Origin: Demequina litoralis
Lineage (GTDB): Bacteria; Actinomycetota; Actinomycetes; Actinomycetales; Demequinaceae
Assembly (NCBI RefSeq): GCF_030418455.1
Contig: NZ_JAUHPW010000003.1
Coordinates: forward strand, 248,001-312,000
Reading direction: 5' to 3'
DNA length: 64,000 bases
A program made the position numbers and the translations under genes. Shown piece after piece: positions 1-64,000 of this stretch; the first letter of the stretch is position 1, and every line of letters starts with the position of its first letter. Under the pieces are notes generated by a model. That model saw only the letters and a list, made by a program, of their open reading frames with translations, did no database searches and had not been told where the DNA came from.

Positions 1-593
1 ACGGTGTCCGGGGTCGCGTACTCGAACTCGTGGCCCGCGCTCTTCACGCCGATGACGTGGACGCCGTACGTGCCCTGGAGGTTGAGCTTGTCGAGGGTGA
101 AGTGGTGCGTCTCCTTGGGCGCGCGCATCTTCACGACGGTGAAGCCGTCCTCGACCTCGATGTAGTCGAGCATGTTGCCGCCGACCGAGTGCGCGATGCG
201 CGCGCCCGCCTCGGCCTCGGGCAGCACCACGTGGTGCGCGCCGATGCGCTCGAGGATGCGCTTGTGCTCGTTCGACGTGGCCTTGGCCCAGATCTCCGGC
301 ACGCCGACGTCGGCGAGGTTGCCGGTGATGAGCACCGACGCCTCGAGCGACGTGCCCACGCCGACCACCGCGGCGGCGAAGTCGGCGGCGCCGATCTGCT
401 CGAGGGCGCGCGGGTCCGCGCCGTCGGCCTCGACGCAGGGGATGCGCTTGGACCAGCGCTCGACCACCGCGGGGTCGCGCTCGACACCCAGGACCTCGAC
501 GTCCATGTTGTCGAGCGTGTCCGCGATGGCCGAGCCGAAGCGGCCGAGCCCGAAGACCAGGACCCCCGCGCGGGACGAGTCGTTGCTAGCCAA
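1..593 (-). CDS. trkA: TrkA-family potassium uptake regulatory subunit, partial (3' end outside window)
   Basis: Cytoplasmic gating subunit (RCK/KTN type) that binds a nucleotide and controls the TrkH/KtrB channel encoded just upstream. The first residues read MASNDSSRAG followed by the Rossmann motif GLGRFG. An Asp-rich VGVERDP strand follows, and near residue 140 a second (TrkA-C-like) part begins with VEDGFTVVKMRAP. The start is a TTG at 593-591 that overlaps the trkH stop by eight bases (TTGGCTAG), which suggests translational coupling. No ATG or GTG fits this frame near the trkH end. The gene runs off the left edge after 197 codons; the family is usually about 220 residues, so only the C-terminus is missing. 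Confidence 0.85.
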   Translation of the reverse strand, partial: MASNDSSRAGVLVFGLGRFGSAIADTLDNMDVEVLGVERDPAVVERWSKRIPCVEADGADPRALEQIGAADFAAAVVGVGTSLEASVLITGNLADVGVPEIWAKATSNEHKRILERIGAHHVVLPEAEAGARIAHSVGGNMLDYIEVEDGFTVVKMRAPKETHHFTLDKLNLQGTYGVHVIGVKSAGHEFEYATPDT

Positions 594-1956
594 TGAGGGG
601 CCTTTCTGACGGGTACCGGACAACCCGGCGCTGGCGGTTGAGCATGAGGGCCGAGGCGAGCGTGAGCGAGCCCACGCGGCCCAGGTACATCGTGATGATC
701 AAGGTCATCTTCGCATCGGAGTCGAGGTCGCCGGTGATCCCTGTCGACAGTCCGCACGTCGCGTACGCGGACACCACCTCGTACAGGGACCGGTCGAGCG
801 GGATGTCCGTCTGCCACATGAAGATGCCGGTGGTGACGATGACGACGAAGAGGCCCATGAGGGTGATCGAGACCGCGACGCGGAGCACCTCGGTGCCGAT
901 GCGCTTGCCGAAGGCCTCGATGTCGCGGCGGCCGCGCGCCTCGGCCCATGCCGCGAGCACGAGGACCGCGAGCGTGGTGACGCGGATGCCGCCCGCGGTC
1001 GATCCGGAGCCGCCGCCGACGAACATCAGCACGTCCTCGAGCAGCCAGGTCTGCTCGCGCGCGAGTCCCACGTCGAAGGATGCGAAGCCGCCCGAGCGCT
1101 GGTTGATCGACTGGAAGAACACGTTGCCGATCGTCTTGCCCGCGCTGTGGTCGCCCAGCGTGAGGGGGTTGGTCCACTCGAACACCGCGAGGAACGAGGC
1201 CGAGATGAACGCCAGCACGGTGACCGTGACGAGCGTGAGCTTGGTGTGGAGCGACCACTTGCGGGGGTTCCGCTCGCGCAGCAGGTTGAGGTAGACGGGG
1301 TAGCCCAGGCCGCCGATGAACACCCCCAGGCCGATCGGCACCAGCATCCACAGGTCGCCCGCGTAGGGGTACAGGCCCACCGGGTCGGGCGTGAATCCCG
1401 CGTTGTTGAACGCGGAGACGCCGTAGAAGAGCGAGTAGCCGAGCGACTTGGGCCAGCCGTAGTCGAGCGTGAGGAAGCGGGGGAGGAGGATCGCGGCGAT
1501 GGTGAGCTCGACGGTGGTCGACACGATGACAACCGTGCGGAGCAGCGAGCCCAGGTCCCCTAGGCCGGCGGCGCGGGACTCGCCCGCCGCGAGGATGCGC
1601 TGCGTCAGGCCGAGCCTGCGCGACACCGCGAGGCCGGCCAGCGACGCGAGCGTCATGATCCCGAGGCCGCCGACCTTGATCGCGAGGCCGATGATCGTGA
1701 GGCCCCACGGCGACCAGAAAGTGCCGGTATCCACGGTCACGAGGCCGGTGACGCACACCGCGGAGGTCGAGGTGAAGAGCGCGTCGACGAACGGAGCGCG
1801 CTCGCCGCTGGTCGTCGCGGCGGGCAGCGACAGCAGGCCCGTGAAGAGCAGGATGGTGATGGCGAAGGCGCCGAGGGTGAGACGGGCCGGCGACTCGAGC
1901 GCGACGCGGTCGATCCATTCACCGAACGCGTCGCGAGCCGTGCGCAGGCTTGCCAT
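586..1956 (-). CDS. trkH: TrkH/KtrB-family potassium transporter membrane subunit
   Basis: Integral membrane K+ translocating subunit of 456 residues. It contains the repeated membrane-pore-membrane units of the SKT superfamily with selectivity-filter-like stretches, for example TSTSAVCVTGL near residue 65 and NQRSGGFASF, plus GGGSGSTAGGIRVTT, which is typical of TrkH/KtrB. The ATG at 1956 is preferred over an in-frame GTG at 1968 because AGGAG lies four bases before it. It is followed directly by the trkA-like gene, forming a two-gene operon. The gene is divergent from the small HTH gene at 2131. The family is well known; the ion preference (K+ versus Na+) cannot be read from sequence alone. 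Confidence 0.93.
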   Translation of the reverse strand: MASLRTARDAFGEWIDRVALESPARLTLGAFAITILLFTGLLSLPAATTSGERAPFVDALFTSTSAVCVTGLVTVDTGTFWSPWGLTIIGLAIKVGGLGIMTLASLAGLAVSRRLGLTQRILAAGESRAAGLGDLGSLLRTVVIVSTTVELTIAAILLPRFLTLDYGWPKSLGYSLFYGVSAFNNAGFTPDPVGLYPYAGDLWMLVPIGLGVFIGGLGYPVYLNLLRERNPRKWSLHTKLTLVTVTVLAFISASFLAVFEWTNPLTLGDHSAGKTIGNVFFQSINQRSGGFASFDVGLAREQTWLLEDVLMFVGGGSGSTAGGIRVTTLAVLVLAAWAEARGRRDIEAFGKRIGTEVLRVAVSITLMGLFVVIVTTGIFMWQTDIPLDRSLYEVVSAYATCGLSTGITGDLDSDAKMTLIITMYLGRVGSLTLASALMLNRQRRVVRYPSERPLIG

Positions 1957-2046
1957 CGATCTCCTCACCGCGGGACCTGTTCGCCCTGCTTGACGCCCCG
2001 CGCGCGAGCCTATCCCTCACCCCCATCATCGGCGCGTTCCCCACAC

Positions 2047-2075
2047 TTCACAACCGTCACTTCAGCCCCTACAGT
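2047..2075 (+). promoter_or_regulatory. Candidate housekeeping promoter for the small HTH gene
   Basis: TTCACA (2047-2052) and TACAGT (2070-2075) are separated by 17 bp, a good match to an actinobacterial sigma-A promoter. A transcription start near 2082 would leave a leader of about 50 nt before the ATG at 2131. Confidence 0.5.
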
Positions 2076-2130
2076 TGAAGGAGCATCGGGCCGATATACG
2101 CGCCAGATGCTACGAGAGGGACGAGACGAC

Positions 2131-2364
2131 ATGGCCGAATCACCGCGCACCACCTTCCTCACCGTCGCCGAGGTGGCCGACATGGTGAGGGTGTCGCGCA
2201 TGACGGTGTACCGCTGGGTGCACTCGGGCGAGCTGCCCGCGGTGCGCTTCGGACGGTCGTTCCGCGTCCCCCAGCAGGCGGTCGAGCAGTTCATGGAGCA
2301 GGCCGCCCTCGCCGGTGGCTACATCGTCGAAGATGACGACAAGGGCACCGGCACGGTAGGCTAG
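2131..2364 (+). CDS. Small excisionase/MerR-type helix-turn-helix DNA-binding protein
   Basis: A 77-residue protein consisting almost entirely of one HTH_17 (excisionase family) domain. TFLTVAEVADMVRVSRMTVYR forms the helix-turn-helix from about residue 9 to 30, and the wing is VRFGRSFRVPQQAVEQF. These proteins bind DNA as small regulators; the same fold occurs in BldC and phage Xis, but no phage genes are nearby, so a chromosomal transcription regulator is likelier. The ATG at 2131 follows a purine-rich GAGAGGGACGAGA stretch. The target is unknown. The gene lies upstream of the bS22 gene and divergent from trkH. Confidence 0.85.
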   Translation: MAESPRTTFLTVAEVADMVRVSRMTVYRWVHSGELPAVRFGRSFRVPQQAVEQFMEQAALAGGYIVEDDDKGTGTVG

Positions 2365-2451
2365 GTCCTTGTCTGTCGCGTCCAGCGCGGCCTGGACGCC
2401 GGCGTGCTACGGCACGCCTCGCACTTTATGTCGGAGAACGAGGTAGGTTCC

Positions 2452-2550
2452 GTGGGTTCCATCATCAAGAAGCGCCGCAAGCGTATGTCGAAGAAGAAGC
2501 ACCGCAAGCTGCTTCGCAAGACGCGCCACCAGCGCCGCAACAAGAAGTAA
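2452..2550 (+). CDS. Small ribosomal protein bS22 (AURKAIP1/COX24-domain protein), 32 residues
   Basis: A GTG-started ORF encodes a 32-residue, almost entirely basic protein that begins [12 protein letters not shown] and ends RHQRRNKK. It closely resembles the tiny actinobacterial 30S protein bS22, first seen in mycobacterial ribosomes and long missed in annotation because of its size. The GTG at 2452 is preferred to the in-frame ATG at 2428 because the known proteins begin with MGS and because GAGGTAGG sits at Shine-Dalgarno distance. A convincing terminator follows immediately. It binds rRNA in the small subunit. Confidence 0.9.
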
Positions 2551-2566
2551 GCGCACCGCGCTTCGC

Positions 2567-2606
2567 ACGCCCGTTCCGCCACCCGGCGGGGCGGGCGTTT
2601 CGCTTC
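2567..2606 (+). terminator. Rho-independent terminator after bS22
   Basis: ACGCCCGTTCCGCC pairs with GGCGGGGCGGGCGT across a short ACCC loop (G-U pairs included). It is followed by TTTCGCTT, a degenerate T-run. The hairpin begins about 17 bases after the bS22 stop codon. Confidence 0.75.
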
Positions 2607-2611
2607 CCCGG

Positions 2612-2682
2612 CGCATCGTCCCTGCTCCCGTCGGAACCGGCGTACGCCACCGCGCACGAGTCGCGCCACCAGGGACGATGCG
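2612..2682. repeat. Intergenic inverted pair of the 10-mer GGACGATGCG
   Basis: CGCATCGTCC (2612-2621) and GGACGATGCG (2673-2682) form an inverted pair 51 bp apart between the convergent bS22 and GH32 genes. This 10-mer occurs 32 times in the window; the full list is in the findings. No ORF is supported here. Confidence 0.8.
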
Positions 2683-2711
2683 CGGCGCACCCGGTCCCTT
2701 GCGCCGGTTGG

Positions 2712-2768
2712 GGCCCGGCGGGGACGGAGCCCGGCGGGGTCGGGGTCGGAGCCCGGCAGGGCCCGGCT
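2712..2768. repeat. Imperfect tandem GCCCGGC-rich repeat
   Basis: Four reiterations of GCCCGGCRGGG with spacers of variable length lie at the 3' end of the GH32 gene and overlap its stop codon. Probably a slipped-strand expansion; no function is assigned. Confidence 0.5.
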
Positions 2769-3990
2769 AGGGGAGCGCCAACGCGTGCGCCCGCGCGGCC
2801 GTCGCCTCCAGCGCCCAGCGCTCCCCCTCCGCCGGGTACGCGCGGAAGGTGCGCGAGCCCTCCCGGTCGAACACCTCGACGATCGACCCGTCGACCCAGA
2901 CCTCGGCGTCGTCCTCACCGCCGCACACCTCGCGGGGCGCGGCACCACCGCCCTCGCGTGCGACGGCGAGCGACCACGGTCCCTCGACCGCGGCCGTCCA
3001 CGCCGTGAGGGCGATGCCTCGAGCCGGGTCGACCGGCTCGCCCACCAGCGCACGGAGCTCCGCGACGGGTCGCATCCTGGCGAGCCCCGTCTCGTCCAGC
3101 ACCACCTCGCGGGGGAAGGTGAGCGTACCTGCCCAGCCCGCCGCGTCGACCGCGGCCTGCGGGCGCGCCTCGTCGCTCCAGCCGATCGCGAGCACGCGCC
3201 CGTCCACCGCGAGCAGCTGCGGCGCGTAGAAATCCGGCCCGCCGTCGAAGGGGACCGCGGCGGCGGGGGTGAAGGCGGGAGCGCCTCCCGCGTCGGCGAG
3301 ATCGCCCGTGAAGGCGAAGGTGCCGCGCGCCGAGTGGTCGAGCAGAAGCCACGACACGACCAGCACCCAGCGCCCGCCGATCGCGACCAGCTGCGGGCAC
3401 TCCCAGACGTCGCCGACGCGCGGCAGATGGTCGGGGACGTCGTCGGCGCGCAGCAGGGTGCCCAGCGGGACCCAGGCGTCGAGGTCGGCCGCGTCCCACA
3501 GGAGGACCGCGCCGCGGTCGTCGAGGCGTGAGCCCTGGAGCGCGTAGCGCCGGCCCCGCCAGCTGAAGACGAACGGGTCGCGGACGTCCTTGATGCGGGG
3601 ATCGGCGGGGTGGGCAAGCGTCATGGCGTCGGGTGGGGCCCAGGTGCCGTCGTCGCGCGCGGTCGCGATCGCGACGCCGACCTCTGCCGGTCCCGCCGGC
3701 GTGGCGCTGTAGACCAGGCGGGGCGGGCCGGCGCCGTCCGCGACCGCGACCCCCGACCAGCATCCACCCGCATCGATGGAGCCCTCCCGCGGCACCAGCG
3801 CGGGCGCGTGCTCGGTCCATGACACGAGGTCGGGGGAGCTGACGTGGGCCCAGTGGATGTCCCCCCAGCGCGGCGCGTGGGGGTTCCACTGCATCATCAC
3901 GTGCCAGCGGCCGTCCCACCGGCCGAGGCCGTTCGGGTCGTTGACCCAGCCCGTCGCGGGACGCGGGTGGAGGCGGGGGAAGGCGTCCAT
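2767..3990 (-). CDS. Glycoside hydrolase family 32 (invertase/levanase-type fructosidase)
   Basis: Hydrolyses beta-fructosyl linkages (sucrose, inulin or levan type). All three GH32 catalytic signatures are present: WVNDPNG at 15-21 with nucleophile Asp18, RDP at 137-139, and WEC with acid/base Glu197. The five-bladed propeller occupies roughly residues 5-290. A short C-terminal beta-sandwich ends at residue 407, a normal length for an intracellular member. No signal peptide is visible, so the enzyme is probably cytoplasmic and may act on imported sucrose or sucrose-6-phosphate. CAGGAT lies six bases before the ATG and may give a leaderless transcript. No transporter or regulator is adjacent, so the substrate is uncertain. 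Confidence 0.9.
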   Translation of the reverse strand: MDAFPRLHPRPATGWVNDPNGLGRWDGRWHVMMQWNPHAPRWGDIHWAHVSSPDLVSWTEHAPALVPREGSIDAGGCWSGVAVADGAGPPRLVYSATPAGPAEVGVAIATARDDGTWAPPDAMTLAHPADPRIKDVRDPFVFSWRGRRYALQGSRLDDRGAVLLWDAADLDAWVPLGTLLRADDVPDHLPRVGDVWECPQLVAIGGRWVLVVSWLLLDHSARGTFAFTGDLADAGGAPAFTPAAAVPFDGGPDFYAPQLLAVDGRVLAIGWSDEARPQAAVDAAGWAGTLTFPREVVLDETGLARMRPVAELRALVGEPVDPARGIALTAWTAAVEGPWSLAVAREGGGAAPREVCGGEDDAEVWVDGSIVEVFDREGSRTFRAYPAEGERWALEATAARAHALALP

Positions 3991-4062
3991 GACCCCATCC
4001 TGGCGCGGGCGGGGTCGGGTCCGCAGGGTCGAGCGCCGGCAGCGGCGCGCGGCACGATGCGC

Positions 4063-4902
4063 TCAGGCCTCGCGCGCGCCCTCCGACTCGCGGCGGGGCC
4101 TGCCGAGCAGCGTGCGCAGCGCCGCCTTGACGCCGCGTGTCACCTGGATCGTGACCCACGCGGCGCCCGTGACCGACGACTTCACGATGCCGCGGCGGCC
4201 GCTCTTGCGGCGCTTGCGGAACTCGCGCACCTGCCAGCCGCGCTCCTTGGCGAGCCGGCGCATCCGCGGATCCGGGTTGATGGTGCACGGGTGGCCGACC
4301 ACCTCGAGCATCGCCGCGTCGTTGACCGAGTCGCCGTACGCGTGGCTCGCGGCGAGGTCGACGCCGCGCTCGGCGGCGAGCGCCCGCACCGCCGTGGCCT
4401 TGGCCGGGCCGTGGAGGAAGTCGCTCTCGAGCCGGCCGGTGTAGTGGCCGTCGCGGTGCTCCGCGACGGTGCCCAGCGCGCCGGTCGCGCCGATGCGCCG
4501 CGCGATCAGGCGCCCGACCTCGATGGGGGAGGCCGTGACGAACCACACCTCGTCGCCACGCTCGAGGTGCTCGTCGATGATCGCCTTGGTGCCGGGGTAG
4601 ACGCGGCTGGCGAGCAGCTCGTCGTAGACCTCTTCGGCGACCGCGGTCATCTCCGCCACGGACCACCCCTTGATGATGCCCAGGCCCTGCTCGCGGATCC
4701 GGTCCATCTGGTCCTTCGTCTCGCCGAAGAGGACGTAGGTGGCCTGCTCGTACCCGAGCTTGAGGATGTCGCGGAGGTTGAAGTAGTCGCGCTGCCACAG
4801 GCCGCGCGCGATGTGGAACGAGCTCGCGCCCCGGATGACCGTGTTATCGACGTCGAAGAACGCGGCGACCCGTGCGGGGGCGTGCTCGGCGTCCGTGGTC
4901 AC
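4063..4902 (-). CDS. HAD-IB family phosphatase (SerB-like)
   Basis: A 279-residue haloacid-dehalogenase-superfamily hydrolase of subfamily IB. Motif I is FFDVDNT at 15-21 (nucleophile Asp17, acid/base Asp19), motif II is FVTASP, and motif III/IV is HAYGDSVNDAAML with the metal-binding Asp pair. The helical cap lies between motif I and motif II. Actinobacteria carry several such proteins, some acting on phosphoserine or lysophosphatidic acid; the substrate cannot be read here. The GTG start at 4902 lies six bases after TACAGT, so a leaderless mRNA is predicted. The gene is divergent from the glutaredoxin-like gene 51 bp away. Confidence 0.88.
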   Translation of the reverse strand: MTTDAEHAPARVAAFFDVDNTVIRGASSFHIARGLWQRDYFNLRDILKLGYEQATYVLFGETKDQMDRIREQGLGIIKGWSVAEMTAVAEEVYDELLASRVYPGTKAIIDEHLERGDEVWFVTASPIEVGRLIARRIGATGALGTVAEHRDGHYTGRLESDFLHGPAKATAVRALAAERGVDLAASHAYGDSVNDAAMLEVVGHPCTINPDPRMRRLAKERGWQVREFRKRRKSGRRGIVKSSVTGAAWVTIQVTRGVKAALRTLLGRPRRESEGAREA

Positions 4903-4908
4903 CGCTCA

Positions 4909-4947
4909 ACTGTACCGAGATGCGCAAGCATCCCCCGTGCCTATCCT
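4909..4947. promoter_or_regulatory. Divergent leaderless -10 elements for the HAD and glutaredoxin-like genes
   Basis: Minus-strand TACAGT (4914-4909) is six bases from the GTG at 4902. Plus-strand TATCCT (4942-4947) is six bases from the ATG at 4954. Initiation about 7 bases after each -10 would place the transcript end at the start codon. Confidence 0.6.
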
Positions 4948-4953
4948 GGGAGC

Positions 4954-5190
4954 ATGCCCGCCCGCGTCATGCTCTACACCCGCGTCGGCTGCCACCTCTG
5001 CGAGGACGCCCGCGACGTGGTCGCCGCGGCCTGCGCCGCGCTCGAGCAGGACTGGGAGGAGGTCGACATCGACGCCGATCCGGAGCTGCGCGCGCGTTAC
5101 GGCGACGAGATCCCCGTGGCGACCGTCGACGGCGAGACCGTCGGGTTCTGGCGCATCGACCCCGAGAGGCTGCGCGGAGCCCTCTCGTAA
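4954..5190 (+). CDS. Glutaredoxin-like thiol-disulfide protein, 78 residues
   Basis: A minimal thioredoxin-fold protein: MLYTRVGCHLC places the CxxC pair at residues 13 and 16, and the cis-proline region is EIPVATV. This matches the actinobacterial glutaredoxin family protein (DUF836-like/mycoredoxin relatives) that reduces disulfides in the cytoplasm. There is no signal peptide. The ATG at 4954 is supported by a -10 TATCCT six bases upstream and by the absence of a Shine-Dalgarno. The histidine phosphatase gene follows after 19 bp. Confidence 0.85.
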   Translation: MPARVMLYTRVGCHLCEDARDVVAAACAALEQDWEEVDIDADPELRARYGDEIPVATVDGETVGFWRIDPERLRGALS

Positions 5191-5209
5191 CCGGGTGACA
5201 ATAGGACCC

Positions 5210-5827
5210 ATGTCCCGCGTGCACGTCCTTCGCCACGGCCATGTCCACAACCCCGACGGGGTGCTGTACGGCCGCCTTCCCGAGTTCCGCCTGTCCGATG
5301 CGGGGCAGCAGATGGCGCAGGCCGTCGCGGACCACCTCGTGGGCTCCGGGGCGAAGGTGGGCCGCGTGGTCGCGTCGCCGCTGCTGCGCGCCCAGCAGAC
5401 CGCCGCGCCCGTCGCCGCCGCGTACGGCCTCGACATCGCGACGGACGAGCGGATCATCGAGGCCGACAACGCCTTCGCCGGCGGCCCGACCCCCACCCCG
5501 CTCACCCTCGCCCACCCGCGGAACTGGTGGCTGCTGCGCAACCCCTTCCGCCCGTCGTGGGGCGAGCCCTACAAGGAGCAGGCGGCGCGCATGCACGCCG
5601 CGATCGTCGACGCCGCCGCCGCGAACCCCGGCTCCGAGACCGTCATGGTGAGCCACCAGCTGCCGATCTGGGTCGCGCGCTGCGCAGCCGAGGGCCGCTC
5701 GTTCGTCCACGACCCGCGCTCGCGCGAGTGCGCGCTGGCGTCGCTCACGAGCTTCGACGTCGACGGCGACCGCGTCTCCTTCGTCGGCTACAGCGCGCCT
5801 GCCGCCCACATCGAGGCGCCCAGGTGA
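5210..5827 (+). CDS. Histidine phosphatase family protein (phosphoglycerate-mutase-like)
   Basis: A 205-residue branch-1 histidine phosphatase. LRHGH at residues 7-11 carries the catalytic His9 in the RHG triad. SPLLRAQQTA supplies the second Arg, Glu in IIEADN is the likely proton donor, and VSHQLPI contains the second catalytic His. The substrate is unknown; relatives act on phosphosugars, phosphoglycerate or nucleotides. Its stop overlaps the GTG of the TlpA-like gene by four bases (GTGA), placing it at the head of the cytochrome c biogenesis operon. This arrangement is common in actinobacteria although no functional link is proven. Confidence 0.88.
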   Translation: MSRVHVLRHGHVHNPDGVLYGRLPEFRLSDAGQQMAQAVADHLVGSGAKVGRVVASPLLRAQQTAAPVAAAYGLDIATDERIIEADNAFAGGPTPTPLTLAHPRNWWLLRNPFRPSWGEPYKEQAARMHAAIVDAAAANPGSETVMVSHQLPIWVARCAAEGRSFVHDPRSRECALASLTSFDVDGDRVSFVGYSAPAAHIEAPR

Positions 5828-6384
5828 GGCCCGCCGCCCGCATCGCGATCCTTGCCGCGATCGTCCTCGCCATCGTCCTCACCGTCGTCGGCTGCGCGCC
5901 CGGCGACGCCGCCCAGTCGCCCGGCTACGTCTCGGGCGACGGCACGGTGACGGTGTTCGACGACGGCGTCGAGGTCGCCCTCGCGGGCACGTCCTTCCAG
6001 GGCGACGCCGTCGACGTGGCCGACTACCGCGGCCAGGTGGTGCTCATCAACGTCTGGTACGCCTCGTGCCCGCCGTGCCGCGCGGAGGCTCCCGACATCG
6101 CTGCGCTGGACGCGCGAGACGACGTCCAGGTGATCGGCGTCAACGGCCGCGACGATGCGCCCACCGTCGAGGCCTTCGACCGCACCTTCGGCATCGCGTA
6201 CCCGTCGATCGACGACACCGACGGCGCCGCCACCGCCACGCTCCAGGGCATCGTCGCGATGAACGCGGTGCCCACCACCCTGGTGGTCGACCCCGAGGGC
6301 GCGCTGTACGCCCGGATCATCGGCACCGCGGACCCCTCGACCCTGCGGTCGCTGGTCGACGAGGCCGCCGGGGCGGCCGCGTGA
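5824..6384 (+). CDS. TlpA/ResA-like thioredoxin lipoprotein for cytochrome c maturation
   Basis: A 186-residue, membrane-anchored, extracytoplasmic thioredoxin. The N-terminal hydrophobic stretch ends in a lipobox, VVGC, with lipidated Cys24. The redox motif WYASCPPC has its Cys pair at 82 and 85, and the cis-Pro loop is NAVPTTLVV. By analogy with ResA/CcmG it reduces the CXXCH cysteines of apocytochrome c before haem attachment. The neighbours ccdA, resB and ccsA supply electrons, haem ligation and haem delivery. GTG start and four-base overlap at both ends indicate translational coupling. Confidence 0.9.
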   Translation: MRPAARIAILAAIVLAIVLTVVGCAPGDAAQSPGYVSGDGTVTVFDDGVEVALAGTSFQGDAVDVADYRGQVVLINVWYASCPPCRAEAPDIAALDARDDVQVIGVNGRDDAPTVEAFDRTFGIAYPSIDDTDGAATATLQGIVAMNAVPTTLVVDPEGALYARIIGTADPSTLRSLVDEAAGAAA

Positions 6385-7145
6385 TCGCGCTCGCCGCGGA
6401 CGCCTCGTTCGCCGGCATCGCGCTGAGCGGCTCGATGCTGCTCGCCGTGCCCGTCGCGATCCTCGCGGGCCTCGTGAGCTTCGCCTCCCCGTGCGTGGTG
6501 CCGCTGGTGCCCGGGTACCTCGGCTACGTGTCCGGCATGGCGGGCGCCGGCGGCACGGGCAAGGCGTCCAAGCCCAGGCTGGTGGTCGGCGCGCTGCTGT
6601 TCGTCCTCGGCTTCTCCGCGGTGTTCATCACGTTCGGCTTCCTCGCGTCCTCGCTGGGCGCGGTGCTGGCCCCGTACCTCTCGCTCATCACGCGGCTGCT
6701 CGGCGTCGTGATCATCCTGCTCGGCTTCGCCTTCATGGGCGCGCTGCCCTTCCTGCAGACCGAGAAGCGCCTCCACGTCAGCCCCACCGCGGGCCTCGCG
6801 GGCGCCCCGATCCTGGGCGTGGCGTTCGGGCTCGGCTGGACCCCGTGCATCGGCCCGACGCTCGGCGCGGTCTACGCGCTCGGCCTGTCGGAGGCGACGC
6901 AGGGCCGCGGCGTCGCGCTCGCCGTCGCCTACTGCATCGGGCTGGGCCTGCCCTTCATCCTGCTCGCGGCCCTGTTCGAGCGTTCCGGCAAGGTGCTCGG
7001 CTGGCTGCGCCGCCACCGGCTCGCGCTCATGCGCGTCGGCGGCGCGCTGCTCATCGTGCTCGGCGTGCTGCTCGTCACCGGGCTGTGGGACAGCCTCACC
7101 GCGCAGCTCCAGGGCTGGATCGACTCGTTCTGGGTCGCCGTCTGA
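6381..7145 (+). CDS. ccdA: CcdA/DsbD-family transmembrane thiol-disulfide carrier
   Basis: A 254-residue polytopic membrane protein that carries reducing equivalents from cytoplasmic thioredoxin across the membrane to the TlpA-like lipoprotein. The two conserved cysteines lie in FASPCVVPLVPGY (helix 1) and GWTPCIGPTLG (helix 4), the pseudo-symmetric hallmark of CcdA. About six hydrophobic helices are evident. The GTG start overlaps the previous stop (GTGA), and the TGATG junction overlaps resB. Confidence 0.93.
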   Translation: MIALAADASFAGIALSGSMLLAVPVAILAGLVSFASPCVVPLVPGYLGYVSGMAGAGGTGKASKPRLVVGALLFVLGFSAVFITFGFLASSLGAVLAPYLSLITRLLGVVIILLGFAFMGALPFLQTEKRLHVSPTAGLAGAPILGVAFGLGWTPCIGPTLGAVYALGLSEATQGRGVALAVAYCIGLGLPFILLAALFERSGKVLGWLRRHRLALMRVGGALLIVLGVLLVTGLWDSLTAQLQGWIDSFWVAV

Positions 7146-8755
7146 TGGCCCGCGTCAAGCTCGACAACTACGTGGTGCCCGCCGCGCCGCGCCTGGGGTT
7201 CACGGGCTGGCTGCGGTGGATCTGGCGCCAGGTCACGTCGATGCGCGTCGCGCTCATCCTGCTGCTCCTGCTCGCGCTCGCGTCCATCCCGGGCTCGGTG
7301 CTGCCGCAGTGGCCCCAGGACGCCGCGGCGACCCGCCAGTTCGTCGCCGACAACGCCTTCTGGGGCCCCGTCCTCGACGCCACCGGCTTCCTCGACGTCT
7401 TCGGCTCGGCGTGGTTCACGGCGATCTACCTGCTGCTGTTCGCATCGCTCATCGGCTGCATCACGCCGCGCGCGATCCACCACTACCGCGAGCTGCGCCG
7501 CCCGGTCGCGGCCACGCCGCGCTCCCTCGCGCGCTACGACGGCACGGGTCCCGAGCACATCGATGCCACGCCGGACGATGCGGTCGCGGCCGCCCGCGCG
7601 GTGCTGCGACCGCGCGCGGGCTGGCTGGGCGCCGTCCGCGGCTACCGCGTGCGCGTCGACCGCCGCGACGACGGCGCGATCGCGCTCGCGGCGGAGACCG
7701 GCCACGTGCGCGAGCTCGGCAACCTCGTGTTCCACGCGTCGCTCGTGCTCGTGCTCGTCGCCGTCGCCTACGGCACGCTGTTCACCTACCGCGGTCAGGC
7801 GATCGTGGTCGAGGGGCGCTCCTTCACGAACGCCGTCGCGGCGTACGACACGTTCTCCTCGGGCAGCCTCTTCGACGCCTCCGACCTCGACCCGTTCACG
7901 CTGCGGCTCGACTCGCTCGACGCATCGTTCTCCGACACGGGGCGCCCGCTGCACTTCCAGGCGAACGTCGCGTTCACCGAGCCCGGCGAGGCGCCGGTCG
8001 CGGAGACCATCGCCGTCAACCACCCGCTCGAGTCCGGCGACGCGAAGATCTACCTCCAGGGCAACGGCTACGCGCCCGTCCTCACCGTCCGCGACGCCGC
8101 GGGCGAGGTGGCGTTCTCGGGGCCCGTCGTGTTCCTCGCGCAGGATGCCGCCTACACCTCGACCGGCGTCGTCAAGGTGCCGGACGTCACCACGGGCGAG
8201 CAACTCGGCTTCAAGGCGACGCTGTACCCGAGCTTCGTCGAGGGCCCCTTCGCGGTCGGCTCGGTGCACCCCGACCCCGCGAACCCGGTCATCGAGATGA
8301 CCGCGTACACGGGCGACCTCGGCCTCGACGCCGGCGTGCCGCAGAACGTCTACACGCTCGACGAGTCCCAGCTCAGCCCCGTCCAGGACGACGAGGGCCT
8401 GCCCGTGACGCTGCGCCTCGCGCTCGGGGAGACGGTCGAGCTGCCCGACGGCCTCGGCTCCGTGACGTTCGAGGAGCTGCCGCGCTACGGCGCCTTCGAC
8501 CTCCGCGCGGACCCGTCGCTGCCGTTCCTCCTCGTCGCCGCGATGCTGACGCTCGCGGGCCTCGCGACGTCGCTGTTCGCCTCCCGCCGCAAGGTGTGGG
8601 TGGTCGCGCGTGCGGAGGACGGAACTACAGTGGTCACCGGCGCCGCGTATGCGCCGGCGCACGATGCGGGCGTCGGGGTGGTCCTCGAGCGCGCCATGGC
8701 CGCCGCGGCGGGCCGCGATCCGGCCCCCGAGGCGGGGGAGAGAGAGCAGCCATGA
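7145..8755 (+). CDS. resB: Cytochrome c biogenesis protein ResB (CcsB-type)
   Basis: A 536-residue membrane protein of the system II haem ligation complex, partner of CcsA. Three N-terminal helices occur near residues 25-45 (ILLLLLALASIPGSVLPQWP), 85-105 and 195-215. They are followed by a long extracytoplasmic domain and a final helix near residue 460. The segment RELGNLVFHASLVLVL carries the conserved His of the ResB family. One copy of the 10-mer GGACGATGCG (7573) encodes a Pro-Asp-Asp-Ala loop. Starts and ends with TGATG/ATGA overlaps inside the operon. Confidence 0.93.
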   Translation: MARVKLDNYVVPAAPRLGFTGWLRWIWRQVTSMRVALILLLLLALASIPGSVLPQWPQDAAATRQFVADNAFWGPVLDATGFLDVFGSAWFTAIYLLLFASLIGCITPRAIHHYRELRRPVAATPRSLARYDGTGPEHIDATPDDAVAAARAVLRPRAGWLGAVRGYRVRVDRRDDGAIALAAETGHVRELGNLVFHASLVLVLVAVAYGTLFTYRGQAIVVEGRSFTNAVAAYDTFSSGSLFDASDLDPFTLRLDSLDASFSDTGRPLHFQANVAFTEPGEAPVAETIAVNHPLESGDAKIYLQGNGYAPVLTVRDAAGEVAFSGPVVFLAQDAAYTSTGVVKVPDVTTGEQLGFKATLYPSFVEGPFAVGSVHPDPANPVIEMTAYTGDLGLDAGVPQNVYTLDESQLSPVQDDEGLPVTLRLALGETVELPDGLGSVTFEELPRYGAFDLRADPSLPFLLVAAMLTLAGLATSLFASRRKVWVVARAEDGTTVVTGAAYAPAHDAGVGVVLERAMAAAAGRDPAPEAGEREQP

Positions 8756-9720
8756 ATCCGACCGACCTCAGCGTGATGGCGCTGGGCGGCGCGACCGTCC
8801 TCTACGCGATCGCGATGGTCGCCTACGCGATCCGCCTGGCCCGCGTGGCCGACGAGAAGGTGGCCGCCAGGGCCGCCGCAGCCGTGCCCGTGGGCGCCGG
8901 CGGGCCCGCGACGCCGTCGACGTCCGGCGGCGAGGCGCCCGCCGCATCGTCCCGTGGCGCGCGCTCCGCGAAGGCCGCGGGCATCGCCCGCTCGAGCACG
9001 CTCGTCGGCGCGGTCCTCCACGGCGTGGGCCTGGCCGCGCGCGGCATCGACGCCGGCCACGTGCCGTGGTCGAACATGTACGAGTACACGATCTCGGGCT
9101 CGTTCTTCGCGGTGGTCGCGTTCCTCGTCCTGCAGCGCCGGCGCGACGTCGCGTACCTCGGCGCAGGCGTCACGGGCATGGCGACCATCTCGCTCGGCCT
9201 CGCGCTCACCGTCCTCTACAAGGACGTCGACACGCTGCCGCCCGCGCTGCAGAGCTACTGGCTGATCATCCACGTGTCGATCGCCACCATCGTCACCGGC
9301 ATCTTCGCGGTCTCGTTCGTGGTGAGCGCGCTGCAGCTCATGCGCGACTCGCGCGACGGAGGCTCGCGCTGGACCGGCGACCGGATGCGCTGGCTCGACG
9401 CGGTGCCCGCCGCATCGTCCCTCGAGGCGCTGTCCTTCCGGCTCAACGCCGTCGGCTTCGTGCTGTGGACGTTCACGGTGATGGCCGGCGCGATCTGGGC
9501 CGAGCACGCGTGGGGCCGCTACTGGGGCTGGGACCCCAAGGAGGTCTGGTCCTTCGTCATCTGGGTGCTCTACGCCGCGTACCTCCACGCGCGCACCACC
9601 CAGGGCTGGGCCGGCCGCCGCAGCGCGTGGCTCGCGATCGCCGGCTTCACCGCGCTCATCATGAACTTCACCGTGGTCAACCTGTTCTTCCAGGGCCTTC
9701 ACACGTATGCGGGGTCCTGA
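8752..9720 (+). CDS. ccsA: Cytochrome c biogenesis protein CcsA/ResC (haem handling)
   Basis: A 322-residue polytopic protein with the tryptophan-rich WWD signature WGRYWGWDPKEVWSF near residues 254-268, which binds haem for transfer to apocytochrome c. External His ligands are expected in HGVGLAARGIDAGH and in the last helices. The segment after the first helix (about residues 40-75) is a low-complexity Ala/Gly/Ser linker carrying a 10-mer copy at 8943 (Ala-Ser-Ser); a second copy is at 9411. The system II set TlpA-CcdA-ResB-CcsA is complete. Confidence 0.94.
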   Translation: MNPTDLSVMALGGATVLYAIAMVAYAIRLARVADEKVAARAAAAVPVGAGGPATPSTSGGEAPAASSRGARSAKAAGIARSSTLVGAVLHGVGLAARGIDAGHVPWSNMYEYTISGSFFAVVAFLVLQRRRDVAYLGAGVTGMATISLGLALTVLYKDVDTLPPALQSYWLIIHVSIATIVTGIFAVSFVVSALQLMRDSRDGGSRWTGDRMRWLDAVPAASSLEALSFRLNAVGFVLWTFTVMAGAIWAEHAWGRYWGWDPKEVWSFVIWVLYAAYLHARTTQGWAGRRSAWLAIAGFTALIMNFTVVNLFFQGLHTYAGS

Positions 9721-10866
9721 GTGAGGATCGCGCTGGTCCTGGACGACAGCATCGACCGGACCGACGGGGTCCAGCAGTACGTCCTCACGCTGGGCGCGTA
9801 CCTGTCCCGCGAGGGCCACGAGGTGCATTACCTCAGCTCGTCCGCCGAGCGCACCGACGTGACCGTCCACTCGCTCGCGCGCAACGTCGGCGTGACGTTC
9901 AACGGCAACGGGCTGCGCGTCCCGCTGCCCGCGTCGCGCGCCGGGATCCGTGCGGTGCTCGAGCGCGAGCGCTACGACGTCATCCACGTCCAGACGCCGC
10001 ACTCGCCGCTGTTCGCCGCGCGCGTGGTGGACGAGGCGCGGAGGCTCTTCGGGGACGCCGTGCGCATCGTCGGCACCTTCCACATCCTTCCCGACGGCAA
10101 GGTGTCCTCGTGGGGGACGCACCTGCTCGGGCGGGTGCTGCGGCGCAACCTGCGCAGGTTCGACGCGTTCTGCGCGGTGTCCGAGCCGGCGCGCGAGTTC
10201 GCCGCGTCCGCGTTCGGGATCTCGGCGCGGGTGATCCCGTGCCCCGTCGACGTCGCGGGCTTCGCGGCTTCCGCCGCCGCGGCCGAGCGGGTGCCGGGTG
10301 CGGACGGCCGGCTGGTCGTCGCGTTCCTCGGCCGGCTCGTCGAGCGCAAGGGCGTGCTCGAGCTTGTGCATGCGCTGGATGCGCTGCCCGTCGAGGTGCA
10401 GGACCGGATCGACGTGCGCATCGGCGGCAAGGGGCCGCTGCTGGGCGCGCTCGAGGCCGCGATCGAGGTGAGCGCGCTGGCGCGGGTGTCGCTGCCCGGC
10501 TTCGTCGCCGAGCAGGACAAGGCCGCGTTCTACGCCGACGCGGACATCGCGGTGTTCCCCGCGACCGGCGGCGAGAGCTTCGGGATCGTGCTGGTCGAGG
10601 CGATGGCGTCGCAGGCCGGGCGCGGCTCGGGCATGGTGCTCGCGGGTGCGAACCCCGGCTACCTCTCGGTGATCGGGGACGATGCGCGGGTCTCCGTCGA
10701 CGCGCGCGACGCCGAGGGCTTCGCGGCGGCGCTCCGGCGGCTCATCGAGGACGCCGATCTGCGTGCCGAGCTGCACGCGGAGCAGGCCTCCCGGGTCGCG
10801 CGCTTCGACGTCGAGACGGTCGGAGCCCAGGTGCTGGAGCTGTACGGCCCCTCCGCTTCCCGATGA
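9721..10866 (+). CDS. Glycosyltransferase family 4 (GT-B fold)
   Basis: A 381-residue cytoplasmic glycosyltransferase. The N-terminal half begins RIALVLDDSIDRTDGVQQYV and contains HVQTPHSPL and GTFHILPDG, resembling the acceptor domain of PimA/PimB-like mannosyltransferases. The C-terminal half has FLGRLVERKGVLELV and the sugar-nucleotide EX7E-type motif in GGESFGIVLVEAMA. The GTG start touches the ccsA stop (TGAGTG), so it is probably co-transcribed with ccsA, although no role in cytochrome maturation is known. Donor and acceptor are unknown. The gene ends 24 bp before a palindromic repeat. Confidence 0.88.
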   Translation: MRIALVLDDSIDRTDGVQQYVLTLGAYLSREGHEVHYLSSSAERTDVTVHSLARNVGVTFNGNGLRVPLPASRAGIRAVLERERYDVIHVQTPHSPLFAARVVDEARRLFGDAVRIVGTFHILPDGKVSSWGTHLLGRVLRRNLRRFDAFCAVSEPAREFAASAFGISARVIPCPVDVAGFAASAAAAERVPGADGRLVVAFLGRLVERKGVLELVHALDALPVEVQDRIDVRIGGKGPLLGALEAAIEVSALARVSLPGFVAEQDKAAFYADADIAVFPATGGESFGIVLVEAMASQAGRGSGMVLAGANPGYLSVIGDDARVSVDARDAEGFAAALRRLIEDADLRAELHAEQASRVARFDVETVGAQVLELYGPSASR

Positions 10867-10890
10867 GGGTCTGGACGGGATTCCCGATGG

Positions 10891-10971
10891 GATTCCCCAT
10901 GACACGTGTGGCTGGTGTGACTCGGCCCGCGTGCGGGCCTGTCACATCCTTCACTCTTGTCATTGGGAATC
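10891..10971. repeat. Palindromic intergenic repeat, copy 1 (81 bp)
   Basis: Left arm starts GATTCCCCATGACA, right arm ends CTTGTCATTGGGAATC. The ~30-bp arms pair with about 8 mismatches around a perfect inner hairpin GGCCCGC/GCGGGCC. It lies between the convergent glycosyltransferase and lacI genes. Copies 2-4 are at 17747, 25187 and 27846. Confidence 0.9.
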
Positions 10972-10980
10972 GCTGAGGGG

Positions 10981-11982
10981 TCAGCGGGGCGGGGCCGTCG
11001 AGCCTCTCACGATGAGCGACGTGTCCATCCGCACGTGCTGCTCGCACTCCTCCCCGCGCACCAGCAGGAGCAGCATCTCCATCGCCTCGGCGCCCATCGC
11101 CTGGAGCGGCTGGCGGACCGTGGTGAGCGGCACCTCCGCGCCGGCCGCCTCGGGGATGTCGTCGAAGCCCACGATCGACAGCTCGTGCGGCACCGGCACC
11201 CCCATGTCGGCGGCGACGTCCATGACCGCGAGGGCAGTGGTGTCGTTCGCCGCGAAGATCGCGGTGGGCGCGTCCGGGAGGCCGAGCATCGACTCGGCGG
11301 CGGCGGCCGCGAGCTCGGGCTCGTAGCTCGTCTCCACGACTAGGTCCTCGTCGACCTCGACGCCGGCGGCCTCCATCGCGTCGCGGAAGCCGTCCTCGCG
11401 GCGGCGCCCCGAGTCGAGGTCGCGGCGCCCGCCCAGGAAGCCGATGCGGCGGTGGCCGAGGCCCAGCAGGTGGTCCGTCGCGGCCCGCGCGCCGCCGTAG
11501 TTGTCGGAGTCGACGGTCGGGAGCGGCGACGGGCCGTAGTGCGGGTCGATCGCGACCACGGGCACGCCGGTCTCCGTGTTGAGGACCGTGGGCGTGACGA
11601 GGATCGCGCCGTCGATGAGGGTGCCCGCGAGCCGCGCGAGCGAGCGCCGCTCCCAGCCGTGGCCGTGGCCCCCCGAGTGGGCGAGCAGCTCGTAGCCGCT
11701 GCCCTCGGCCCCGGTCCAGGCGCCCTTCATGAGCTCCGCGGAGAAGGGCTCGAAGCCGGCCACGAGGATGCCGAGCACGTTGGTGCGCTGGCCGCGCAGC
11801 GCTGCGGCCGACAGGTTGCCCGCGTAGCCGAGCTCGTCGATGACGCGCTGGACCTTGGCGATCGTGTCCTTCGAGACCCCGTAGCGGCCGTTCACCACCT
11901 TGGACACGGTCGCCACCGAGACGCCCGCCCTGCGGGCCACGTCGGCGAGCTTGACGCGGGCGACCGGTTCCATGCCTCGCAT
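10981..11982 (-). CDS. LacI-family transcriptional regulator of the adjacent sugar operon
   Basis: A 333-residue repressor. The N-terminal HTH is VKLADVARRAGVSVATVSKVVNGRYGVS with hinge ALRGQRTNVLGI. A periplasmic-binding-protein-like sensor domain follows (LVAGFEPFSAELMKG to the C-terminus). The ATG at 11982 has GAGG nine bases upstream; an ATG three codons later is possible. It is transcribed away from a sugar ABC importer with the palindrome AAACGTTATCGATAACGTTT between them, so it most likely represses that operon and itself until an oligosaccharide binds. The chemical inducer is not deducible; GH3 in the operon suggests cello-, xylo- or gentio-oligosaccharides. Confidence 0.9.
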   Translation of the reverse strand: MRGMEPVARVKLADVARRAGVSVATVSKVVNGRYGVSKDTIAKVQRVIDELGYAGNLSAAALRGQRTNVLGILVAGFEPFSAELMKGAWTGAEGSGYELLAHSGGHGHGWERRSLARLAGTLIDGAILVTPTVLNTETGVPVVAIDPHYGPSPLPTVDSDNYGGARAATDHLLGLGHRRIGFLGGRRDLDSGRRREDGFRDAMEAAGVEVDEDLVVETSYEPELAAAAAESMLGLPDAPTAIFAANDTTALAVMDVAADMGVPVPHELSIVGFDDIPEAAGAEVPLTTVRQPLQAMGAEAMEMLLLLVRGEECEQHVRMDTSLIVRGSTAPPR

Positions 11983-12042
11983 GCTAGCGGGCCTCGCGCG
12001 TCGCCGGGCGTCCTCGGGCGGCCGTCCGCCACCCCGTTGCGA

Positions 12043-12062
12043 AAACGTTATCGATAACGTTT
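12043..12062. promoter_or_regulatory. LacI-type operator, perfect 20-bp palindrome
   Basis: AAACGTTATCGATAACGTTT is fully self-complementary with a central CG step, as LacI-family operators usually have. It overlaps the first two bases of the -35 element of the importer operon, so a bound repressor would block RNA polymerase. It also lies 61 bp upstream of the lacI start. Confidence 0.88.
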
Positions 12063-12089
12063 GACGAACGTGGCGGACCGGTGCCAGAC
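12061..12089 (+). promoter_or_regulatory. Candidate promoter of the sugar importer operon
   Basis: TTGACG at 12061-12066 is followed 17 bp later by CCAGAC (12084-12089), or 18 bp later by CAGACT. The -35 is good and the -10 is weak, as in repressor-controlled operons. The leader to the ATG at 12134 is about 37 nt and contains AAAGGGG as ribosome binding site. Confidence 0.45.
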
Positions 12090-12133
12090 TCGCCACTGTT
12101 CGGCCTGAGTCAATGGAGACGAAAGGGGACATC

Positions 12134-13483
12134 ATGGCGAACATGCGACGAGCCGCTGCGGGAGCGGCGATCGCGGCATCCATGGCGCTGCTGGCGGCGT
12201 GCAGCTCGACCGAGGCGGGGGAGGACGGCAGCTCTGCCGACGCCACCGACGGCGGTTCGGGCGACGCCCCTGTCACCCTCACGTGGTGGCACAACGGAGT
12301 GGCGGGCGACACCGGCGAGAACTCGCTCGGTGACTACTGGGACACGGTCGCGGCCGACTACATGGCGGACCACCCCAACGTGACGATCGAGATCGAGCAG
12401 ATCCAGAACGAGGACCTCCAGCGCACGCGCATCCCCACCGCGCTGCAGTCGGGCGACGCGCCCGACCTGTTCCAGCAGTGGGGCGGCGGCGAGATGGCGG
12501 CGCAGGCGGAGGCCGGCTACCTCATGGACCTGTCCGACACCCTGTCCGCGGACATCGACCGCCTCGGCGGCGGCGTCGCCCCGTGGCAGGTCGAGGGCGT
12601 CACCTACGGCCTGCCGTTCCAGTTCGCGGTCGAGGGCATCTGGTACCGCCCCTCGCTCTTCGAGGAGGCCGGCATCACCGAGGAGCCCACCACCATGGCG
12701 GAGCTCGGCGACGCCGTCGAGAAGCTCAAGGACGCCGGCATCGTGCCGATCGCCGTGGGCGCCTCGGACGGCTGGCCCGCCGCGCACTGGTGGTACAACT
12801 TCGCACTGCGCTCCTGCGCGCAGGACGTGGTCGCGAGCGCCGGCACCGGCCTCGACTTCTCGGACCCGTGCTGGCTCGACGCCGGCACCCAGCTCGAGGA
12901 CTTCCTCGGCACCGAGCCGTTCCAGCCCCAGTTCACGTCGACCGTCGCCCAGACCGGCGCGACCTCGTCGGCGGGCATGGTGGCCAACGGCAAGGCCGCC
13001 ATGGAGCTCATGGGCCAGTGGAACTACTTCGTGTACGAGGGCTTCACCGACGGCTCGGACGAGGCGATCGCGGCGCTGCACGACGACCTCGACTGGTTCC
13101 CGATGCCCGCCACCGACGGCGGCTCCGGCGACCCGTCCGCGGCGATGGGCGGCGGCGACGGCTTCTCCTGCTACGTGGACGCCCCGGCGGAGTGCGCGGA
13201 CTTCCTCGCGTACATCGTCAGCGACGACGTCCAGCGCGGCTACGCGGAGGCCGTGGGCGGCCTGCCGGTGGCCCCGGCGGCGGCGGACGCGGTCACCGAC
13301 CCGGTCCTCCAGGAGATCGCGCAGACCACCTCGAGCGCGGCGTACGTCCAGCTCTGGATGGACACCCTGCTCGGCCCGAACGTGGGCGGCGCCATGAACG
13401 ACGGCATCGTCAACATCTTCAACGGCACGGGCGACGCCCAGGGTGTCGTCGACATGATGACCGCGGCCGCGGCCACCTCCTGA
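12134..13483 (+). CDS. Sugar ABC transporter substrate-binding lipoprotein (family 1 SBP)
   Basis: A 449-residue extracellular solute-binding protein. The signal peptide ends in the lipobox LLAAC (Cys23), followed by a Ser/Asp/Gly-rich linker. The mature domain begins VTLTWWHNGV, and its ligand cleft is rich in Trp and Asp (for example WPAAHWWYNFALR and GQWNYFVYEG), as expected for an oligosaccharide binder. The ATG at 12134, preceded by AAAGGGGACATC, is preferred over the in-frame ATG at 12113. First gene of the lacI-controlled operon with two permeases and GH3. No ATPase gene is present, so a shared MsiK-type ATPase from elsewhere is likely. Confidence 0.93.
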   Translation: MANMRRAAAGAAIAASMALLAACSSTEAGEDGSSADATDGGSGDAPVTLTWWHNGVAGDTGENSLGDYWDTVAADYMADHPNVTIEIEQIQNEDLQRTRIPTALQSGDAPDLFQQWGGGEMAAQAEAGYLMDLSDTLSADIDRLGGGVAPWQVEGVTYGLPFQFAVEGIWYRPSLFEEAGITEEPTTMAELGDAVEKLKDAGIVPIAVGASDGWPAAHWWYNFALRSCAQDVVASAGTGLDFSDPCWLDAGTQLEDFLGTEPFQPQFTSTVAQTGATSSAGMVANGKAAMELMGQWNYFVYEGFTDGSDEAIAALHDDLDWFPMPATDGGSGDPSAAMGGGDGFSCYVDAPAECADFLAYIVSDDVQRGYAEAVGGLPVAPAAADAVTDPVLQEIAQTTSSAAYVQLWMDTLLGPNVGGAMNDGIVNIFNGTGDAQGVVDMMTAAAATS

Positions 13484-13518
13484 CACCGATCCCTGCGACA
13501 AGAAAGCGAGGCTCCCTG

Positions 13519-14565
13519 GTGACCGCACTGGAGGCCTCGGGTCGCAGCGCGGCCCCCGCCGTCGACACCACGTCGGCGGCGGGGTCCCGCCCGGTGACCC
13601 CTGCAACCGAGCACACCCGCCGGGCGACGGCACGCAAGTGGGCGGAGATCGCCCTCTTCGTGGGCCCGGCGATGGCGCTCTTCCTCACCTTCGTCGTCTA
13701 CCCGGTCGTCTCGGCGGCCCGGTTCAGCCTCTACAAGTGGAACGGCGTCTCGCAGTTCTCCGACGCCGAGTTCATCGGCCTCGAGAACTACGCGCGGGCG
13801 CTCTTCGGCGGCACCGACCCCGCCACCCAGCAGGCCTTCACCACGGCCTACTCCCAGCCCTTCTGGGAGGCCCTCAGCCACAACTTCGCGATCATCTTCC
13901 TGTCGATGGCGGTCCAGCTGCCCATCGCGCTGGCGGTCGCGCTCACCCTCAACCGCCGCTTCCGCGGCCGCGCCTTCACGCGGGTGGTGATCTTCGCCCC
14001 CTACGTGCTGAGCGAGGTCATCGCCGGAACCATGTGGCTCATCATCTTCGACCCCAACGGCATCGCGACCGAGCTCATGCGGGCCATCGGCCTCGACATG
14101 CCGGCGGGCGGCTGGTTCGAGGACCCCACGTGGGGCTTCTGGACCGTGTTCTTCATCATCACGTGGAAGTACGTGGGGCTCGCCATCATCCTGTTCCTCG
14201 CCGGCCTGTCCGGCGTGAGCGAGGACCTCCAGGAGGCCGCCGCGATCGACGGCGCCAGCTGGTGGCAGATCCAGTGGCGCATCAACATCCCGCTCATCGG
14301 GCCCACCATCCGCATCTGGGCGTTCCTGTCGATCATCGGCTCGATCCAGCTGTTCGACATGGTGTGGGTGCTCAACCGCGGCGGGACCGCCGGCCAGTAC
14401 TCCACGATCGCCAGCTACATGATGGAGATCGGCTTCTTCCGGGCGGACTGGGGCTACGGCTCCGCGATCGCCGTGATCATGTTCCTCCTGTCGTTCGTCA
14501 TCGCGCTCGCCTACATGGCGACCATCCTGCGCCGCGACAACGCCCACCCCCGAAAGGCCAGGTGA
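13519..14565 (+). CDS. Sugar ABC transporter permease (MalF-type)
   Basis: A 348-residue inner-membrane permease with a polar N-terminus of about 50 residues, then six helices beginning WAEIALFVGPAMALFLTFVVYP. The EAA loop that contacts the ATPase is EAAAIDGASWWQIQWRINIPLIGP near residues 239-262. GTG start at 13519 with AGG seven bases upstream. It pairs with the second permease that follows six bases later; together they import the oligosaccharide captured by the upstream lipoprotein. Confidence 0.92.
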   Translation: MTALEASGRSAAPAVDTTSAAGSRPVTPATEHTRRATARKWAEIALFVGPAMALFLTFVVYPVVSAARFSLYKWNGVSQFSDAEFIGLENYARALFGGTDPATQQAFTTAYSQPFWEALSHNFAIIFLSMAVQLPIALAVALTLNRRFRGRAFTRVVIFAPYVLSEVIAGTMWLIIFDPNGIATELMRAIGLDMPAGGWFEDPTWGFWTVFFIITWKYVGLAIILFLAGLSGVSEDLQEAAAIDGASWWQIQWRINIPLIGPTIRIWAFLSIIGSIQLFDMVWVLNRGGTAGQYSTIASYMMEIGFFRADWGYGSAIAVIMFLLSFVIALAYMATILRRDNAHPRKAR

Positions 14566-14570
14566 CGACG

Positions 14571-15458
14571 ATGTCCGTCGACACCCCCGCCCGCCCGACC
14601 GCCGCATCGTCCCCCGAGGGGCGGCGCCGCAAGGGGCTCATGCCCGAGGGCTCCGCCTACATCGCCGTCGGCATCGCGCTCGTCGGCGTGGGGCTGACCC
14701 TCGGCCCGATCCTCTACCTCATCCTCGGCGGCTTCCGCACCCAGGGCGACCTCGCCGCGAACCCCACCGGCTTCCCCGACCCGTTCATGTGGCAGAACTA
14801 CTGGGAGATCCTGTCCCAGCCGCTGTTCTGGAGGCAGCTGCTCAACTCGACGCTGGTCGCCGTCGCGACCACCGCGGGCGTGGTGCTGTTCGGGACGATG
14901 GCGGCGTACCCGCTCGCACGGTACTCCTTCAAGGGCCGCGAGCTCGTCTTCGTGATCTTCACCACCGGCCTGATGTTCCCGCTCACCGTCGCCGTGCTGC
15001 CGCTGTACCTGCTGCTGCGCGACATGGGCATCTCGGGCCTGTGGGGCCTGGTAATCCCGCAGATCGCCTTCGGCCTGCCGGTCACGATCATCATCCTGCG
15101 GCCGTTCCTCGCGGCGCTGCCCAAGGAGCTCGAGGAGGCGTCGTTCATGGACGGCATCTCCCGCATCGGCTTCTTCTGGCGGATGCTGCTGCCGCTCGCC
15201 CGGCCCGCGATGGTGACGGTGGGCGTGCTCGCGTTCATCGGCTCGTGGAACGCCTACCTGCTGCCCCTGCTGCTGCTCACCGGCGACCCCGCCGGGATGA
15301 CCCTGCCGCTCGGCGTCACCACGTTCCAGGGCCAGCACGCGGCCGCGACGACCATGATCATGGCGTACACGTCGCTCGCGATGCTGCCGGCGCTCGCGTT
15401 CTTCCTGCTGATGGAGCGGCGCATCGTCGACGGCCTCACCGGGGCGGTGAAGGGATGA
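14571..15458 (+). CDS. Sugar ABC transporter permease (MalG-type)
   Basis: A 295-residue permease partner with six predicted helices. The EAA loop is EASFMDGISRIGFFWRMLLPLA, followed by the characteristic FIGSWNAYLLPLLLL. The ATG at 14571 lies eight bases after CAGG. A GTG at 14562, which overlaps the previous stop as GTGA, is an alternative that would add three residues. The stop overlaps the GH3 start by four bases, so transport and hydrolysis are coupled in one operon. A copy of the 10-mer at 14603 encodes Ala-Ala-Ser-Ser in the N-terminal tail. Confidence 0.91.
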   Translation: MSVDTPARPTAASSPEGRRRKGLMPEGSAYIAVGIALVGVGLTLGPILYLILGGFRTQGDLAANPTGFPDPFMWQNYWEILSQPLFWRQLLNSTLVAVATTAGVVLFGTMAAYPLARYSFKGRELVFVIFTTGLMFPLTVAVLPLYLLLRDMGISGLWGLVIPQIAFGLPVTIIILRPFLAALPKELEEASFMDGISRIGFFWRMLLPLARPAMVTVGVLAFIGSWNAYLLPLLLLTGDPAGMTLPLGVTTFQGQHAAATTMIMAYTSLAMLPALAFFLLMERRIVDGLTGAVKG

Positions 15459-17758
15459 CCGCGGTCGACCTCGCGGCGAGCTCCCGCGTGACCTCGCTGC
15501 TCGCCGAGATGACGCTCGAGGAGAAGCTCGCGCAGATCACCGGCTTCTGGGAGGACGAGAAGGGCGACGTGGTCGCCCCCCTCCAGGGCGAGGTGTCCGT
15601 CACCGGCGGCCTGGACGATGCGACGCGTCACGGCATCGGCCACTTCACCCGCATCTACGGCACCACGCCCGTGGACGCCGAGGCCCGGGCCCGCGTCCTG
15701 TGGGAGCGCCAGCGCGCGCTGGTGACGGGGACGCGCCTGGGGATCCCGGCCATCGTCCACGAGGAGATCCTCACCGGCCTGTCCGCGTGGAAGGCCGCGA
15801 CCTATCCCGGCCCGCTCACGTGGGGCGCGGCGTTCGACCCGGCGCTCGTGGCGCGCATGGGCGCGCTTATCGGCCGCGACTGCCGCGCGCTGGGCATCCA
15901 CCAGGGCCTCGCGCCCGTGCTCGACGTGGTGCGCGACCCTCGCTGGGGACGCGTCGAGGAGTGCATCGGCGAGGACCCGTACCTGGTCGGCGAGATCGGC
16001 ACCAGCTACGTCGAGGGCGTCCAGTCCGAGGGCGTGCACGCGACGCTCAAGCACTTCGTCGGCTACTCGGCGTCGCGCTCGGGACGCAACTTCGGGCCCG
16101 TCTCGATGGGGCCGCGCGAGCTGCGCGACGTCATGATGGTGCCGTTCGAGATGGCCGTCGTCGACGGCGGCGTGCGGTCCGTCATGCACGCCTACACGGA
16201 GATCGACGGCGTGCCCACCGCGGCGGACGGCGACCTGCTCACGGGCGTCCTGCGCGACGAGTGGGGCTTCGACGGGGTCGTGGTCGCCGACTACTTCGGA
16301 GTCGCGTTCCTCCACCTCCTGCACGGCATCGCCGAGGACCTCTCCGAGGCCGCGGCGCTCGCCCTCGAGGCGGGCGTCGACGTCGAGCTGCCCACCGGCG
16401 ACGCGTACCTCGCGCCGCTCGCCGCCGCCGTCCGGTCCGGGCGGGTGCCCGAGGCCCTCGTCGACCGGGCGGTCGCGCGCATCCTCGCGCAGAAGGAGGC
16501 GCTCGGCCTCCTCGACGCGACCTTCGACGGGCCGCCGCCCTCGGGCGTCGACCTCGACGGCCCCGAGCACCGCGAGGTCGCCCGGCTGCTCGCCGAGCGC
16601 GGCATCGTCCTCCTGGCCAACGACGGCACGCTGCCGCTCGCCCCGCGGGACGATGCGGCGGGCGACGGCGGCGCTCAGGGCGCCGGCGCATCGTCCCGCC
16701 TCGCGGTCATCGGCCCGAACGCGGACCGCTACGCGGCGATGTTCGGCTGCTACTCGTTCGCCAACCACGTGCTCGACAAGCGGCCGGGCACCGAGCTGGG
16801 GCTCGACGTGCCGACCGTGCTCGACGCCGTCCGCGACGAGCTCGGCCCCGTGCTGTCCGCGCGCGGCTGCGACGTCCAGGGCGACTCGCGCGAGGGCTTC
16901 GCCGAGGCGGTGTCCGCGGCGCGCGCGGCGGATGTCGCCGTCGTCGTGGTCGGCGACCAGGCGGGGCTGTTCGGGCGCGGGACCTCGGGTGAGGGATGCG
17001 ACACGGACTCCCTCGAGCTGCCCGGCGTCCAGCGCGACCTCGTCGAGGAGGTGCTCGCGACCGGCACGCCGGTGGTGCTCGTGCTGGTGACGGGTCGCCC
17101 GTACGCGATCGGCTGGGCGCTCGAGCGCTGCGCCGCCGTGGTGCAGGCCTTCTTCCCGGGCGAGGAGGGCGCGCGGGCGATCGCGGGCGTGCTGTCGGGG
17201 CGGGTCAACCCGTCGGGCCGGCTGCCCGTGAGCATCCCTCGCGACACCGGCGCCCAGCCGTACAGCTACCTCCACCCGCGCCTCGGCGGCGACACGGACG
17301 TCACGAACCTGTCGTCTGCGCCGCCGCTCGGCTTCGGCGAGGGCCTGTCGTACACGTCCTTCGCGTACGAGGACCTCGCGGCGTCCGGGGCCGCGACGGA
17401 CGGCACGATGCGGGTGTCCGTGACCGTGCGCAACACCGGCGATCGCGACGGCGACGAGGTGGTGCAGGTCTACGCGCACCAGCGGCGCGCGTCGCTCACG
17501 CGGCCGGTCGCGCAGCTCGTGGGCTTCGCGCGGGTGCCGGTCGGCGCGGGCGGGTCGCGGCGGGTCACGCTCGACATCCCGGCCGCGCGGCTGGCGTTCT
17601 CGGGGCGCGACCTCGTGCGCGCCGTCGAGCCCGGCGAGGTCGAGCTGTGGGTCGGCACGCCGCTGCGGCGCGAGGCCGAGGCGGTCGTGGCGCTCACCGG
17701 GTCACGATGCGCGGTGGGCCGCGAGAGCGCAAGGAGGGTGCGCGCCGATTGCCAATGA
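15455..17758 (+). CDS. Glycoside hydrolase family 3 (beta-glucosidase/beta-xylosidase type)
   Basis: A 767-residue cytoplasmic exo-glycosidase. The TIM-barrel domain has KHFVGYSASRSGRN for substrate binding and the nucleophile Asp279 in VVVADYFGV. The alpha/beta-sandwich domain begins near residue 370 and the C-terminal fibronectin-like domain ends near 745. No signal peptide, consistent with cleavage of imported oligosaccharides. VVADYFG rather than VVSDW is common in a xylosidase/glucosidase subgroup, so the substrate is uncertain. The last four codons, Asp-Cys-Gln-stop, lie inside palindromic repeat copy 2, so the repeat may have replaced the original 3' end. Confidence 0.93.
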   Translation: MTAVDLAASSRVTSLLAEMTLEEKLAQITGFWEDEKGDVVAPLQGEVSVTGGLDDATRHGIGHFTRIYGTTPVDAEARARVLWERQRALVTGTRLGIPAIVHEEILTGLSAWKAATYPGPLTWGAAFDPALVARMGALIGRDCRALGIHQGLAPVLDVVRDPRWGRVEECIGEDPYLVGEIGTSYVEGVQSEGVHATLKHFVGYSASRSGRNFGPVSMGPRELRDVMMVPFEMAVVDGGVRSVMHAYTEIDGVPTAADGDLLTGVLRDEWGFDGVVVADYFGVAFLHLLHGIAEDLSEAAALALEAGVDVELPTGDAYLAPLAAAVRSGRVPEALVDRAVARILAQKEALGLLDATFDGPPPSGVDLDGPEHREVARLLAERGIVLLANDGTLPLAPRDDAAGDGGAQGAGASSRLAVIGPNADRYAAMFGCYSFANHVLDKRPGTELGLDVPTVLDAVRDELGPVLSARGCDVQGDSREGFAEAVSAARAADVAVVVVGDQAGLFGRGTSGEGCDTDSLELPGVQRDLVEEVLATGTPVVLVLVTGRPYAIGWALERCAAVVQAFFPGEEGARAIAGVLSGRVNPSGRLPVSIPRDTGAQPYSYLHPRLGGDTDVTNLSSAPPLGFGEGLSYTSFAYEDLAASGAATDGTMRVSVTVRNTGDRDGDEVVQVYAHQRRASLTRPVAQLVGFARVPVGAGGSRRVTLDIPAARLAFSGRDLVRAVEPGEVELWVGTPLRREAEAVVALTGSRCAVGRESARRVRADCQ
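16647..16697 (+). repeat. Inverted pair of GGGACGATGCG inside the GH3 gene
   Basis: GGGACGATGCG and CGCATCGTCCC are perfect inverted copies 29 bp apart that encode Asp-Asp-Ala and Ala-Ser-Ser in an interdomain loop of GH3. They can form an 11-bp stem in the mRNA. Confidence 0.85.
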
Positions 17759-17850
17759 CACGTGTGGCTGGTGTGACGGCGCGTGGTGGGCCGGGCCGGG
17801 CCCGTCCACGCGGCGAGTCGTCACTCCCTTCACCTGTGTCATTGGCAGTC
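17747..17850. repeat. Palindromic intergenic repeat, copy 2 (104 bp)
   Basis: Left arm starts GATTGCCAATGACA and right arm ends GTGTCATTGGCAGTC. The interior can also fold (CGCGTGG with CCACGCG). It lies between the convergent GH3 and PLDc_N genes and contains the GH3 stop codon. Confidence 0.9.
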
Positions 17851-17859
17851 GGACGCGGG

Positions 17860-18153
17860 TCAGCGGCCCTCGCCGCTCTGACGCTTGCGCCGCGACTGCT
17901 CGCGCAGCCACGCGAGGTACTCGGGGTCGTCGTCGGGCGCCACGGGCTCCGACCGGCGCTGCGGGCCGCTGTCGGGCCGGGTGCGGCTCAGCAGGATCCA
18001 GCCGATCGCGCCCACGTAGGGCAGCAGCACGATGATCGCAGCCCATAGCCACTTGGACACCCCGTACGGGTCCTTCTCGGGACGCTGCATCGCGTCGGAG
18101 AGGGCGTAGATGACGAGGCCCAGGTAGATGAGCAGGGGAAGCACGCGAGCCAT
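17860..18153 (-). CDS. PLD nuclease N-terminal (PLDc_N) domain membrane protein
   Basis: A 97-residue protein with two hydrophobic helices, VLPLLIYLGLVIYALSDAMQ and WLWAAIIVLLPYVGAIGWILLSR. This is the typical PLDc_N small membrane domain, followed by a charged tail (DDDPEYLAWLREQSRRKRQ). Despite the name it has no nuclease catalytic residues. It may anchor or modulate a membrane enzyme; function is unknown. The gene commonly neighbours menaquinone genes in actinobacteria. The ATG at 18153 is six bases from the minus-strand -10 TACGCT, so a leaderless transcript is predicted. Confidence 0.85.
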   Translation of the reverse strand: MARVLPLLIYLGLVIYALSDAMQRPEKDPYGVSKWLWAAIIVLLPYVGAIGWILLSRTRPDSGPQRRSEPVAPDDDPEYLAWLREQSRRKRQSGEGR

Positions 18154-18159
18154 CCATCA

Positions 18160-18178
18160 AGCGTACGCCGGGTACCGT
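18160..18178. promoter_or_regulatory. Divergent leaderless -10 elements (PLDc_N and DUF4229 genes)
   Basis: Minus-strand TACGCT (18165-18160) and plus-strand TACCGT (18173-18178) each lie exactly six bases from their start codons (18153 and 18185). Only 31 bp separates the two genes, so the two promoters largely overlap. Confidence 0.65.
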
Positions 18179-18184
18179 TGACGC

Positions 18185-18472
18185 ATGAGCGTTCTTGCGT
18201 ACTGGGGTGCCCGGACGGGCATCTTCCTCGCCGTCCTCGGCGTGCTGTGGGCCGTGGGATGGCGCGACGTGATCGCGTTCTTCGCCGCCTTCATCGTGGC
18301 CTGGCTGGTGTCCTACCTGGCACTCCCGGGCCTGCGGGTCCGCGCCGCCGAGCAGATGGACGGCTGGATCTCCCGCTCGGAGAAGGGCATCCGCGAGGCC
18401 GCCGCCGAGGAGGACGCCGAGATCGGCGCCGATGCGGAGCCCACCGACCACGAGGCCGGCACCGCTCGCTGA
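18185..18472 (+). CDS. DUF4229 small membrane protein
   Basis: A 95-residue protein with two N-terminal hydrophobic helices (TGIFLAVLGVLWAVGW and VIAFFAAFIVAWLVSYLAL). An amphipathic segment (RAAEQMDGWISRSEKGI) and an acidic tail follow. This matches the actinobacterial DUF4229 family, which is regularly encoded beside menA; function unknown. No Shine-Dalgarno is visible and TACCGT sits six bases before the ATG, indicating leaderless translation. Convergent with menA. Confidence 0.82.
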   Translation: MSVLAYWGARTGIFLAVLGVLWAVGWRDVIAFFAAFIVAWLVSYLALPGLRVRAAEQMDGWISRSEKGIREAAAEEDAEIGADAEPTDHEAGTAR

Positions 18473-18505
18473 ACCCGCCGAGCGCGACGCGTCCCCGGGC
18501 CCGCG

Positions 18506-19375
18506 CTACAGCACCAGCCCCACCGCCATCAGCAGGCCGTAGGCGAGGCCCACGCCGCTGATCCCCTGGAACATCACCGCGAAGTTCCGGCCCGACGCGC
18601 CCATGCGCATGCCGAACGCGATGATGACCGACGGCAGCGCGACCATCGTCGAGATGAGCACCCACGGGTGCGCGAACGCGACCAGCACCGCGAGGCCCAC
18701 GGGCAGCGTCACCGACGCCGCGAACAGCTGGCGCGCGCGCAGCTCGCCCACCTTGACCGCAAGCGTGCGCTTGCCGGCGAGCGCATCCGTCTCGAGGTCG
18801 CGGATGTTGTTGACCAGCAGCAGCGCGACCGCGTACAGCCCCACGCCCGCCGACGCCACGACGGCCCACCACGTGATGTGCCCGGCCTGCGTGAGCATGG
18901 TGCCGAGCACCGCGACGGGTCCGAAGAAGATGAAGACGCTGACCTCGCCCCAGCCCGCGTAGCCGTACGGCCGCGACGAGCCCGTGTAGGTCCAGGCCGC
19001 GACGATCGCGACCGCGCCCACGGCGAGCAGCCACCACATCTCCACGGAGACGACGAGCGCGAGACCCAGCAGCGCGCCCGCCGCGAAGGACAGGTACGCG
19101 GCGCGCTTGACCGAGGACGGCAGCGCCTTGCCCGACGCGACCAGCCGCTCGGGGCCGATGCGGTCGATGTCGGTGCCGCGGATGCCGTCCGAGTAGTCGT
19201 TGGCGTAGTTCGAGCCCACCTGCAGCGCGAGCGCGACGCCGAGCGCCAGCAGCGCGGGGATCAGCCGGAAGCCGTCCTCCGCGATCGCGGCCGCGGAGCC
19301 GACGATCACCGGCACCGCGCCGGTCCACAGCGTGCGGGGGCGGGCGCCTGCCACCCAGTCGGCGGTCGTGGTCAT
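18506..19375 (-). CDS. menA: 1,4-dihydroxy-2-naphthoate polyprenyltransferase
   Basis: Integral membrane UbiA-superfamily enzyme of 289 residues that joins 1,4-dihydroxy-2-naphthoate to a polyprenyl diphosphate, giving demethylmenaquinol. The first Mg-diphosphate motif is NYANDYSDGIRGTD near residues 57-70, followed by the MenA-typical RLVASGKALP. A second Asp-rich motif lies in NNIRDLETDALAGKRTLAVKVG. Eight or nine helices are apparent. The stop of menE overlaps its start by four bases (ATGA), so the two are one operon read toward the left. The polyprenyl donor is probably made by the synthase at 48251. Confidence 0.95.
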   Translation of the reverse strand: MTTTADWVAGARPRTLWTGAVPVIVGSAAAIAEDGFRLIPALLALGVALALQVGSNYANDYSDGIRGTDIDRIGPERLVASGKALPSSVKRAAYLSFAAGALLGLALVVSVEMWWLLAVGAVAIVAAWTYTGSSRPYGYAGWGEVSVFIFFGPVAVLGTMLTQAGHITWWAVVASAGVGLYAVALLLVNNIRDLETDALAGKRTLAVKVGELRARQLFAASVTLPVGLAVLVAFAHPWVLISTMVALPSVIIAFGMRMGASGRNFAVMFQGISGVGLAYGLLMAVGLVL

Positions 19376-20382
19376 CGGTCCTCCTCGCTCGCCAGGCCAC
19401 GGGCGGCCGGCCGGTCAATCTTCCCACCCGCGGTGCGCGGCACAGTCGCACGGACGATGCGCTTGGGGCGCTCGTACGAGGCGAGACCCTCGAGCGCCGC
19501 CGCCAGCGCCGCATCGTCCACCGCGCCCTCGACGACCGCGACCACGCGCTGGCCCCACTCGGGGTCGGGCACCCCGACCACGGCCGCCGCCGTCGCGCCG
19601 GCCCGCTCGAGCGCGAGCTCGATGCGCTGCGGGTGCACCTTGACGCCGCCGGTGTTGATGACGTGGTCGGCGCGGCCGAGGACGTGCAGCCGGCCGTCCG
19701 CGCGCCGCTCGCCCACGTCGGACGTGCGGAACCACCGCACGCCGTCGCGGGTCTCGAAGCCCGCATCGTCGCCGTCCGCGTAGCCCGCCGCGAGCGTGGG
19801 CCCCGCCAGCAGGATCCGCCCGTCCGGGTCGATCCGCACCCCGACGCCGTCGAGCGGTCGGCCGTCGTAGACGCAGCCGCCGGACGTCTCGCTCATGCCG
19901 TACGTGCGCACGAGGTTCGCGGGCGCGTCCCGCTCGGGCAGCGCGGCGCCGCCGACGAGCACCGCCTCGAACGTGGCGAGCGCGTCGCGCCCGGCCGGGT
20001 CGGCGAGCAGCCGGCGCACCTGCGTGGGCACGAGCGACACGTGCCGCCGGCCCGCCGGCATCCGGGAGGTCGCCTCGGCGAAGGACGATGCGGTGAAGGG
20101 CCCGGCGGGCATGGTCGCCAGCGGGGTCCCGGCGAGGGTCGCGCGTGCCACCACCATCGCGCCGCCGATGCGGTCGGCGGGCAGCGCGAGCAGCCAGGCC
20201 GCCTCGCCGCCCAGGCGGGCCGCGGTGAGCGTCGCGGAGGCACGGATCGCGGCGGCGGGGACGAGCACCTCGCGGGGCGCGCCCGTCGAGCCGGAGGTCG
20301 CGGCGGCGATGCCGTCGGCGCGCCCGGCCAGCGCATCGTCCACCGCGGCGAAGGGATCGTCGGCGAGGCGGGCGTAGGTCAC
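19372..20382 (-). CDS. menE: o-Succinylbenzoate-CoA ligase-type AMP-binding enzyme
   Basis: A short (336-residue) acyl-adenylate-forming enzyme that activates o-succinylbenzoate with CoA and ATP. The P-loop-like motif is AATSGSTGAPREV, the adenine-binding motif is TYGMSETSGG, and the hinge/C-domain signature is GRADHVINTGGVKVHP. The catalytic Lys is in RTAGGKIDRPAA. The compact N-terminus is typical of actinobacterial MenE. The GTG at 20382 follows TAGGCT by seven bases, predicting a leaderless mRNA. Three 10-mer copies (19510, 20083, 20332) give Asp-Asp-Ala or Ala-Ser-Ser; a fourth at 19452 is in another frame. Confidence 0.92.
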   Translation of the reverse strand: MTYARLADDPFAAVDDALAGRADGIAAATSGSTGAPREVLVPAAAIRASATLTAARLGGEAAWLLALPADRIGGAMVVARATLAGTPLATMPAGPFTASSFAEATSRMPAGRRHVSLVPTQVRRLLADPAGRDALATFEAVLVGGAALPERDAPANLVRTYGMSETSGGCVYDGRPLDGVGVRIDPDGRILLAGPTLAAGYADGDDAGFETRDGVRWFRTSDVGERRADGRLHVLGRADHVINTGGVKVHPQRIELALERAGATAAAVVGVPDPEWGQRVVAVVEGAVDDAALAAALEGLASYERPKRIVRATVPRTAGGKIDRPAARGLASEEDR

Positions 20383-20389
20383 ACCGCCC

Positions 20390-20411
20390 AGCCTAGGGCG
20401 GCCCCTACACT
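20390..20411. promoter_or_regulatory. Divergent leaderless -10 elements (menE and DUF3048 genes)
   Basis: Minus-strand TAGGCT (20395-20390) is seven bases from the menE GTG at 20382. Plus-strand TACACT (20406-20411) is seven bases from the DUF3048 ATG at 20419. The intergenic region is only 36 bp. Confidence 0.65.
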
Positions 20412-20418
20412 CATCCGC

Positions 20419-21504
20419 ATGACGTCGACCCGCATCGCGGGCGCGCTCGCGGCTGCCGCCGCGGTGACGATCCTCGCCGCGTGCTCGCCCGCCTCCGAGA
20501 GCGGCCCCACCACGACCCTGTCGATCGAGGCCTCGCCCGAGGTGTCGGCGGTGGCGCTGCCGCCCGCCCCCGAGGACCCGGTGCCCGCGATCGCGTGGCC
20601 GCTCACGGGCCTCGACGCGTCCGGCGCGTCCAAGGCCGACCGCAACCGTCCGGCGCTGTCGATCAAGATCGAGAACTCCGCGGAGGCCCGCCCGCAGGAG
20701 AACCTCGACAAGGCGGACGTCGTCTTCGAGGAGTACGTCGAGGCCGGCATCTCCCGCCTCATCGCGGTCTACCAGTCGGACATGCCCGAGTCGGTGGGCC
20801 CCATCCGGTCGATGCGCCCCATGGACCGCAACATCATGGGCTCGTTCGGCGGCCCGCTGATCTTCTCCGGCGCGCAGCCGCGGTTCGTGTCCGCGACCCT
20901 CGCCTCGGGCCAGGACATCATCACGCAGGACGTGGGCGACTACGGCTTCTACCGGACCACGGACAAGGCCGCGCCCCACAACCTGCACGGCTACCTGTCC
21001 TCGTTCCTCGAGCAGACCGACGCGGACGCGCCCGACGCGCAGTGGGAGGTCGCCTACCCCGCGACCGAGGCCACCGCGCAGCTCGAAGGCACCAAGGCGA
21101 CCGCGATCGACATCTACATGTCGGGCTACTCGCAGCCGTCGTGGCGGTGGGACCGGACCGACCAGGTGTGGAAGCGCTCGGAGTCGGGCAGGCCGCACGT
21201 CACCACGGACGGCGTGCAGCTGTCCGCCACCAACGTCGTGATGCTGTGGGTGACCGTCCAGTACACGTCCTCGGAAGGCGGCTCGTCGGTGCCGGAGACG
21301 CTCGTGGCCGGGCGCTCGGGCGAGGGCTACGTGGTCACGGGCAACCGGACCATCCCGATCAGGTGGAGCAAGAAGGGCCAGTACGACCCGTTCGTGCTCA
21401 CCACGAAGGACGGCGACGAGGTCGCGCTCGCGGCCGGTCAGACCTGGTTCGAGCTCATCCCCAACGCGGGCATCGGGCGCGCGACGTCGATCGACATCTC
21501 GTAG
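20419..21504 (+). CDS. DUF3048 (YerB-family) lipoprotein
   Basis: A 361-residue exported lipoprotein. The signal peptide ends in ILAACSP with lipidated Cys22. An acidic/proline-rich linker follows, then the DUF3048 domain with RPALSIKIENS, VVFEEYVEAGISRLIAVYQS and the family hallmark VGPIRSMRP. The C-terminal half (about 230-361) is the conserved companion domain. The biochemical role is unknown; Bacillus YerB-type relatives are surface lipoproteins. The start is fixed by a -10 seven bases upstream and the absence of a Shine-Dalgarno. It is divergent from menE and convergent with the metzincin gene, from which it is separated by 16 bp. Confidence 0.88.
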   Translation: MTSTRIAGALAAAAAVTILAACSPASESGPTTTLSIEASPEVSAVALPPAPEDPVPAIAWPLTGLDASGASKADRNRPALSIKIENSAEARPQENLDKADVVFEEYVEAGISRLIAVYQSDMPESVGPIRSMRPMDRNIMGSFGGPLIFSGAQPRFVSATLASGQDIITQDVGDYGFYRTTDKAAPHNLHGYLSSFLEQTDADAPDAQWEVAYPATEATAQLEGTKATAIDIYMSGYSQPSWRWDRTDQVWKRSESGRPHVTTDGVQLSATNVVMLWVTVQYTSSEGGSSVPETLVAGRSGEGYVVTGNRTIPIRWSKKGQYDPFVLTTKDGDEVALAAGQTWFELIPNAGIGRATSIDIS

Positions 21505-21520
21505 CCGCCGGGCGCGCGGT

Positions 21521-23395
21521 TCAGCGCGCGTACGAGCTCGTCGCGACCTTGCGGGCCTTGAGGTACGTGTTGCCCAGGTACTTCACCGACACGCGTCCCT
21601 TCGGCAGCTTCCAGGTCGTCAGCCGCACCTTGTAGACCGAGCCGGAGCGCACCAGCTTGTACTTGGCCGACACCTTCGTGGTCCCGACGTACATCTGCAC
21701 GTAGCCGGTCTCGCGCGCGACGGAGCTCGACACGGTCGCGACGAAGGTCGCCCGCGCGCCCTTCCTCACCGCGGTCTTGGCGACCGCGGTGACCTTCGGC
21801 GTCGCCTTCGTGACGGTCGCCTTGACCGTGGTCGTCGAGGGCTGCGACGCGAGCGAGCCCGAGTACCGCGCGGTGAGCGTGCGCGTGCCCGGCTTCCAGC
21901 CCTTGGGCAGGGTGAAGGTCACCTTGCCGTTGTTGAGCGTCCTCGTCCATTCCCGGGATCCCACGCTCAGGGTGACCGTGCCCATCGGCGTGCGCTCGCC
22001 GGCCACCGTGACGGTGACCTTGCCGGCGGTGCGGTAGGGGACCTTGGTGGCCGTCGCGCGCGCCGTCGTGGCCGTCGCCGGCCCGGGCGTGAGGGCGACG
22101 GTCGCGCTCGAGGCGGTCGACTCGACCACGTCGAGGGTGAACTGCCCCATCGGGTCGACGTAGGTGTCGCCGGTCCGGAACGAGGTCTGGAGCGTGCCGT
22201 CGCCGTGGTCGTGGGCGAACACGTACTGCTCGTTGTAGCCGGGCTCCATCATCGTGAGCACCACGCCCGGCGCGTAGGAGGCGACGAACCCGAGCGGCTC
22301 GAGGTAGGCGTCGGTGCCGGCGAAGTACGCCGGGGCGTCCGTGCCCGCGCCGTCGCGGTAGTCGACGAAGTAGCGGAATCCGTAGTCGTCGTCGAAGGTG
22401 ACCGCGGTGGTGCCGGTGGTCGAGGTCGACGCGCCGAGGGTCACGACCTGCGGCTCCGTCGCGCCCGGCGTCAGGGTGAGGGCGGCGGTCTGCGCGTCCA
22501 CGCCGGGCAGGTCGAGGTACGCGCGGTACGCGGCGTCGAGGCTCGCCGGCTCGAAGGTGCCGATGGACCCGGCCATGGGGCTGTAGGCGCCGTAGTACTC
22601 GGCGAAGCCGTACGCGCCGAACACGTCGCCCCACAGCAGGTCGCTGTGCCCGAGCCCGAGGTTGTGGCCGAGCTCGTGCACGGTGACCGCGGCGCCCGGC
22701 TCTGCGATGTGCACGTAGCCGCCGAGCGTCATCCGGCCGATGGTCGCGACGCCGAGGTAGTCGTACACGCACGAGGTGGGCGTGTAGACGATGAGGTGGT
22801 TGGTCGCGGTCGCGAAGTCGACCGCGGGGAAGAGCGCCGCGGCCTCCTCCCACAGCTCGTCGAAGGTGTACGCGCACGAGCCCGCGAGCGACAGCACGCG
22901 CGTTTGCGCGATGTCGAACGAGGAGAACGCGCCGCGGCCCTCGCGCACCCAGTAGTCGAGCGCGTACGCCGCGTCGTCCGTCGCGTCCGCGGCCGAGACG
23001 TCGCCGCCGGTCGTCGCATCGTCGATCGTCACGACGTACGCGTCGTGGCCCGTGACCGCGACCGCCGCGGCGACCGGGTCGAGCACCGTGGCGGCGCTCA
23101 CGACGCCGTCGTCGACGGTCGCCTCCACCTCGGAGCCCGAGGGGATCTCCTCGAGGGCCTCGCCGGAGACCTCGGTGATCGAGCCGTCGTCCTCGACGAG
23201 GACGTAGCCGTCGGTGTGCTCGCCCTCGGTGTCGACGATCACCTCGAGCATGTGGGCGTCGACCGTGGCGAGGCCGAGCGTCCCGCCCGGGCCCGCGGGG
23301 ATCGCGGATGCGCTGGAGAGGCCGGCGAGGGTGAGCGCGAGCGCCACGCCGGCGCTCGTGGCGGTGCGGGCCGCCGGGCGGATGCGAGTGGTCAC
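21521..23395 (-). CDS. Secreted metzincin-type zinc metalloprotease with C-terminal Ig-like repeats
   Basis: A 624-residue secreted protein with a Sec signal peptide (hydrophobic residues about 13-30, ASA cleavage site). A propeptide-like region precedes the catalytic domain, whose zinc motif HELGHNLGLGH spans 240-250 with a downstream Met-turn candidate in AYSPMAG. This resembles gametolysin (M11)-like or reprolysin-like peptidases. From about residue 430, two Lys/Thr-rich Ig-like repeats occur (VTVTVAGERTPMGTVTLSV and KVTAVAKTAVRKGARATFV). No LPXTG anchor is seen, so the protein is probably released or bound through the basic repeats. GTG start six bases from TAGCCT. Confidence 0.87.
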   Translation of the reverse strand: MTTRIRPAARTATSAGVALALTLAGLSSASAIPAGPGGTLGLATVDAHMLEVIVDTEGEHTDGYVLVEDDGSITEVSGEALEEIPSGSEVEATVDDGVVSAATVLDPVAAAVAVTGHDAYVVTIDDATTGGDVSAADATDDAAYALDYWVREGRGAFSSFDIAQTRVLSLAGSCAYTFDELWEEAAALFPAVDFATATNHLIVYTPTSCVYDYLGVATIGRMTLGGYVHIAEPGAAVTVHELGHNLGLGHSDLLWGDVFGAYGFAEYYGAYSPMAGSIGTFEPASLDAAYRAYLDLPGVDAQTAALTLTPGATEPQVVTLGASTSTTGTTAVTFDDDYGFRYFVDYRDGAGTDAPAYFAGTDAYLEPLGFVASYAPGVVLTMMEPGYNEQYVFAHDHGDGTLQTSFRTGDTYVDPMGQFTLDVVESTASSATVALTPGPATATTARATATKVPYRTAGKVTVTVAGERTPMGTVTLSVGSREWTRTLNNGKVTFTLPKGWKPGTRTLTARYSGSLASQPSTTTVKATVTKATPKVTAVAKTAVRKGARATFVATVSSSVARETGYVQMYVGTTKVSAKYKLVRSGSVYKVRLTTWKLPKGRVSVKYLGNTYLKARKVATSSYAR

Positions 23396-23401
23396 GGGGG
23401 G

Positions 23402-23407
23402 AGGCTA
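23402..23407 (-). promoter_or_regulatory. Leaderless -10 of the metzincin gene
   Basis: TAGCCT on the minus strand, six bases (all C) before the GTG at 23395. No Shine-Dalgarno could exist if the transcript begins at the start codon. Confidence 0.55.
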
Positions 23408-23478
23408 TCGGGGGGCGCACCAGCGGCGATACCCCCATTTGTGGGTGCCTCGCCGGCGCGGGCGTGTGCCCGGTGCGG

Positions 23479-23484
23479 CACCAT
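23479..23484 (+). promoter_or_regulatory. Possible leaderless -10 of the sirtuin gene
   Basis: CACCAT lies six bases before the GTG at 23491. The only purine-rich stretch, GGAGGG, directly abuts the GTG and is too close to serve as a Shine-Dalgarno. Confidence 0.4.
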
Positions 23485-23490
23485 GGAGGG

Positions 23491-24204
23491 GTGATCACGG
23501 TCCTCACGGGCGCCGGGCTCTCGACCGGCGCGGGCATCCCCGACTTCCGCGGCCCCGACGGCGTGTGGACGCGGCACCCCGAACGGGCCCGGCTGCTCGA
23601 GATCGACGTCTTCCTCGGCGACCGCGAGGCGCGCATCGAGGGCTGGCGCGACTGGGCCGCGCACGCGGCGTGGTCGGCGCGCCCCTCGCCCGCGCATCGT
23701 GCCCTCGCGCGGCTGGTCGAGGCCGGCCTCGCCCGCGACATCCTCACCCAGAACATCGACGGCCTGCAGCAGGCCGCCGGCACGCCAGACGATGCGGTGG
23801 TCGAGATGCACGGCAGCCTCGCCACCACCTCGTGCGTGGGATGCGAGTGGGGCTGCGAGACGCGCGAGGTGATCGCGATGCTGGACGTGGACCCGGACCC
23901 GCGCTGCCCGTACTGCGGCGGGGTGCTCAAGCCGGACGTCGTGTACTTCGGGGAGGCGCTGAGCGATGCGGACCTCGACCGGGCCTCGCGCGCCTCACGC
24001 GGGTGCGACGTGTTCGTGGCGATCGGGACCACGCTGCAGGTGTACCCCGTGGCGATGTACGCGGGGTCCGCGCTGCAGGCGGGCGCGGAGCTGGTGATCG
24101 TCAACGCGTCCCCGACGGCATACGACCGCGACGCGCACCGCGTGGTCCGCGAGCCCATCGAGGAGGCCGTGCCGGCGCTCGTCGAGGAGTGGCTGGCGGG
24201 GTGA
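23491..24204 (+). CDS. Sir2-family NAD-dependent protein deacylase
   Basis: A 237-residue sirtuin. It has the NAD motif TGAGLSTGAGIPDFRG at 6-21, TQNIDGLQ with the catalytic region, and the active-site His in VEMHGSL. A Cys4 zinc module is formed by CVGCEWGC and CPYC, and the ribose-binding FGEAL and IGTTLQVYPVA complete the fold. It removes acyl groups from lysines using NAD+, in the cytoplasm. Actinobacterial relatives reverse acetylation of acyl-CoA synthetases. The GTG at 23491 is chosen over a GTG at 23464 because the family begins at the TGAGLS strand. Convergent with menB. Confidence 0.92.
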   Translation: MITVLTGAGLSTGAGIPDFRGPDGVWTRHPERARLLEIDVFLGDREARIEGWRDWAAHAAWSARPSPAHRALARLVEAGLARDILTQNIDGLQQAAGTPDDAVVEMHGSLATTSCVGCEWGCETREVIAMLDVDPDPRCPYCGGVLKPDVVYFGEALSDADLDRASRASRGCDVFVAIGTTLQVYPVAMYAGSALQAGAELVIVNASPTAYDRDAHRVVREPIEEAVPALVEEWLAG

Positions 24205-24220
24205 GGGGCCCGTGGGCCCC
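24205..24220. terminator. Hairpin between convergent sirtuin and menB genes
   Basis: GGGGCCC-GT-GGGCCCC is a perfect 7-bp stem directly after the sirtuin stop and six bases before the menB stop. It lacks a T-run, so bidirectional termination is only possible. Confidence 0.4.
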
Positions 24221-24225
24221 GGCGG

Positions 24226-25155
24226 TCAGTACGCGTACGGGAAGCGCGTCCAGTCGGGCTCGCGGCGCTCGAGGAACGCGTCGCGGCCCTCCTGTGCCTC
24301 CTCCGTCATGTAGGCCATGCGGGTCGCCTCGCCCGCGAAGACCTGCTGGCCGGCGAGGCCGTCGTCCGCGAGGTTGAAGGCGAACTTCAGCATCCGGATC
24401 GCCTGCGGCGACTTCGTGGCGACGAGCGCGGCGTACTCGAGCGCCTTCGCCTCGAGCTCCGCGTGCGGCACGGCCTCGTTGACTGCGCCCCAGGCGGCCG
24501 CATCGTCCGCCGAGTACTCCCGGGCGAGGAAGAAGATCTCCCGTGCCCGCTTGTCGCCCACCTGGCGGGCGAGCAGGGCGGAGCCGTAGCCGGCGTCGAA
24601 CGAGCCGACGTTGGCGTCGGTCTGCTTGAAGCGCGCGTGCTCGCGGCTCGCGATGCTCAGGTCGGACACGACGTGCAGGCTGTGGCCGCCGCCGGCCGCC
24701 CAGCCGTTGACCGCGGCGATGGTGACCTTGGGGGAGGTGCGCATGAGGCGCTGCACCTCGAGGATGTGGAGGCGGCCGCCGTACGCCGGGGCGTCTTGCG
24801 CCGAGCCCTCGTAGAGGTAGCCGTCCTTGCCACGGATGCGCTGGTCGCCACCGGAGCAGAACGCGTGCACGCCGTCCGCGGCGGGGCCGTTGCCGGTGAG
24901 GATGATCGCCGCGACGTCGACGGTCTGGCGGGCGTGGTCGACCGCGCGGTAGAGCTCGTCGACGGTCTGCGGGCGGAACGCGTTGCGCACCTCGGGGCGG
25001 TTGAAGCCGATGCGCACGGCGGGGAGGTCCCGCTCGCCCTCGGGCCCGCGCGCCACCCAGCGGTGGTAGGTGATGTCCGCGTCCGGGAAGCCGTCGATCG
25101 CGCGCCACTGGGTCGGGTCCATGAGGTCGGAGACCTGCGCCGGGATGTCGCTCAT
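24226..25155 (-). CDS. menB: 1,4-dihydroxy-2-naphthoyl-CoA synthase
   Basis: A 309-residue crotonase-fold enzyme that cyclises o-succinylbenzoyl-CoA to 1,4-dihydroxy-2-naphthoyl-CoA. The MenB features are visible: the oxyanion hole in FCSGGDQRIRG, NGWAAGGGHSLHVVSDLSIAS, the Asp-bearing DANVGSFDAGYGS loop, and a C-terminal WTRFPYAY tail like that of other MenB proteins. The ATG at 25155 starts MSDIP. TACGCT lies eight bases upstream and GGGGAGC abuts the start, so it could be leaderless or use a very short leader. It is divergent from menC, with palindromic repeat copy 3 between them. Confidence 0.95.
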   Translation of the reverse strand: MSDIPAQVSDLMDPTQWRAIDGFPDADITYHRWVARGPEGERDLPAVRIGFNRPEVRNAFRPQTVDELYRAVDHARQTVDVAAIILTGNGPAADGVHAFCSGGDQRIRGKDGYLYEGSAQDAPAYGGRLHILEVQRLMRTSPKVTIAAVNGWAAGGGHSLHVVSDLSIASREHARFKQTDANVGSFDAGYGSALLARQVGDKRAREIFFLAREYSADDAAAWGAVNEAVPHAELEAKALEYAALVATKSPQAIRMLKFAFNLADDGLAGQQVFAGEATRMAYMTEEAQEGRDAFLERREPDWTRFPYAY

Positions 25156-25163
25156 GCTCCCCG

Positions 25164-25169
25164 AGCGTA
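25164..25169 (-). promoter_or_regulatory. -10 element of menB
   Basis: TACGCT on the minus strand, eight bases from the menB ATG. This spacing would give a transcript with a 0-2 nt leader. Confidence 0.5.
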
Positions 25170-25186
25170 GTGCGGCGAGCGTGCGC

Positions 25187-25279
25187 GATTCCCAATGACA
25201 AGGGTGACAGGTGTGAATCCGGGTGCCGGGCCCCTCCCGTCCCACCCGTCCCATGCCTCACCCTTGTCATGGGGAAACG
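25187..25279. repeat. Palindromic intergenic repeat, copy 3 (about 92 bp), in a divergent promoter region
   Basis: Left arm starts GATTCCCAATGACAAGGG and right arm contains CCCTTGTCATGGGGAAACG. Unlike the other three copies it lies between divergent genes (menB and menC), upstream of both promoters, so a terminator role cannot explain it here. The right arm is the most diverged. Confidence 0.88.
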
Positions 25280-25295
25280 TCGGACCAGCCAGCCC

Positions 25296-25301
25296 TAGGC
25301 T
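25296..25301 (+). promoter_or_regulatory. Leaderless -10 of menC
   Basis: TAGGCT followed by GAGCTC and the ATG at 25308, a six-base spacing. It starts 17 bases after the end of palindromic repeat copy 3. Confidence 0.6.
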
Positions 25302-25307
25302 GAGCTC

Positions 25308-26195
25308 ATGGAGTTCCGGCCCTTCCGCGTCGCGCTGTCGACGCGCTTCCGCGGCGTGACGGAGCGCCACGGCGTCCTCATCCGCGGCACCGGCCCCGAC
25401 GGCCAGGACGCGTGGGGCGAGTACTCGCCGTTCGACGACTACACCCCCGAGCGCGCCTCCCGCTGGTGGGAGGCCGCGATGGAGGCCGCCCGCGGAGGGT
25501 GGGCGGCGCCGGTGCGCGACACGGTGCCGGTCAACAGCATCGTCCCCGAGGTGCCCGCGGGCCGCGCGGCGCAGCTCGCGAGGGCGGGCGGCTGCACCAC
25601 CGCCAAGGTCAAGGTCGCCGGGACCGTCTCGCTGAGGGACGATGCGCGGCGCGTCGAGGCCGTCGCGGTCGCCCTCGGCCCGGAGGGCCGGGTGCGCGTC
25701 GACGCGAACGGCGCGTGGGACGTCGACACCGCGGTCAAGGCGCTCGCGGAGCTCGACGCCGCCGCCCGTGCGGGCGGAGGGCCGGGCCTCGAGTACGTCG
25801 AGCAGCCGTGCCGCACCGTCGCGGAGCTGGCCGAGGTGCGCCGCCGCACGGACGTGCTCGTCGCCGCCGACGAGTCGGTGCGCCTGCCCGGCGACGCCGA
25901 CGAGGTGATGCGCGCCGGCGCCGCCGACATCCTGGTCCTCAAGGTCGCGCCGATGGGAGGCGTGGCCGCGTGCCTGCGCGTGGTCGAGCGCTACGACGTG
26001 CCCATCGTGGTGTCGAGCGCGATGGAGTCCTCGGTGGGCCTCGCGGCGGGCGTGGCGCTCGCGCGGGCCGTCCCCGAGCTGCCGTACGCGTGCGGGCTGG
26101 GGACCGGCGAGCTGCTGGCCGAGGACACCGTGCGGGAGACGATCGTGCCGCGCGACGGCGTCATCGGCCCCGTGACGCTGGACGTCGTCGCATGA
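25308..26195 (+). CDS. menC: o-Succinylbenzoate synthase
   Basis: A 295-residue enolase-superfamily enzyme that dehydrates SHCHC to o-succinylbenzoate. The catalytic Lys pair is in TAKVKVAG (residues about 98-105). The metal ligands are Asp in VRVDANGAW, Glu in EYVEQPC and Asp in VAADESVRL, with the second catalytic Lys in LVLKVAPMGG. The stop overlaps menD by four bases (ATGA). The predicted leaderless promoter is just upstream. One 10-mer copy at 25637 encodes Arg-Asp-Asp-Ala. Confidence 0.94.
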   Translation: MEFRPFRVALSTRFRGVTERHGVLIRGTGPDGQDAWGEYSPFDDYTPERASRWWEAAMEAARGGWAAPVRDTVPVNSIVPEVPAGRAAQLARAGGCTTAKVKVAGTVSLRDDARRVEAVAVALGPEGRVRVDANGAWDVDTAVKALAELDAAARAGGGPGLEYVEQPCRTVAELAEVRRRTDVLVAADESVRLPGDADEVMRAGAADILVLKVAPMGGVAACLRVVERYDVPIVVSSAMESSVGLAAGVALARAVPELPYACGLGTGELLAEDTVRETIVPRDGVIGPVTLDVVA

Positions 26196-27847
26196 CCGAG
26201 CACCCGTCGGGGGCCTTCGCCCGCGCCCTGGTCGCGGCGCTCGCCGAGCGCGGCGTCGAGGACTACGTGCTCAGCCCCGGGTCGCGTTCGGGCCCGCTCG
26301 CGCACGCCCTCGCGGAGGCCGGCGCGGAGAACCCGCCGCTCGGCGCGCCGCGGATCCGCCTCCACGTGCGCATCGACGAGCGCTCCGCCGCGTTCCTCGC
26401 GCTCGGCATCGCGCGCGGGCGCGCCGCGGCCGGAGATCCTCGCCCGGTCGCGATCGTCACGACCTCGGGCACCGCGGTGGGCAACCTCATGCCGGCCGTC
26501 ATGGAGGCGCACCACTCGGGCGTGCCGCTGCTGCTCCTCACCGCCGACCGGCCCACCGAGCTGCGCGGGGTGGGGGCGAACCAGACCACCGACCAGGTGG
26601 GGCTGTTCGGGGCCTTCGTGCGCTGGGGCGCCGATGTGCCCGCCGCGGCCCTGGGCGACCGTCCCGACCGCGCGACCGCGCTCGCGGACCGCGCCGTGCG
26701 CGCCGCGCTCGGCGACCGGGCGCGCGAGGACCTGGCCGCGGCGGGCGGCCCTGTCCACGTCAACGTCGCCTTCCGCGAGCCGCTCGGTGCGGACGGCGGG
26801 CTGTGGAGCGACCCGCCCCGCCTGCCCACCCCGACCGGCGGCATCCCGATCGTCGCGCCGCCCGAGGAGCCGGCACCGCTGCCGCCCGTCGCGCGCGGCG
26901 TGGTGATCGCGGGCGACGGGGCCGGCGACGTCGCCCGCCAGGTCGCTGAGGCGCACGGCTGGCCGCTCCTCGCGGAGCCGACCTCGCTCGCGCGCTCCGG
27001 CTCGCACTGCGTCCCCGACTACGTGCGCCTCCTCGAGTCCGCGCACGGCAGGGACCTCGCGGACCGCGTCCACCAGGTCGTGGTCATCGGCCGCCCCACC
27101 CTCACGCGTCCCGTGCAGGCGCTCATCGCGCGGGCGCCCGCGCTGGTGGTCGCGCGCTTCGGTGCGCGGTGGCGCGAGGCGCCCCCGCACGCGCAGGCCG
27201 TGCTGCGGGACGTGCCGGCCTCGTGGCTGTGGTCCGCTTCGCCGGACGATGCGGACCCCGGCTGGCTCGCCGAGTGGCGGGCCGCGGGCGGCCGGGTGCA
27301 GGTGCCGGAGGGCTGGGGGCCGCGCGTGGTGGCGGCCGCGTTCGCGGAGTCGCTGCGCGACGGCGTGTGGGGCGTGGTCGGCTCGTCGGGCCCGGTGCGG
27401 TCCCTCGACCGCCTGATGCCGTCCGCTCCGGCCGGCGCCGCGCCGATGCTGCTGGCCAACCGCGGGCTCGCGGGCATCGACGGGACAGTCTCGACCGCGG
27501 CGGGTATCGCCTTCGGGTCGGGGCATCCCGTGCACGCGCTCATGGGCGACGTCACCTTCCTCCACGAGGCGGGAGGCCTGCTGGTGGGTCCCCGCGAGGA
27601 GCGGCCGCGGCTGCGCATCGTCGTGGTGAACGACGGCGGCGGCACCATCTTCGGCGGCCTCGAGCACGGCGGTGCGCCCGCGGAGAACCTCGAGCGCGTG
27701 TTCACCACGCCGCACGGCGCGGACCTCGCGTCGGTGTGCGCGGGCTACCGGGTGCCGCATCGTGCCGTGCGCTCGCGCGATGAGCTCGTGGCGGCGCTCG
27801 GGGAGCCCGTCACGGCGCTCGAGGTGGTGGAGGCCCTGGTGCGCTGA
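26192..27847 (+). CDS. menD: SEPHCHC synthase (MenD)
   Basis: A 551-residue thiamine-diphosphate enzyme joining 2-oxoglutarate and isochorismate. The N-terminal domain has YVLSPGSRSGPLAHAL and the ThDP-activating Glu in HVRIDERSAAFLALG. The typical MenD loop GANQTTDQVGLFG follows. The C-terminal ThDP/Mg domain contains GDVTFLHEAGGLL and the metal site VVVNDGGGTIF. Its stop codon at 27845-27847 touches palindromic repeat copy 4. It forms an operon with menC and is convergent with the isochorismate synthase fusion. Confidence 0.95.
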   Translation: MTEHPSGAFARALVAALAERGVEDYVLSPGSRSGPLAHALAEAGAENPPLGAPRIRLHVRIDERSAAFLALGIARGRAAAGDPRPVAIVTTSGTAVGNLMPAVMEAHHSGVPLLLLTADRPTELRGVGANQTTDQVGLFGAFVRWGADVPAAALGDRPDRATALADRAVRAALGDRAREDLAAAGGPVHVNVAFREPLGADGGLWSDPPRLPTPTGGIPIVAPPEEPAPLPPVARGVVIAGDGAGDVARQVAEAHGWPLLAEPTSLARSGSHCVPDYVRLLESAHGRDLADRVHQVVVIGRPTLTRPVQALIARAPALVVARFGARWREAPPHAQAVLRDVPASWLWSASPDDADPGWLAEWRAAGGRVQVPEGWGPRVVAAAFAESLRDGVWGVVGSSGPVRSLDRLMPSAPAGAAPMLLANRGLAGIDGTVSTAAGIAFGSGHPVHALMGDVTFLHEAGGLLVGPREERPRLRIVVVNDGGGTIFGGLEHGGAPAENLERVFTTPHGADLASVCAGYRVPHRAVRSRDELVAALGEPVTALEVVEALVR

Positions 27848-27948
27848 CTGCCAATGACAAGAGTGACAGGAGTGAAGAAGGGGGTTTGACGCCCGGGTCA
27901 CCCGGGCGTTCCCTCACGTCACTTCTGTCACCTTTGTCATTGGCAGTC
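27846..27948. repeat. Palindromic intergenic repeat, copy 4 (103 bp, best-paired copy)
   Basis: GACTGCCAATGACAAGAGTG on the left is matched on the right by GTCACCTTTGTCATTGGC. The 30-bp arms differ at about four positions. A perfect inner hairpin ACGCCCGGG/CCCGGGCGT sits in the middle. It lies between convergent menD and the menF fusion, overlaps the menD stop, and encodes the last ~11 residues of the fusion protein. Confidence 0.92.
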
Positions 27949-29875
27949 GGAGGGCGCGGAGGACTGCGTCTCGGCGCAGCATCGGCTCGCCGTCGTGACC
28001 GATGCCGTCGCGTTCGCGCAGCTCGGCCACCTCGACCGTCCAGCCCTCGCCCAGCCCGGCCGCGGCCTCCTCGGCGCGGAACGCCAGGCGGCTGAGCTTG
28101 GGGTGCTCGAGGACGTGCGGGTCGCGGGGGTCGTGCCCCACCACCAGCAGCGTCCCGCCAGGCGCGACCAGGTCCGCCAGCCGTGCGACGAGCACCGCGA
28201 TGCCCGCCTCCGGGTGCGCGTAGTGCGTGGTGACCAGGTCGAACGATGTGGTCGGCAGGTCCGCATGCATCGCGTCGTCGACGCGCCACTCGAGGCGCGC
28301 CGCGACCTCGTCGCCCGCGCGGGACGCCCGCGCGACGCCGCGCGACACCGCGGTCGCGGACACGTCGATCGCCGTCACGGACCAGCCCAGCCGGGCGAGA
28401 TGCACGGCGTCCGCGCCCTCGCCGCAGCCCACCTCGAGCGCGCGGCCCGGGGCGAGGCGCGCGGCCTCCTCGACGAGCTGGTGGTTCGGGTTCGCGCTCC
28501 ACACCGCGTCGTGCGAGGCGTAGCGCTCCTCCCACGCGGTCGCGTCCCAGCCGTCGACGGCGTCGGGATCCGGACCCGCGGGGTGGACGTGCGGGATCGC
28601 GCCGGTCGCCGCCGGCGCGGGGGCGCCGAGCGCGCGCCGCATCGGCTCGAGCTTCGCCTCCGACTCCGCCCACTCGGCGGCCGGCTCGCTCGCGGCGACG
28701 ATGCCGCAGCCCGCGAACAGCCGCAGCCGCGTCGGGTCGGCGGGCGAGATCTCCGCGGACCGCAGGCCGATGCACCACTCGCCGTCGCCGCCCGCGTCGA
28801 TCCATCCCACGGGGCCCGCGTAGCGGCCGCGGTCGAGCCCCTCGAGCTCGTCGATGACGCGCGCCGCGCCGAGCGTGGGGGTGCCGCACACGGCCGCGCT
28901 CGGGTGCAGCTCGCTCACGAGCTCGAGCGCGGCGACGTTGTGCGACAGCACGCCCGTGACGTCCGTCGCGAGGTGCATGACGTTGGGCAGGTGGAGGACG
29001 AAGGGCTCGTCGGGCACGTTGACGCTGCCGCAGTGCGACGCGAGCGCCTGCGTGACCGAGCGCACCGCGTACTCGTGCTCCTCGCGGTCCTTCGACGAGC
29101 GGGCGAGCGCTCCGGCGCGGGCGAGGTCGCGCATGTCGTCCCCGGTCATGCGGATGGTGCCCGCGAGCACGCGCGACGTCACCAGCCCGTGGTCGACGCG
29201 TGCGAGCAGCTCGGGGGTCGCGCCCACGAGGCCGTCGACGTGGAAGGCCCAGCAGGTGGGGTACTCGTCCGCGAGGCGGCGCAGCAGCACGCGCACGTCG
29301 ACGGGGCGCTCGGCGGTGGCCTCGACGGCCCGGGCCAGCACCACCTTCTCGAGCTCGCCGGCGCGGATCCGGGCCACGGCCGCGTCGACGGCGGCGGCCC
29401 AGACGCTCTCGTCCCCCGCGGAGACGGTCACCTCGCCGGGGTCGGCAGGGGCGGTCGCGGAGGCGAGCGCCTCCTCGAGGGTGACCGGCGCATCGTCCCC
29501 GCGGGCGATCGTCGTGAACCACGCGCGCCCGTCGCGGCGGCCCAGCACGTAGCGCGGGACGACGAGGGCGCCGCCCGCGTCGGAGGCGTCCGCGAACGCG
29601 AACGACCCGAAGGCGATCAGGCCGGTGCCGCGCTCGCGGACCTCGTCGCGCACCTCGGCGTGGCGGCACAGCAGCCGCCACCAGTGCTGCGCCTGGTCGA
29701 CGCGGTCCTCGCCGGTGCCGTCGACGCGCGCGACCTCGCCCCACGCCACCATGCCCTCGCCGCGGCGGACCCACGAGATGCCGGGCACGGGCAGCGCGGC
29801 GATGAGATCGCCCGGGTCCTCGATCTCGATGGTGCGGACGACGAGGGGTCCCGGGGAGGCGCTATGGACGGTCAC
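27914..29875 (-). CDS. Isochorismate synthase fused to a class I SAM-dependent methyltransferase
   Basis: A 653-residue two-domain protein in a single uninterrupted frame. Residues 1 to about 415 form a chorismate-utilising MenF domain: GELEKVVLARAV, VLAGTIRMTGDD, ELHPSAAVCGTPTLGA and RLFAGCGIVAASEP. After an Ala/Pro linker, residues about 430-640 form a methyltransferase: WDATAWEERYASHDAVWSAN, then SAM motif I ALEVGCGEGADAVHLARLGW and VTAIDVS. The second domain looks like the TehB/thiopurine-type group, not UbiE/MenG. The last residues (LPMTKVTEVT) are encoded by palindromic repeat copy 4. The GTG start overlaps the upstream gene's stop (GTGA) and also lies six bases after TAATGT. Confidence 0.9.
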   Translation of the reverse strand: MTVHSASPGPLVVRTIEIEDPGDLIAALPVPGISWVRRGEGMVAWGEVARVDGTGEDRVDQAQHWWRLLCRHAEVRDEVRERGTGLIAFGSFAFADASDAGGALVVPRYVLGRRDGRAWFTTIARGDDAPVTLEEALASATAPADPGEVTVSAGDESVWAAAVDAAVARIRAGELEKVVLARAVEATAERPVDVRVLLRRLADEYPTCWAFHVDGLVGATPELLARVDHGLVTSRVLAGTIRMTGDDMRDLARAGALARSSKDREEHEYAVRSVTQALASHCGSVNVPDEPFVLHLPNVMHLATDVTGVLSHNVAALELVSELHPSAAVCGTPTLGAARVIDELEGLDRGRYAGPVGWIDAGGDGEWCIGLRSAEISPADPTRLRLFAGCGIVAASEPAAEWAESEAKLEPMRRALGAPAPAATGAIPHVHPAGPDPDAVDGWDATAWEERYASHDAVWSANPNHQLVEEAARLAPGRALEVGCGEGADAVHLARLGWSVTAIDVSATAVSRGVARASRAGDEVAARLEWRVDDAMHADLPTTSFDLVTTHYAHPEAGIAVLVARLADLVAPGGTLLVVGHDPRDPHVLEHPKLSRLAFRAEEAAAGLGEGWTVEVAELRERDGIGHDGEPMLRRDAVLRALRLPMTKVTEVT

Positions 29876-31173
29876 TCATCCACATTAGGGCCGTTCCACC
29901 ATCGGGCCGCACGCACCCCGACCCCCGCGAGGTACTCGTTGACGAAGCGGCCGCCGGGGTCGAGCTCCTCGAACACGGCGCGCGCGTCGGCGACGCGGGG
30001 ATGCGCGCGAGCGATCGCGGCGGCGTCGAACGCATGCCACTTGCCCCAGTGCGGGCGCGCGTGGAACGGGGCCAACGCCTCCTCGATGCGCGGCAGCAGC
30101 GCGAGCACCTCCTCCGGGTGCGGCGCCCACGTGAAGTGGATCGCGAGGGTGTCGCGGCCGTACGCGCCCGACAGCCACAGCTGGTCCGCAGCCACCGCGC
30201 GCAGCTCCGACACGAGCAGGTGGGGGCGGATGAGCAGGCCCAGCGCGCGCACCGCGGCGAGCGCCTCGCCGGCCGCCTCCATCGGCACGAAGTACTCGGT
30301 CTGGATCTCCTGGCCGTTCGACGGCGTGTGCGTGAGCCGGAAGTGCGGGAGCCTGTCGATCCAGGGCCCCGGCGTGCCGCCCTGCGGCGTGAGGGCGTCG
30401 GGGTCGCCGTCGACCAGCCGCGCGTCGGACTCCGGGCTGCGCACGGCGCCGTGCCACTCGTCGGGGGGAGCCTTGTCGAGCCCGACGCCGCTCTTGCGCC
30501 AGATCTGCTGGACGGTCGGCTCGTCCCACGTCGTGAAGATCGACACCGAGTACGCGTCCGCGAGGATCGCCGGGGTGTCGGACAGCAGCGTCGCCCACGG
30601 CATCCCCGTGTAGACGTCCTGGCGGACGTCGTAGGTGGGCTGCACGCCGAGCGTGACCGACGTGATGATCCCGAACGCCCCGACCCCCACCGCGAGCGCC
30701 GGGAACTCCGGGTCGCCCTGGCGGCAGGTGCGGAGCTCGCCGTCCGCGTCGATGTAGTCGAGCTTGCGCAGCGCCGTGGCCTGGCAGCCGTTGCGCGCCC
30801 CCGAGCCGTGCGTGCCCGTCGCGATCGCGCCGACCACCGAGATGTGCGGCAGCGAGCCGGTGTTGTGCAGCGCCCAGCCGCGGTGCTGAAGCCACGCGCC
30901 GAGCTCCCCGTAGCGGATGCCCGCGGGAGCCGTCACGGTGGGCCAGGCGGGGTCCGACAGGTCGATGTGCGGCTCGCCCTCGAGGCCCGTCGTGTCGATG
31001 AGGGTGCCGTCGGTGTCCGCGATCGAGTTGAAGCTGTGCCGGGTGCCGAGCGCCTTGACCCGGCCGGGCGCCTCGCGCACCGCGCGCGCCACGTCCTCGA
31101 CGGTGCGCGCCTCGACCAGACGCTCCGCCACGAAACGATGGGTACCCGCCCAGGTGACGCCCGCGTCGCTCAT
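29872..31173 (-). CDS. FAD-binding alditol oxidase/aldonolactone oxidase-like enzyme
   Basis: A 433-residue vanillyl-alcohol-oxidase-fold flavoenzyme. The FAD domain has VKALGTRHSFNSIADT and VVGAIATGTHGSG, in which His and Ser positions correspond to flavin-contacting residues of Streptomyces alditol oxidase. The substrate domain has GLLIRPHLLVSELR and AIHFTWAP, and the C-terminus is the ALO-type PRVADARAVFEELDPGGRFVNEYL. It probably oxidises a polyol (xylitol, sorbitol) with O2, releasing H2O2. Many actinobacteria instead have menG between menF and the geranylgeranyl reductase. ATG at 31173 is six bases after TACGTT. Confidence 0.88.
   Translation of the reverse strand: MSDAGVTWAGTHRFVAERLVEARTVEDVARAVREAPGRVKALGTRHSFNSIADTDGTLIDTTGLEGEPHIDLSDPAWPTVTAPAGIRYGELGAWLQHRGWALHNTGSLPHISVVGAIATGTHGSGARNGCQATALRKLDYIDADGELRTCRQGDPEFPALAVGVGAFGIITSVTLGVQPTYDVRQDVYTGMPWATLLSDTPAILADAYSVSIFTTWDEPTVQQIWRKSGVGLDKAPPDEWHGAVRSPESDARLVDGDPDALTPQGGTPGPWIDRLPHFRLTHTPSNGQEIQTEYFVPMEAAGEALAAVRALGLLIRPHLLVSELRAVAADQLWLSGAYGRDTLAIHFTWAPHPEEVLALLPRIEEALAPFHARPHWGKWHAFDAAAIARAHPRVADARAVFEELDPGGRFVNEYLAGVGVRAARWWNGPNVDE
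29882..29887 (-). promoter_or_regulatory. Possible leaderless -10 of the menF fusion, inside the upstream gene
   Basis: TAATGT on the minus strand, six bases before the GTG at 29875, embedded in the last codons of the alditol-oxidase-like gene. It could give menF its own promoter in addition to read-through. Confidence 0.45.
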
Positions 31174-31179
31174 GATTCC

Positions 31180-31185
31180 AACGTA
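31180..31185 (-). promoter_or_regulatory. Leaderless -10 of the alditol-oxidase-like gene
   Basis: TACGTT on the minus strand, six bases before the ATG at 31173. No Shine-Dalgarno is present. Confidence 0.6.
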
Positions 31186-31232
31186 GCAACGCGGCCCCCG
31201 CGCGCGCGGTTCGGGCGCGGTACGGCGCGGCG

Positions 31233-31324
31233 CGCATCGTCCGCCCGGCGGGGACGGGCGGCGGGACGATGCGCGGGGACGGGCGGCGGGACGATGCGCG
31301 GGGACGGGCGGCGGGACGATGCGC
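31233..31324. repeat. Inverted 10-mer plus three perfect 25-bp tandem repeats containing the 10-mer
   Basis: CGCATCGTCC at 31233-31242 is followed by three identical 25-bp units (31250-31274, 31275-31299, 31300-31324). Each unit ends in GGGACGATGCGC and starts with GGGGACGGGCGGC. The first copy and the first unit can form a stem of about 11 bp plus flanking pairs. The array fills most of the 200-bp divergent region between the alditol-oxidase-like and geranylgeranyl reductase genes. Confidence 0.93.
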
Positions 31325-31361
31325 GGGCAGCGCCCCGCACCGAGCACCGAGCGCGCCCCTC

Positions 31362-31367
31362 TACCCT
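31362..31367 (+). promoter_or_regulatory. Leaderless -10 of the geranylgeranyl reductase/nuo operon
   Basis: TACCCT, then TGTCGG, then the GTG at 31374. The tandem repeat array ends 37 bp upstream, so it would lie around or just upstream of the -35 position. Confidence 0.6.
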
Positions 31368-31373
31368 TGTCGG

Positions 31374-32669
31374 GTGCGCACAGAAGCCGATGTCATCGTG
31401 ATCGGGGCGGGTCCCGGAGGATCCGCCGCCGCCCGCTATCTCGCCGCCGAGGGCTTCGACGTGATCGCCCTCGAGAAGGCGAGGTTCCCCCGCGAGAAGG
31501 TCTGCGGCGACGGGCTCACGCCCCGCGCGGTCCGCGAGATCGACCTCATCGGGCTGCCGACGCCGCGGGACGAGGGCTGGATCCCCAACCACGGGCTCCG
31601 CATGGTCGGCGGCGGCCACCGCCTCGAGTTCCCCTGGCACGACCTCGAGTCCTTTCCCCGCTACGGGCTGTCCCTGCCGCGCGCCGACTTCGACAAGCGA
31701 CTGGCCGACCACGCCCGCGCCGCCGGCGCCGACGTGCGCGAGGGCTGGCACGTCGACTCGGTCCTCCGCGACGAGCGCCAGGCGGGCTACGCCGGCGGCG
31801 GCCGGGTCGTCGGCGTCGTCGCGCGCGAGACCGACGAGCGCGGCCGCAAGGTCGGCGAGCCCGTCGAGTACCGCGCGCCGCTCGTCATCGCGGCGGACGG
31901 CGTGAGCGCGCGCGCCGCGCTCGGGATGGGCATGGAGCGCATGGAGAACCGCCCCATCGGCGTCGCAGTCCGCACCTACTTCACCACCCCCCGCCACGAC
32001 GAGGAGTGGATGGAGGGCCACCTCGAGATCTGGGACGGCGAGCGCGGGCGTTCGAACCTCCTGCCGGGCTACGGCTGGATCTTCCCCATGGGCGACGGCA
32101 CCGCGAACGTGGGCCTCGGCACCCTGAGCGCCAAGGGCACGCCTCCCAAGCTCGACCACCGTGCGCTGCTGCGCGACTGGCTCGACCACTCCGCGGCGGA
32201 CTGGGAGTTCGGCGAGCAGGTCGGCGGCATCAAGGGCGCCGCGATCCCGATGGCCTTCAACCGCCAGCCGCACTACGTGCCCGGCATGATGCTCGTGGGC
32301 GACTCCGGCGGCATGGTGAACCCGTTCAACGGCGAGGGCATCGCCTACGCGATGCAGGCGGCCCGCCGCGCGACCGAGGCCGCCGTCGCGTGGCGCTCCG
32401 CGACGGGAGCACGCGACCAGGAGGCCGCGCTCGCGAGCTACGCCCGGATGATGAAGGACGACCTCGGGGGCTACTACTCGCTCGGGCGGGTCTTCGCCTC
32501 GCTGGTCGAGCATCCGAGCGTCATGAAGGTGTGCACCCGGTACGGGCTTCCTAGTCCTTTGGTCATGGAATTCACGTCTAGACTGCTGGCAGATGTCTAT
32601 GAGCCTCGTGGCGGGAACTGGGCCGACAGGCTCCTCTCCGCCCTGACGAGGGTCGCTCCGGCGGCCTGA
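31374..32669 (+). CDS. Geranylgeranyl reductase family flavoprotein (MenJ-like)
   Basis: A 431-residue FAD enzyme likely to reduce double bonds in the isoprenoid tail of menaquinone, as MenJ does in mycobacteria. The N-terminal Rossmann motif is VIVIGAGPGGSAAARYL, followed by the family motif FPREKVCGDGLTPRA. The second FAD motif is VGDSGGMVNPFNGEGIAYAM. GTG start six bases after a -10. It lies 41 bp upstream of nuoA and probably heads the complex I operon. Codons from about 32546 to 32605 are strikingly unlike the rest (CTT, CCT, AGT, TTG, TCT, AGA, GCA, TAT), suggesting an embedded regulatory site. Confidence 0.92.
   Translation: MRTEADVIVIGAGPGGSAAARYLAAEGFDVIALEKARFPREKVCGDGLTPRAVREIDLIGLPTPRDEGWIPNHGLRMVGGGHRLEFPWHDLESFPRYGLSLPRADFDKRLADHARAAGADVREGWHVDSVLRDERQAGYAGGGRVVGVVARETDERGRKVGEPVEYRAPLVIAADGVSARAALGMGMERMENRPIGVAVRTYFTTPRHDEEWMEGHLEIWDGERGRSNLLPGYGWIFPMGDGTANVGLGTLSAKGTPPKLDHRALLRDWLDHSAADWEFGEQVGGIKGAAIPMAFNRQPHYVPGMMLVGDSGGMVNPFNGEGIAYAMQAARRATEAAVAWRSATGARDQEAALASYARMMKDDLGGYYSLGRVFASLVEHPSVMKVCTRYGLPSPLVMEFTSRLLADVYEPRGGNWADRLLSALTRVAPAA
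32556..32584 (+). promoter_or_regulatory. Candidate internal nuo promoter within the 3' end of the reductase gene
   Basis: TAGACT (32579-32584) lies in an unusually AT-rich patch of rare codons. The candidate -35 CCTTTG (17-bp spacing) is weak. The patch is about 125 bp upstream of nuoA and may drive complex I separately. Confidence 0.35.
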
Positions 32670-32710
32670 CGGCATCCGCGACCTCGACGAAGACGGAAGG
32701 ATCAACCCCT

Positions 32711-33070
32711 GTGAATCCGTACGTGCCGATCATCGTGATGATGGTGATCGCGGGGCTGCTCGCGGGCGCCGGACTCTTCGTCAGCTCGATCCTGGGCCCG
32801 AAGCGCGCCAACGCCGCGAAGCTCGACCAGTACGAGTCCGGCCTGCAGCCCACCCCGGGCGCCGCCGGCGGAGGCCGCATCCCGATCAAGTACTACCTCG
32901 TCGCGATGACCTTCATCATCTTCGACATCGAGGTCGTCTTCCTCTACCCGTGGGCCGTCGCGCACGACGCCCTCGGGTGGTTCGGGCTCATCGCCATCAT
33001 GACCTTCCTCGCCCTCATCACGATCCCCTTCGTGTACGAGTGGCGCCGCGGCGGATTCGAGTGGGACTGA
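32711..33070 (+). CDS. nuoA: NADH-quinone oxidoreductase subunit A
   Basis: A 119-residue membrane subunit of complex I with three helices ([47 protein letters not shown] and [21 protein letters not shown]). The conserved acidic [11 protein letters not shown] segment and the quinone-site loop [10 protein letters not shown] are present. GTG start with AAGGA nine bases upstream. First gene of the 14-gene nuoA-N cluster. Confidence 0.96.
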
Positions 33071-33073
33071 CTT

Positions 33074-33625
33074 ATGGGTATTGAAGAGAGCGCACCCCCG
33101 TTCATGCTCGGCGTGGTCGAGGACTTCGTCGGCTTCATGCGGGCGGGATCCCTCTGGCCGGCCACGTTCGGCCTCGCGTGCTGCGCGATCGAGATGATGG
33201 CGACCGGCACGCCGCGCTTCGACATCTCGCGCATGGGCTCCGAGGTCTTCCGCGGGTCGCCGCGCCAGGCCGACATGATGATCGTCGCGGGCCGCGTGTC
33301 CAACAAGATGGCGCCCATCGTCCGCCAGGTCTACGACCAGATGGCCGAGCCCAAGTGGGTCATCTCGATGGGCGTGTGCGCCTCGTCGGGCGGCATGTTC
33401 AACAACTACGCGATCGTCCAGGGCGTCGACCACATCGTCCCCGTCGACATCTACCTGCCCGGCTGCCCGCCGCGCCCGGAGATGCTGCTCAACGCGCTCC
33501 TCGAGCTGCAGGAGCAGGTCAGGAACACGCCCATGGGCCGCAACCGCCGCGAGATCGCCGCCGCCGCCGAGGCCGCAGCGCTCGCCGCCACCCCGACCTC
33601 CGACATGAAGGGCCTGCTTCGTTGA
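33074..33625 (+). CDS. nuoB: NADH-quinone oxidoreductase subunit B (N2 iron-sulfur subunit)
   Basis: A 183-residue hydrophilic subunit holding cluster N2, the electron donor to quinone. The tandem cysteines Cys36-Cys37 in GLACCAIEM, plus Cys in [11 protein letters not shown] and LPGCPPRPE, ligate the [4Fe-4S] cluster. The N-terminal amphipathic helix ([16 protein letters not shown]) contacts the membrane arm. The first codons are unusually AT-rich and no Shine-Dalgarno is seen. The TTGA overlap at the end couples it to nuoC. Confidence 0.97.
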
Positions 33626-34338
33626 GCGACTCCCAGGACCTCACCGGCACCGGCGCCCCGCAGGGCGGCCCCCAGCCGGGTGACCGCGAGCAGATCACGC
33701 TCATCAACGTCCGCGAGGGCATGTTCGGCGCCCAGGGCGACACGTCCGGCTACGACCTGCTCGTCAAGCCGGTCGAGATGCCCGGCGCCTCCGAGCGCCC
33801 GTACGGCGAGTGGTTCGACGGGGTCGTCGACGTGCTCGAGGAGCTCCTCGGGGACGATGCGGCGGCCGCCATCGAGCACGTCGTGGTCGACCGCGGCGAG
33901 CTCACGCTGCACATCGCGCGCGAGCACCTCCTCGCCGTCGCCCAGCACCTGCGCGACGACCAGGACCTGCGCTTCGAGATGTGCCTCGGCGTCTCCGGCG
34001 TGCACTACCCCGCGGACCAGGGCCGCGAGCTGCACGCCGTCTACCCGATGCAGTCGATCACCCACAACCGCCGCCTCCGACTCGAGGTCGCGGTCTCGGA
34101 GGCCGACCCGCACGTCCCGTCGATCACCGGGATCTACCCGATGAACAACTGGCACGAGCGGGAGACCTGGGACTTCTTCGGCATCGTCTTCGACGGCCAC
34201 CCGTCGCTCGCGCGCATCGAGATGCCCGACGACTGGGAGGGGCACCCGCAGCGGAAGGACTACCCGCTCGGCGGCATCCCCGTGGAGTACAAGGGCGCGG
34301 AGATCCCCTCGCCCGACAACCGGAGGCAGTACCGATGA
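33622..34338 (+). CDS. nuoC: NADH-quinone oxidoreductase subunit C
   Basis: A 238-residue peripheral-arm subunit (30-kDa type). The signature [36 protein letters not shown] is near the C-terminus, ending in RKDYPLGG. The start is a TTG at 33622 overlapping the nuoB stop; the next in-frame starts lie well inside the protein. The first ~30 residues are a low-complexity Gly/Gln/Pro tail. A 10-mer copy at 33852 encodes Gly-Asp-Asp-Ala. It pairs with NuoD to hold NuoB. Confidence 0.93.
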
Positions 34339-35678
34339 CCCAGACCGCACCCCACGCCACGGGCGCGTTCGTCGAGGACCCCGACGCCCCCGAGTACAGC
34401 GCCTACGGCGGCGACTGGTCCGACATCGCCGACGAGGCCGCGCGCCTCGCGCAGCAGCGCATCGTCGTCAACATGGGCCCCCAGCACCCGTCCACGCACG
34501 GTGTGCTGCGCGTCATGCTCGAGATCGAGGGCGAGACTGTCACGGAGACCCGTGCCGGCATCGGCTACCTCCACACGGGCATCGAGAAGAACATGGAGTT
34601 CCGCACCTGGACCCAGGGCGTGACCTTCTGCACCCGCATGGACTACGTCGCGTCCATGTCGCAGGAGGCCGTGTACTGCATGGGCATCGAGAAGTTGCTC
34701 GGCATCACGGACGACGTCCCGGAGCGCGCGAACATCCTGCGCGTCCTCATGCTCGAGCTCACGCGCATCGGCTCGCACCTCGTCGCGGTCGGCACCGGCG
34801 GCAACGAGATGGGCGCCACGACCGTGATGACCACGGCGTTCGTCGCGCGCGAGGACACCTTCCGCATCATCGAGATGATCTCCGGCCTGCGCACCAACAA
34901 CGCGTACATCCGTCCCGGCGGCGTCGCACAGGACGCGCCCGAGGGCACCGTCGCGTACATCCGCAAGCTGATCCCGCAGATCAAGGCCAAGCTCGACGAG
35001 CTCGCGGACCTCCAGCTGGAGAACCCGATCTTCAAGGGCCGCCTCAAGGGCGTCGCGAACCTCGACCTCGCGGGCTGCATGGCGCTCGGCATCACCGGAC
35101 CCATCCTGCGCTCGGCGGGGCTGCCGTACGACCTCCGCAAGTCGGACCCGTACTTCGGGTACGAGACGTACGACTTCCAGGTCCCGACCTCGACCGACGG
35201 CGACGCGTACTCGCGCGTGGTGCTCCGCATGGAGGAGTGCTACGAGTCGCTCAAGATCGTCGAGCAGTGCGCCGACCGCCTCGAGCAGACCGAGGGCCAG
35301 CCCGTCATGGTCGCGGACAAGAAGATCGCCTGGCCTGCGCAGCTGTCCGTCGGCTCGGACGGCCAGGGCAACTCGCTCGACCACATCCGCCACATCATGG
35401 GCGAGTCGATGGAGTCGCTCATCCACCACTTCAAGCTCGTGACCGAGGGCTTCAAGGTCCCCGCGGGCCAGGTGTACTCCGCGATCGAGGGCCCCAAGGG
35501 CCTGCTCGGCGTGCACCTCGTGTCCGACGGCGGCACCAAGCCCTGGCGCGCGCACTTCCGTGACCCCGGGTTCAACAACCTGCAGGCGCTGTCGATCCTC
35601 ACCGAGGGCGGTCAGGTCGCCGACGTCGTGGTCGCGATCGCCACGATCGACATGGTGCTGGGAGGCGTCGACCGATGA
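34335..35678 (+). CDS. nuoD: NADH-quinone oxidoreductase subunit D (49-kDa type)
   Basis: A 447-residue subunit, structurally a NiFe-hydrogenase-like large subunit without the metal. It forms the quinone pocket with Nuo[22 protein letters not shown] carries the quinone-contacting His of the conserved HPSTHG loop. [16 protein letters not shown] and [18 protein letters not shown] are also conserved, and the protein ends DMVLGGVDR, as other NuoD proteins do. Four-base overlaps on both sides. Confidence 0.97.
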
Positions 35679-36331
35679 CCTACGACGAGACCACGCTCGC
35701 GCAGCTGGCCGAGGACGCGGCCGCGATCATCGCGCGCTACCCGGTCAAGCGCTCCGCGCTGCTGCCGATGCTGCACCTCGTGCAGTCCGTCGACGGCTAC
35801 GTCAGCCCCGACGGCATCGAGTTCTGCGCCGAGCAGCTCGACCTCACGGCGGCGGAGGTGTCCGCGGTCGCGACGTTCTACACGCAGTACAAGCGCCGCC
35901 CCAACGGCGAGTACCAGGTGGGCGTGTGCACCAACACGCTGTGCGCCGTCATGGGCGGCGACCGCATCTGGGACGAGCTGTCCGAGCACGTCGGCGTGGG
36001 CCACGACGAGACCACCGAGGACGGGCAGATCACGCTCGAGCGCCTCGAGTGCAACGCGGCCTGCGACTACGCGCCCGTGATGATGGTCAACTGGGAGTTC
36101 TTCGACAACCAGACGCCGGAGAGCGCCAAGCAGGTGGTCGACGACCTCCGTTCGGGCAAGGACGTCGCGCCCACGCGCGGTCCCGCCAAGGTGTGCTCGT
36201 TCACGCAGGTCTCGCGGGTGCTCGCGGGCTTCGAGGACGGCCGGGCCGACGAGGACCAGGGCGCCGGCGCCCCCACCCTCGCGGGCCTCGAGGCCGCCAA
36301 GGAGCAGGGCTGGAAGGGGGCGGCCAAGTGA
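35675..36331 (+). CDS. nuoE: NADH-quinone oxidoreductase subunit E ([2Fe-2S])
   Basis: A 218-residue thioredoxin-like subunit with one [2Fe-2S] cluster. Its ligands are Cys in [13 protein letters not shown] and [16 protein letters not shown]. The N-terminal helical bundle begins [23 protein letters not shown]. The C-terminal 30 residues are a charged extension ([19 protein letters not shown]) of the kind frequent in actinobacteria. Works with NuoF and NuoG in the NADH-dehydrogenase module. Confidence 0.96.
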
Positions 36332-37653
36332 CCGACCTCGTCCCCGTCCTCAGCGCGACCTGGGGCTCCGAGCAGTCCTGGAGCCTCGACACGTACACCG
36401 ACGCCGGCGGCTACGCGCCGCTCAAGAAGGCGCTCGGCATGGAGCCAGGCGACCTCATCCAGGCCGTCAAGGACTCTGGCCTGCGCGGCCGCGGCGGCGC
36501 GGGCTTCCCCACAGGCATGAAGTGGGGCTTCCTGCCCCCGGACGACGGCGGCCCCCGCTACCTCGTGGTCAACGCCGACGAGTCGGAGCCCGGCACCTGC
36601 AAGGACATCCCCACCATGATGTCCGCCCCGCACGCGCTCATCGAGGGCGTCATCATCACGTCCTTCGCGATCGGCTGCAACCACGCCTTCATCTACCTGC
36701 GCGGCGAGGTGGTCCACGTCTACCGCCGCCTGCTGCAGGCCGTGCGCGAGGCCTACGAGGCCGGCCACCTGGGCAAGGACATCCACGGCAGCGGCTTCGA
36801 CCTGGACGTCACCGTCCACGCCGGCGCCGGCGCCTACATCTGCGGCGAGGAGACCGCGCTGCTCGACTCGCTCGAGGGCCGTCGCGGCCAGCCCCGCCTC
36901 AAGCCCCCGTTCCCCGCGGTCGCCGGCCTCTACGCGCGTCCCACGGTCGTCAACAACGTCGAGTCGGTGGCCTCCGTGCCGGCGATCGTCGACAAGGGCG
37001 TCGAGTGGTTCACGGCGATGGGCACCGAGCGCTCCAAGGGCATGGGCCTGTTCTCGCTGTCGGGCCACGTCACCCGCCCGGGCCAGTACGAGGCGCCGCT
37101 CGGCATCACGCTGCGCGAGCTCCTCGAGCTCGCGGGCGGCATCCGCGAGGGGCACGAGCTCAAGTTCTGGACGCCCGGCGGCTCGTCGACCCCGATCTTC
37201 ACGCAGGACCACCTCGACACCCCGCTCGACTACGAGTCGGTGGGCGCCGCGGGCTCGATGCTCGGCACGCGCGCGCTGCAGCTCTTCGACGACACCACCT
37301 GCGTGGTGCGCGCGGTGACCAGGTGGACCGAGTTCTACAAGCACGAGTCCTGCGGCAAGTGCACCCCCTGCCGCGAGGGCACGTACTGGCTCACCCAGAT
37401 CCTCAAGCGCATCGAGGCGGGCCGCGGGACCGAGGCCGACATCCAGCAGCTGCTCGACACGTGCGACTCGATCGCCGGCCGCTCGTTCTGCGCGCTCGGC
37501 GACGGCGCCACCTCGTCGATCATCAGCTCCGTCACGCTCTTCCGCGAGGAGTACGAGGCGCACGTCGAGCAGGGCGGCTGCCCGTTCGACCACGCGGCCT
37601 CCGCGCTCTTCGACTACACCGACACGCCCGCGACCGAGGAGGCGCACGCATGA
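36328..37653 (+). CDS. nuoF: NADH-quinone oxidoreductase subunit F (NADH/FMN)
   Basis: A 441-residue subunit that binds NADH and FMN and starts the electron chain. The glycine-rich nucleotide loop is [18 protein letters not shown], with [12 protein letters not shown] following and the FMN-region motif [13 protein letters not shown]. The [4Fe-4S] N3 ligands are [12 protein letters not shown] and a later Cys in [12 protein letters not shown] start overlapping nuoE (GTGA). Confidence 0.97.
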
Positions 37654-40142
37654 CCGCGACCGCGGACAAGCCGGCAGCGGAGGTCGTCGACACCGTCACC
37701 CTGACGATCGACGGCACCGAGGTCACGGTGCCCAAGGGCACGCTCATCATCCGTGCGGCCGAGCAGGTCGGCATCGAGATCCCGCGCTTCTGCGACCACC
37801 CGGCGCTCAAGCCCGCGGGCGCGTGCCGCCAGTGCCTCGTCGACGTCGCCAGCCCGGCGGGTCCCGAGGGCAAGCTGCGCGCGTTCCCCAAGCCCCAGGC
37901 CTCGTGCACCATGACGGTGACCGAGGGCATGGTGGTGAACACGCAGCACACCTCGGAGGAGGCCGACCGCGCCCAGAAGGGCGTGATGGAGCTGCTGCTC
38001 ATCAACCACCCGCTCGACTGCCCGGTCTGCGACAAGGGCGGCGAGTGCCCCCTGCAGAACCAGGCGATGAGCCACGGCCGGCCCGAGAGCCGCTTCGTCG
38101 ACGTCAAGCGCGTCTTCGAGAAGCCGCTCGCGCTGAGCTCGGAGATCCTGCTCGACCGCGAGCGCTGCGTCCTGTGCCAGCGATGCACCCGCTTCTCGAA
38201 GGAGATCGCGGGCGACGCGTTCATCGACCTGCAGAACCGCGGCGCGCAGCAGCAGATCGGCACGTTCGACGAGGACGTGCTCGACTTCGACGGCTACCGC
38301 CCCGTGGGCGCGGCCACCGTCGACGAGGCCGGCAAGGCCTTCTCGTCGTACTACTCCGGCAACACGGTCCAGATCTGCCCCGTGGGCGCGCTGACCTCCG
38401 CCGCGTACCGCTTCCGCTCGCGCCCGTTCGACCTCGTGTCGTCGCCGAGCATCGCCGAGCACGACTCGTCGGGCTCGGCCATCCGCATCGACCACCGTCG
38501 CGGCAAGATTCTCCGCCGCCTCGCGGAGAACGACCCGGTGGTCAACGAGGACTGGATCTCCGACAAGGACCGCTTCGCCTTCGCGTGGCAGAACCTGTCC
38601 GACCGTCTCACCCGCCCGCTCGTCCGCAAGGACGGCGAGCTCGTCGAGACGTCGTGGCCCGAGGCGCTCGCCGCCGCGGCCGCGGGCATCAAGGCCGCCA
38701 CCGCCGCGGACGACGAGGGCGCCTCCCGCGGTGCCGCCGTCCTCACGGGCGGCCGCGTCACGCTCGAGGACGCGTACGCGTACCAGAAGCTCGCCCGCGT
38801 GGTGCTCGGCACGAACGACGTCGACTTCCGCGCCCGCACCGCGAGCGACGAGGAGCAGGCGTTCCTCGGCTCGCAGGTCGCCGGCACGGGCCTCGGCGTG
38901 ACCTTCGGCGAGCTCGAGAAGGCTCCCGCGGTCCTGCTCGTCGGCTTCGAGCCCGAGGACGAGGGCGGCGTGGTGTTCCTGCGCCTGCGCAAGTCGCTCG
39001 GACGCCAGCGGGTCGCCGCCGTCGCGCCGTTCCTGTCGCGCGGGGCCGAGAAGCTCGGCGCCACGCTCGTGCCCGCGGCCCCCGGTCGCGAGGCCGCGGT
39101 CCTCGCGGAGCTGCCCGAGGACGTGCGTGACGCGCTGTCCCAGCCCGGCGCGGTCGTCGTGCTCGGCGAGCGTGCGGCCGAGGCGCCCGGCGCGTTCGTC
39201 GCCGCCCAGGAGCTCGCATCGTCCACCGGCGCACGCCTCGCGTGGATCCCGCGCCGCGCGGGCGAGCGCGGAGCCGTCGAGGCCGGCGCGCTGCCCGGCC
39301 TCCTGCCCGGCGGCCGCACCGCCACGCTCAAGGGCGCCCGCGACGTGGTCGCGAAGGCCTGGGGCGTCGACGCGCTGCCGTCGGCCAAGGGCCGTGACAC
39401 CGCCGGCATCCTCAAGGCCGCGGCCGAGGGCGCCATCGGTGCGCTCGTCGTCGGCGGCGTGAGCGCCTCCGACCTCGCCGGCGACGTCTCGGCCGCGCTC
39501 GAGGCCACCGGCTTCGTCGTGTCGCTCGAGGTGCGCCGCTCCGAGATCGCCGAGGCGGCGGACGTGGTCCTGCCCGTCGCGCCGCCGTCGGAGAAGCCCG
39601 GCACGTTCGTCAACTGGGAGGGCCGCCTGCGCGGCTTCGCCACGGCGATCCGCACCGACGCGATGCCCGACCACCGCGTGCTCGACCTGCTCGCCCGCGA
39701 GTGGGGCGTCGAGCTCGGCACCGGCACCGTCGAGGCCGTCAACGCGGAGCTTGCGGCGCTGGGCGCCGCGGACGCCGCGCATCGTCCCGCCGCGCCGAAG
39801 GCCAGGGCCGCCCGCAACCCGCGCCCCAAGAAGGGCACGGCGGTCCTCGCGACCTGGCACCAGCTGGTCGACGAGGGCGCGCTGCAGGACGGCGAGCCCT
39901 ACCTCGCCGGCACCGGCCGCGTCGCCGTCGCCCGCATGTCCGCCGCCACCGCCGCCGCGCTCGGCGACGCCGTGAGCGTCGAGGTCTCCACCGAGGCCGG
40001 CGCGGTCGAGCTGCCGCTCGTCGTGACCGACGGCATGGTCGACGGCGTCGTGTGGGTGCCCGTGAAGTCCCCCGGCTCGTGGGTGGCGCGCGACCTGCGC
40101 GCGACCGCCGGAGCCGTCGTCTCGGTGAAGGGAGCGGCGTGA
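37650..40142 (+). CDS. nuoG: NADH-quinone oxidoreductase subunit G
   Basis: An 830-residue iron-sulfur subunit. The N-terminal [2Fe-2S] ferredoxin domain has [20 protein letters not shown]. The [4Fe-4S] motifs are [18 protein letters not shown] and [17 protein letters not shown]. The rest is a molybdopterin-oxidoreductase-like domain without catalytic molybdenum ([18 protein letters not shown] onwards). Two 10-mer copies are present: 39215 (Ala-Ser-Ser) and 39778, the latter in a different frame (Ala-His-Arg-Pro) in a basic linker near residue 715. Confidence 0.96.
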
Positions 40143-41479
40143 TGACCGTCCTCGCGTCCACGTCGGGCGTCCCCGTCGCGGAGGCCCTGGCCGCCGACCC
40201 GCTGTGGGTCGTCATCGTCAAGGCCGTCCTGGTCGTGGTGTTCCTGCTGACCTCGGTGCTGTTCGCCGTGTGGTTCGAGCGCCGCGTCATCGGCCGTCTG
40301 CAGGAGCGTCCCGGCCCCAACCGGCTGGGCCCCTTCGGCCTCCTCCAGTCCGTCTCCGACGCGATGAAGCTCCTGTTCAAGGAGGACATCAGCGTCCGCA
40401 AGGCGGAGAAGGCGCTCTACATCGCGGCCCCGATGATCTCGGTGTTCTGCGCCCTGCTGATCTTCTCGGTGATCCCGTTCGGCCCCGAGACGCGGATCTA
40501 CGGCACCGACTTCTCGACGCCGCTGCAGCTCACCGACTTCTCCGTCGCGATCCTCTTCATCCTCGCGTGCGCCGCGCTCGGCGTGTACGGCATCGTGCTG
40601 GGCGGCTGGGCCTCCGGCTCGACCTACCCGCTCATGGGCGCCATCCGCTCGACCGCGCAGGTGATCTCGTACGAGCTCGCGATGGGGCTGTCGCTCGTCA
40701 CGGTGTTCATGCTCTCGGGCACGATGAGCACGTCCGGCATCGTCGAGGCGCAGACCGACCGCTGGTGGGTGTGGCCGCTCTTCCCGGCGTTCATCCTCTA
40801 CGTCATCTCCATGGTCGGCGAGACCAACCGCCTGCCCTTCGACCTCCCCGAGGCCGAGGGGGAGCTGGTCGCCGGCTTCATGACCGAGTACTCGTCGATG
40901 AAGTTCGCGTGGTTCTTCCTCGCCGAGTACATGAACATGATCAACGTCTCGGCCGTCGCCGCGACGCTGTTCCTGGGCGGCTGGCGCGCGCCATGGCCCG
41001 CCTCGTGGCCAGGCGCCGAGCTCCTGAACACCGGCATCTTCCCGCCGCTGTGGCTCATCCTGAAGATCTGGCTGCTCATGTTCGTGTTCGTGTGGATCCG
41101 CGGCTCCGTGCTGCGCTTCCGCTACGACCAGTTCATGAAGTTCGGCTGGAAGATCCTCATCCCGGTGGGCCTGGGCTGGCTGGTGTTCTTCTCCGTCGGT
41201 CGCGCGGCCTTCGACCACTTCGACCGCGACCTCAACGTCTACGACGCGGTCGCCGGCCTCGTCGCGATCCTGCTCGTCGTGGCCGTCTGGAGCTTCGTCT
41301 CCGACGAGAAGGCGAAGAAGGCGGACCAGGTCGACGAGGACGCGGAGCCGGAGGTGCTCGACGCGTTCGCGGGCGGCTACCCGGTGCCTCCGCTGCCGCA
41401 CCAGGTCCTGCCCCCGTCCCCGCGCTCGGGCCGCACGGTCGAGGCGCATGTCGGCTCACGAGAGGAGGACTCCGAGTGA
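40142..41479 (+). CDS. nuoH: NADH-quinone oxidoreductase subunit H
   Basis: A 445-residue membrane subunit that forms the quinone tunnel entrance with NuoB and NuoD. Conserved stretches include [50 protein letters not shown] and [18 protein letters not shown]. The C-terminal ~60 residues form an acidic hydrophilic extension beyond the last helix. ATG at 40142 is preferred (GGGAG seven bases upstream); a GTG at 40139 is in frame one codon earlier. Confidence 0.96.
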
Positions 41480-42255
41480 GCGGGTCCGACGAGGTCTGGA
41501 AGGTCAACCGCGAGCGCGACGCGCAGCGGGAGACCTTCGAGTCCAACCTGCCCAAGAAGGGACCGATCGGCGAGGCGCTCGCGCCCGTCGCCGGATTCGG
41601 CGTGTCCCTCCGCAACTTCTTCCGTCCCACCGTGACCGAGCAGTACCCCAAGGTCAAGGTGCCGACGATGCCGCGCTACCACGGCCGCCACCAGCTCAAC
41701 CGTCACCCCGACGGCCTCGAGAAGTGCATCGGCTGCGAGCTGTGCGCGTGGGCGTGCCCCGCCGACGCGATCTACGTCGAGGCGGACTCCAACACGCCCG
41801 ACCACCAGGTCAGCCCCGGCGAGCGCTACGGCCGCGTCTACCAGATCAACTACCTGCGCTGCATCTTCTGCGGGCTGTGCATCGAGGCGTGCCCCACGCG
41901 GGCGCTCACGATGACCAACGAGTACGAGCTCGCCGGTCCCACGCGCGAGGGCCTCATCTACGAGAAGCAGGACCTCCTCGCGCCGATGGGCGAGAACATG
42001 CTCGCCGCGCCGCACCCGATGGTGCCCGGCACCACCGACGGCTCGTACTACCGCCAGGAGGTCGACGGCCCGGTCGAGGAGCAGGTCGCGTGGGTGCGCG
42101 AGCACCGTCCCGACGACCCGACGCTCCCGGAGAACCGCGGCAAGGAGCCCGTGGAGGACGATGCGCCGCGCGAGGAGCGCTACACCTCGCCGCAGCATGC
42201 GGCGGGCGCGATGGGCAGCGCGCGGCTCGGCTACATGGGCGGAGGCAAGCTCTGA
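41476..42255 (+). CDS. nuoI: NADH-quinone oxidoreductase subunit I (two [4Fe-4S])
   Basis: A 259-residue ferredoxin-like subunit that passes electrons to NuoB. Two classical motifs are present, [12 protein letters not shown] and [12 protein letters not shown]. The N-terminal helix ([19 protein letters not shown]) lies on the membrane surface. The C-terminal ~80 residues are a hydrophilic extension containing a 10-mer copy (42156, Glu-Asp-Asp-Ala). GTG start with a strong GAGAGGAGGA ribosome binding site. Confidence 0.96.
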
Positions 42256-42992
42256 TGGTCAACGCCGTCCTCTTCTGGATCATCGCGGCGATCACCGTGA
42301 TCCCGGCGCTGTCGCTGCTGTTCGCCCGCAAGGCGGTGCACGTCGCGATGTCCGTCGTGCTCGTCATGGTGGGCCTCGCCGCCGCGTACGTGACGCTCGG
42401 CGCCCCGTTCCTCGGCATGGTGCAGATCGTGGTCTACACCGGCGCGGTCATGATGCTCTTCCTCTTCGTGCTCATGCTGGTCGGCGTCGACCAGCGCGAG
42501 GACCTCAAGGAGACCATCGTGGGCCAGCGCTGGATCGGCCTGTTCACGGCCGCGGGCCTCGGCGCCTTCCTCGTGTCGATCGTCGGCCGCACGGTCCTGC
42601 CCACCGCCGAGACCGGCGTGCAGGGCGAGCCCGACGTCATCGCGATCATGCTGTTCGAGAAGTACGTCCTCGTCATCGAGGTGCTCGGCTTCCTCCTCAT
42701 CACCGCCGCGGTCGGCGCGCTCGTGCTCACGCACACGCCGCGCCTCAAGCCGCGCCGCACCCAGCTCGAGGTCCAGCGGGACCGCGTGCGCGTGGGTGCG
42801 AACCCGGTGAACAAGCCCATGCCCGGCGTGTACGCGCGTCACAACGCGCTCGACGTCCCGGCGCTCGACCCCGAGGGTCAGCCGATCGAGGAGTCGATCT
42901 CGCGCGTCCTCAAGACGCGCAGCCAGACCCAGCTCGGCGAGGAGTACCGCGCCAGGCTCGAGGACCCGTCGCGCCAGGAGGGCGACCGCTGA
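42255..42992 (+). CDS. nuoJ: NADH-quinone oxidoreductase subunit J
   Basis: A 245-residue membrane subunit with five helices in the first 165 residues. [25 protein letters not shown] contains the pi-bulge helix implicated in coupling. The C-terminal ~80 residues are a hydrophilic tail ([13 protein letters not shown] region onward). It starts at the TGATG junction with nuoI and ends at TGATG with nuoK. Confidence 0.96.
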
Positions 42993-43291
42993 TGGACCCC
43001 ATCAACTTCGTCATCCTCGCGAGCATCCTGTTCGCGATCGGCGCCGCGGCCGTGCTCCTGCGGCGCAACGCGATCATCGCCTTCATGGGCGTCGAGCTCA
43101 TGCTCAACGCCGCCAACCTCGCGCTCGTCGCCTTCTCCCGCATGCACGGTGAGATCGACGGCCAGATCATGGCGTTCTTCGTGCTGGTCGTCGCGGCCGC
43201 CGAGGTCGTCGTGGGACTCGCGATCATCATCGCCGTGTTCCGCGCGCGCCAGACCATCTCGCTCGACGAACCCGCTGAGCTGAAGGGCTGA
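42992..43291 (+). CDS. nuoK: NADH-quinone oxidoreductase subunit K
   Basis: A 99-residue, three-helix membrane subunit (MrpC-like). The conserved membrane glutamates lie in [18 protein letters not shown] and [18 protein letters not shown], which take part in proton transfer. The next gene starts two bases after its stop. Confidence 0.97.
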
Positions 43292-43292
43292 C

Positions 43293-45173
43293 ATGCTAGA
43301 CCTGACCTGGCTTCTCATCGCCGCGCCCTTGGCCAGCAGCTTCGTCCTGCTGCTCCTGGGCAAGCGCGCGAACCCCTGGGGCCACTGGCTGGGCGTGGCC
43401 GCCTCCGGCTCCGCCTTCGTCATCGGCCTGATCGCGCTGATCCAGATGCTCGGCCTCGACGCGCACGACCGCGCGCACGCGGTCCATCTGTTCAGCTGGA
43501 TCCCCGGCGGCGAGCTCAACCTCGACGCCGGTCTGCTCGTGGACCCGCTGTCGATGACCTTCGTGATGCTCGTGACGTTCGTCGGCACGCTCATCCACGT
43601 CTACTCCGTGGCCTACATGGAGCACGACCCGAACCGCCGCATCTTCTTCGCGTACCTCAACCTGTTCGTGGCCGCGATGCTGCTGCTCGTGCTCGCGGAC
43701 TCCTACCTCCTGCTGTTCGTCGGCTGGGAGGGCGTGGGCCTCGCGTCGTACCTCCTCATCGGCTTCTGGAACCAGAAGCCCGAGTACGCGACCGCCGCGA
43801 ACAAGGCCTTCGTGGTCAACCGCATCGGCGACATCGGGCTCATCCTCGCGATGGGCCTCATGTTCGCCTACCTCGGCGGCGTCGACTTCGCGACCGTGTT
43901 CGCGGCCGCGCCCGAGGCCTCGACCGCACAGCTCACCGCGATCGGCCTCATGCTGCTGCTGGCCGCGACCGGAAAGTCCGCGCAGTTCCCGCTGCAGTCC
44001 TGGCTGGGCGACGCGATGGCGGGCCCGACCCCGGTCTCGGCCCTCATCCACGCGGCGACCATGGTGACCGCGGGCGTGTACCTCATCGTCCGCTCCGCCC
44101 CGGTCTACGAGGGCGCGCCCGCCGCGCAGACCGTCGTCGCCGCGATCGGTGCGTTCACGCTCATCCTCGGCGCGCTCATCGGCATGGCCAAGGACGACAT
44201 CAAGAAGGCGCTCGCCGCCTCGACGATGTCGCAGATCGGCTACATGATGCTCGCCGCTGGCCTCGGCCCGATCGGCTACGCGTTCGCGATCTTCCACCTC
44301 GTCACGCACGGCTTCTTCAAGGCCGGCATGTTCCTGGGCGCCGGCTCCGTCATGCACGGCATGCACGACCAGGTCGACATGCGCCGCTACGGCGCGCTGC
44401 GCACCGCGATGGTCACCACCTGGGTCACGTTCGGCCTCGGCTGGCTCGCGATCCTCGGCGTCCCGCCGTTCTCGGGCTTCTGGTCGAAGGACAAGATCAT
44501 CGAGGCCGCCTTCGTGGGCGAGGGCGTCCAGCCCTGGATCCTCGGCGGCGCGGCGCTCATCGGCGCCGGCCTGACGGCCTTCTACATGTCCCGCCTGTTC
44601 TTCATGACGTTCCACGGCAAGGCCCGCTGGACCGACGACCAGCACCCGCACGAGTCGCCGGCCCTCATGACGGTGCCGATGATCATCCTCGCGGTCGGCT
44701 CGGCGTTCCTGGGCCTCTTCCTCGCGATGGGCGACCGCTTCGCCACGTGGCTCGAGCCGGTCACCGGCCACGCCGAGCACCACGAGCCGGTGCTGCCGGT
44801 GCCGGTCATCATGGTCGCGACGCTCGTGCTCGTCGCGCTCGGCGCGTGGGTCGCCTGGCGCAAGTACGGCGCCGCGGACGTGCCCGAGACCGCCCCGGCG
44901 GCCTCGCTGGCCACCATCGCCGCGCGCAACGACATGTTCCAGGACTCGGTCAACCGGGGCGTCTTCGAGCGTCCCGGCACCCACCTCACCCGCACCCTCG
45001 TGTACGCCGACGCGGCGCTCGTCGACGGCGCGGTGGACAAGACGGCGCACAGCTTCGCCCGAACCGGCGAGTCCGTGCGCAAGACGCAGAACGGTCAGGT
45101 GCGCTCGTACGCGCTGACCATGCTGGTGGGTCTCGTCATCGTCATCCTCATCGTGGTGCAGGGGGGTCTCTAA
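43293..45173 (+). CDS. nuoL: NADH-quinone oxidoreductase subunit L (antiporter-like)
   Basis: A 626-residue antiporter-type proton-pumping subunit. [16 protein letters not shown] carries the conserved proton-channel Glu, the Lys region is [37 protein letters not shown], and [19 protein letters not shown] is the second conserved block. The C-terminus forms the long lateral helix and ends in a transmembrane anchor ([19 protein letters not shown]). Distal subunit of the membrane arm. Confidence 0.97.
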
Positions 45174-45176
45174 ACC

Positions 45177-46670
45177 ATGTTCCCGATCCTCTCCGTCATG
45201 GTGGCGCTGCCCGCGCTCGGCGCCGTCCTGCTCTGGGCCCTGCCCGGCGGGGCGCGCGCACGGGTGCGCGAGCTGGCGCTCGCCATCACCGGGGTCGAGC
45301 TCGTGCTCGCCGTCGTGCTGTTCCTCCAGTTCGACACGTCCGCCGCGGGCACCATCCAGTTCTCCGAGACCTACGCGTGGATCCCGCAGATCGGCACCAG
45401 CTGGGCGCTCGGCGTCAACGGCATCGGCCTGCTCATGATCGTGCTGTCCGCGCTCCTCACGCCGCTGGCGATCCTCGCCGGCTGGTGGGAGGACAAGGAC
45501 CCGGCGCGCCGCACGCACTACCTCGCGCTGATCCTGCTGAGCGAGGCGTTCATGATCGGCATCTTCGCCGCGCGCGACGTCTTCCTCTTCTACGTGCTGT
45601 TCGAGGCGATGCTCATCCCGCTGTACTTCCTCATCGGCTCGTTCGGCGGCGGCCAGCGCCGCTACGCCGCGGTGAAGTTCCTGCTGTACTCGCTCGCCGG
45701 CGGCCTCGTGATGCTCGTCGGCGTGGTGGCCCTGTACTTCCAGGGCCCCGGCGGCGACCAGGCCTTCCTCACGGACAACCTCACCAACCTGCCGATGTCC
45801 ACCACGGCGGAGCGGCTGATCTTCCTCGCCTTCTTCCTCGCGTTCGCGATCAAGGCGCCCATGGTCCCCGTGCACACGTGGCTGCCCACGGTCGCGGAGA
45901 CCGCACGTCCGGGCACCACGGCGCTGCTCGTCGCCGTGCTCGACAAGATCGGCACGTTCGGCATGCTGACGCTGTGCGTGGCGCTGTTCCCCGAGGCCGC
46001 CGCCTGGGCCGCTCCGGTCATCATCGGCTTCGCGGTCGTCTCGGTGATCTACGGCGCGCTGCTCGCGATCGGCCAGAAGGACATGCTCCGCCTGGTCGCG
46101 TTCACCTCGGTGAGCCACTTCGGCATCATGGTGCTGGGCATCTTCGCGTTCACGCAGACGTCGGTCGAGGGCGCGGCGTTCTACATGTTCAACCACGGCC
46201 TGTCGACGGGCGCGCTGTTCTTCGCGGTCGGGTTCCTCATCCACCGCTACGGCACCGCCGACGTGACGGCCTACGGCGGTCTCCAGCGCATCGTCCCGGT
46301 GTTCGCGGGCACGTTCCTCATCGTCGGCCTGAGCGCGCTCGCGCTGCCCGGACTGTCCCCGTTCGTCTCGGAGATCATGGTGCTCGTCGGAGCCTTCTCC
46401 GTCGCGAAGGTCGCCGTGATCGTGTCCGCCGTCGGCGTGGTGCTGGCGGCGCTGTACGTGCTGCTCACCTACCAGAAGGTGTTCACCGGGCCCGCGCCCG
46501 AGGGCCGCAAGCCCGTCCGCGAGCTCACGCGCCGCGAGCGCGTGGTGCTGTGGCCCCTGATCGCGCTCATGCTGGTGCTCGGCTTCCTGCCCGGCATCGC
46601 GATCGACACGCTGCGTGAGCCGTCGGCCGACATCGTGGCCACCGTTCCCACCGAGGAGGCAGGTCAGTGA
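45177..46670 (+). CDS. nuoM: NADH-quinone oxidoreductase subunit M (antiporter-like)
   Basis: A 497-residue proton-pumping subunit with about 14 helices. The conserved Glu is in FYVLFEAMLIPLYFLIG. The channel Lys region is AFAIKAPMVPVHTWLPTVAETARPGTTALLVAVLDKIGTFG, followed by GQKDMLRLVAFTSVSHFGIM. Starts three bases after the nuoL stop and overlaps nuoN by four bases (GTGA). Confidence 0.97.
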   Translation: MFPILSVMVALPALGAVLLWALPGGARARVRELALAITGVELVLAVVLFLQFDTSAAGTIQFSETYAWIPQIGTSWALGVNGIGLLMIVLSALLTPLAILAGWWEDKDPARRTHYLALILLSEAFMIGIFAARDVFLFYVLFEAMLIPLYFLIGSFGGGQRRYAAVKFLLYSLAGGLVMLVGVVALYFQGPGGDQAFLTDNLTNLPMSTTAERLIFLAFFLAFAIKAPMVPVHTWLPTVAETARPGTTALLVAVLDKIGTFGMLTLCVALFPEAAAWAAPVIIGFAVVSVIYGALLAIGQKDMLRLVAFTSVSHFGIMVLGIFAFTQTSVEGAAFYMFNHGLSTGALFFAVGFLIHRYGTADVTAYGGLQRIVPVFAGTFLIVGLSALALPGLSPFVSEIMVLVGAFSVAKVAVIVSAVGVVLAALYVLLTYQKVFTGPAPEGRKPVRELTRRERVVLWPLIALMLVLGFLPGIAIDTLREPSADIVATVPTEEAGQ

Positions 46671-48247
46671 GCTTCACGACCCCCGAGATCGCCTGGGCGC
46701 CGCTGGCGCCCGTCATCATCGTCCTCGGCGCCGCCGCGGTCGCGATCCTCATCGAGTCGTTCGTGCGCGCGGCCCAGACCCGCCGCCGCGTGCAGCTGGG
46801 AGTCTCCGTCGTCGCGCTGCTGGCCGCGGCCGGCACCGCGATCGTGCAGTGGGCCGGCCTCGAGGGCGCCGGCACCGTCGTGCTCGACGGCATGCTGACC
46901 GTCGACCGCCAGTCGCTCGCGTGGCAGGTGGTCATCCTGGTCTTCGGCACCCTCGGGACGCTGCTGTTCGCGGCCCGCACGCGCGCCGGCGAGGAGGCGT
47001 TCACGCCGCTCGGGTCCGTCGCGCCCGGCTCGACCGAGGAGACCCTCGCGCGCCGCAAGGGCATGCAGGTGACCGAGGTGTTCCCGCTCGCGCTGTTCGC
47101 GGTGGGCGGCATGATGCTCTTCACCTCGGTGACGGACCTCATCTTCCTGTTCGTCGCGCTCGAGGTGTTCTCGCTGCCGCTGTACATCCTCGTCGCGCTC
47201 GCGCGCCGCCGCCGCTTCCTCTCGCACGAGGGCGCCCTGAAGTACTTCCTGCTCGGCGCGTTCTCCTCAGCGATCCTGCTGTTCGGCGCCGCGTTCCTGT
47301 ACGGCGCCACCGGCTCGACCTCGTACACCGAGATCGCTCAGGGCGTCGCGTCGGTGAGCGGCGTGGACGGGCTGGTGCTCGCGGGCGCGGTCATGGTCGT
47401 CGTCGGCCTGCTGTTCAAGATCGGCGCCGTGCCCTTCCACTCGTGGACCCCGGACGCCTACCAGGGCGCGCCCACGCCCGTGACGGCCTTCATGGCCGCC
47501 GCGACCAAGGCCGCCGCCACCGCCGCGCTGCTGCGCGTCGTGTACGAGGCGTTCTACGGGCTCGAGTGGGAGCTCTCCTGGCTCATCTGGGGCGTCTCGA
47601 TCGCCTCGATGCTGCTCGGCACCGTGGTCGCGCTGGTCCAGACCGAGCTCAAGCGCATGCTCGCCTACTCGTCGGTCGCGCACGCCGGCTTCATCCTCGT
47701 CGCGTTCGCCGGCTTCCCCGACGGCGCGCTCTCGGCGCTGCCGTTCTACCTCGCGTCGTACGGCCTCGCGACGCTCGGCGCGTTCGCGGTCATCACGCAG
47801 GTGCGCGAGAAGGGCGAGGACGGCACCGTCATGGGCGAGGCCACCCGTCTCGGCCAGTGGGCCGGCCTGGGCAAGCGCTCGCCGTGGCTCGCCGCCGCGA
47901 TGGCGCTGTTCCTGCTGTCCTTCGCGGGCATCCCGCTCACCGCGGGCTTCGTCGGCAAGTTCGTCGCGTTCGCCGCGGCGATCTCCGAGGGCGCCTGGCC
48001 GCTCGTGCTCATCGCGGTGATCGCCTCGGCCGCCGCCGCGTTCTTCTACGTCCGCCTCATCGTGCTGATGTTCCTCACCGACGTGCCCGAGGGCCAGGAG
48101 GACGCCGTCGAGATCGACCACAGCCCGCTCGCGCGCGCCGTGGTCGTGATCGCCGCCGCCGCCGTGGTGCTGCTCGGCGTGCTGCCGGGGCCCGTGCTCG
48201 CGGCGTTCGAGAACGCCGGCGTGCTGCTGCTGGGAGCGGCGGGCTAG
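46667..48247 (+). CDS. nuoN: NADH-quinone oxidoreductase subunit N (antiporter-like)
   Basis: A 526-residue proton-pumping subunit, last of the nuo set. The conserved Glu is in FVALEVFSLPLYILVAL, and KIGAVPFHSWTPDAYQGAPTPVTAFMAAATKAAA with LKRMLAYSSVAHAGFILV form the proton path. GTG start overlapping the nuoM stop. The polyprenyl synthase begins three bases after its stop. Confidence 0.96.
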   Translation: MSFTTPEIAWAPLAPVIIVLGAAAVAILIESFVRAAQTRRRVQLGVSVVALLAAAGTAIVQWAGLEGAGTVVLDGMLTVDRQSLAWQVVILVFGTLGTLLFAARTRAGEEAFTPLGSVAPGSTEETLARRKGMQVTEVFPLALFAVGGMMLFTSVTDLIFLFVALEVFSLPLYILVALARRRRFLSHEGALKYFLLGAFSSAILLFGAAFLYGATGSTSYTEIAQGVASVSGVDGLVLAGAVMVVVGLLFKIGAVPFHSWTPDAYQGAPTPVTAFMAAATKAAATAALLRVVYEAFYGLEWELSWLIWGVSIASMLLGTVVALVQTELKRMLAYSSVAHAGFILVAFAGFPDGALSALPFYLASYGLATLGAFAVITQVREKGEDGTVMGEATRLGQWAGLGKRSPWLAAAMALFLLSFAGIPLTAGFVGKFVAFAAAISEGAWPLVLIAVIASAAAAFFYVRLIVLMFLTDVPEGQEDAVEIDHSPLARAVVVIAAAAVVLLGVLPGPVLAAFENAGVLLLGAAG

Positions 48248-48250
48248 CGG

Positions 48251-49249
48251 ATGGCGACTCTGGCGATCGGCAACGAGGCGCTCGAGGCGGAGCTGCTGCC
48301 CCGGCTCGAGGTCGTCGAGGAGCGGCTCCGGGATGCGGTGGCGCAGTCGGACAAGCTCGCCGACGCGACCTCGCGTCACCTCGTCGACGCGGGCGGCAAG
48401 CGTCTGCGGCCCGTGCTCGCGCTGCTGTGCGCGCAGCTCGGCGACGGCGCGCGCCCCGAGGTGCTCGACGCGGCCGTGGTGGTCGAGCTCACCCATCTGG
48501 CGACGCTGTACCACGACGACGTCATGGACTCGGCGCCCACCCGGCGCGGCGCCCCCGCCGCGCACGAGGTGTGGGGCAACTCGGTCGCGATCCTCACCGG
48601 CGACCTGCTGTTCGCGCGCGCCTCGCGCGTGGTGGCGGGCCTCGGCCCGCAGGCCGTGCGCATCCAGGCGGAGACGTTCGAGCGGCTGTGCCTGGGACAG
48701 CTCCACGAGACCGTCGGGGCGTCCGAGGCGGACGACCCCATCGCGTTCTACCTGCAGGTGCTCGCCGACAAGACGGGCTCGCTCATCGCGACCTCCGCGC
48801 GCTTCGGCGCGATGTTCGGCGGCTGCCCGCCGAGCATCGTCGAGAAGGTGACGGCGTACGGCGAGGCCGCGGGTGTCGCGTTCCAGCTCGCCGACGACGT
48901 CATCGACATCCGCTCGGACGCCGCCACCACCGGCAAGACCCCCGGCACCGATCTGCGCGAGGGCGTCCCCACGATGCCCGTGCTGCTGCTGCGCCGCCGC
49001 CTCGCAGCGGGCGACGCGGCCGAGGGCGACCGCGAGCTGCTCGACGCGATCGACGGCGACCTGTCGGACGACGAAGTGCTCGCCTCCGTGGTCGCGCGCC
49101 TCGCCGCGCACGTGGTGGTCGACGAGACCGCGACCCTCGCACGCGCGTGGGCCCAGCAGGCCAAGGACGCCGTGGCCCAGCTGCCCGAGGGCGACGTGCG
49201 CGACTCCCTGGTGGCCTTCGCGGACGCGCTGGTCGCCCGCGCGGCCTGA
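48251..49249 (+). CDS. Polyprenyl diphosphate synthase (quinone side chain)
   Basis: A 332-residue all-alpha trans-prenyltransferase. The first aspartate-rich motif is LYHDDVMDSAPTRRG and the second is QLADDVIDIRSDAATTGK; GGKRLRPVLALL is the conserved basic-loop region. Small residues precede the first motif, which is typical of long-chain synthases (hepta- to nonaprenyl), so it probably makes the menaquinone side chain used by MenA. Placement right after nuoN and the presence of the geranylgeranyl reductase upstream of nuoA link quinone tail synthesis to complex I. Exact chain length cannot be read. Confidence 0.92.
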   Translation: MATLAIGNEALEAELLPRLEVVEERLRDAVAQSDKLADATSRHLVDAGGKRLRPVLALLCAQLGDGARPEVLDAAVVVELTHLATLYHDDVMDSAPTRRGAPAAHEVWGNSVAILTGDLLFARASRVVAGLGPQAVRIQAETFERLCLGQLHETVGASEADDPIAFYLQVLADKTGSLIATSARFGAMFGGCPPSIVEKVTAYGEAAGVAFQLADDVIDIRSDAATTGKTPGTDLREGVPTMPVLLLRRRLAAGDAAEGDRELLDAIDGDLSDDEVLASVVARLAAHVVVDETATLARAWAQQAKDAVAQLPEGDVRDSLVAFADALVARAA

Positions 49250-49376
49250 CCGCCCCCAGCAGCCGCTCCCCACACGGATCCTGCAACTCCGGCCGCGCCA
49301 CCTGGTGTGATGTGCGGGAGCCGCATCTGGACGGCCGGCGCGCGCGCCGCGTGTGTGGAGCGTGGTCCGGCACCGG

Positions 49377-49404
49377 CCCAACGTTTCCAGCTCGGGCTCC
49401 GTTT
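49377..49404 (+). promoter_or_regulatory. Candidate ECF-type promoter of the sigma factor operon
   Basis: CCCAAC (49377-49382) and CGTTT (49400-49404) are separated by 17 bp, the AAC-N16/17-CGTT pattern of many autoregulated ECF sigma factors. The leader to the GTG at 49434 is about 22 nt and carries GGAGGGGG. Confidence 0.4.
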
Positions 49405-49433
49405 GGCGGGATAGAGAGACGGAGGGGGATCCG

Positions 49434-49973
49434 GTGACACGATGGACGGGGCTCGTCGAGGAGCTGATGCGGGAGCGAGGGCCACGGCTCGTGGCCTACG
49501 CGGCCCTGCTCGTCGGCCGTGACGGTGACGCCGAGGACCTCGTCCACGATGCGCTGGTCAAGGTGTTCTCCCGCCCCCGGCGCCTCTCCACGGTCGGGGA
49601 GGCCGAGGCGTACGTCCGTTCCACCATGCCCAGCATCGTCATCGATCGGGCGCGTTCGGCCGCGAGCCGGCGCCGCGCGCGCGACCGCGCCTTCGAGCGA
49701 CCTCGTGAGGCGCCGGACCTCGATGCCGGCCTCGATGTCCGTCGTGCGCTGCGGGGGCTGAGCCCGCGCGTCCAGGTCTGCGTGGTGCTGCGCTTCTTCG
49801 ACGACCTCACGGTGCCGCAGATCGCCCAGCGCCTGGGGATCGCGGAGGGCACGGTGAAGCGGTACCTGCACGATGCCGTGGCGCAGCTCGCGCCGCTGCT
49901 CGACGTGACAGCGGACTGGGACGAGGAGCCAAGGACCGTCGAGGTGGTCGCTGCTCTGGAGAGGGGACGTTGA
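49434..49973 (+). CDS. ECF-family RNA polymerase sigma factor (SigE-like)
   Basis: A 179-residue group IV sigma factor. Region 2 (about 8-75) contains AAYALLVGRDGDAEDLVHDALVKVF-type helices (read as YAALLVGRDGDAEDLVHDAL) for -10 recognition. Region 4 (about 105-160) is LSPRVQVCVVLRFFDDLTVPQIAQRLGIAEGTVKR, an HTH for the -35. The GTG start at 49434 is preceded by GGAGGGGGATCCG. It is directly coupled (TGATG) to a membrane protein likely to be its regulator. The inducing signal is unknown. Base composition from here to about 51900 is slightly less GC-extreme than in the nuo region. Confidence 0.88.
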   Translation: MTRWTGLVEELMRERGPRLVAYAALLVGRDGDAEDLVHDALVKVFSRPRRLSTVGEAEAYVRSTMPSIVIDRARSAASRRRARDRAFERPREAPDLDAGLDVRRALRGLSPRVQVCVVLRFFDDLTVPQIAQRLGIAEGTVKRYLHDAVAQLAPLLDVTADWDEEPRTVEVVAALERGR

Positions 49974-50989
49974 TGCGCGAGATGAACGATGTGCTGCGCG
50001 ACGGGTTCGAGGCTCACGCGAGCGCGCTCGGCGCCGCGGGCGTCGACCCGGGTCTCGGGTCGGGGGCGGCGCGAGCTGCCCACCGGCGCCGCACGCGCCG
50101 TGCGATCGGAAGCGGTCTCGGCGCCGCGGCTGTGGTCGGTGCGGTCGGGGTGGCCGCGTTCGCCGTCGGCGGCGATCCCGCAGCGCCCCCCGCAGCGGTG
50201 CCCGCCGCGACCTCGGACGCCGCGGACTGCGCCGCACTGCCGTACGTGGCACCGAATGCCGCCGCGCTCGGCGACGCGCCCTACGCGTTCCGCGCCTACG
50301 TGGACCTGCGTGCCGACGCTGTCCACCCCGGGGTCGTGGTGGTGCTGCCCGACGGCACCTGGTCGCGCCTCGAGCCCGACGCCGAGGGGCGCTATCTCTA
50401 CGCGCTCGACGGACAGGTGTACATCGTCTCCTGGCCTCGAGAGGAGACCGGGCTCGATGACATGGCGATGGTCGTGGACCACTCCACCGACGGCTCCGCC
50501 GGAGGCGGCGACTGGGACGGCGTCAACCCGGTGGTCGCCGACTACGCGTGGACCGTGGACATCCCCGCCGACGTCCCCGACGGCATCGACACCGCGCTGC
50601 TGTCCTCGACGCTCCGCACCGGGATCGGGTTGGGCGGGCTGGGCTACCTGGGGACGTCCGTACCCGCCGGCGCAACGACGGAGGCCGTGGTGACCACTGC
50701 CTCGGGCACGACGACGACGCCCATGGGTGAGGGGTCCGCGATGCCGCCGGCCGCGGACGACACCGCGGTGGAGTCCGTCGCGCTGCGCGTGAGCGGCCTA
50801 CCTGGCGGAGGAACCTTCAGCATCGTCGCGCATCACGACCTGGCCGGCATCCTCGACGTGGCCTGCGTGGATCCCGCCGCCGAGGTGGCGCCCGACATGA
50901 GCCTCACCGCCGGGTGGGAGCCCGGTGGGGGCCCCGCGGTGGAGCCGTCCGGAAGCTCGCCCGCGCCGAGCGTCTCGCTCGCAGAGTAG
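49973..50989 (+). CDS. Single-pass membrane protein, probable regulator of the adjacent sigma factor
   Basis: A 338-residue protein with a basic cytoplasmic N-terminus of about 45 residues, one transmembrane helix (AIGSGLGAAAVVGAVGVAAFAVGG) and a large extracytoplasmic region. The outer region has two Cys (ATSDAADCAALPY and LDVACVDPA) that could form a disulfide. The C-terminal tail is low-complexity Ser/Pro. The ATG at 49973 overlaps the sigma stop by one base; a TTG one codon earlier is in frame. The arrangement is that of an anti-sigma factor, but no ASD or ZAS motif is recognisable, so the role is inferred from context only. Confidence 0.75.
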   Translation: MREMNDVLRDGFEAHASALGAAGVDPGLGSGAARAAHRRRTRRAIGSGLGAAAVVGAVGVAAFAVGGDPAAPPAAVPAATSDAADCAALPYVAPNAAALGDAPYAFRAYVDLRADAVHPGVVVVLPDGTWSRLEPDAEGRYLYALDGQVYIVSWPREETGLDDMAMVVDHSTDGSAGGGDWDGVNPVVADYAWTVDIPADVPDGIDTALLSSTLRTGIGLGGLGYLGTSVPAGATTEAVVTTASGTTTTPMGEGSAMPPAADDTAVESVALRVSGLPGGGTFSIVAHHDLAGILDVACVDPAAEVAPDMSLTAGWEPGGGPAVEPSGSSPAPSVSLAE

Positions 50990-51149
50990 ATCCGTCTCCT
51001 CGAGCCCGACACCTGCAGGGGCTCCGGGATCGCAGGCATCGCCGATCACCGCGCGGTCGCGCCTCGCGCCTCGCGTCGCGCGGCGACGGTCGGCCCAGCG
51101 TGGCGTGGTCGGCTGTGGACAGGGCGGCCGCTTGGTCGGGCGGTCTCCG

Positions 51150-51155
51150 TACCGT
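51150..51155 (+). promoter_or_regulatory. Leaderless -10 of the DUF3800-like gene
   Basis: TACCGT, then TGACTC, then the GTG at 51162. This is the same hexamer and spacing as upstream of the DUF4229 gene, where TACCGT is followed by TGACGC. Confidence 0.6.
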
Positions 51156-51161
51156 TGACTC

Positions 51162-51701
51162 GTGATCTTCAACGCGGGGGACCGGGTATTCGTGGATGAG
51201 TCCAAGTCGAACGTGTACGTCATGGCGGCGACCGCTGTCGCACCCGCCGCACATGCCGACGTCCGTCGATCCTTGCGAAGACTGCTCCGCGCCGGCCAGA
51301 CGCGCCTCCACTTCACCCGCGAGAGCGACTCGCGCAGGCGGGAGATCCTGGCGACCATGAACGGACTTGATGTCCGGTCCGCAGTGTGGGCGGTCCGCGG
51401 CGAGTCCGACAGGGTAGCCCGTCCGCGCTGCCTCGTCGCCATGGTGGGCGCGTTCGCGCGCGACGGCGTCGCCGAACTGCTGTTGGAGTGCGATGCGTCT
51501 CTCGAGCGATCCGATCGCCAGGTGATCGAGAGGGTGCTTCGCAGCGGGCGAGAACGTCCAGGGCTCACCTACCGTCATGTGCCTCCGACGGAGGATCCCG
51601 TGCTGTGGGTGAGCGATGCGGTGGCGTGGTGTGTTCAGCGCCGCGGGGAATGGCTACGGCGCATCGAACCCTTGGTCGAGCGTCGAGTGATGCGGCCCTA
51701 G
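51162..51701 (+). CDS. DUF3800-like (RNase H-fold) hypothetical protein
   Basis: A 179-residue cytoplasmic protein. The N-terminus VFVDESKSNVYVMAATAVAP resembles the DES start of DUF3800 proteins, which are predicted to have an RNase H-like fold. RLHFTRESDSRRREIL supplies a conserved His/Glu block, and PVLWVSDAVAWCVQRRGEW the C-terminal Asp. Related short proteins occur widely in actinobacteria with no assigned function. The GTG start is fixed by a -10 six bases upstream. No partner gene suggests a defence island, so any nuclease role is speculative. Confidence 0.8.
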   Translation: MIFNAGDRVFVDESKSNVYVMAATAVAPAAHADVRRSLRRLLRAGQTRLHFTRESDSRRREILATMNGLDVRSAVWAVRGESDRVARPRCLVAMVGAFARDGVAELLLECDASLERSDRQVIERVLRSGRERPGLTYRHVPPTEDPVLWVSDAVAWCVQRRGEWLRRIEPLVERRVMRP

Positions 51702-51709
51702 GAATGCGT

Positions 51710-51764
51710 GAGCCCGGCTCGTCCACCGTCCGGAAGACTGCCGGGCTCCAAGGGCGAGAGCCCT
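51710..51764 (+). other. Two adjacent hairpins after the DUF3800-like gene
   Basis: GAGCCCGGC (51710-51718) pairs perfectly with GCCGGGCTC (51740-51748). AGGGC-GAGA-GCCCT (51751-51764) follows, with a GNRA-type tetraloop. They may terminate transcription or belong to a small structured RNA. The rest of the gap to 51918 shows nothing recognisable. Confidence 0.4.
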
Positions 51765-51918
51765 CCGCGGCACCGAGTCTACGTCGCGCCTCCGACGCGG
51801 GCAACGGCCGGATCCTGCGGCGCGAGGCGCTCGACGATGATCCACCGGTGTCGCGCTGCGAGAGCGCGGAAGCGCCCACCAGCGACCCATGGCCGGGGGG
51901 AGAGGGGAGCGAAGGCGC

Positions 51919-52869
51919 TCAGACGGGCTCGGTGACCCCGCCCGAGACCGCCGCCTCCGGATCCTTCACCCGCGAGCGCGCCCGCCACGAGTCGACCGTG
52001 ATGAGCACGAGCGCCACCCACACCAGCGCGAAGCCGGCCCAGCGGGCGGGCGGCATCGGCTCGTGGAAGTGCCACACCGCGAGCGCGAACGTCATGGTGG
52101 GCGCGATGTACTGCAGCAGCCCCGAGATGTTGAGCGGGAGCCGTCGCGCGCCCGCCGCGAAGATCAGCAGCGCGCCCGCGGTCCACGTGCCGGTGGTGAG
52201 CATGAGCGCGTCGTGCCATCCGCCCAGCCCCTCGGCGCCGCGCGCGAACAGCGTCGCCTGCCCGGCGATCCCGACCCACGCGAGCACGCCGATCGCCACC
52301 GGCAGCTGCACCGCGGTCTCGACGGTGAGCCCGGTGAGCGCATCGACCTTGTGCCCCACGTCCTTCTTGATGAAGGAGTACGTCGCGAAGCTCAGCGCCA
52401 GCACGAGCGAGATCCACGGCAGGCCGCCCATCTCGACCGCGAGCACCACGACCGCCACCGCCGCGACGCCGATCGCCACCAGCTGGAGCCGTCGCAGCCG
52501 CTCGCCCAGCAGCACGACGCCGAGCGTCACCGTGATGAGCGGGTTGATGTAGTAGCCGAGCGAGGTCGACGCGACGCGGTCGGTCACCACGGCGTAGACC
52601 ATCACGCCCCAGTTGAGCGCGATCACGAACGAGGCCACGGCCAGCCGCGCCATCACCGTGCGATCCCGCACCACGGCGACGATGCGCGCCCATCCGCGGA
52701 CGAACGGCACGATCGCGAGGCACACCGCGAGCGAGGAGATCGAGCGCCAGGCGACGATCTCGAGCGCGCCGGCCGGCTCGAGCGCGGCCATGAAGAGGGG
52801 GAAGAGCCCCCAGATGAAGTAGGCGGAGGCGCCGTAGGCGAGGCCGCGGCGGTCGAGCGAGGGGGTCAC
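51919..52869 (-). CDS. rarD: RarD-type EamA-family transporter
   Basis: A 316-residue membrane protein with about ten helices made of two EamA/DMT repeats. It begins RRGLAYGASAYFIWGLFPLF, the RarD hallmark, and includes WRSISSLAVCLAIV, NWGVMVYAV and GLLQYIAPTMTFALAVWHFHEP. Proposed substrates are metabolites (chloramphenicol sensitivity gave the name) but true function is unknown. The GTG at 52869 lies six bases after CAGAAT on the minus strand, a slightly degenerate leaderless arrangement. It is downstream of cysH on the same strand with a 74-bp gap. Confidence 0.92.
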   Translation of the reverse strand: MTPSLDRRGLAYGASAYFIWGLFPLFMAALEPAGALEIVAWRSISSLAVCLAIVPFVRGWARIVAVVRDRTVMARLAVASFVIALNWGVMVYAVVTDRVASTSLGYYINPLITVTLGVVLLGERLRRLQLVAIGVAAVAVVVLAVEMGGLPWISLVLALSFATYSFIKKDVGHKVDALTGLTVETAVQLPVAIGVLAWVGIAGQATLFARGAEGLGGWHDALMLTTGTWTAGALLIFAAGARRLPLNISGLLQYIAPTMTFALAVWHFHEPMPPARWAGFALVWVALVLITVDSWRARSRVKDPEAAVSGGVTEPV

Positions 52870-52943
52870 CGGACGATTCTGCCAGCCGCCGGCCCCTCAT
52901 CCCGAGGGCCAGCGGCTCTCGACTGGCACCTCCCGCGGGCCGG

Positions 52944-53672
52944 TCAGGCGACGTGGATGCCGCACTCCGTCTTGTCCTGGCCCGCCCAGCGGCCCGCGCG
53001 CCGGTCCTCGCCGGGCGCGACCTGGCGGGTGCACGGCCAGCAGCCGATGCTCGGGTAGCCCTGCGCGACCAGCGGGTTGCGCGGCAGCCCGTTGCGGTCC
53101 TCGTACGCGTCGACCGCGGCGTCGTCCCACAATGCGAGCGGGTTGATCTTCACCAGCCCGTGCTTGGCGTCCCACGACACGACCGGCATCTCGGAACGCG
53201 TGGCGGCGTCGACGCGGCGCGCGCCCGTGACCCACGCCGAGTACCCCTCGAGCGCGCGCCGGAGCGGGTCGACCTTGCGCAGCTGGCAGCACAGTCCGGG
53301 GTTGCGCGCGAACAGGTCCTTGCCGTGCTCGGCGTCCTGCTCCGCGACGGTCCGCTCCGGCGTCACGTCCACGATGGTGATGGGGAACGATGCGGCGGCC
53401 GCGTCGCGCGTGGCGAGCGTCTCGGGGAAGTGGTACCCGGTCTCGAGGAACAGCACGTCGACGCCCTCGAGGCGCGTCCCGAACAGGTGCGGCAGGATCG
53501 TGTCCTGCATGGACGATGCGACGGCGAGGTCGCGTCCGAACGTCGCCACCGCCCAGTCGGCGATGTGCTCCGCCGATGCGGTGAGCAGGCGCGCGTTGAC
53601 CGCGGCGCACGTCTCCGCGTTCCACTCGGTGGGGTTGAGCAGGGTGAGCGACGCCACCCCTGGCACGGTCAT
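52944..53672 (-). CDS. cysH: Phosphoadenylyl/adenylyl-sulfate reductase
   Basis: A 242-residue thioredoxin-dependent reductase converting activated sulfate to sulfite. The PP-loop-like start is LAVASSMQDTILPHL, and FLETGYHFPET is conserved. The cysteines GLCCQLRKVDPL and PSIGCWPCTRQ plus the C-terminal ECGIH active-site Cys mark the [4Fe-4S] (APS-type) group. A 10-mer copy at 53511 encodes Ala-Ser-Ser. The ATG overlaps the sirA stop by four bases (ATGA), so the two are coupled. cysD/cysN do not follow; rarD does. Confidence 0.94.
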   Translation of the reverse strand: MTVPGVASLTLLNPTEWNAETCAAVNARLLTASAEHIADWAVATFGRDLAVASSMQDTILPHLFGTRLEGVDVLFLETGYHFPETLATRDAAAASFPITIVDVTPERTVAEQDAEHGKDLFARNPGLCCQLRKVDPLRRALEGYSAWVTGARRVDAATRSEMPVVSWDAKHGLVKINPLALWDDAAVDAYEDRNGLPRNPLVAQGYPSIGCWPCTRQVAPGEDRRAGRWAGQDKTECGIHVA

Positions 53673-55456
53673 CGGATCAGCTCCTCGTCCACCCGGAAGG
53701 CCCAGTCCGCGAACGGCTCGCCGTCGGCGCGCGTCTCGAGGTAGTTGCGGGTGACGCGCTCGACGTACTCGGGCATCCCGTGCTGGGTCACCTTGTGCGC
53801 GCGGATCTTGCGGCCGAAGTCGTTGTCCTCGCCACGGCCGAGCCGGCCGCCCAGGTGGACCTGGAAGCCGGGCACCTGCTCGCCCGACTCCTCGTCGAGC
53901 ACCAGCTGCCCCTTGAAGCCGATGTCGGCCACCTGGATGCGGGCGCACGAGTTGGGGCAGCCGTTGACGTGCACCGTGATGGGGGAGTCGAGCGTGGGGA
54001 AGGCCGCGTCGAGCGTCTTCACCACCTCGCGGGCGGTCGCCTTCGTCTCGACGATCGCGAGCTTGCAGTACTCGATGCCCGTGCAGGCCATCACGTTGCG
54101 GGCGAACTCGCCGGGCTGCGCCTCGAGCTCGAGCCCCCGCAGGCCGTTGACCACGTCGTTGACCTTGTCCTCGGGCACGTCGAGGATGAGGATCTTCTGG
54201 AGCGGCGTGAGGCGGATGCGGTCGGAGCCCGCGGCCTCGGCGATGTCCGCGATCGCGGCGAGCTTCACGCCGGAGATGCGGCCCGCGACGGGCGCGGCGC
54301 CGATGTAGTAGCGGCCGTCCTTCTGCTCGTGGATGCCGACGTGGTCGCCGCGGTCGCCTGGCTTCGCGACCTCGGGGCCGGGGCCGTCGGGCAGCTTCCA
54401 GCCGAGGTAGTCGTCCTCGAGCACCTGGCGGAACTTCTCCGCTCCCCAGGCCTTCACGAGGAACTTGAGGCGGGCGCGGGTGCGCAGGCGGCGGTAGCCG
54501 TGGTCGCGGAAGATGCCGATCACCCCGGCCCACACGTCCGGCACCTTGGCCGGCTCGACGAACGCGCCGAGCCGCACGCCCAGGTGCGGGTTGATGCTCA
54601 GCCCGCCGCCGACCCACAGGTCGTAGCCGAGGCCGAGCTCGGGGTGGTCGACCGCGACGAAGGCGATGTCCTGGACCTCGTGGACGATGTCCGGGATGCG
54701 GGTGCCCGAGATCGCCGACTTGAACTTGCGCGGCAGGTTGGAGAACTCGGGGTTGCCGATGCCGCGGTCGATGATCGCCTGGATCTGCGGCGTCGGATCG
54801 ATGAGCTCGTCCTTGGCGACGCCCGCGACGGGGGAGCCGAGGATCACGCGCGGGCTGTCGCCGCAGGCCTCGGTGGTGAACAGGCCCACCTCCTCGACGC
54901 GGCGGAAGATCTCGGGGACGTCCTCGATGCGGATCCAGTGGAGCTGGATGTTCTGGCGGTCGGACACGTCGGCGGTGTCGCGCCCGAACTCCTGCGAGAT
55001 GCCCGCGATCGCGCGGGCCTGGGCGACGCTCAGCTGGCCGCCGTCGGAGCGGACGCGGAGCATGAAGTACTCGTCGTCGAGCTGGTGCGGCTCGAGCACG
55101 GCCGTGCGGCCGCCGTCGATCCCCGGGCGGCGCTGCGTGTACAGGCCCCACCAGCGGAAGCGGCCGCGCAGGTCGGTCGGCGGGATCGACCAGAAGCCCC
55201 ACTTGGAGTACATGGTCTCGATGCGGTGGCGGACCTCGAGCGGATCCGAGGTCGCCTTGAACTCCTCGTTCGGGTTGAGCGGGGTGCGGTCGCCCGCGGC
55301 CCACTGGCCGTCCTTCGACGCGGTGTTCTTGCGCGCGGCGGCCTCGCGGGTGCGGATGAGGCGAGCCTCCTCGCGCTGGCGGCGGCGCTCGTCGGCCTCC
55401 GTGGCGCCCTGCGGGGCAGGGGGGACGGCACCGGTGTGCTCTGTCGTGGTGCTCAC
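53669..55456 (-). CDS. sirA: Ferredoxin-dependent sulfite reductase (nitrite/sulfite reductase family)
   Basis: A 595-residue sirohaem/[4Fe-4S] enzyme that reduces sulfite to sulfide with six electrons from ferredoxin. The duplicated ferrite-reductase-like domains include FMLRVRSDGGQLSVAQARAIA and DRQNIQLHWIRIEDVP. The cluster/sirohaem cysteines lie in CTGIEYCKLAIVETK and VNGCPNSCARIQVADIG. The first ~45 residues are a charged, probably disordered tail. GTG start with AGGAG ten bases upstream. Upstream sit alternative hairpins, a Cys-rich leader peptide and a palindromic operator. Its electrons probably come through FprA, encoded at 58622. Confidence 0.94.
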   Translation of the reverse strand: MSTTTEHTGAVPPAPQGATEADERRRQREEARLIRTREAAARKNTASKDGQWAAGDRTPLNPNEEFKATSDPLEVRHRIETMYSKWGFWSIPPTDLRGRFRWWGLYTQRRPGIDGGRTAVLEPHQLDDEYFMLRVRSDGGQLSVAQARAIAGISQEFGRDTADVSDRQNIQLHWIRIEDVPEIFRRVEEVGLFTTEACGDSPRVILGSPVAGVAKDELIDPTPQIQAIIDRGIGNPEFSNLPRKFKSAISGTRIPDIVHEVQDIAFVAVDHPELGLGYDLWVGGGLSINPHLGVRLGAFVEPAKVPDVWAGVIGIFRDHGYRRLRTRARLKFLVKAWGAEKFRQVLEDDYLGWKLPDGPGPEVAKPGDRGDHVGIHEQKDGRYYIGAAPVAGRISGVKLAAIADIAEAAGSDRIRLTPLQKILILDVPEDKVNDVVNGLRGLELEAQPGEFARNVMACTGIEYCKLAIVETKATAREVVKTLDAAFPTLDSPITVHVNGCPNSCARIQVADIGFKGQLVLDEESGEQVPGFQVHLGGRLGRGEDNDFGRKIRAHKVTQHGMPEYVERVTRNYLETRADGEPFADWAFRVDEELIR

Positions 55457-55494
55457 TGCTGCTCCTGTGGGTGTCGGGTCGGGAGCTGCGGCGT

Positions 55495-55523
55495 GACGAG
55501 GTTGCGCTCGTCAGGCCGAGCGC
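55495..55523 (-). promoter_or_regulatory. Mutually exclusive hairpins in the sirA leader
   Basis: On the transcript GCGCTCG-GCCTGA-CGAGCGC (55523-55504) is a perfect 7-bp stem. GACGAG-CGCAAC-CTCGTC (55512-55495) is a perfect 6-bp stem sharing the same central bases. Only one can form. A third pairing, GCTCC with GGAGC over the sirA Shine-Dalgarno, lies just downstream. Together with the Cys-rich peptide this looks like an attenuator. Confidence 0.6.
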
Positions 55524-55557
55524 CCTGGATGGATGGTGAGGTCGATCCGTGGGCGTC

Positions 55558-55626
55558 TCAGGCCGACAGACACATGGCACAGCAAACGCGGCACTGGAGT
55601 GCACGCTGGTTCGCCGAGGTCGCCAT
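55558..55626 (-). CDS. Cysteine-rich leader peptide upstream of sirA (22 residues)
   Basis: ATG-started uORF ending in TGA, with four Cys codons clustered as CRVCCAMC in positions 12-19. The leader begins MATSANQRALQ. Cys-rich leaderless uORFs before sulfur assimilation genes are known from mycobacteria, where ribosome stalling at Cys codons controls downstream expression. Here CATCAT lies seven bases before the ATG and no Shine-Dalgarno is visible, so the uORF is probably leaderless. The peptide ends about 100 nt before the sirA start, upstream of alternative hairpins. Confidence 0.75.
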   Translation of the reverse strand: MATSANQRALQCRVCCAMCLSA

Positions 55627-55632
55627 GGCGGA

Positions 55633-55649
55633 GATGATGACACATCATC
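55633..55649. promoter_or_regulatory. Palindromic operator GATGATG-N3-CATCATC at the cys promoter
   Basis: On the minus strand, GATGATGTGTCATCATC has perfect 7-bp inverted arms. Its downstream arm overlaps the presumed -10 (CATCAT) of the leader-peptide transcript, as a repressor site would. The regulator is not encoded in the window. Confidence 0.6.
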
Positions 55650-55687
55650 CGGGACCTTGGGAACCCCTGCCGGGCCGATCCCTGTGC

Positions 55688-55742
55688 TATCAGGCAAGGC
55701 GCCTACCAGGCAGGATGCCCCCGGGGGTGTGCGCGGCCGGGG
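55688..55742 (+). repeat. Conserved upstream element, copy A (before DUF4037; divergent from sirA)
   Basis: TATCAGGCAAG and TACCAGGCAGG are spaced 16 bp apart and followed by GATGCCCCCGGGGGTGTGCG and then CCGGGG. The same layout recurs at 58451 upstream of fprA. It is in plus orientation about 110 bp before the DUF4037 start. TAGGAT at 55776-55781 is a possible -10 downstream. Confidence 0.75.
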
Positions 55743-55847
55743 CCTTCGGCCCGGACCGGCAGGGCGCGTGCGACCTAGGATCGCGAGCGGGGCGCGGCGC
55801 GCCCCGACCCCTTCCCGACGCCTCCCGGAACGCGAGGACCAGCGACG

Positions 55848-57791
55848 ATGGACGCAGCCCCGGCCGCCTTCGACCCCGCCGCGTTCCTGCGCGGGCTCGA
55901 CGCGCTCCATGCCTCCGGCGCGGGGCCCGAGGCCGCCGAGCGCTACCTGCGCGACGCGCTCGCCGCGACCGCGGGCGACCGTCCGGCGCGGCTCCAGGTG
56001 CTCAACGAGGCGATGGGTCATCACCGGTCCGTCGGTCGGCACGACGATGCGGTGCGCGAGGCGATCGAGGCGCTCGCCCTCGTCGACCAGCTCGGCCTCG
56101 CCGGCACCGAGGCGCACGCGACCACGCTCGTCAACGCCGCCACCGCGCATCGTGCCGCGGGACTCCACGACGACGCGCTCGCGCTGTACCGCGCCGCGCG
56201 TGCCGCGGCCGCGACGGCCTTCCCGGCGGGGGACCGGCGCCTCGCCGCGCTGCGCAACAACCTCGCGCTCGCGCTCGGCGCGACCGGCGACCACGCCGGC
56301 GCGCGCGACGAGCTGCTCGGGGCGCTCGCGATCCTCGAGTCCGCCGCCGTCGACCCCGGCGCCGACCTCGACATCGCCGCGACGCGCTCGAACCTCGCGC
56401 TCGAATGCCTCGCGCTGGGCCGTGGGGACGATGCGGCGAGGCACACCGCGGCCGCGCTCGCCATCGTGCGCGAGGGCGGTCACGCCGAGGACCCGCACGC
56501 GGCGGCCATGCTCGCGAGCCATGCGCAGCAGCGCCTGCTGGCGGGTCACGCCGCGCAGGCGGTCGACCTCTACGCCGAGGCGCTCGCGATCGTCGAGCGT
56601 GCCTACGGAGCCGGGTCCGATGCGTACGCGATCACCGCCGGCAACCTCGCCGACGCGCGCCGTGTCGCCGCGCAGGCCGCGCCGGGTGCCGCCCCCGACG
56701 CGGTCGTCGAGCCGGCACGGGCCGCGACCCCGACCGCCGCATCGTCCCCCGCGGGGGAGGCGCCGACCGCGCACCGGGCCGACGGCCCCACCGGCATGGA
56801 GCTCGCCCGCGAGCTGTGGGAGGACCACGTCCGCCCGCTGCTCGCGGAGCGCTACCCCGACCACCGCGGCCGCATCGCCGCGGGACTCGTCGGGCACGGC
56901 TCCGAGTGCTACGGCTTCGACGACGCCGTCTCGCGCGACCACGACTTCGGGCCCGGCCTGTGCCTGTGGCTCACCGCGTCGGACCATGCCGAGATCGGCG
57001 CCGCGCTGCAGGCGGACTACGAGCGCCTGCCGCGCGTCCTCCACGGGCTCGGACCGCGGGTCGAGACCGCACGCGCCCGGGGCGAGGGACGGCGGACCGG
57101 CGTGTTCGAGATCGGCGAGTTCTTCACCTCGGTCGCCGGGCGGCCGTCCGCCCCGACGGCGGACAGCCCCCACGAGTGGATGCTCCTCGAGGAGGCGACG
57201 CTCGCGGCCGCGACCAACGGCGCGGTCTTCGCCGACCCGCTCGGGGCGTTCAGCGCGGCCCGCAACGGGTTCCGGCGCATGCCCGAGGACGTGCGCCTCG
57301 CCCGGATCTCGCAGCGCCTCGGCATGATCGCTCAGGCCGGCCAGTACAACGTGCCGCGCATGCTCGCCCGGGGCGACGGCGAGGCCGCCTGGCTCGCGGT
57401 CGGCGAGCTCGCGCGCGCCGCCGCCTCCCTCGTCATGCTGCTCAACGGGCCCACCGCGGTCGGCTACCTGCCCTACTACAAGTGGCACTTCGCGGCGCTG
57501 CGCCGGCTCGCCGCGCGTCCCGCGTCGCGCCTGCCCGAGGCGCATCGGGACCTGTCCCAGATCCTGCGCCTCGCGTCCGCCGCGTGCCTGGGCGGCGCCG
57601 GCTTCGGCGAGGGCGGGTCGGGCGCGGGTCCCGCGCGAGAGCGGCTCGAGGCCGCGATCGAGCGGCTGAGCGCGCGCATCGTCGCCGAGCTGCGGGTGCA
57701 GGGGCTGTCGCGCTCGGACGCGACGTTCCTCGAGCACCACCGCGGCGAGGTGCAGGCACGCATCCGCGACCCGTGGCTGAGGGCGCTGTGA
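55848..57791 (+). CDS. TPR-like and DUF4037 nucleotidyltransferase-fold protein
   Basis: A 647-residue cytoplasmic protein. Residues about 1-270 form helical TPR-like repeats rich in Ala (ARLQVLNEAMGHHRSVGRHDDAV, ALYRAARAAAATAFPAGDRRLAALRNNLALALGATGDHAGA). After an Ala/Pro linker, the DUF4037 domain (about 310-640) has GHGSECYGFDDAVSRDHDFGPGLCLWL, which looks like a GS-x-DxD nucleotidyltransferase active site. EWMLLEEATLAAATNG and YLPYYKWHFAALRRLA complete it. The substrate is unknown. The following DUF4125 gene overlaps by four bases. Two 10-mer copies (56426, 56738). Start ATG follows GCGAGGACC. Confidence 0.86.
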   Translation: MDAAPAAFDPAAFLRGLDALHASGAGPEAAERYLRDALAATAGDRPARLQVLNEAMGHHRSVGRHDDAVREAIEALALVDQLGLAGTEAHATTLVNAATAHRAAGLHDDALALYRAARAAAATAFPAGDRRLAALRNNLALALGATGDHAGARDELLGALAILESAAVDPGADLDIAATRSNLALECLALGRGDDAARHTAAALAIVREGGHAEDPHAAAMLASHAQQRLLAGHAAQAVDLYAEALAIVERAYGAGSDAYAITAGNLADARRVAAQAAPGAAPDAVVEPARAATPTAASSPAGEAPTAHRADGPTGMELARELWEDHVRPLLAERYPDHRGRIAAGLVGHGSECYGFDDAVSRDHDFGPGLCLWLTASDHAEIGAALQADYERLPRVLHGLGPRVETARARGEGRRTGVFEIGEFFTSVAGRPSAPTADSPHEWMLLEEATLAAATNGAVFADPLGAFSAARNGFRRMPEDVRLARISQRLGMIAQAGQYNVPRMLARGDGEAAWLAVGELARAAASLVMLLNGPTAVGYLPYYKWHFAALRRLAARPASRLPEAHRDLSQILRLASAACLGGAGFGEGGSGAGPARERLEAAIERLSARIVAELRVQGLSRSDATFLEHHRGEVQARIRDPWLRAL

Positions 57792-58420
57792 GCGGCGACG
57801 AGGCCGGCCGCGCCGCCAAGGCCGAGGCGGTCGTGCGCCACGAGTTCGCCCAGTTCCAGCACGTCCGCGGCGACGACGGCCGCGCCGACTGCCAGGACGA
57901 CTGGCCGACCTTCCGGGCGATGCGCCTCAGCCAGTTCCTCGAGTGGACGCCCCGGCTGCTCGACAGCTACGCGGAGGACCTCGACGTCGCCGACGCCACC
58001 GGGCGCAACCTGCTGACCGAGAAGTACGCGCGGATGATGCGGTCGACGGCGCCCGAGCGGTACGCGCGTGAGATCGCGCCCCACCTCCCGCCGCTGTCGT
58101 CGACCCGCGTCGCCCTCCAGGAGCGCATCGTCGCCACGCAGGTCGCCTGGGCGCGCGACTTCCGTGCGCGCTACCCGCGGCTCGGGGCGGGCATGCGGGT
58201 CCTCACGACCTCCGAGGACTCGGACGAGGCCACGTCCCTCGAGACGTACCTGCGAGGCGAGCTCGGCACCTACTCGACCCGCACCCTGCGCCTGTACGCG
58301 GAGCTCGTCGACGCGGTCGCCGCGGCGGGCGGCAACCTCACCGAGAGGGCCGTCGCGCGCACCGCCGGCTACGCCGGCTTCGCCGACCTGGACGCCGCCG
58401 AGGCCGCCCAGGGCGCCTGA
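57788..58420 (+). CDS. DUF4125 family protein
   Basis: A 210-residue protein of unknown function. The N-terminal part is typical of DUF4125: EAVVRHEFAQFQHVRGDDGRADCQDDWPTFRAMRLSQF (shown here in part), with EKYARMMRSTAPERY and LSSTRVALQERIVATQVAWARDF in the middle. It is mostly helical and has no membrane segment. GTG start overlapping the DUF4037 stop (GTGA), implying the two proteins work together; these families are commonly adjacent. It could be a small helper of the nucleotidyltransferase-like partner, but that is inference. Confidence 0.84.
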   Translation: MSGDEAGRAAKAEAVVRHEFAQFQHVRGDDGRADCQDDWPTFRAMRLSQFLEWTPRLLDSYAEDLDVADATGRNLLTEKYARMMRSTAPERYAREIAPHLPPLSSTRVALQERIVATQVAWARDFRARYPRLGAGMRVLTTSEDSDEATSLETYLRGELGTYSTRTLRLYAELVDAVAAAGGNLTERAVARTAGYAGFADLDAAEAAQGA

Positions 58421-58450
58421 CGAGGCGGGCCGGAGCGCCCGTCCGGGCCA

Positions 58451-58506
58451 TACCCGGGAGGGCATCTACCAGCCTCGATGCCCCCAGGGGTGTGCGCGCT
58501 CCGGGG
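58451..58506 (+). repeat. Conserved upstream element, copy B (before fprA)
   Basis: TACCCGGGAGG and TACCAGCCTCG are 16 bp apart and followed by GATGCCCCCAGGGGTGTGCG and CCGGGG, matching copy A at 55688 with about seven differences in the last 44 bp. GGGCATC/GATGCCC can also form a 7-bp stem. It abuts the fprA -35. Confidence 0.75.
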
Positions 58507-58538
58507 TTGACGGGTGGCCTCCAGGCCGTGTCTATACT
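58507..58538 (+). promoter_or_regulatory. fprA promoter
   Basis: TTGACG (58507-58512) and a strong -10 TATACT (58533-58538; or TCTATA two bases earlier, giving an 18-bp spacing). The leader of about 75 nt contains GAGGAG before the GTG at 58622. Element B lies immediately upstream, as an activator site would. Confidence 0.55.
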
Positions 58539-58621
58539 CTGGAGGCGTTCGCCCGGTGCGGGCGTGGCGAGCAGCGCACCCCTCCCCGGAATCCCCGCCC
58601 AGCAACTCTGAGGAGACCGCC

Positions 58622-60016
58622 GTGACCACCGAGCGTCCGCTCCGTGTCGCCATCATCGGCGCCGGCCCCGCCGGCACGTACGCCGCCGACATCCTGTCCA
58701 AGACCGACCTCAACGTGTCGATCGACATCATCGAGCGGCTCCCCGCTCCCTTCGGCCTCGTGCGCTACGGCGTCGCCCCCGACCACCCGCGGATCAAGCA
58801 GATCATCGTCGCCCTCGCGAACGTGATCGGCCGCGGCGACATCCGCCTGCTCGCCAACGTCAACGTGGGCGAGGACATCTCGCTCGAGGAGCTCCGCGAG
58901 CACTACGACGCGGTCATCTTCGCAACCGGCTCGTTCAAGGACGCCGACCTCGACATCCCTGGTATCGACCTGGAAGGCTCGTTCGGCGCCGCCGACTTCG
59001 TGTCCTGGTACGACGGCCACCCCGACGTGCCCCGGACGTGGCCCCTCGACGCGTCGCAGGTCGCCGTGTTCGGCGTCGGCAACGTGGCCCTCGACGTGGC
59101 CCGCATCCTCGCGAAGCACGTCAAGGACCTCATGCCGACGGAGATCCCCGCGAACGTGGTCGACGGCCTCTCGGGCTCGCCCGTGACCGACGTGCACGTC
59201 TTCGGACGCCGCGGCCCGGCACAGGTCAAGTTCTCGCCGCTCGAGCTGCGCGAGCTGGGCCACGTCCCGGACGTCGACATCGTCGTGTACCCGGAGACCG
59301 ACTACGAGTTCGACGAGGCCTCGCTGGAGTTCGCCGAGACCAACAAGCAGCAGAAGCAGGTGGTCAAGACCCTGACCGACTACGCGCTCAAGGAGCCCGG
59401 CACCGCCTCGCGACGCATCCACCTCCACTTCCTCCAGAGCCCCCACGAGGTGCTGGGCGAGGATGGCAAGGTCGTCGGCGTGCGCGTCGAGCGCACCGCG
59501 CTGCAGGGCGACGGCACGGTCAAGGGCACGGGCGAGTTCATCGACTACCCGGTCCAGGCCGTGTACCGCGCCGTGGGCTACTGGGGCACCGAGATCGAGG
59601 GCATTCCGTTCAACGGTGCGAAGGGCACCATCCGCAACGAGGGCGGCCGCGTCGTCGACGAGTCGGGCGAGCACCTCCAGGGCTACTACGCGACCGGCTG
59701 GATCAAGCGCGGCCCGGTGGGCCTCATCGGCCACACCAAGTCCGACGCCTCGGAGACCATCGCGAACCTCGTCGAGGACGCGCCGTCGCTCTACGCAGAG
59801 ACCAAGGCGACGCCCGCGGGCCTCAGCCCCGACAACGTGCTGCGCCTGCTCAAGTCGCGCGGCGTGCCCGTGGTGCAGTGGGCCGACTGGGAGATCCTCG
59901 ACGCGCACGAGCGCGCGATCGGCGAGCCGCACGGCCGCGAGCGCATCAAGGTGGTCCCGCGCGAGCAGATGACGGAGATCGCGCTCAGCCGCAGCGCCCA
60001 CAACGTCTCGCCCTGA
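58622..60016 (+). CDS. fprA: Ferredoxin-NADP+ reductase (FprA type)
   Basis: A 464-residue flavoprotein of the adrenodoxin-reductase family. The FAD motif is VAIIGAGPAGTYAADIL, followed by IIERLPAPFGLVRYGVAPDHPRIK, diagnostic of the group. The NADP region is FGVGNVALDVARIL with FGRRGPAQVKFS, and the C-terminal FAD motif is YYATGWIKRGPVGLIGHTKSDA. It passes electrons between NADPH and ferredoxin in the cytoplasm, most plausibly supplying sulfite reductase. GTG start with GAGGAG seven bases upstream. It shares an upstream element with the DUF4037 operon, whose region is divergent from sirA. Confidence 0.94.
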   Translation: MTTERPLRVAIIGAGPAGTYAADILSKTDLNVSIDIIERLPAPFGLVRYGVAPDHPRIKQIIVALANVIGRGDIRLLANVNVGEDISLEELREHYDAVIFATGSFKDADLDIPGIDLEGSFGAADFVSWYDGHPDVPRTWPLDASQVAVFGVGNVALDVARILAKHVKDLMPTEIPANVVDGLSGSPVTDVHVFGRRGPAQVKFSPLELRELGHVPDVDIVVYPETDYEFDEASLEFAETNKQQKQVVKTLTDYALKEPGTASRRIHLHFLQSPHEVLGEDGKVVGVRVERTALQGDGTVKGTGEFIDYPVQAVYRAVGYWGTEIEGIPFNGAKGTIRNEGGRVVDESGEHLQGYYATGWIKRGPVGLIGHTKSDASETIANLVEDAPSLYAETKATPAGLSPDNVLRLLKSRGVPVVQWADWEILDAHERAIGEPHGRERIKVVPREQMTEIALSRSAHNVSP

Positions 60017-60044
60017 CGACTCCCGATGAAGTAGGTGACGCATG

Positions 60045-60080
60045 GGGCCGATGCGACGGATGCGACCGTCGCATCGGCCC
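60045..60080 (+). terminator. Long perfect hairpin after fprA
   Basis: GGGCCGATGCGACG (60045-60058) pairs perfectly with CGTCGCATCGGCCC (60067-60080) across an 8-base loop, starting 28 bases after the fprA stop. No T-run follows, so it is an intrinsic-terminator-like or RNA-stabilising stem. The remaining gap to 60269 holds one 10-mer copy (60147) and no ORF I would support. Confidence 0.6.
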
Positions 60081-60269
60081 GCCGCGTCTCCGGCGGCGTC
60101 CGCCGGCGTCGCCGGTCGGGCGGTCCGGGCGCCGCCCCGGGACGCGGGACGATGCGCGCCGTCCCCGCCGCGCTGGCACCGGGTGCCGCTGCGGCATGGC
60201 ACCATTCCTCCCGGGGGGAACCGGCACGGGCTGACGCGCGTTCTCCGTCCGAGGGAAAACGGAGGACAC

Positions 60270-61148
60270 GTGGGCGGCAGGAAGTACTTCAACGGGCTCA
60301 AGACCACCGGTCTGTTCGTGCTGCTGTGGGCGGTGATGCTCACGCTCGGCACGTTCATCGGCGGCGGCCAGTACCTCTGGCTCTTCGCGCTCCTGTCCGT
60401 GGCGGGCACCGCCTTCGGCTACTGGAACTCCGCCTCGCTGGCGATCCGCGCGATGCACGCGCGGCCCGTGACCGAGGTCGAGCAGCCGGCCATGTACCGC
60501 ATCGTCCGCGACCTCAGTCGCGAGGCGAACCAGCCGATGCCGCAGCTCTACGTCTCGCCCACCGCGGCGCCCAACGCGTTCGCGACCGGCCGCAACCCCC
60601 AGAACTCCGCGGTGTGCTGCACCGAGGGCATCCTCGAGCTGCTCGACGAGCGCGAGCTGCGCGGCGTGCTCGGCCACGAGCTCATGCACGTGTACAACCG
60701 CGACATCCTCATCGGCTCCGTCGCCGCGGCCTTCGCGGGCATGATCACCGCGGTCGCGCAGATGCTGTTCTTCTTCGGCGGCGGCCAGTCGAACCGGGAG
60801 AACCCGCTCGGCGCGATCGGCCTGCTCGCCATGCTCATCCTCGCGCCGCTCGCCGCGTCGCTCATCCGCCTCGCGATCTCGCGCACGCGTGAGTACGACG
60901 CGGACGAGGACGGCGCCTCGCTCACCGGCGACCCGCTCGCGCTCGCCTCGGCGCTGCGCAAGCTCGAGCAGGGCACGCGCGCGCGTCCGCTCAAGGACAC
61001 CCCGCAGCTCGAGAACGTCTCGCACATGATGATCGCCAACCCGTTCCGCGGCGAGGGTCTCGCGAACCTCTTCGCGACGCACCCGCCCATGGACCAGCGC
61101 ATCGCCCGCCTCGAGGACATGGCGCGCACCCGCGGCTACCTGCGCTGA
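60270..61148 (+). CDS. htpX: M48-family membrane zinc metalloprotease HtpX
   Basis: A 292-residue inner-membrane quality-control protease. Two N-terminal helices (GLFVLLWAVMLTLGTFIGGG and LFALLSVAGTAFGYW) are followed by the M48 catalytic motif GHELMHVYNRDIL, whose HExxH binds zinc. The third ligand Glu lies in SRTREYDADEDGA after two more helices, and the conserved FATHPPMDQRIARL ends the protein. GTG start with GGAGGACAC upstream. Degrades misfolded membrane proteins with the active site facing the cytoplasm. Confidence 0.94.
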   Translation: MGGRKYFNGLKTTGLFVLLWAVMLTLGTFIGGGQYLWLFALLSVAGTAFGYWNSASLAIRAMHARPVTEVEQPAMYRIVRDLSREANQPMPQLYVSPTAAPNAFATGRNPQNSAVCCTEGILELLDERELRGVLGHELMHVYNRDILIGSVAAAFAGMITAVAQMLFFFGGGQSNRENPLGAIGLLAMLILAPLAASLIRLAISRTREYDADEDGASLTGDPLALASALRKLEQGTRARPLKDTPQLENVSHMMIANPFRGEGLANLFATHPPMDQRIARLEDMARTRGYLR

Positions 61149-61186
61149 TCCCGCGCGGGCCGGTGCCCGATGTCGGCGACCGGCCG

Positions 61187-61192
61187 TAGCGT
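61187..61192 (+). promoter_or_regulatory. Leaderless -10 of the isochorismatase-like gene
   Basis: TAGCGT followed by GGGGGC and the ATG at 61199. Confidence 0.55.
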
Positions 61193-61198
61193 GGGGGC

Positions 61199-61753
61199 AT
61201 GACGACGCTCGAGGGTCGCGCCGCCACGGCGGTGCTGGTGATCGACATGCAGCGCGACGTGGTCGCCGATGCTGTGGACCGCGACGGCACGGTGGCGAGG
61301 ATCGCCGCACTGGTCGCGCGCGCCCGCGCGTCCGGCGTGGCGGTGGTCTGGGTGCAGGACACGCTCGACGGTGCCCAGGGCAGCGACGGCTGGGGTCTCG
61401 TCGACGCGCTCGCGCCGCATCCGGGCGAGCCGGTGGTCGCGAAGGAGCACGGCGACGCCTTCGAGGACACGGACCTGGAGCGCGCGCTCGCCGCGCTCGG
61501 CGCCGGACGCCTCGTCGTGTGCGGCGCCCAGACGGACGCGTGCGTGCGCTCCACCATCCACGGTGCCTTCGCGCGCGGCTACGACGTCACGCTCGTCGAG
61601 GATGGCCACACGACCGTCGACCACTCGGCGTTCGGCGCGCCGCCTCCCGCGCAGGTGATCGCCCACACCAACCTCTACTGGCGCTACCAGAGCGGACCCG
61701 GGAAGCGGGCCGACGTGGTGCCGGCGGCGCGCATCGTGCTCGCGACGCCCTGA
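61199..61753 (+). CDS. Isochorismatase-family cysteine hydrolase
   Basis: A 184-residue cytoplasmic hydrolase. The catalytic Asp is in VLVIDMQRDV (near residue 16), Lys in VVAKEHGDAFEDTDLE, and the nucleophile Cys in VCGAQTDACVRSTIHGAFARGYDV, the triad of the family. Relatives hydrolyse amides such as nicotinamide or N-carbamoyl compounds; despite the name a role in isochorismate metabolism is not implied. No Shine-Dalgarno; the start is placed by a -10 six bases upstream. Confidence 0.9.
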   Translation: MTTLEGRAATAVLVIDMQRDVVADAVDRDGTVARIAALVARARASGVAVVWVQDTLDGAQGSDGWGLVDALAPHPGEPVVAKEHGDAFEDTDLERALAALGAGRLVVCGAQTDACVRSTIHGAFARGYDVTLVEDGHTTVDHSAFGAPPPAQVIAHTNLYWRYQSGPGKRADVVPAARIVLATP

Positions 61754-61801
61754 CGCGTCGGGCCGCACGCGTCGGCATGCGGCCATCCCGGTGAACCCCC
61801 G

Positions 61802-61830
61802 TTCACTTCTCGCGACTTCTCGCGTAGGTT
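61802..61830 (+). promoter_or_regulatory. Promoter of the MpaB-like gene with leaderless spacing
   Basis: TTCACT (61802-61807), a 17-bp spacer, and TAGGTT (61825-61830), seven bases before the ATG at 61838. The spacer contains the direct repeat ACTTCTCGCG twice. Confidence 0.65.
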
Positions 61831-61837
61831 GCGAGTC

Positions 61838-62755
61838 ATGAGACGCGACCACTGGAAGCGCGTGAACGAGTCGCTCGACCCGGAGCGCGACTTCGTCGAG
61901 ATCTACCGGAACCTGGTGATGCACGAGTTCCCCTGGGACATGAACCAGGCGCTCAGCTTCGCGCTGTTCCGCACGTACGCGGTGCCCGGCATCGGCGCGC
62001 TGCTCGACCGCACCGGCGAGTTCACCGGCCGCGCGCAGAAGCGCTACGACGACACCGCGCTCCTCCTCGAGGTCCCCTCCCGCCTGGGCTTCGAGCATCC
62101 CGACGCGCGCACCGCGATCCGCCGCATCAACCAGATGCACCGCGCCTACGACATCCCCGACCACGAGCTCCGCTACGTCCTGTCGACGTTCGTCGTCGTC
62201 CCCAAGCGCTGGCTCGACGACTACGGCAAGCGGCCGCTCACCGGCGGCGAGCTCGAGGCGTCGGTGCGCTACTACCGCGCGCTCGGCGCGCACATGGGCA
62301 TCCGCGACGTGCCGGAGACCTACGAGGGCTTCGCCGGCCTCATGGACGCCTACGAGGAGGAGCACTTCGCCTTCGACGAGGGCGGGCGCCGGGTCGCCGA
62401 CGCGACCCTCGCGCTGCTGCTGACCTTCCGTCCGCGCGTGCCCGACGCCCTCATGGAGCCGTTCAGCCGGGCGCTCATGGACGATGCGCTGCTCGAGGCC
62501 TTCCGCTACCCGCGGCCGCCGCGCGCCGTCGTGGCCGGCTCCCGGCTCGCCGTGCGTCTCCGCGGCAGGATGGCGGGGCTGCTCCCGTCCGATGCGCGCC
62601 CGACTCGCGTCGAGGACCTGCCGTGGATCCGCAGCTACCCGGACGGCTACCGCCTCGAGAATCTCGGCACGTTCCCGTCCGGCTGCCCGGTCCCGCACGG
62701 CGAGCGGCGCGAGGATGCCCGCTCGACGGGTGAGGAGCGCGCCGCGGGGGGATGA
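61838..62755 (+). CDS. MpaB-like/DUF2236 oxygenase family protein
   Basis: A 305-residue, mostly helical protein. HEFPWDMNQALSFALFRTYAVPGIGALLDRTGEF starts the domain, HRAYDIPDHELRYVLSTFVVVPKRWL includes a likely haem-ligand region, and YRALGAHMGIRDVPETYEGF is conserved in the group. Family members include latex-clearing protein-like b-type haem oxygenases, but most are uncharacterised. The ATG at 61838 is seven bases from TAGGTT; the TTG at 61829 would overlap the -10. The last ~30 residues are a polar tail (ERREDARSTGEER). A 10-mer copy at 62479 encodes Met-Asp-Asp-Ala. Confidence 0.82.
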   Translation: MRRDHWKRVNESLDPERDFVEIYRNLVMHEFPWDMNQALSFALFRTYAVPGIGALLDRTGEFTGRAQKRYDDTALLLEVPSRLGFEHPDARTAIRRINQMHRAYDIPDHELRYVLSTFVVVPKRWLDDYGKRPLTGGELEASVRYYRALGAHMGIRDVPETYEGFAGLMDAYEEEHFAFDEGGRRVADATLALLLTFRPRVPDALMEPFSRALMDDALLEAFRYPRPPRAVVAGSRLAVRLRGRMAGLLPSDARPTRVEDLPWIRSYPDGYRLENLGTFPSGCPVPHGERREDARSTGEERAAGG

Positions 62756-62813
62756 TGCTGGGAGGGGCTCCCGCGCCGATCGGCCGGGGCCCCGGCGGGT
62801 CGGAGGTGACCTC

Positions 62814-63173
62814 ATGCACGAGGCGGAGAAGCTCGAGCGACAGGCCTGGGAGGAGCTCTCCGGCGGGGATCCGCGGACGTTCTTCGAGAGCGTGCTCGCC
62901 CCGGAGGCCGTCATGGTGGTGCCCGACGTGGGCGTGCTGGAGCGGGCGGAGGCCATCGACTCGATGGCGACCAGCCAGCCGTGGGACCTCCACACGCTGG
63001 ACGACATGCGCGTGATCGCGCCGCGCGAGGACGTCGCCGTGGTGGTCTACCGGGCGCGGGCGATCCGGTGGGACGACCAGCACGTCCTCCACATCACGAG
63101 CGCGTACGCGCTGCTGGACGGCGGGTGGCGGCTGCTGGCGCACCAGCAGACCGCCGCCTCGCACCCGTCCTAG
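62814..63173 (+). CDS. SnoaL/DUF4440-like (NTF2-fold) protein
   Basis: A 119-residue NTF2-superfamily protein. The alpha helix EKLERQAWEELSGGDPRTFFESVLAPEAVMVVPD begins the cone fold, and VAVVVYRARAIRW, LHITSAYALLDGGWRLLAHQQT form the curved sheet. Such proteins are small cyclases, isomerases or binding modules; no catalytic assignment is possible. The ATG at 62814 has the excellent ribosome binding site GGAGGTGA six bases upstream, in contrast to its leaderless neighbours. Convergent with yajQ. Confidence 0.82.
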   Translation: MHEAEKLERQAWEELSGGDPRTFFESVLAPEAVMVVPDVGVLERAEAIDSMATSQPWDLHTLDDMRVIAPREDVAVVVYRARAIRWDDQHVLHITSAYALLDGGWRLLAHQQTAASHPS

Positions 63174-63194
63174 CGGCCGCTCCCGGCGCCGCCC

Positions 63195-63686
63195 CTAGCG
63201 GAAGTTGACGAACTGGAGCGCGGCGTCGACGTCGGCGCCCTTGAGCAGCGCGATGGTCGCCTGCAGGTCGTCGCGCGACTTCGAGGTCACGCGTAGCTCG
63301 TCTCCCTGGATGAGCGCCTTGACCGACTTGGGGCCCTCGTCGCGCACCAGCTTGGTGAGCTTCTTCGCGACGTCCTGCGCGATGCCCTCCTTGACCTTGG
63401 CGACGAGGCGGTACTCCTTGCCCGACTGGACCGGCTCGCCCCACTCGAGCGCCTTCATCTCGATCTGGCGCTTGGCGAGCTTGCCGATGAACACGTCGAG
63501 GATCGCCTTGACGCGCTCGGGGCTGTTGGCCTTCATGAGGATGTCCTCGCCGGCGAACTCGATCGAGGCGCCCACGCCCTTGAAGTCGTAGCGCTGCGCG
63601 ATCTCCTTGGAAGCCTGGTTGAGCGCGTTGTCGACCTCCTGGCGGTCCACCTTGGACACCACGTCGAAGCTGCTGTCGCCTGCCAT
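63195..63686 (-). CDS. yajQ: YajQ family nucleotide-binding protein
   Basis: A 163-residue cytoplasmic protein with two ferredoxin-like domains. It begins [20 protein letters not shown] and contains [39 protein letters not shown] and [20 protein letters not shown], all typical of YajQ. Some relatives bind cyclic di-GMP; the role in actinobacteria is undefined. The ATG at 63686 has GAAGGAGATGAG upstream. It is divergent from tRNA-Tyr. Confidence 0.95.
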
Positions 63687-63776
63687 CTCATCTCCTTCCG
63701 GGCGCCGTCGGAGCGGCGCCACCACGTCTCGGGAGCCCGTCCCGGCCGCGATTCGCGTCGGGGGCTCGATCCTTGC

Positions 63777-63782
63777 TATCCT
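63777..63782 (+). promoter_or_regulatory. Likely -10 of the tRNA-Tyr gene
   Basis: TATCCT about 26 bases upstream of the mature tRNA 5' end. A clear -35 at the right distance is not visible. Confidence 0.4.
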
Positions 63783-63808
63783 TCCATGCGCGCCGCTTGC
63801 GGCGCATC

Positions 63809-63890
63809 GGCAGGTTGCCCGAGCGGCCAAAGGGAGCTGACTGTAAATCAGCCGTCATCGACTTCGGGGGTTCGAATCCCTCACCTGCCA
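63809..63890 (+). tRNA. tRNA-Tyr (anticodon GTA)
   Basis: An 82-nt tRNA. The acceptor stem GGCAGGT pairs with ACCTGCC. The anticodon stem GCTGA/TCAGC encloses the loop CTGTAAA with anticodon GTA at 63843-63845. A long variable arm typical of bacterial tRNA-Tyr follows, and the T-loop is TTCGAAT. The discriminator is A, and the 3' CCA is not encoded. Confidence 0.97.
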
Positions 63891-63897
63891 CATCTGG

Positions 63898-63928
63898 GAA
63901 GCGCCCCTCCTCCGGGAGGGGCGCTTCT
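63898..63928 (+). terminator. Intrinsic terminator after tRNA-Tyr
   Basis: GAAGCGCCCCTCC pairs perfectly with GGAGGGGCGCTTC (63915-63927), starting eight bases after the tRNA. The following T content is low (TGCGTTC). The remaining bases to 64000 contain one 10-mer copy (63959) and no gene I can support. Confidence 0.75.
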
Positions 63929-64000
63929 GCGTTCCCCGGGCGGACACCCCTCCACACGGGACGATGCGCATCCACGCTTCTCGCGGGATGTGCCCGTTCA

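Follow-up and report, generated by a model that had tools for sequence, protein, structure and literature searches.

A putative DNA uptake sequence with dialects in the actinobacterial genus Demequina

To our knowledge, uptake sequences of the kind considered here are known only from the Neisseriaceae and Pasteurellaceae. Two other sorts of abundant word invite comparison: HIP1 of cyanobacteria (GCGATCGC), a palindromic octamer that is dense, genome-wide and present in both coding and intergenic DNA, and for which we know of no dialect shift at shared sites; and Chi sites, over-represented words that differ by clade, are tied to recombination and, like FtsK-orienting sequences, are polar along the replichore. 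The Neisseriaceae DUS, GCCGTCTGAA with its dialects, is a 10-mer with 943-5,918 copies per genome (PMC3630211, in the part available). The Pasteurellaceae USS (AAGTGCGGT / ACAAGCGGT) is a short non-palindromic word with a strict inner core, dialects by clade and, in its extended forms, AT-rich flanks (available part of PMC12616744). Micrococcus luteus, a competent actinobacterium with ComEA and ComEC, relies on Tad/Flp pili for competence (PMC6370729 and PMC12849477, both in part), and the term 'uptake sequence' is absent from PMC12849477. None of the open-access literature matches listed describes an actinobacterial uptake sequence, with broader queries covered in part.

We propose that GGACGATGCG, a short, non-palindromic and yet strand-balanced word of Demequina, is probably a DNA uptake sequence, a self-recognition watermark. 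Its likeness to the DUS, as far as the available part of PMC3630211 goes, extends to word length, copy number, clade-wise dialects around an inner core, intergenic inverted pairs, family genomes that lack an abundant word, and a solitary minor pilin (ComP in the Neisseriaceae; a candidate known from its genes in Demequina). However, Demequina is a Gram-positive actinobacterium, its inverted pairs are few, its solitary pilin does not track dialect, and its uptake is a prediction from sequence. The words are also unrelated, the family core being CGA(T/C)GC; because the core of GGACGATGCG is CGATGC, and not the CTG of GCCGTCTGAA, it is not a DUS by descent. Descent from the USS was likewise rejected, the GCGG core of AAGTGCGGT being absent. 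The USS resembles the Demequina word in being short, non-palindromic, strict in its core and divided into dialects by clade, but its sequence is unrelated and the Demequina flanks show only weak G/C preferences. The type of pilus probably sets Demequina apart from M. luteus, with which it shares ComEA and ComEC.

Abundance and placement of the word

An exact scan of both strands of the window, the whole 64-kb stretch of DNA analysed, found 34 copies of GGACGATGCG, 19 on the plus and 15 on the minus strand. All 32 positions listed by the first-pass annotation were exact, as were its inverted pairs, two intergenic and one inside a GH3 gene. Two minus-strand copies, at 46287 and 60498, had been missed, which raises its total of 32 and alters its 19:13 orientation to 19:15; the mixed orientation and the 19 plus copies stand. 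Gene calls made in this analysis placed eight copies between genes, as previously counted, and 26 rather than 24 within them. The estimate that about 22 coding copies have one of two readings held (14 Asp-Asp-Ala and 8 Ala-Ser-Ser), and the two frame exceptions already recognised, 19452 and 39778, are joined by both newly found copies. In the following list, genes are named where a family or domain was assigned.

Copies of GGACGATGCG in the window (coordinates, strand, context)
2612..2621, minus, intergenic; inverted pair with 2673
2673..2682, plus, intergenic; inverted pair with 2612
7573..7582, plus, ResB-like gene; Asp-Asp-Ala
8943..8952, minus, cytochrome c assembly gene; Ala-Ser-Ser
9411..9420, minus, cytochrome c assembly gene; Ala-Ser-Ser
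10677..10686, plus, coding; Asp-Asp-Ala
14603..14612, minus, transport permease gene; Ala-Ser-Ser
15613..15622, plus, GH3 gene; Asp-Asp-Ala
16648..16657, plus, GH3 gene; inverted pair with 16687
16687..16696, minus, GH3 gene; inverted pair with 16648
19452..19461, plus, AMP-binding gene; frame exception (Arg-Ile-Val)
19510..19519, minus, AMP-binding gene; Asp-Asp-Ala
20083..20092, plus, AMP-binding gene; Ala-Ser-Ser
20332..20341, minus, AMP-binding gene; Asp-Asp-Ala
24499..24508, minus, enoyl-CoA hydratase-type gene; Asp-Asp-Ala
25637..25646, plus, coding; Asp-Asp-Ala
27244..27253, plus, TPP-enzyme gene; Asp-Asp-Ala
29489..29498, minus, chorismate-binding/methyltransferase gene; Asp-Asp-Ala
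31233..31242, minus, intergenic; inverted pair with 31264
31264..31273, plus, intergenic; in 25-bp tandem array; inverted pair with 31233
31289..31298, plus, intergenic; in 25-bp tandem array
31314..31323, plus, intergenic; in 25-bp tandem array
33852..33861, plus, coding; Asp-Asp-Ala
39215..39224, minus, coding; Ala-Ser-Ser; respiratory complex I operon (recognised by eye)
39778..39787, minus, coding; frame exception
42156..42165, plus, coding; Asp-Asp-Ala
46287..46296, minus, coding; frame exception; newly found
53511..53520, plus, coding; Ala-Ser-Ser
56426..56435, plus, DUF4037/TPR gene; Asp-Asp-Ala
56738..56747, minus, DUF4037/TPR gene; Ala-Ser-Ser
60147..60156, plus, intergenic
60498..60507, minus, coding; frame exception; newly found
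62479..62488, plus, coding; Asp-Asp-Ala
63959..63968, plus, intergenic; downstream of tRNA-Tyr

Because the copies at 31264, 31289 and 31314 sit in one 25-bp tandem array (3.2 units, 31248-31327), about 32 window copies are independent. Dinucleotide shuffling of the window gave a mean of 0.78 copies (maximum 4 in 100 shuffles). The 3.02-Mb Demequina genome contains 1,564 copies (793 forward and 771 reverse), or one per 1.9 kb, and the reversed word, used as a control, occurs five times (2 forward, 3 reverse). In 464 kb, GGACGATGCG was the top-scoring 10-mer, with 191 occurrences against 6.8 expected under a Markov model. Its core CGATGC is strict, and positions 1-3 and 10 are loose. The longest stretch free of the word measures 14.2 kb and is island-like, and the next longest is the pilus locus; against an expected maximum of 14.4 kb, these gaps give no clear sign that foreign DNA is depleted of the word.

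Polarity was absent from the samples: copies divided 83:74 by strand in a 400-kb sample from a single G000 contig (G000 being the genome analysed here), which may or may not fall within one replichore, and the second dialect's word divided 94:107 over 20 stretches of a relative, G015 (heterogeneity chi-square 14.3 on 19 df). The first-pass annotation had likened the word to DNA uptake sequences, with a repair, methylation or nucleoid-protein site as another possibility. For an uptake-type or binding motif it looked for support in many hundreds of genomic copies without replichore bias, and for contrary evidence in a count near Markov expectation or a full explanation by codon-pair and amino-acid usage. 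The abundance and strand data, and the codon counts given below, support an uptake-type or binding motif as a predicted function, and the intergenic enrichment, the dialects with their fixed core and shared sites, and the pilus and competence genes described below agree with it.

The word was 4.7 times denser between genes than within them in the G000 sample, and the word of the second dialect was enriched 1.8-fold in intergenic DNA of G015. Inside genes, where copies are tolerated in few frames, lay 137 of 203 sampled copies, 80 sense and 57 antisense. Intergenic copies near a gene's 3' end were antisense in 25 of 32 cases and sense in 7, several preceding a -10-like box by eye; this uneven orientation, like that within genes, is not predicted by uptake. 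Close pairs numbered 16 (6.7 expected), of which nine were inverted and two came from the tandem array. At three places, perfect inverted pairs form hairpins 17-24 nt past stop codons with no clear T-run, and by eye most copies near stops had neither a second arm nor a T-run.

Dialects, conservation and competence genes

We compared 47 genomes of the family, 44 of them from Demequina. Fifteen carry 711-1,564 copies of GGACGATGCG (dialect A). In 18 others the 9-mer GGCCGATGC (dialect B) occurs 584-2,018 times, with 43-105 for its reversed control; being a 9-mer, it has a higher background than a 10-mer. A third word, GCCCGACGCT (dialect C), scored highest among 10-mers when 100 kb of G037 was sampled (34 versus 0.8 expected) and, more weakly, in a like sample of G026 (12 versus 1.3). 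The 100 kb sampled from each of G034 and G043 showed no abundant word, yet both genomes encode ComEC, PilM and a solitary pilin. Around their common core, the dialects mostly track clades of the tree; the exceptions are G020/G028 and G017, where A appears a second time, and G032, which uses B but is not part of the B clade.

Four aligned sites hold different dialects in different species. From 18 A, 18 B and 6 C sites, overlaps numbered 3 (A/B), 2 (A/C) and 3 (B/C), with 0.04-0.33 expected. By analogy with the Neisseriaceae, a common core, clade-wise dialects and different dialects at shared aligned sites are the signature of an uptake sequence. The aligned-site comparison also indicated that LeuS of G019 was exchanged with another species. 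Aligned GGACGATGCG copies were kept above the all-10-mer background (in brackets) in four near relatives, G014 16/20 (0.37), G019 13/17 (0.39), G024 8/13 (0.26) and G023 6/9 (0.29), and near or below background in six of ten relatives (G018 4/14, G008 4/15, G009 3/10, G013 1/11, G042 2/11 and G006 1/3).

The Demequina genome encodes type IVa pilus genes from pilB to pilO, together with ComEA and ComEC; across the family, PilM is present in 45 of 47 genomes and ComEC in 46. One extra, solitary pilin lies outside the pilus locus in all six genomes searched, and 27 of 30 such loci inspected hold an intact pilin. We hesitantly suggest this pilin, encoded near metE and a GNAT gene, as the leading candidate for the protein that reads the word. 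By eye, its types did not match dialect, X-type and Y-type both occurring with A and Y-type also with B. A search for the full-length protein returned only pilus-locus pilins and partial hits in at least five word-rich species: G006, G013 and G042 (928-1,079 A-word copies), G007 (983 B-word copies) and G016 (659). In another family, probably the GTDB Dermatophilaceae, 21 of 33 genomes each contain GTATGCCG between 625 and 3,277 times, and PilM was sought and not found in any of the 33. The crossing of pilin types with dialects, the five species just named and the GTATGCCG family all speak against a simple receptor story.

Alternative explanations and the proposed mechanism

Codon, amino-acid or mutation bias could have accounted for the two readings that dominate the coding window copies, but GACGATGCG encodes 88 of 159 Asp-Asp-Ala (5.5 expected) and GCATCGTCC 41 of 88 Ala-Ser-Ser (0.42 expected), with the same codons in other orders occurring 0-7 times; these counts and the intergenic excess refute it. 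A multiplied transcription element, either a terminator arm or part of a promoter, would suit that excess, the antisense copies ahead of -10-like boxes and the three hairpins, but with most copies inside genes and most near-stop copies lacking terminator features we regard it as highly improbable. A Chi-type recombination hotspot or FtsK-orienting sequence, already disfavoured, is scarcely credible given the absence of polarity in G000 and G015, although Chi words too vary by species and are tied to recombination (PMC3630211, in part).

Density, genome-wide spread and presence in coding and intergenic DNA all recall HIP1, and a word of that type might owe its abundance to biased repair or to a methyltransferase and have no role in uptake. 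The Demequina word is not a palindrome, however, which removes it from the HIP1 class, and its dialects differ at several positions rather than by a single repair-prone base change; we consider this very unlikely. Somewhat less remote, though still unlikely, is a cytoplasmic nucleoid-associated or repair protein that binds the word to organise, repair or mark the chromosome, its sites having co-evolved in each clade. Even spread on both strands, the strict core, conservation in the four relatives and a similar word in a family without PilM are consistent with such a protein, but dialect swaps at the same places and the second rise of A require some means of spread, which a site that is only bound would lack.

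Under the uptake reading, a pilus, most likely that of type IVa, would carry a receptor specific for the word and so capture extracellular DNA that contains it. Retraction of the pilus would pull this DNA in; the DNA would then pass to ComEA and ComEC and recombine into the chromosome. Because word-bearing fragments would enter more often, we propose that recurrent transformation spreads and maintains the copies that mutation creates (molecular drive), wherever coding tolerates them. A switch in receptor specificity could then move a whole genome to a new dialect.

Uptake sequences may, we tentatively suggest, have arisen at least twice in Actinobacteria, with Demequina using a type IVa pilus of the Gram-positive kind to read GGACGATGCG and the other dialects, and the GTATGCCG family using another pilus; if so, the word would decide how readily species of these genera exchange genes. 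An uptake role would be new for Actinobacteria. As a third case, independent of the other two and found in bacteria with one membrane, it would imply that self-specific uptake evolves repeatedly. With 44 genomes, several dialects and some wordless species, the genus would then allow comparative tests of whether selection or drive gives rise to such words. Demequina would further be expected to be naturally transformable, and the word would indicate which DNA they take up.

Frequency and placement of the word

An exact scan of the window found 34 copies of the 10-mer GGACGATGCG (the A word, below simply the word), 19 on the plus strand and 15 on the minus strand, where dinucleotide shuffling gave a mean of 0.78 and a maximum of 4 (100 shuffles). 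All 32 positions listed in the first-pass annotation were correct, and its total was short by two, at 46287 and 60498 on the minus strand. The frame bias that it described was also borne out, with 22 of 26 coding copies reading Asp-Asp-Ala or Ala-Ser-Ser. Three copies belong to one array:

Window 31248-31327: 3.2 perfect 25-bp tandem units holding three word copies, in a divergent intergenic region

The draft genome that holds the window (G000; 3,024,998 bases) carries 793 forward and 771 reverse copies; read backwards, the same word occurs 2 + 3 times. For HemW, Demequina lignilytica is the best named relative, at 84%, which makes G000 a Demequina (Demequinaceae). The first-pass annotation had allowed that the count might fall near Markov expectation. 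In 464 kb of G000, made up of the window and 400 kb from contig C1, GGACGATGCG was the highest-scoring 10-mer under a third-order Markov model, observed 191 times with 6.8 expected. It had also allowed that codon and amino-acid usage might account for the enrichment. Asp-Asp-Ala was encoded as GACGATGCG in 88 of 159 instances (5.5 expected) and Ala-Ser-Ser as GCATCGTCC in 41 of 88 (0.42 expected), with GCA making up 3.2% of Ala codons; reordered versions of the same codons occurred only 0 to 7 times. This excess over codon expectation refutes codon or amino-acid bias as the cause.

Placement was assessed in 484 kb of G000 with our own gene calls, made by a simple codon-model caller. Of 203 copies, 137 were genic (80 sense, 57 antisense), 64 intergenic and 2 on edges, giving densities of 1.47 copies per kb between genes and 0.31 within them. 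Near gene 3' ends (70 nt or less), 25 of 32 intergenic copies were antisense to the gene in question, and several, by eye, sit just upstream of a -10-like box of the next gene (loci L001-L020 and L025). When single changes were allowed, variants of the core CGATGC were little or not in excess and positions 1, 2, 3 and 10 were tolerant (a C at position 1, for instance, was observed 52 times with 16 expected); the flanking bases showed weak preferences only. Neighbouring copies no more than 80 bp apart formed 16 pairs (6.7 expected), nine of them inverted and two from the tandem array. At three places a stop codon is followed, 17 to 24 nt on, by a perfect 10-bp hairpin of two facing copies; a clear T-run is absent:

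C1 59318/59340: hairpin pair 3' of a stop codon
C1 219418/219442: hairpin pair 3' of a stop codon
C1 321182/321200: hairpin pair 3' of a stop codon

The longest word-free stretch of the G000 sample, C1:107067-121292 (GC 0.67), holds an excisionase-like gene and a toxin-antitoxin-like pair, named by eye, and is perhaps an island. GC3 was uninformative as a marker of foreign genes because GGACGATGCG itself lowers it.

Strand orientation bears on another class of frequent short sites, Chi and KOPS, which are polar. Along 400 kb of C1 the word was oriented 83:74. A second word described below, the B word, was oriented 94:107 in 20 stretches of a 2.76-Mb contig of a relative, G015 (heterogeneity chi-square 14.3, 19 df; 52:58 and 42:49 by contig halves), with an intergenic density 1.8 times the genic. 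Absence of polarity, which the first-pass annotation had named, along with a count of many hundreds, as support for an uptake-type or binding motif, holds in these samples. Since the sampled words are strand-balanced, both Chi and KOPS are disfavoured.

Dialects, shared sites and gene exchange in the family

Among the 47 genomes of the Demequina family set, the A word numbers 711 to 1,564 copies in 15, 235 in G022 and 4 to 123 in 31. The B word, GGCCGATGC, differs from A by one base and reaches 584 to 2,018 copies, on near-equal strands, in 18 genomes outside those 15; G017 has 664 and the other 28 genomes 14 to 488, all counts of a 9-mer whose background lies above that of the 10-mer GGACGATGCG. 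In 100-kb samples, a third word, GCCCGACGCT (C), was the leading 10-mer in G037 (34 observed, 0.8 expected) and, more weakly, in G026 (12 and 1.3); no clear word was found in 100 kb each of G043 and G034. Common to all three words is C-G-A-(T/C)-G-C.

A LeuS+LepA tree with 36 rows served to place the dialects; it draws on the 39 family genomes whose comEC region was used, less G006, G010 and G012, in which LeuS or LepA was short or missing. The A word occupies one clade of 10 rows, with G022 basal to it. Fourteen of the 15 B rows form another clade, which also includes G037, and G032 falls outside. A reappears in G017 and in two sisters, G020 and G028; the rows next to these two on the tree (G043, G004 and G026) are without it.

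Different words were found at the same sites. Alignments of six comEC-region genes (10,467 columns, tolerance 3) contributed 18 A, 18 B and 6 C sites, and four places were shared:

LeuS columns 872-875: ten species carry B at 872-873, G037 carries C and G013 carries A at 875
HemW column 416: B, A and C
HemW column 483: B and A
HemW columns 975-976: B and C

By pairs of words, three sites were shared by A and B, two by A and C and three by B and C, with 0.04 to 0.33 expected. The reversed A, B and C words had zero sites in the same 10,467 columns.

Conservation of motif positions between species, a check proposed in the first-pass annotation, was found above background in the four nearest relatives and not in the other six. 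Aligned G000 copies, set against a background of all aligned 10-mers unmatched for frame, were kept in 16 of 20 cases in G014 (background 0.37), 13 of 17 in G019 (0.39), 8 of 13 in G024 (0.26) and 6 of 9 in G023 (0.29). They were not kept above background in G018 (4 of 14; 0.27), G008 (4 of 15; 0.22), G009 (3 of 10; 0.22), G013 (1 of 11; 0.24), G042 (2 of 11; 0.24) or G006 (1 of 3; 0.24).

LeuS of G019 (locus L152) shares 96.5% identity with its G013 counterpart and 92-93% with those of G000 and G014, and LepA, HemW and HolA of G019 cluster with G000 and G014. These differing groupings indicate that genes move between these species; judged by sequence, leuS of G019 is derived from the G013/G042 side by interspecies gene exchange.

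Putative uptake machinery and a candidate receptor

In G000, comEA and comEC (named by Pfam) lie side by side between leuS and holA (named by eye). ComEC is present in 46 of the 47 family genomes and PilM in 45. The pilus genes form one locus:

G000 C1 284785-297714: type IVa pilus locus with PilB, PilT, PilC, PilA, minor pilins, PilD, PilM, PilN and PilO

Pfam supports PilB, PilT, PilC, PilA, PilD and PilM, and PilO weakly; PilN, which it does not support, was named by position. Here an actinobacterium encodes a type IVa pilus in an operon (L015, G000 C1:280001-300000; L165-L184). Its minor-pilin-to-pilO part exists in two haplotypes, which differ even between the sister species G000 and G014. 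PilB and PilT are among six T2SSE matches in G000, so G000 has other filament or secretion ATPases, which could serve in their place. T2SSE-type ATPases away from the locus, at C12:141501-142247 and C21:110620-111390, are perhaps part of a Tad or secretion system.

Outside the pilus locus, exactly one pilin was found in each of the six genomes searched (Pfam N_methyl). In G000 it is:

C19:138405-138809: solitary pilin (L189/L218)

It lies beside metE-type and GNAT genes (Pfam names, from one locus), with extra genes interposed in some genomes. A profile of five solitary pilins found relatives in 46 of 47 genomes, pilus-locus PilA among the matches. On reading 30 loci, with L237 (PilA of G031) excluded and L198 in its place, 27 held an intact solitary pilin, two were PilA and one was ambiguous; in at least five genomes, G006, G013, G042, G007 and the B-word carrier G016, a full-length solitary pilin was not found. 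Pfam matches (two sequences) were limited to the N-terminal methylation motif, and PDB matches fell chiefly on the N-terminal helix of other pilins. The C-terminal part has partial matches in other frames, for example at G000 C18:65627 and C16:83054.

The solitary pilin would be the natural counterpart of ComP, yet its types do not track dialect; by eye, on the alignment and sequences, the solitary pilin is not supported as dialect determinant. Neither is pilus haplotype, by eye, among the loci listed of 21 pilus loci. One-mismatch copies number 1.96-2.29 per exact copy in G006, G013 and G042, where no full-length solitary pilin was found, and 0.73-1.65 in eight more species from the main A group, to which G006 was assigned by HemW identity and not by the tree. 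Decay of the word after loss of the solitary pilin is only hinted at, because the ratio is also high in G017 (1.93), G035 (1.82) and G022 (5.97) and the three losses may be one event.

Other words and the uptake-sequence reading

A different word, GTATGCCG, was first seen in loci named Intrasporangium, Serinicoccus, Ornithinimicrobium and Arsenicicoccus. From the word itself we infer that a second family, f17, is the family of these loci, which we take to be Dermatophilaceae in GTDB. GTATGCCG numbers 625 to 3,277 copies on near-equal strands in 21 of 33 f17 genomes (reversed control 43 to 562) and 7 to 71 in the other 12; outside f17 it reaches at most 180 in any genome (396 genomes of the order counted). 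Its bearers are G375, G302, G186 and 18 more f17 genomes, with loci L051, L084, L085, L090 and L103. In G375 its strands stand at 133:132, its intergenic density is 2.5 times the genic, and facing pairs are in excess, ten of them spaced 21-27 bp. Together with GGACGATGCG, it would give two uptake-type words in two families of actinobacteria. PilM was found in 0 of 33 f17 genomes (21 with GTATGCCG, 12 without), which argues against a type IVa pilus being needed by all such words; in f17 a different pilus may take its place, or words of this kind may do without one.

GGATGCCG, frequent in Microbacteriaceae genes, had resembled a further case but is not claimed as one because it is sparser between genes than within them (density 0.60 of genic; 29 of 333 copies intergenic; Microbacteriaceae loci among L049-L124). 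In 100 kb of G027 (L037, L137-L140), the palindrome TTTCACGTGAAA stands at three places, which count as 6 when both strands are scored; we take these places to be, probably, parS sites.

Frye and colleagues (PMC3630211) describe DUS dialects of Neisseriaceae that number 943 to 5,918 copies, have CTG as their core and include inverted pairs, together with five Neisseriaceae genomes without DUS; another source (PMC12616744) sets out USS types and cores. Among the matches listed from the open-access literature there was no case of uptake sequences in Demequina, actinobacteria or Micrococcus luteus, and for the words themselves there were only items that, by title, look unrelated. By descent, GGACGATGCG is not a member of the DUS or the USS. 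Most of the features that sequence can test fit an uptake sequence with dialects, and we consider this reading of the word fairly probable. If it is true, uptake sequences would have a third instance in GGACGATGCG, independent of the other two.
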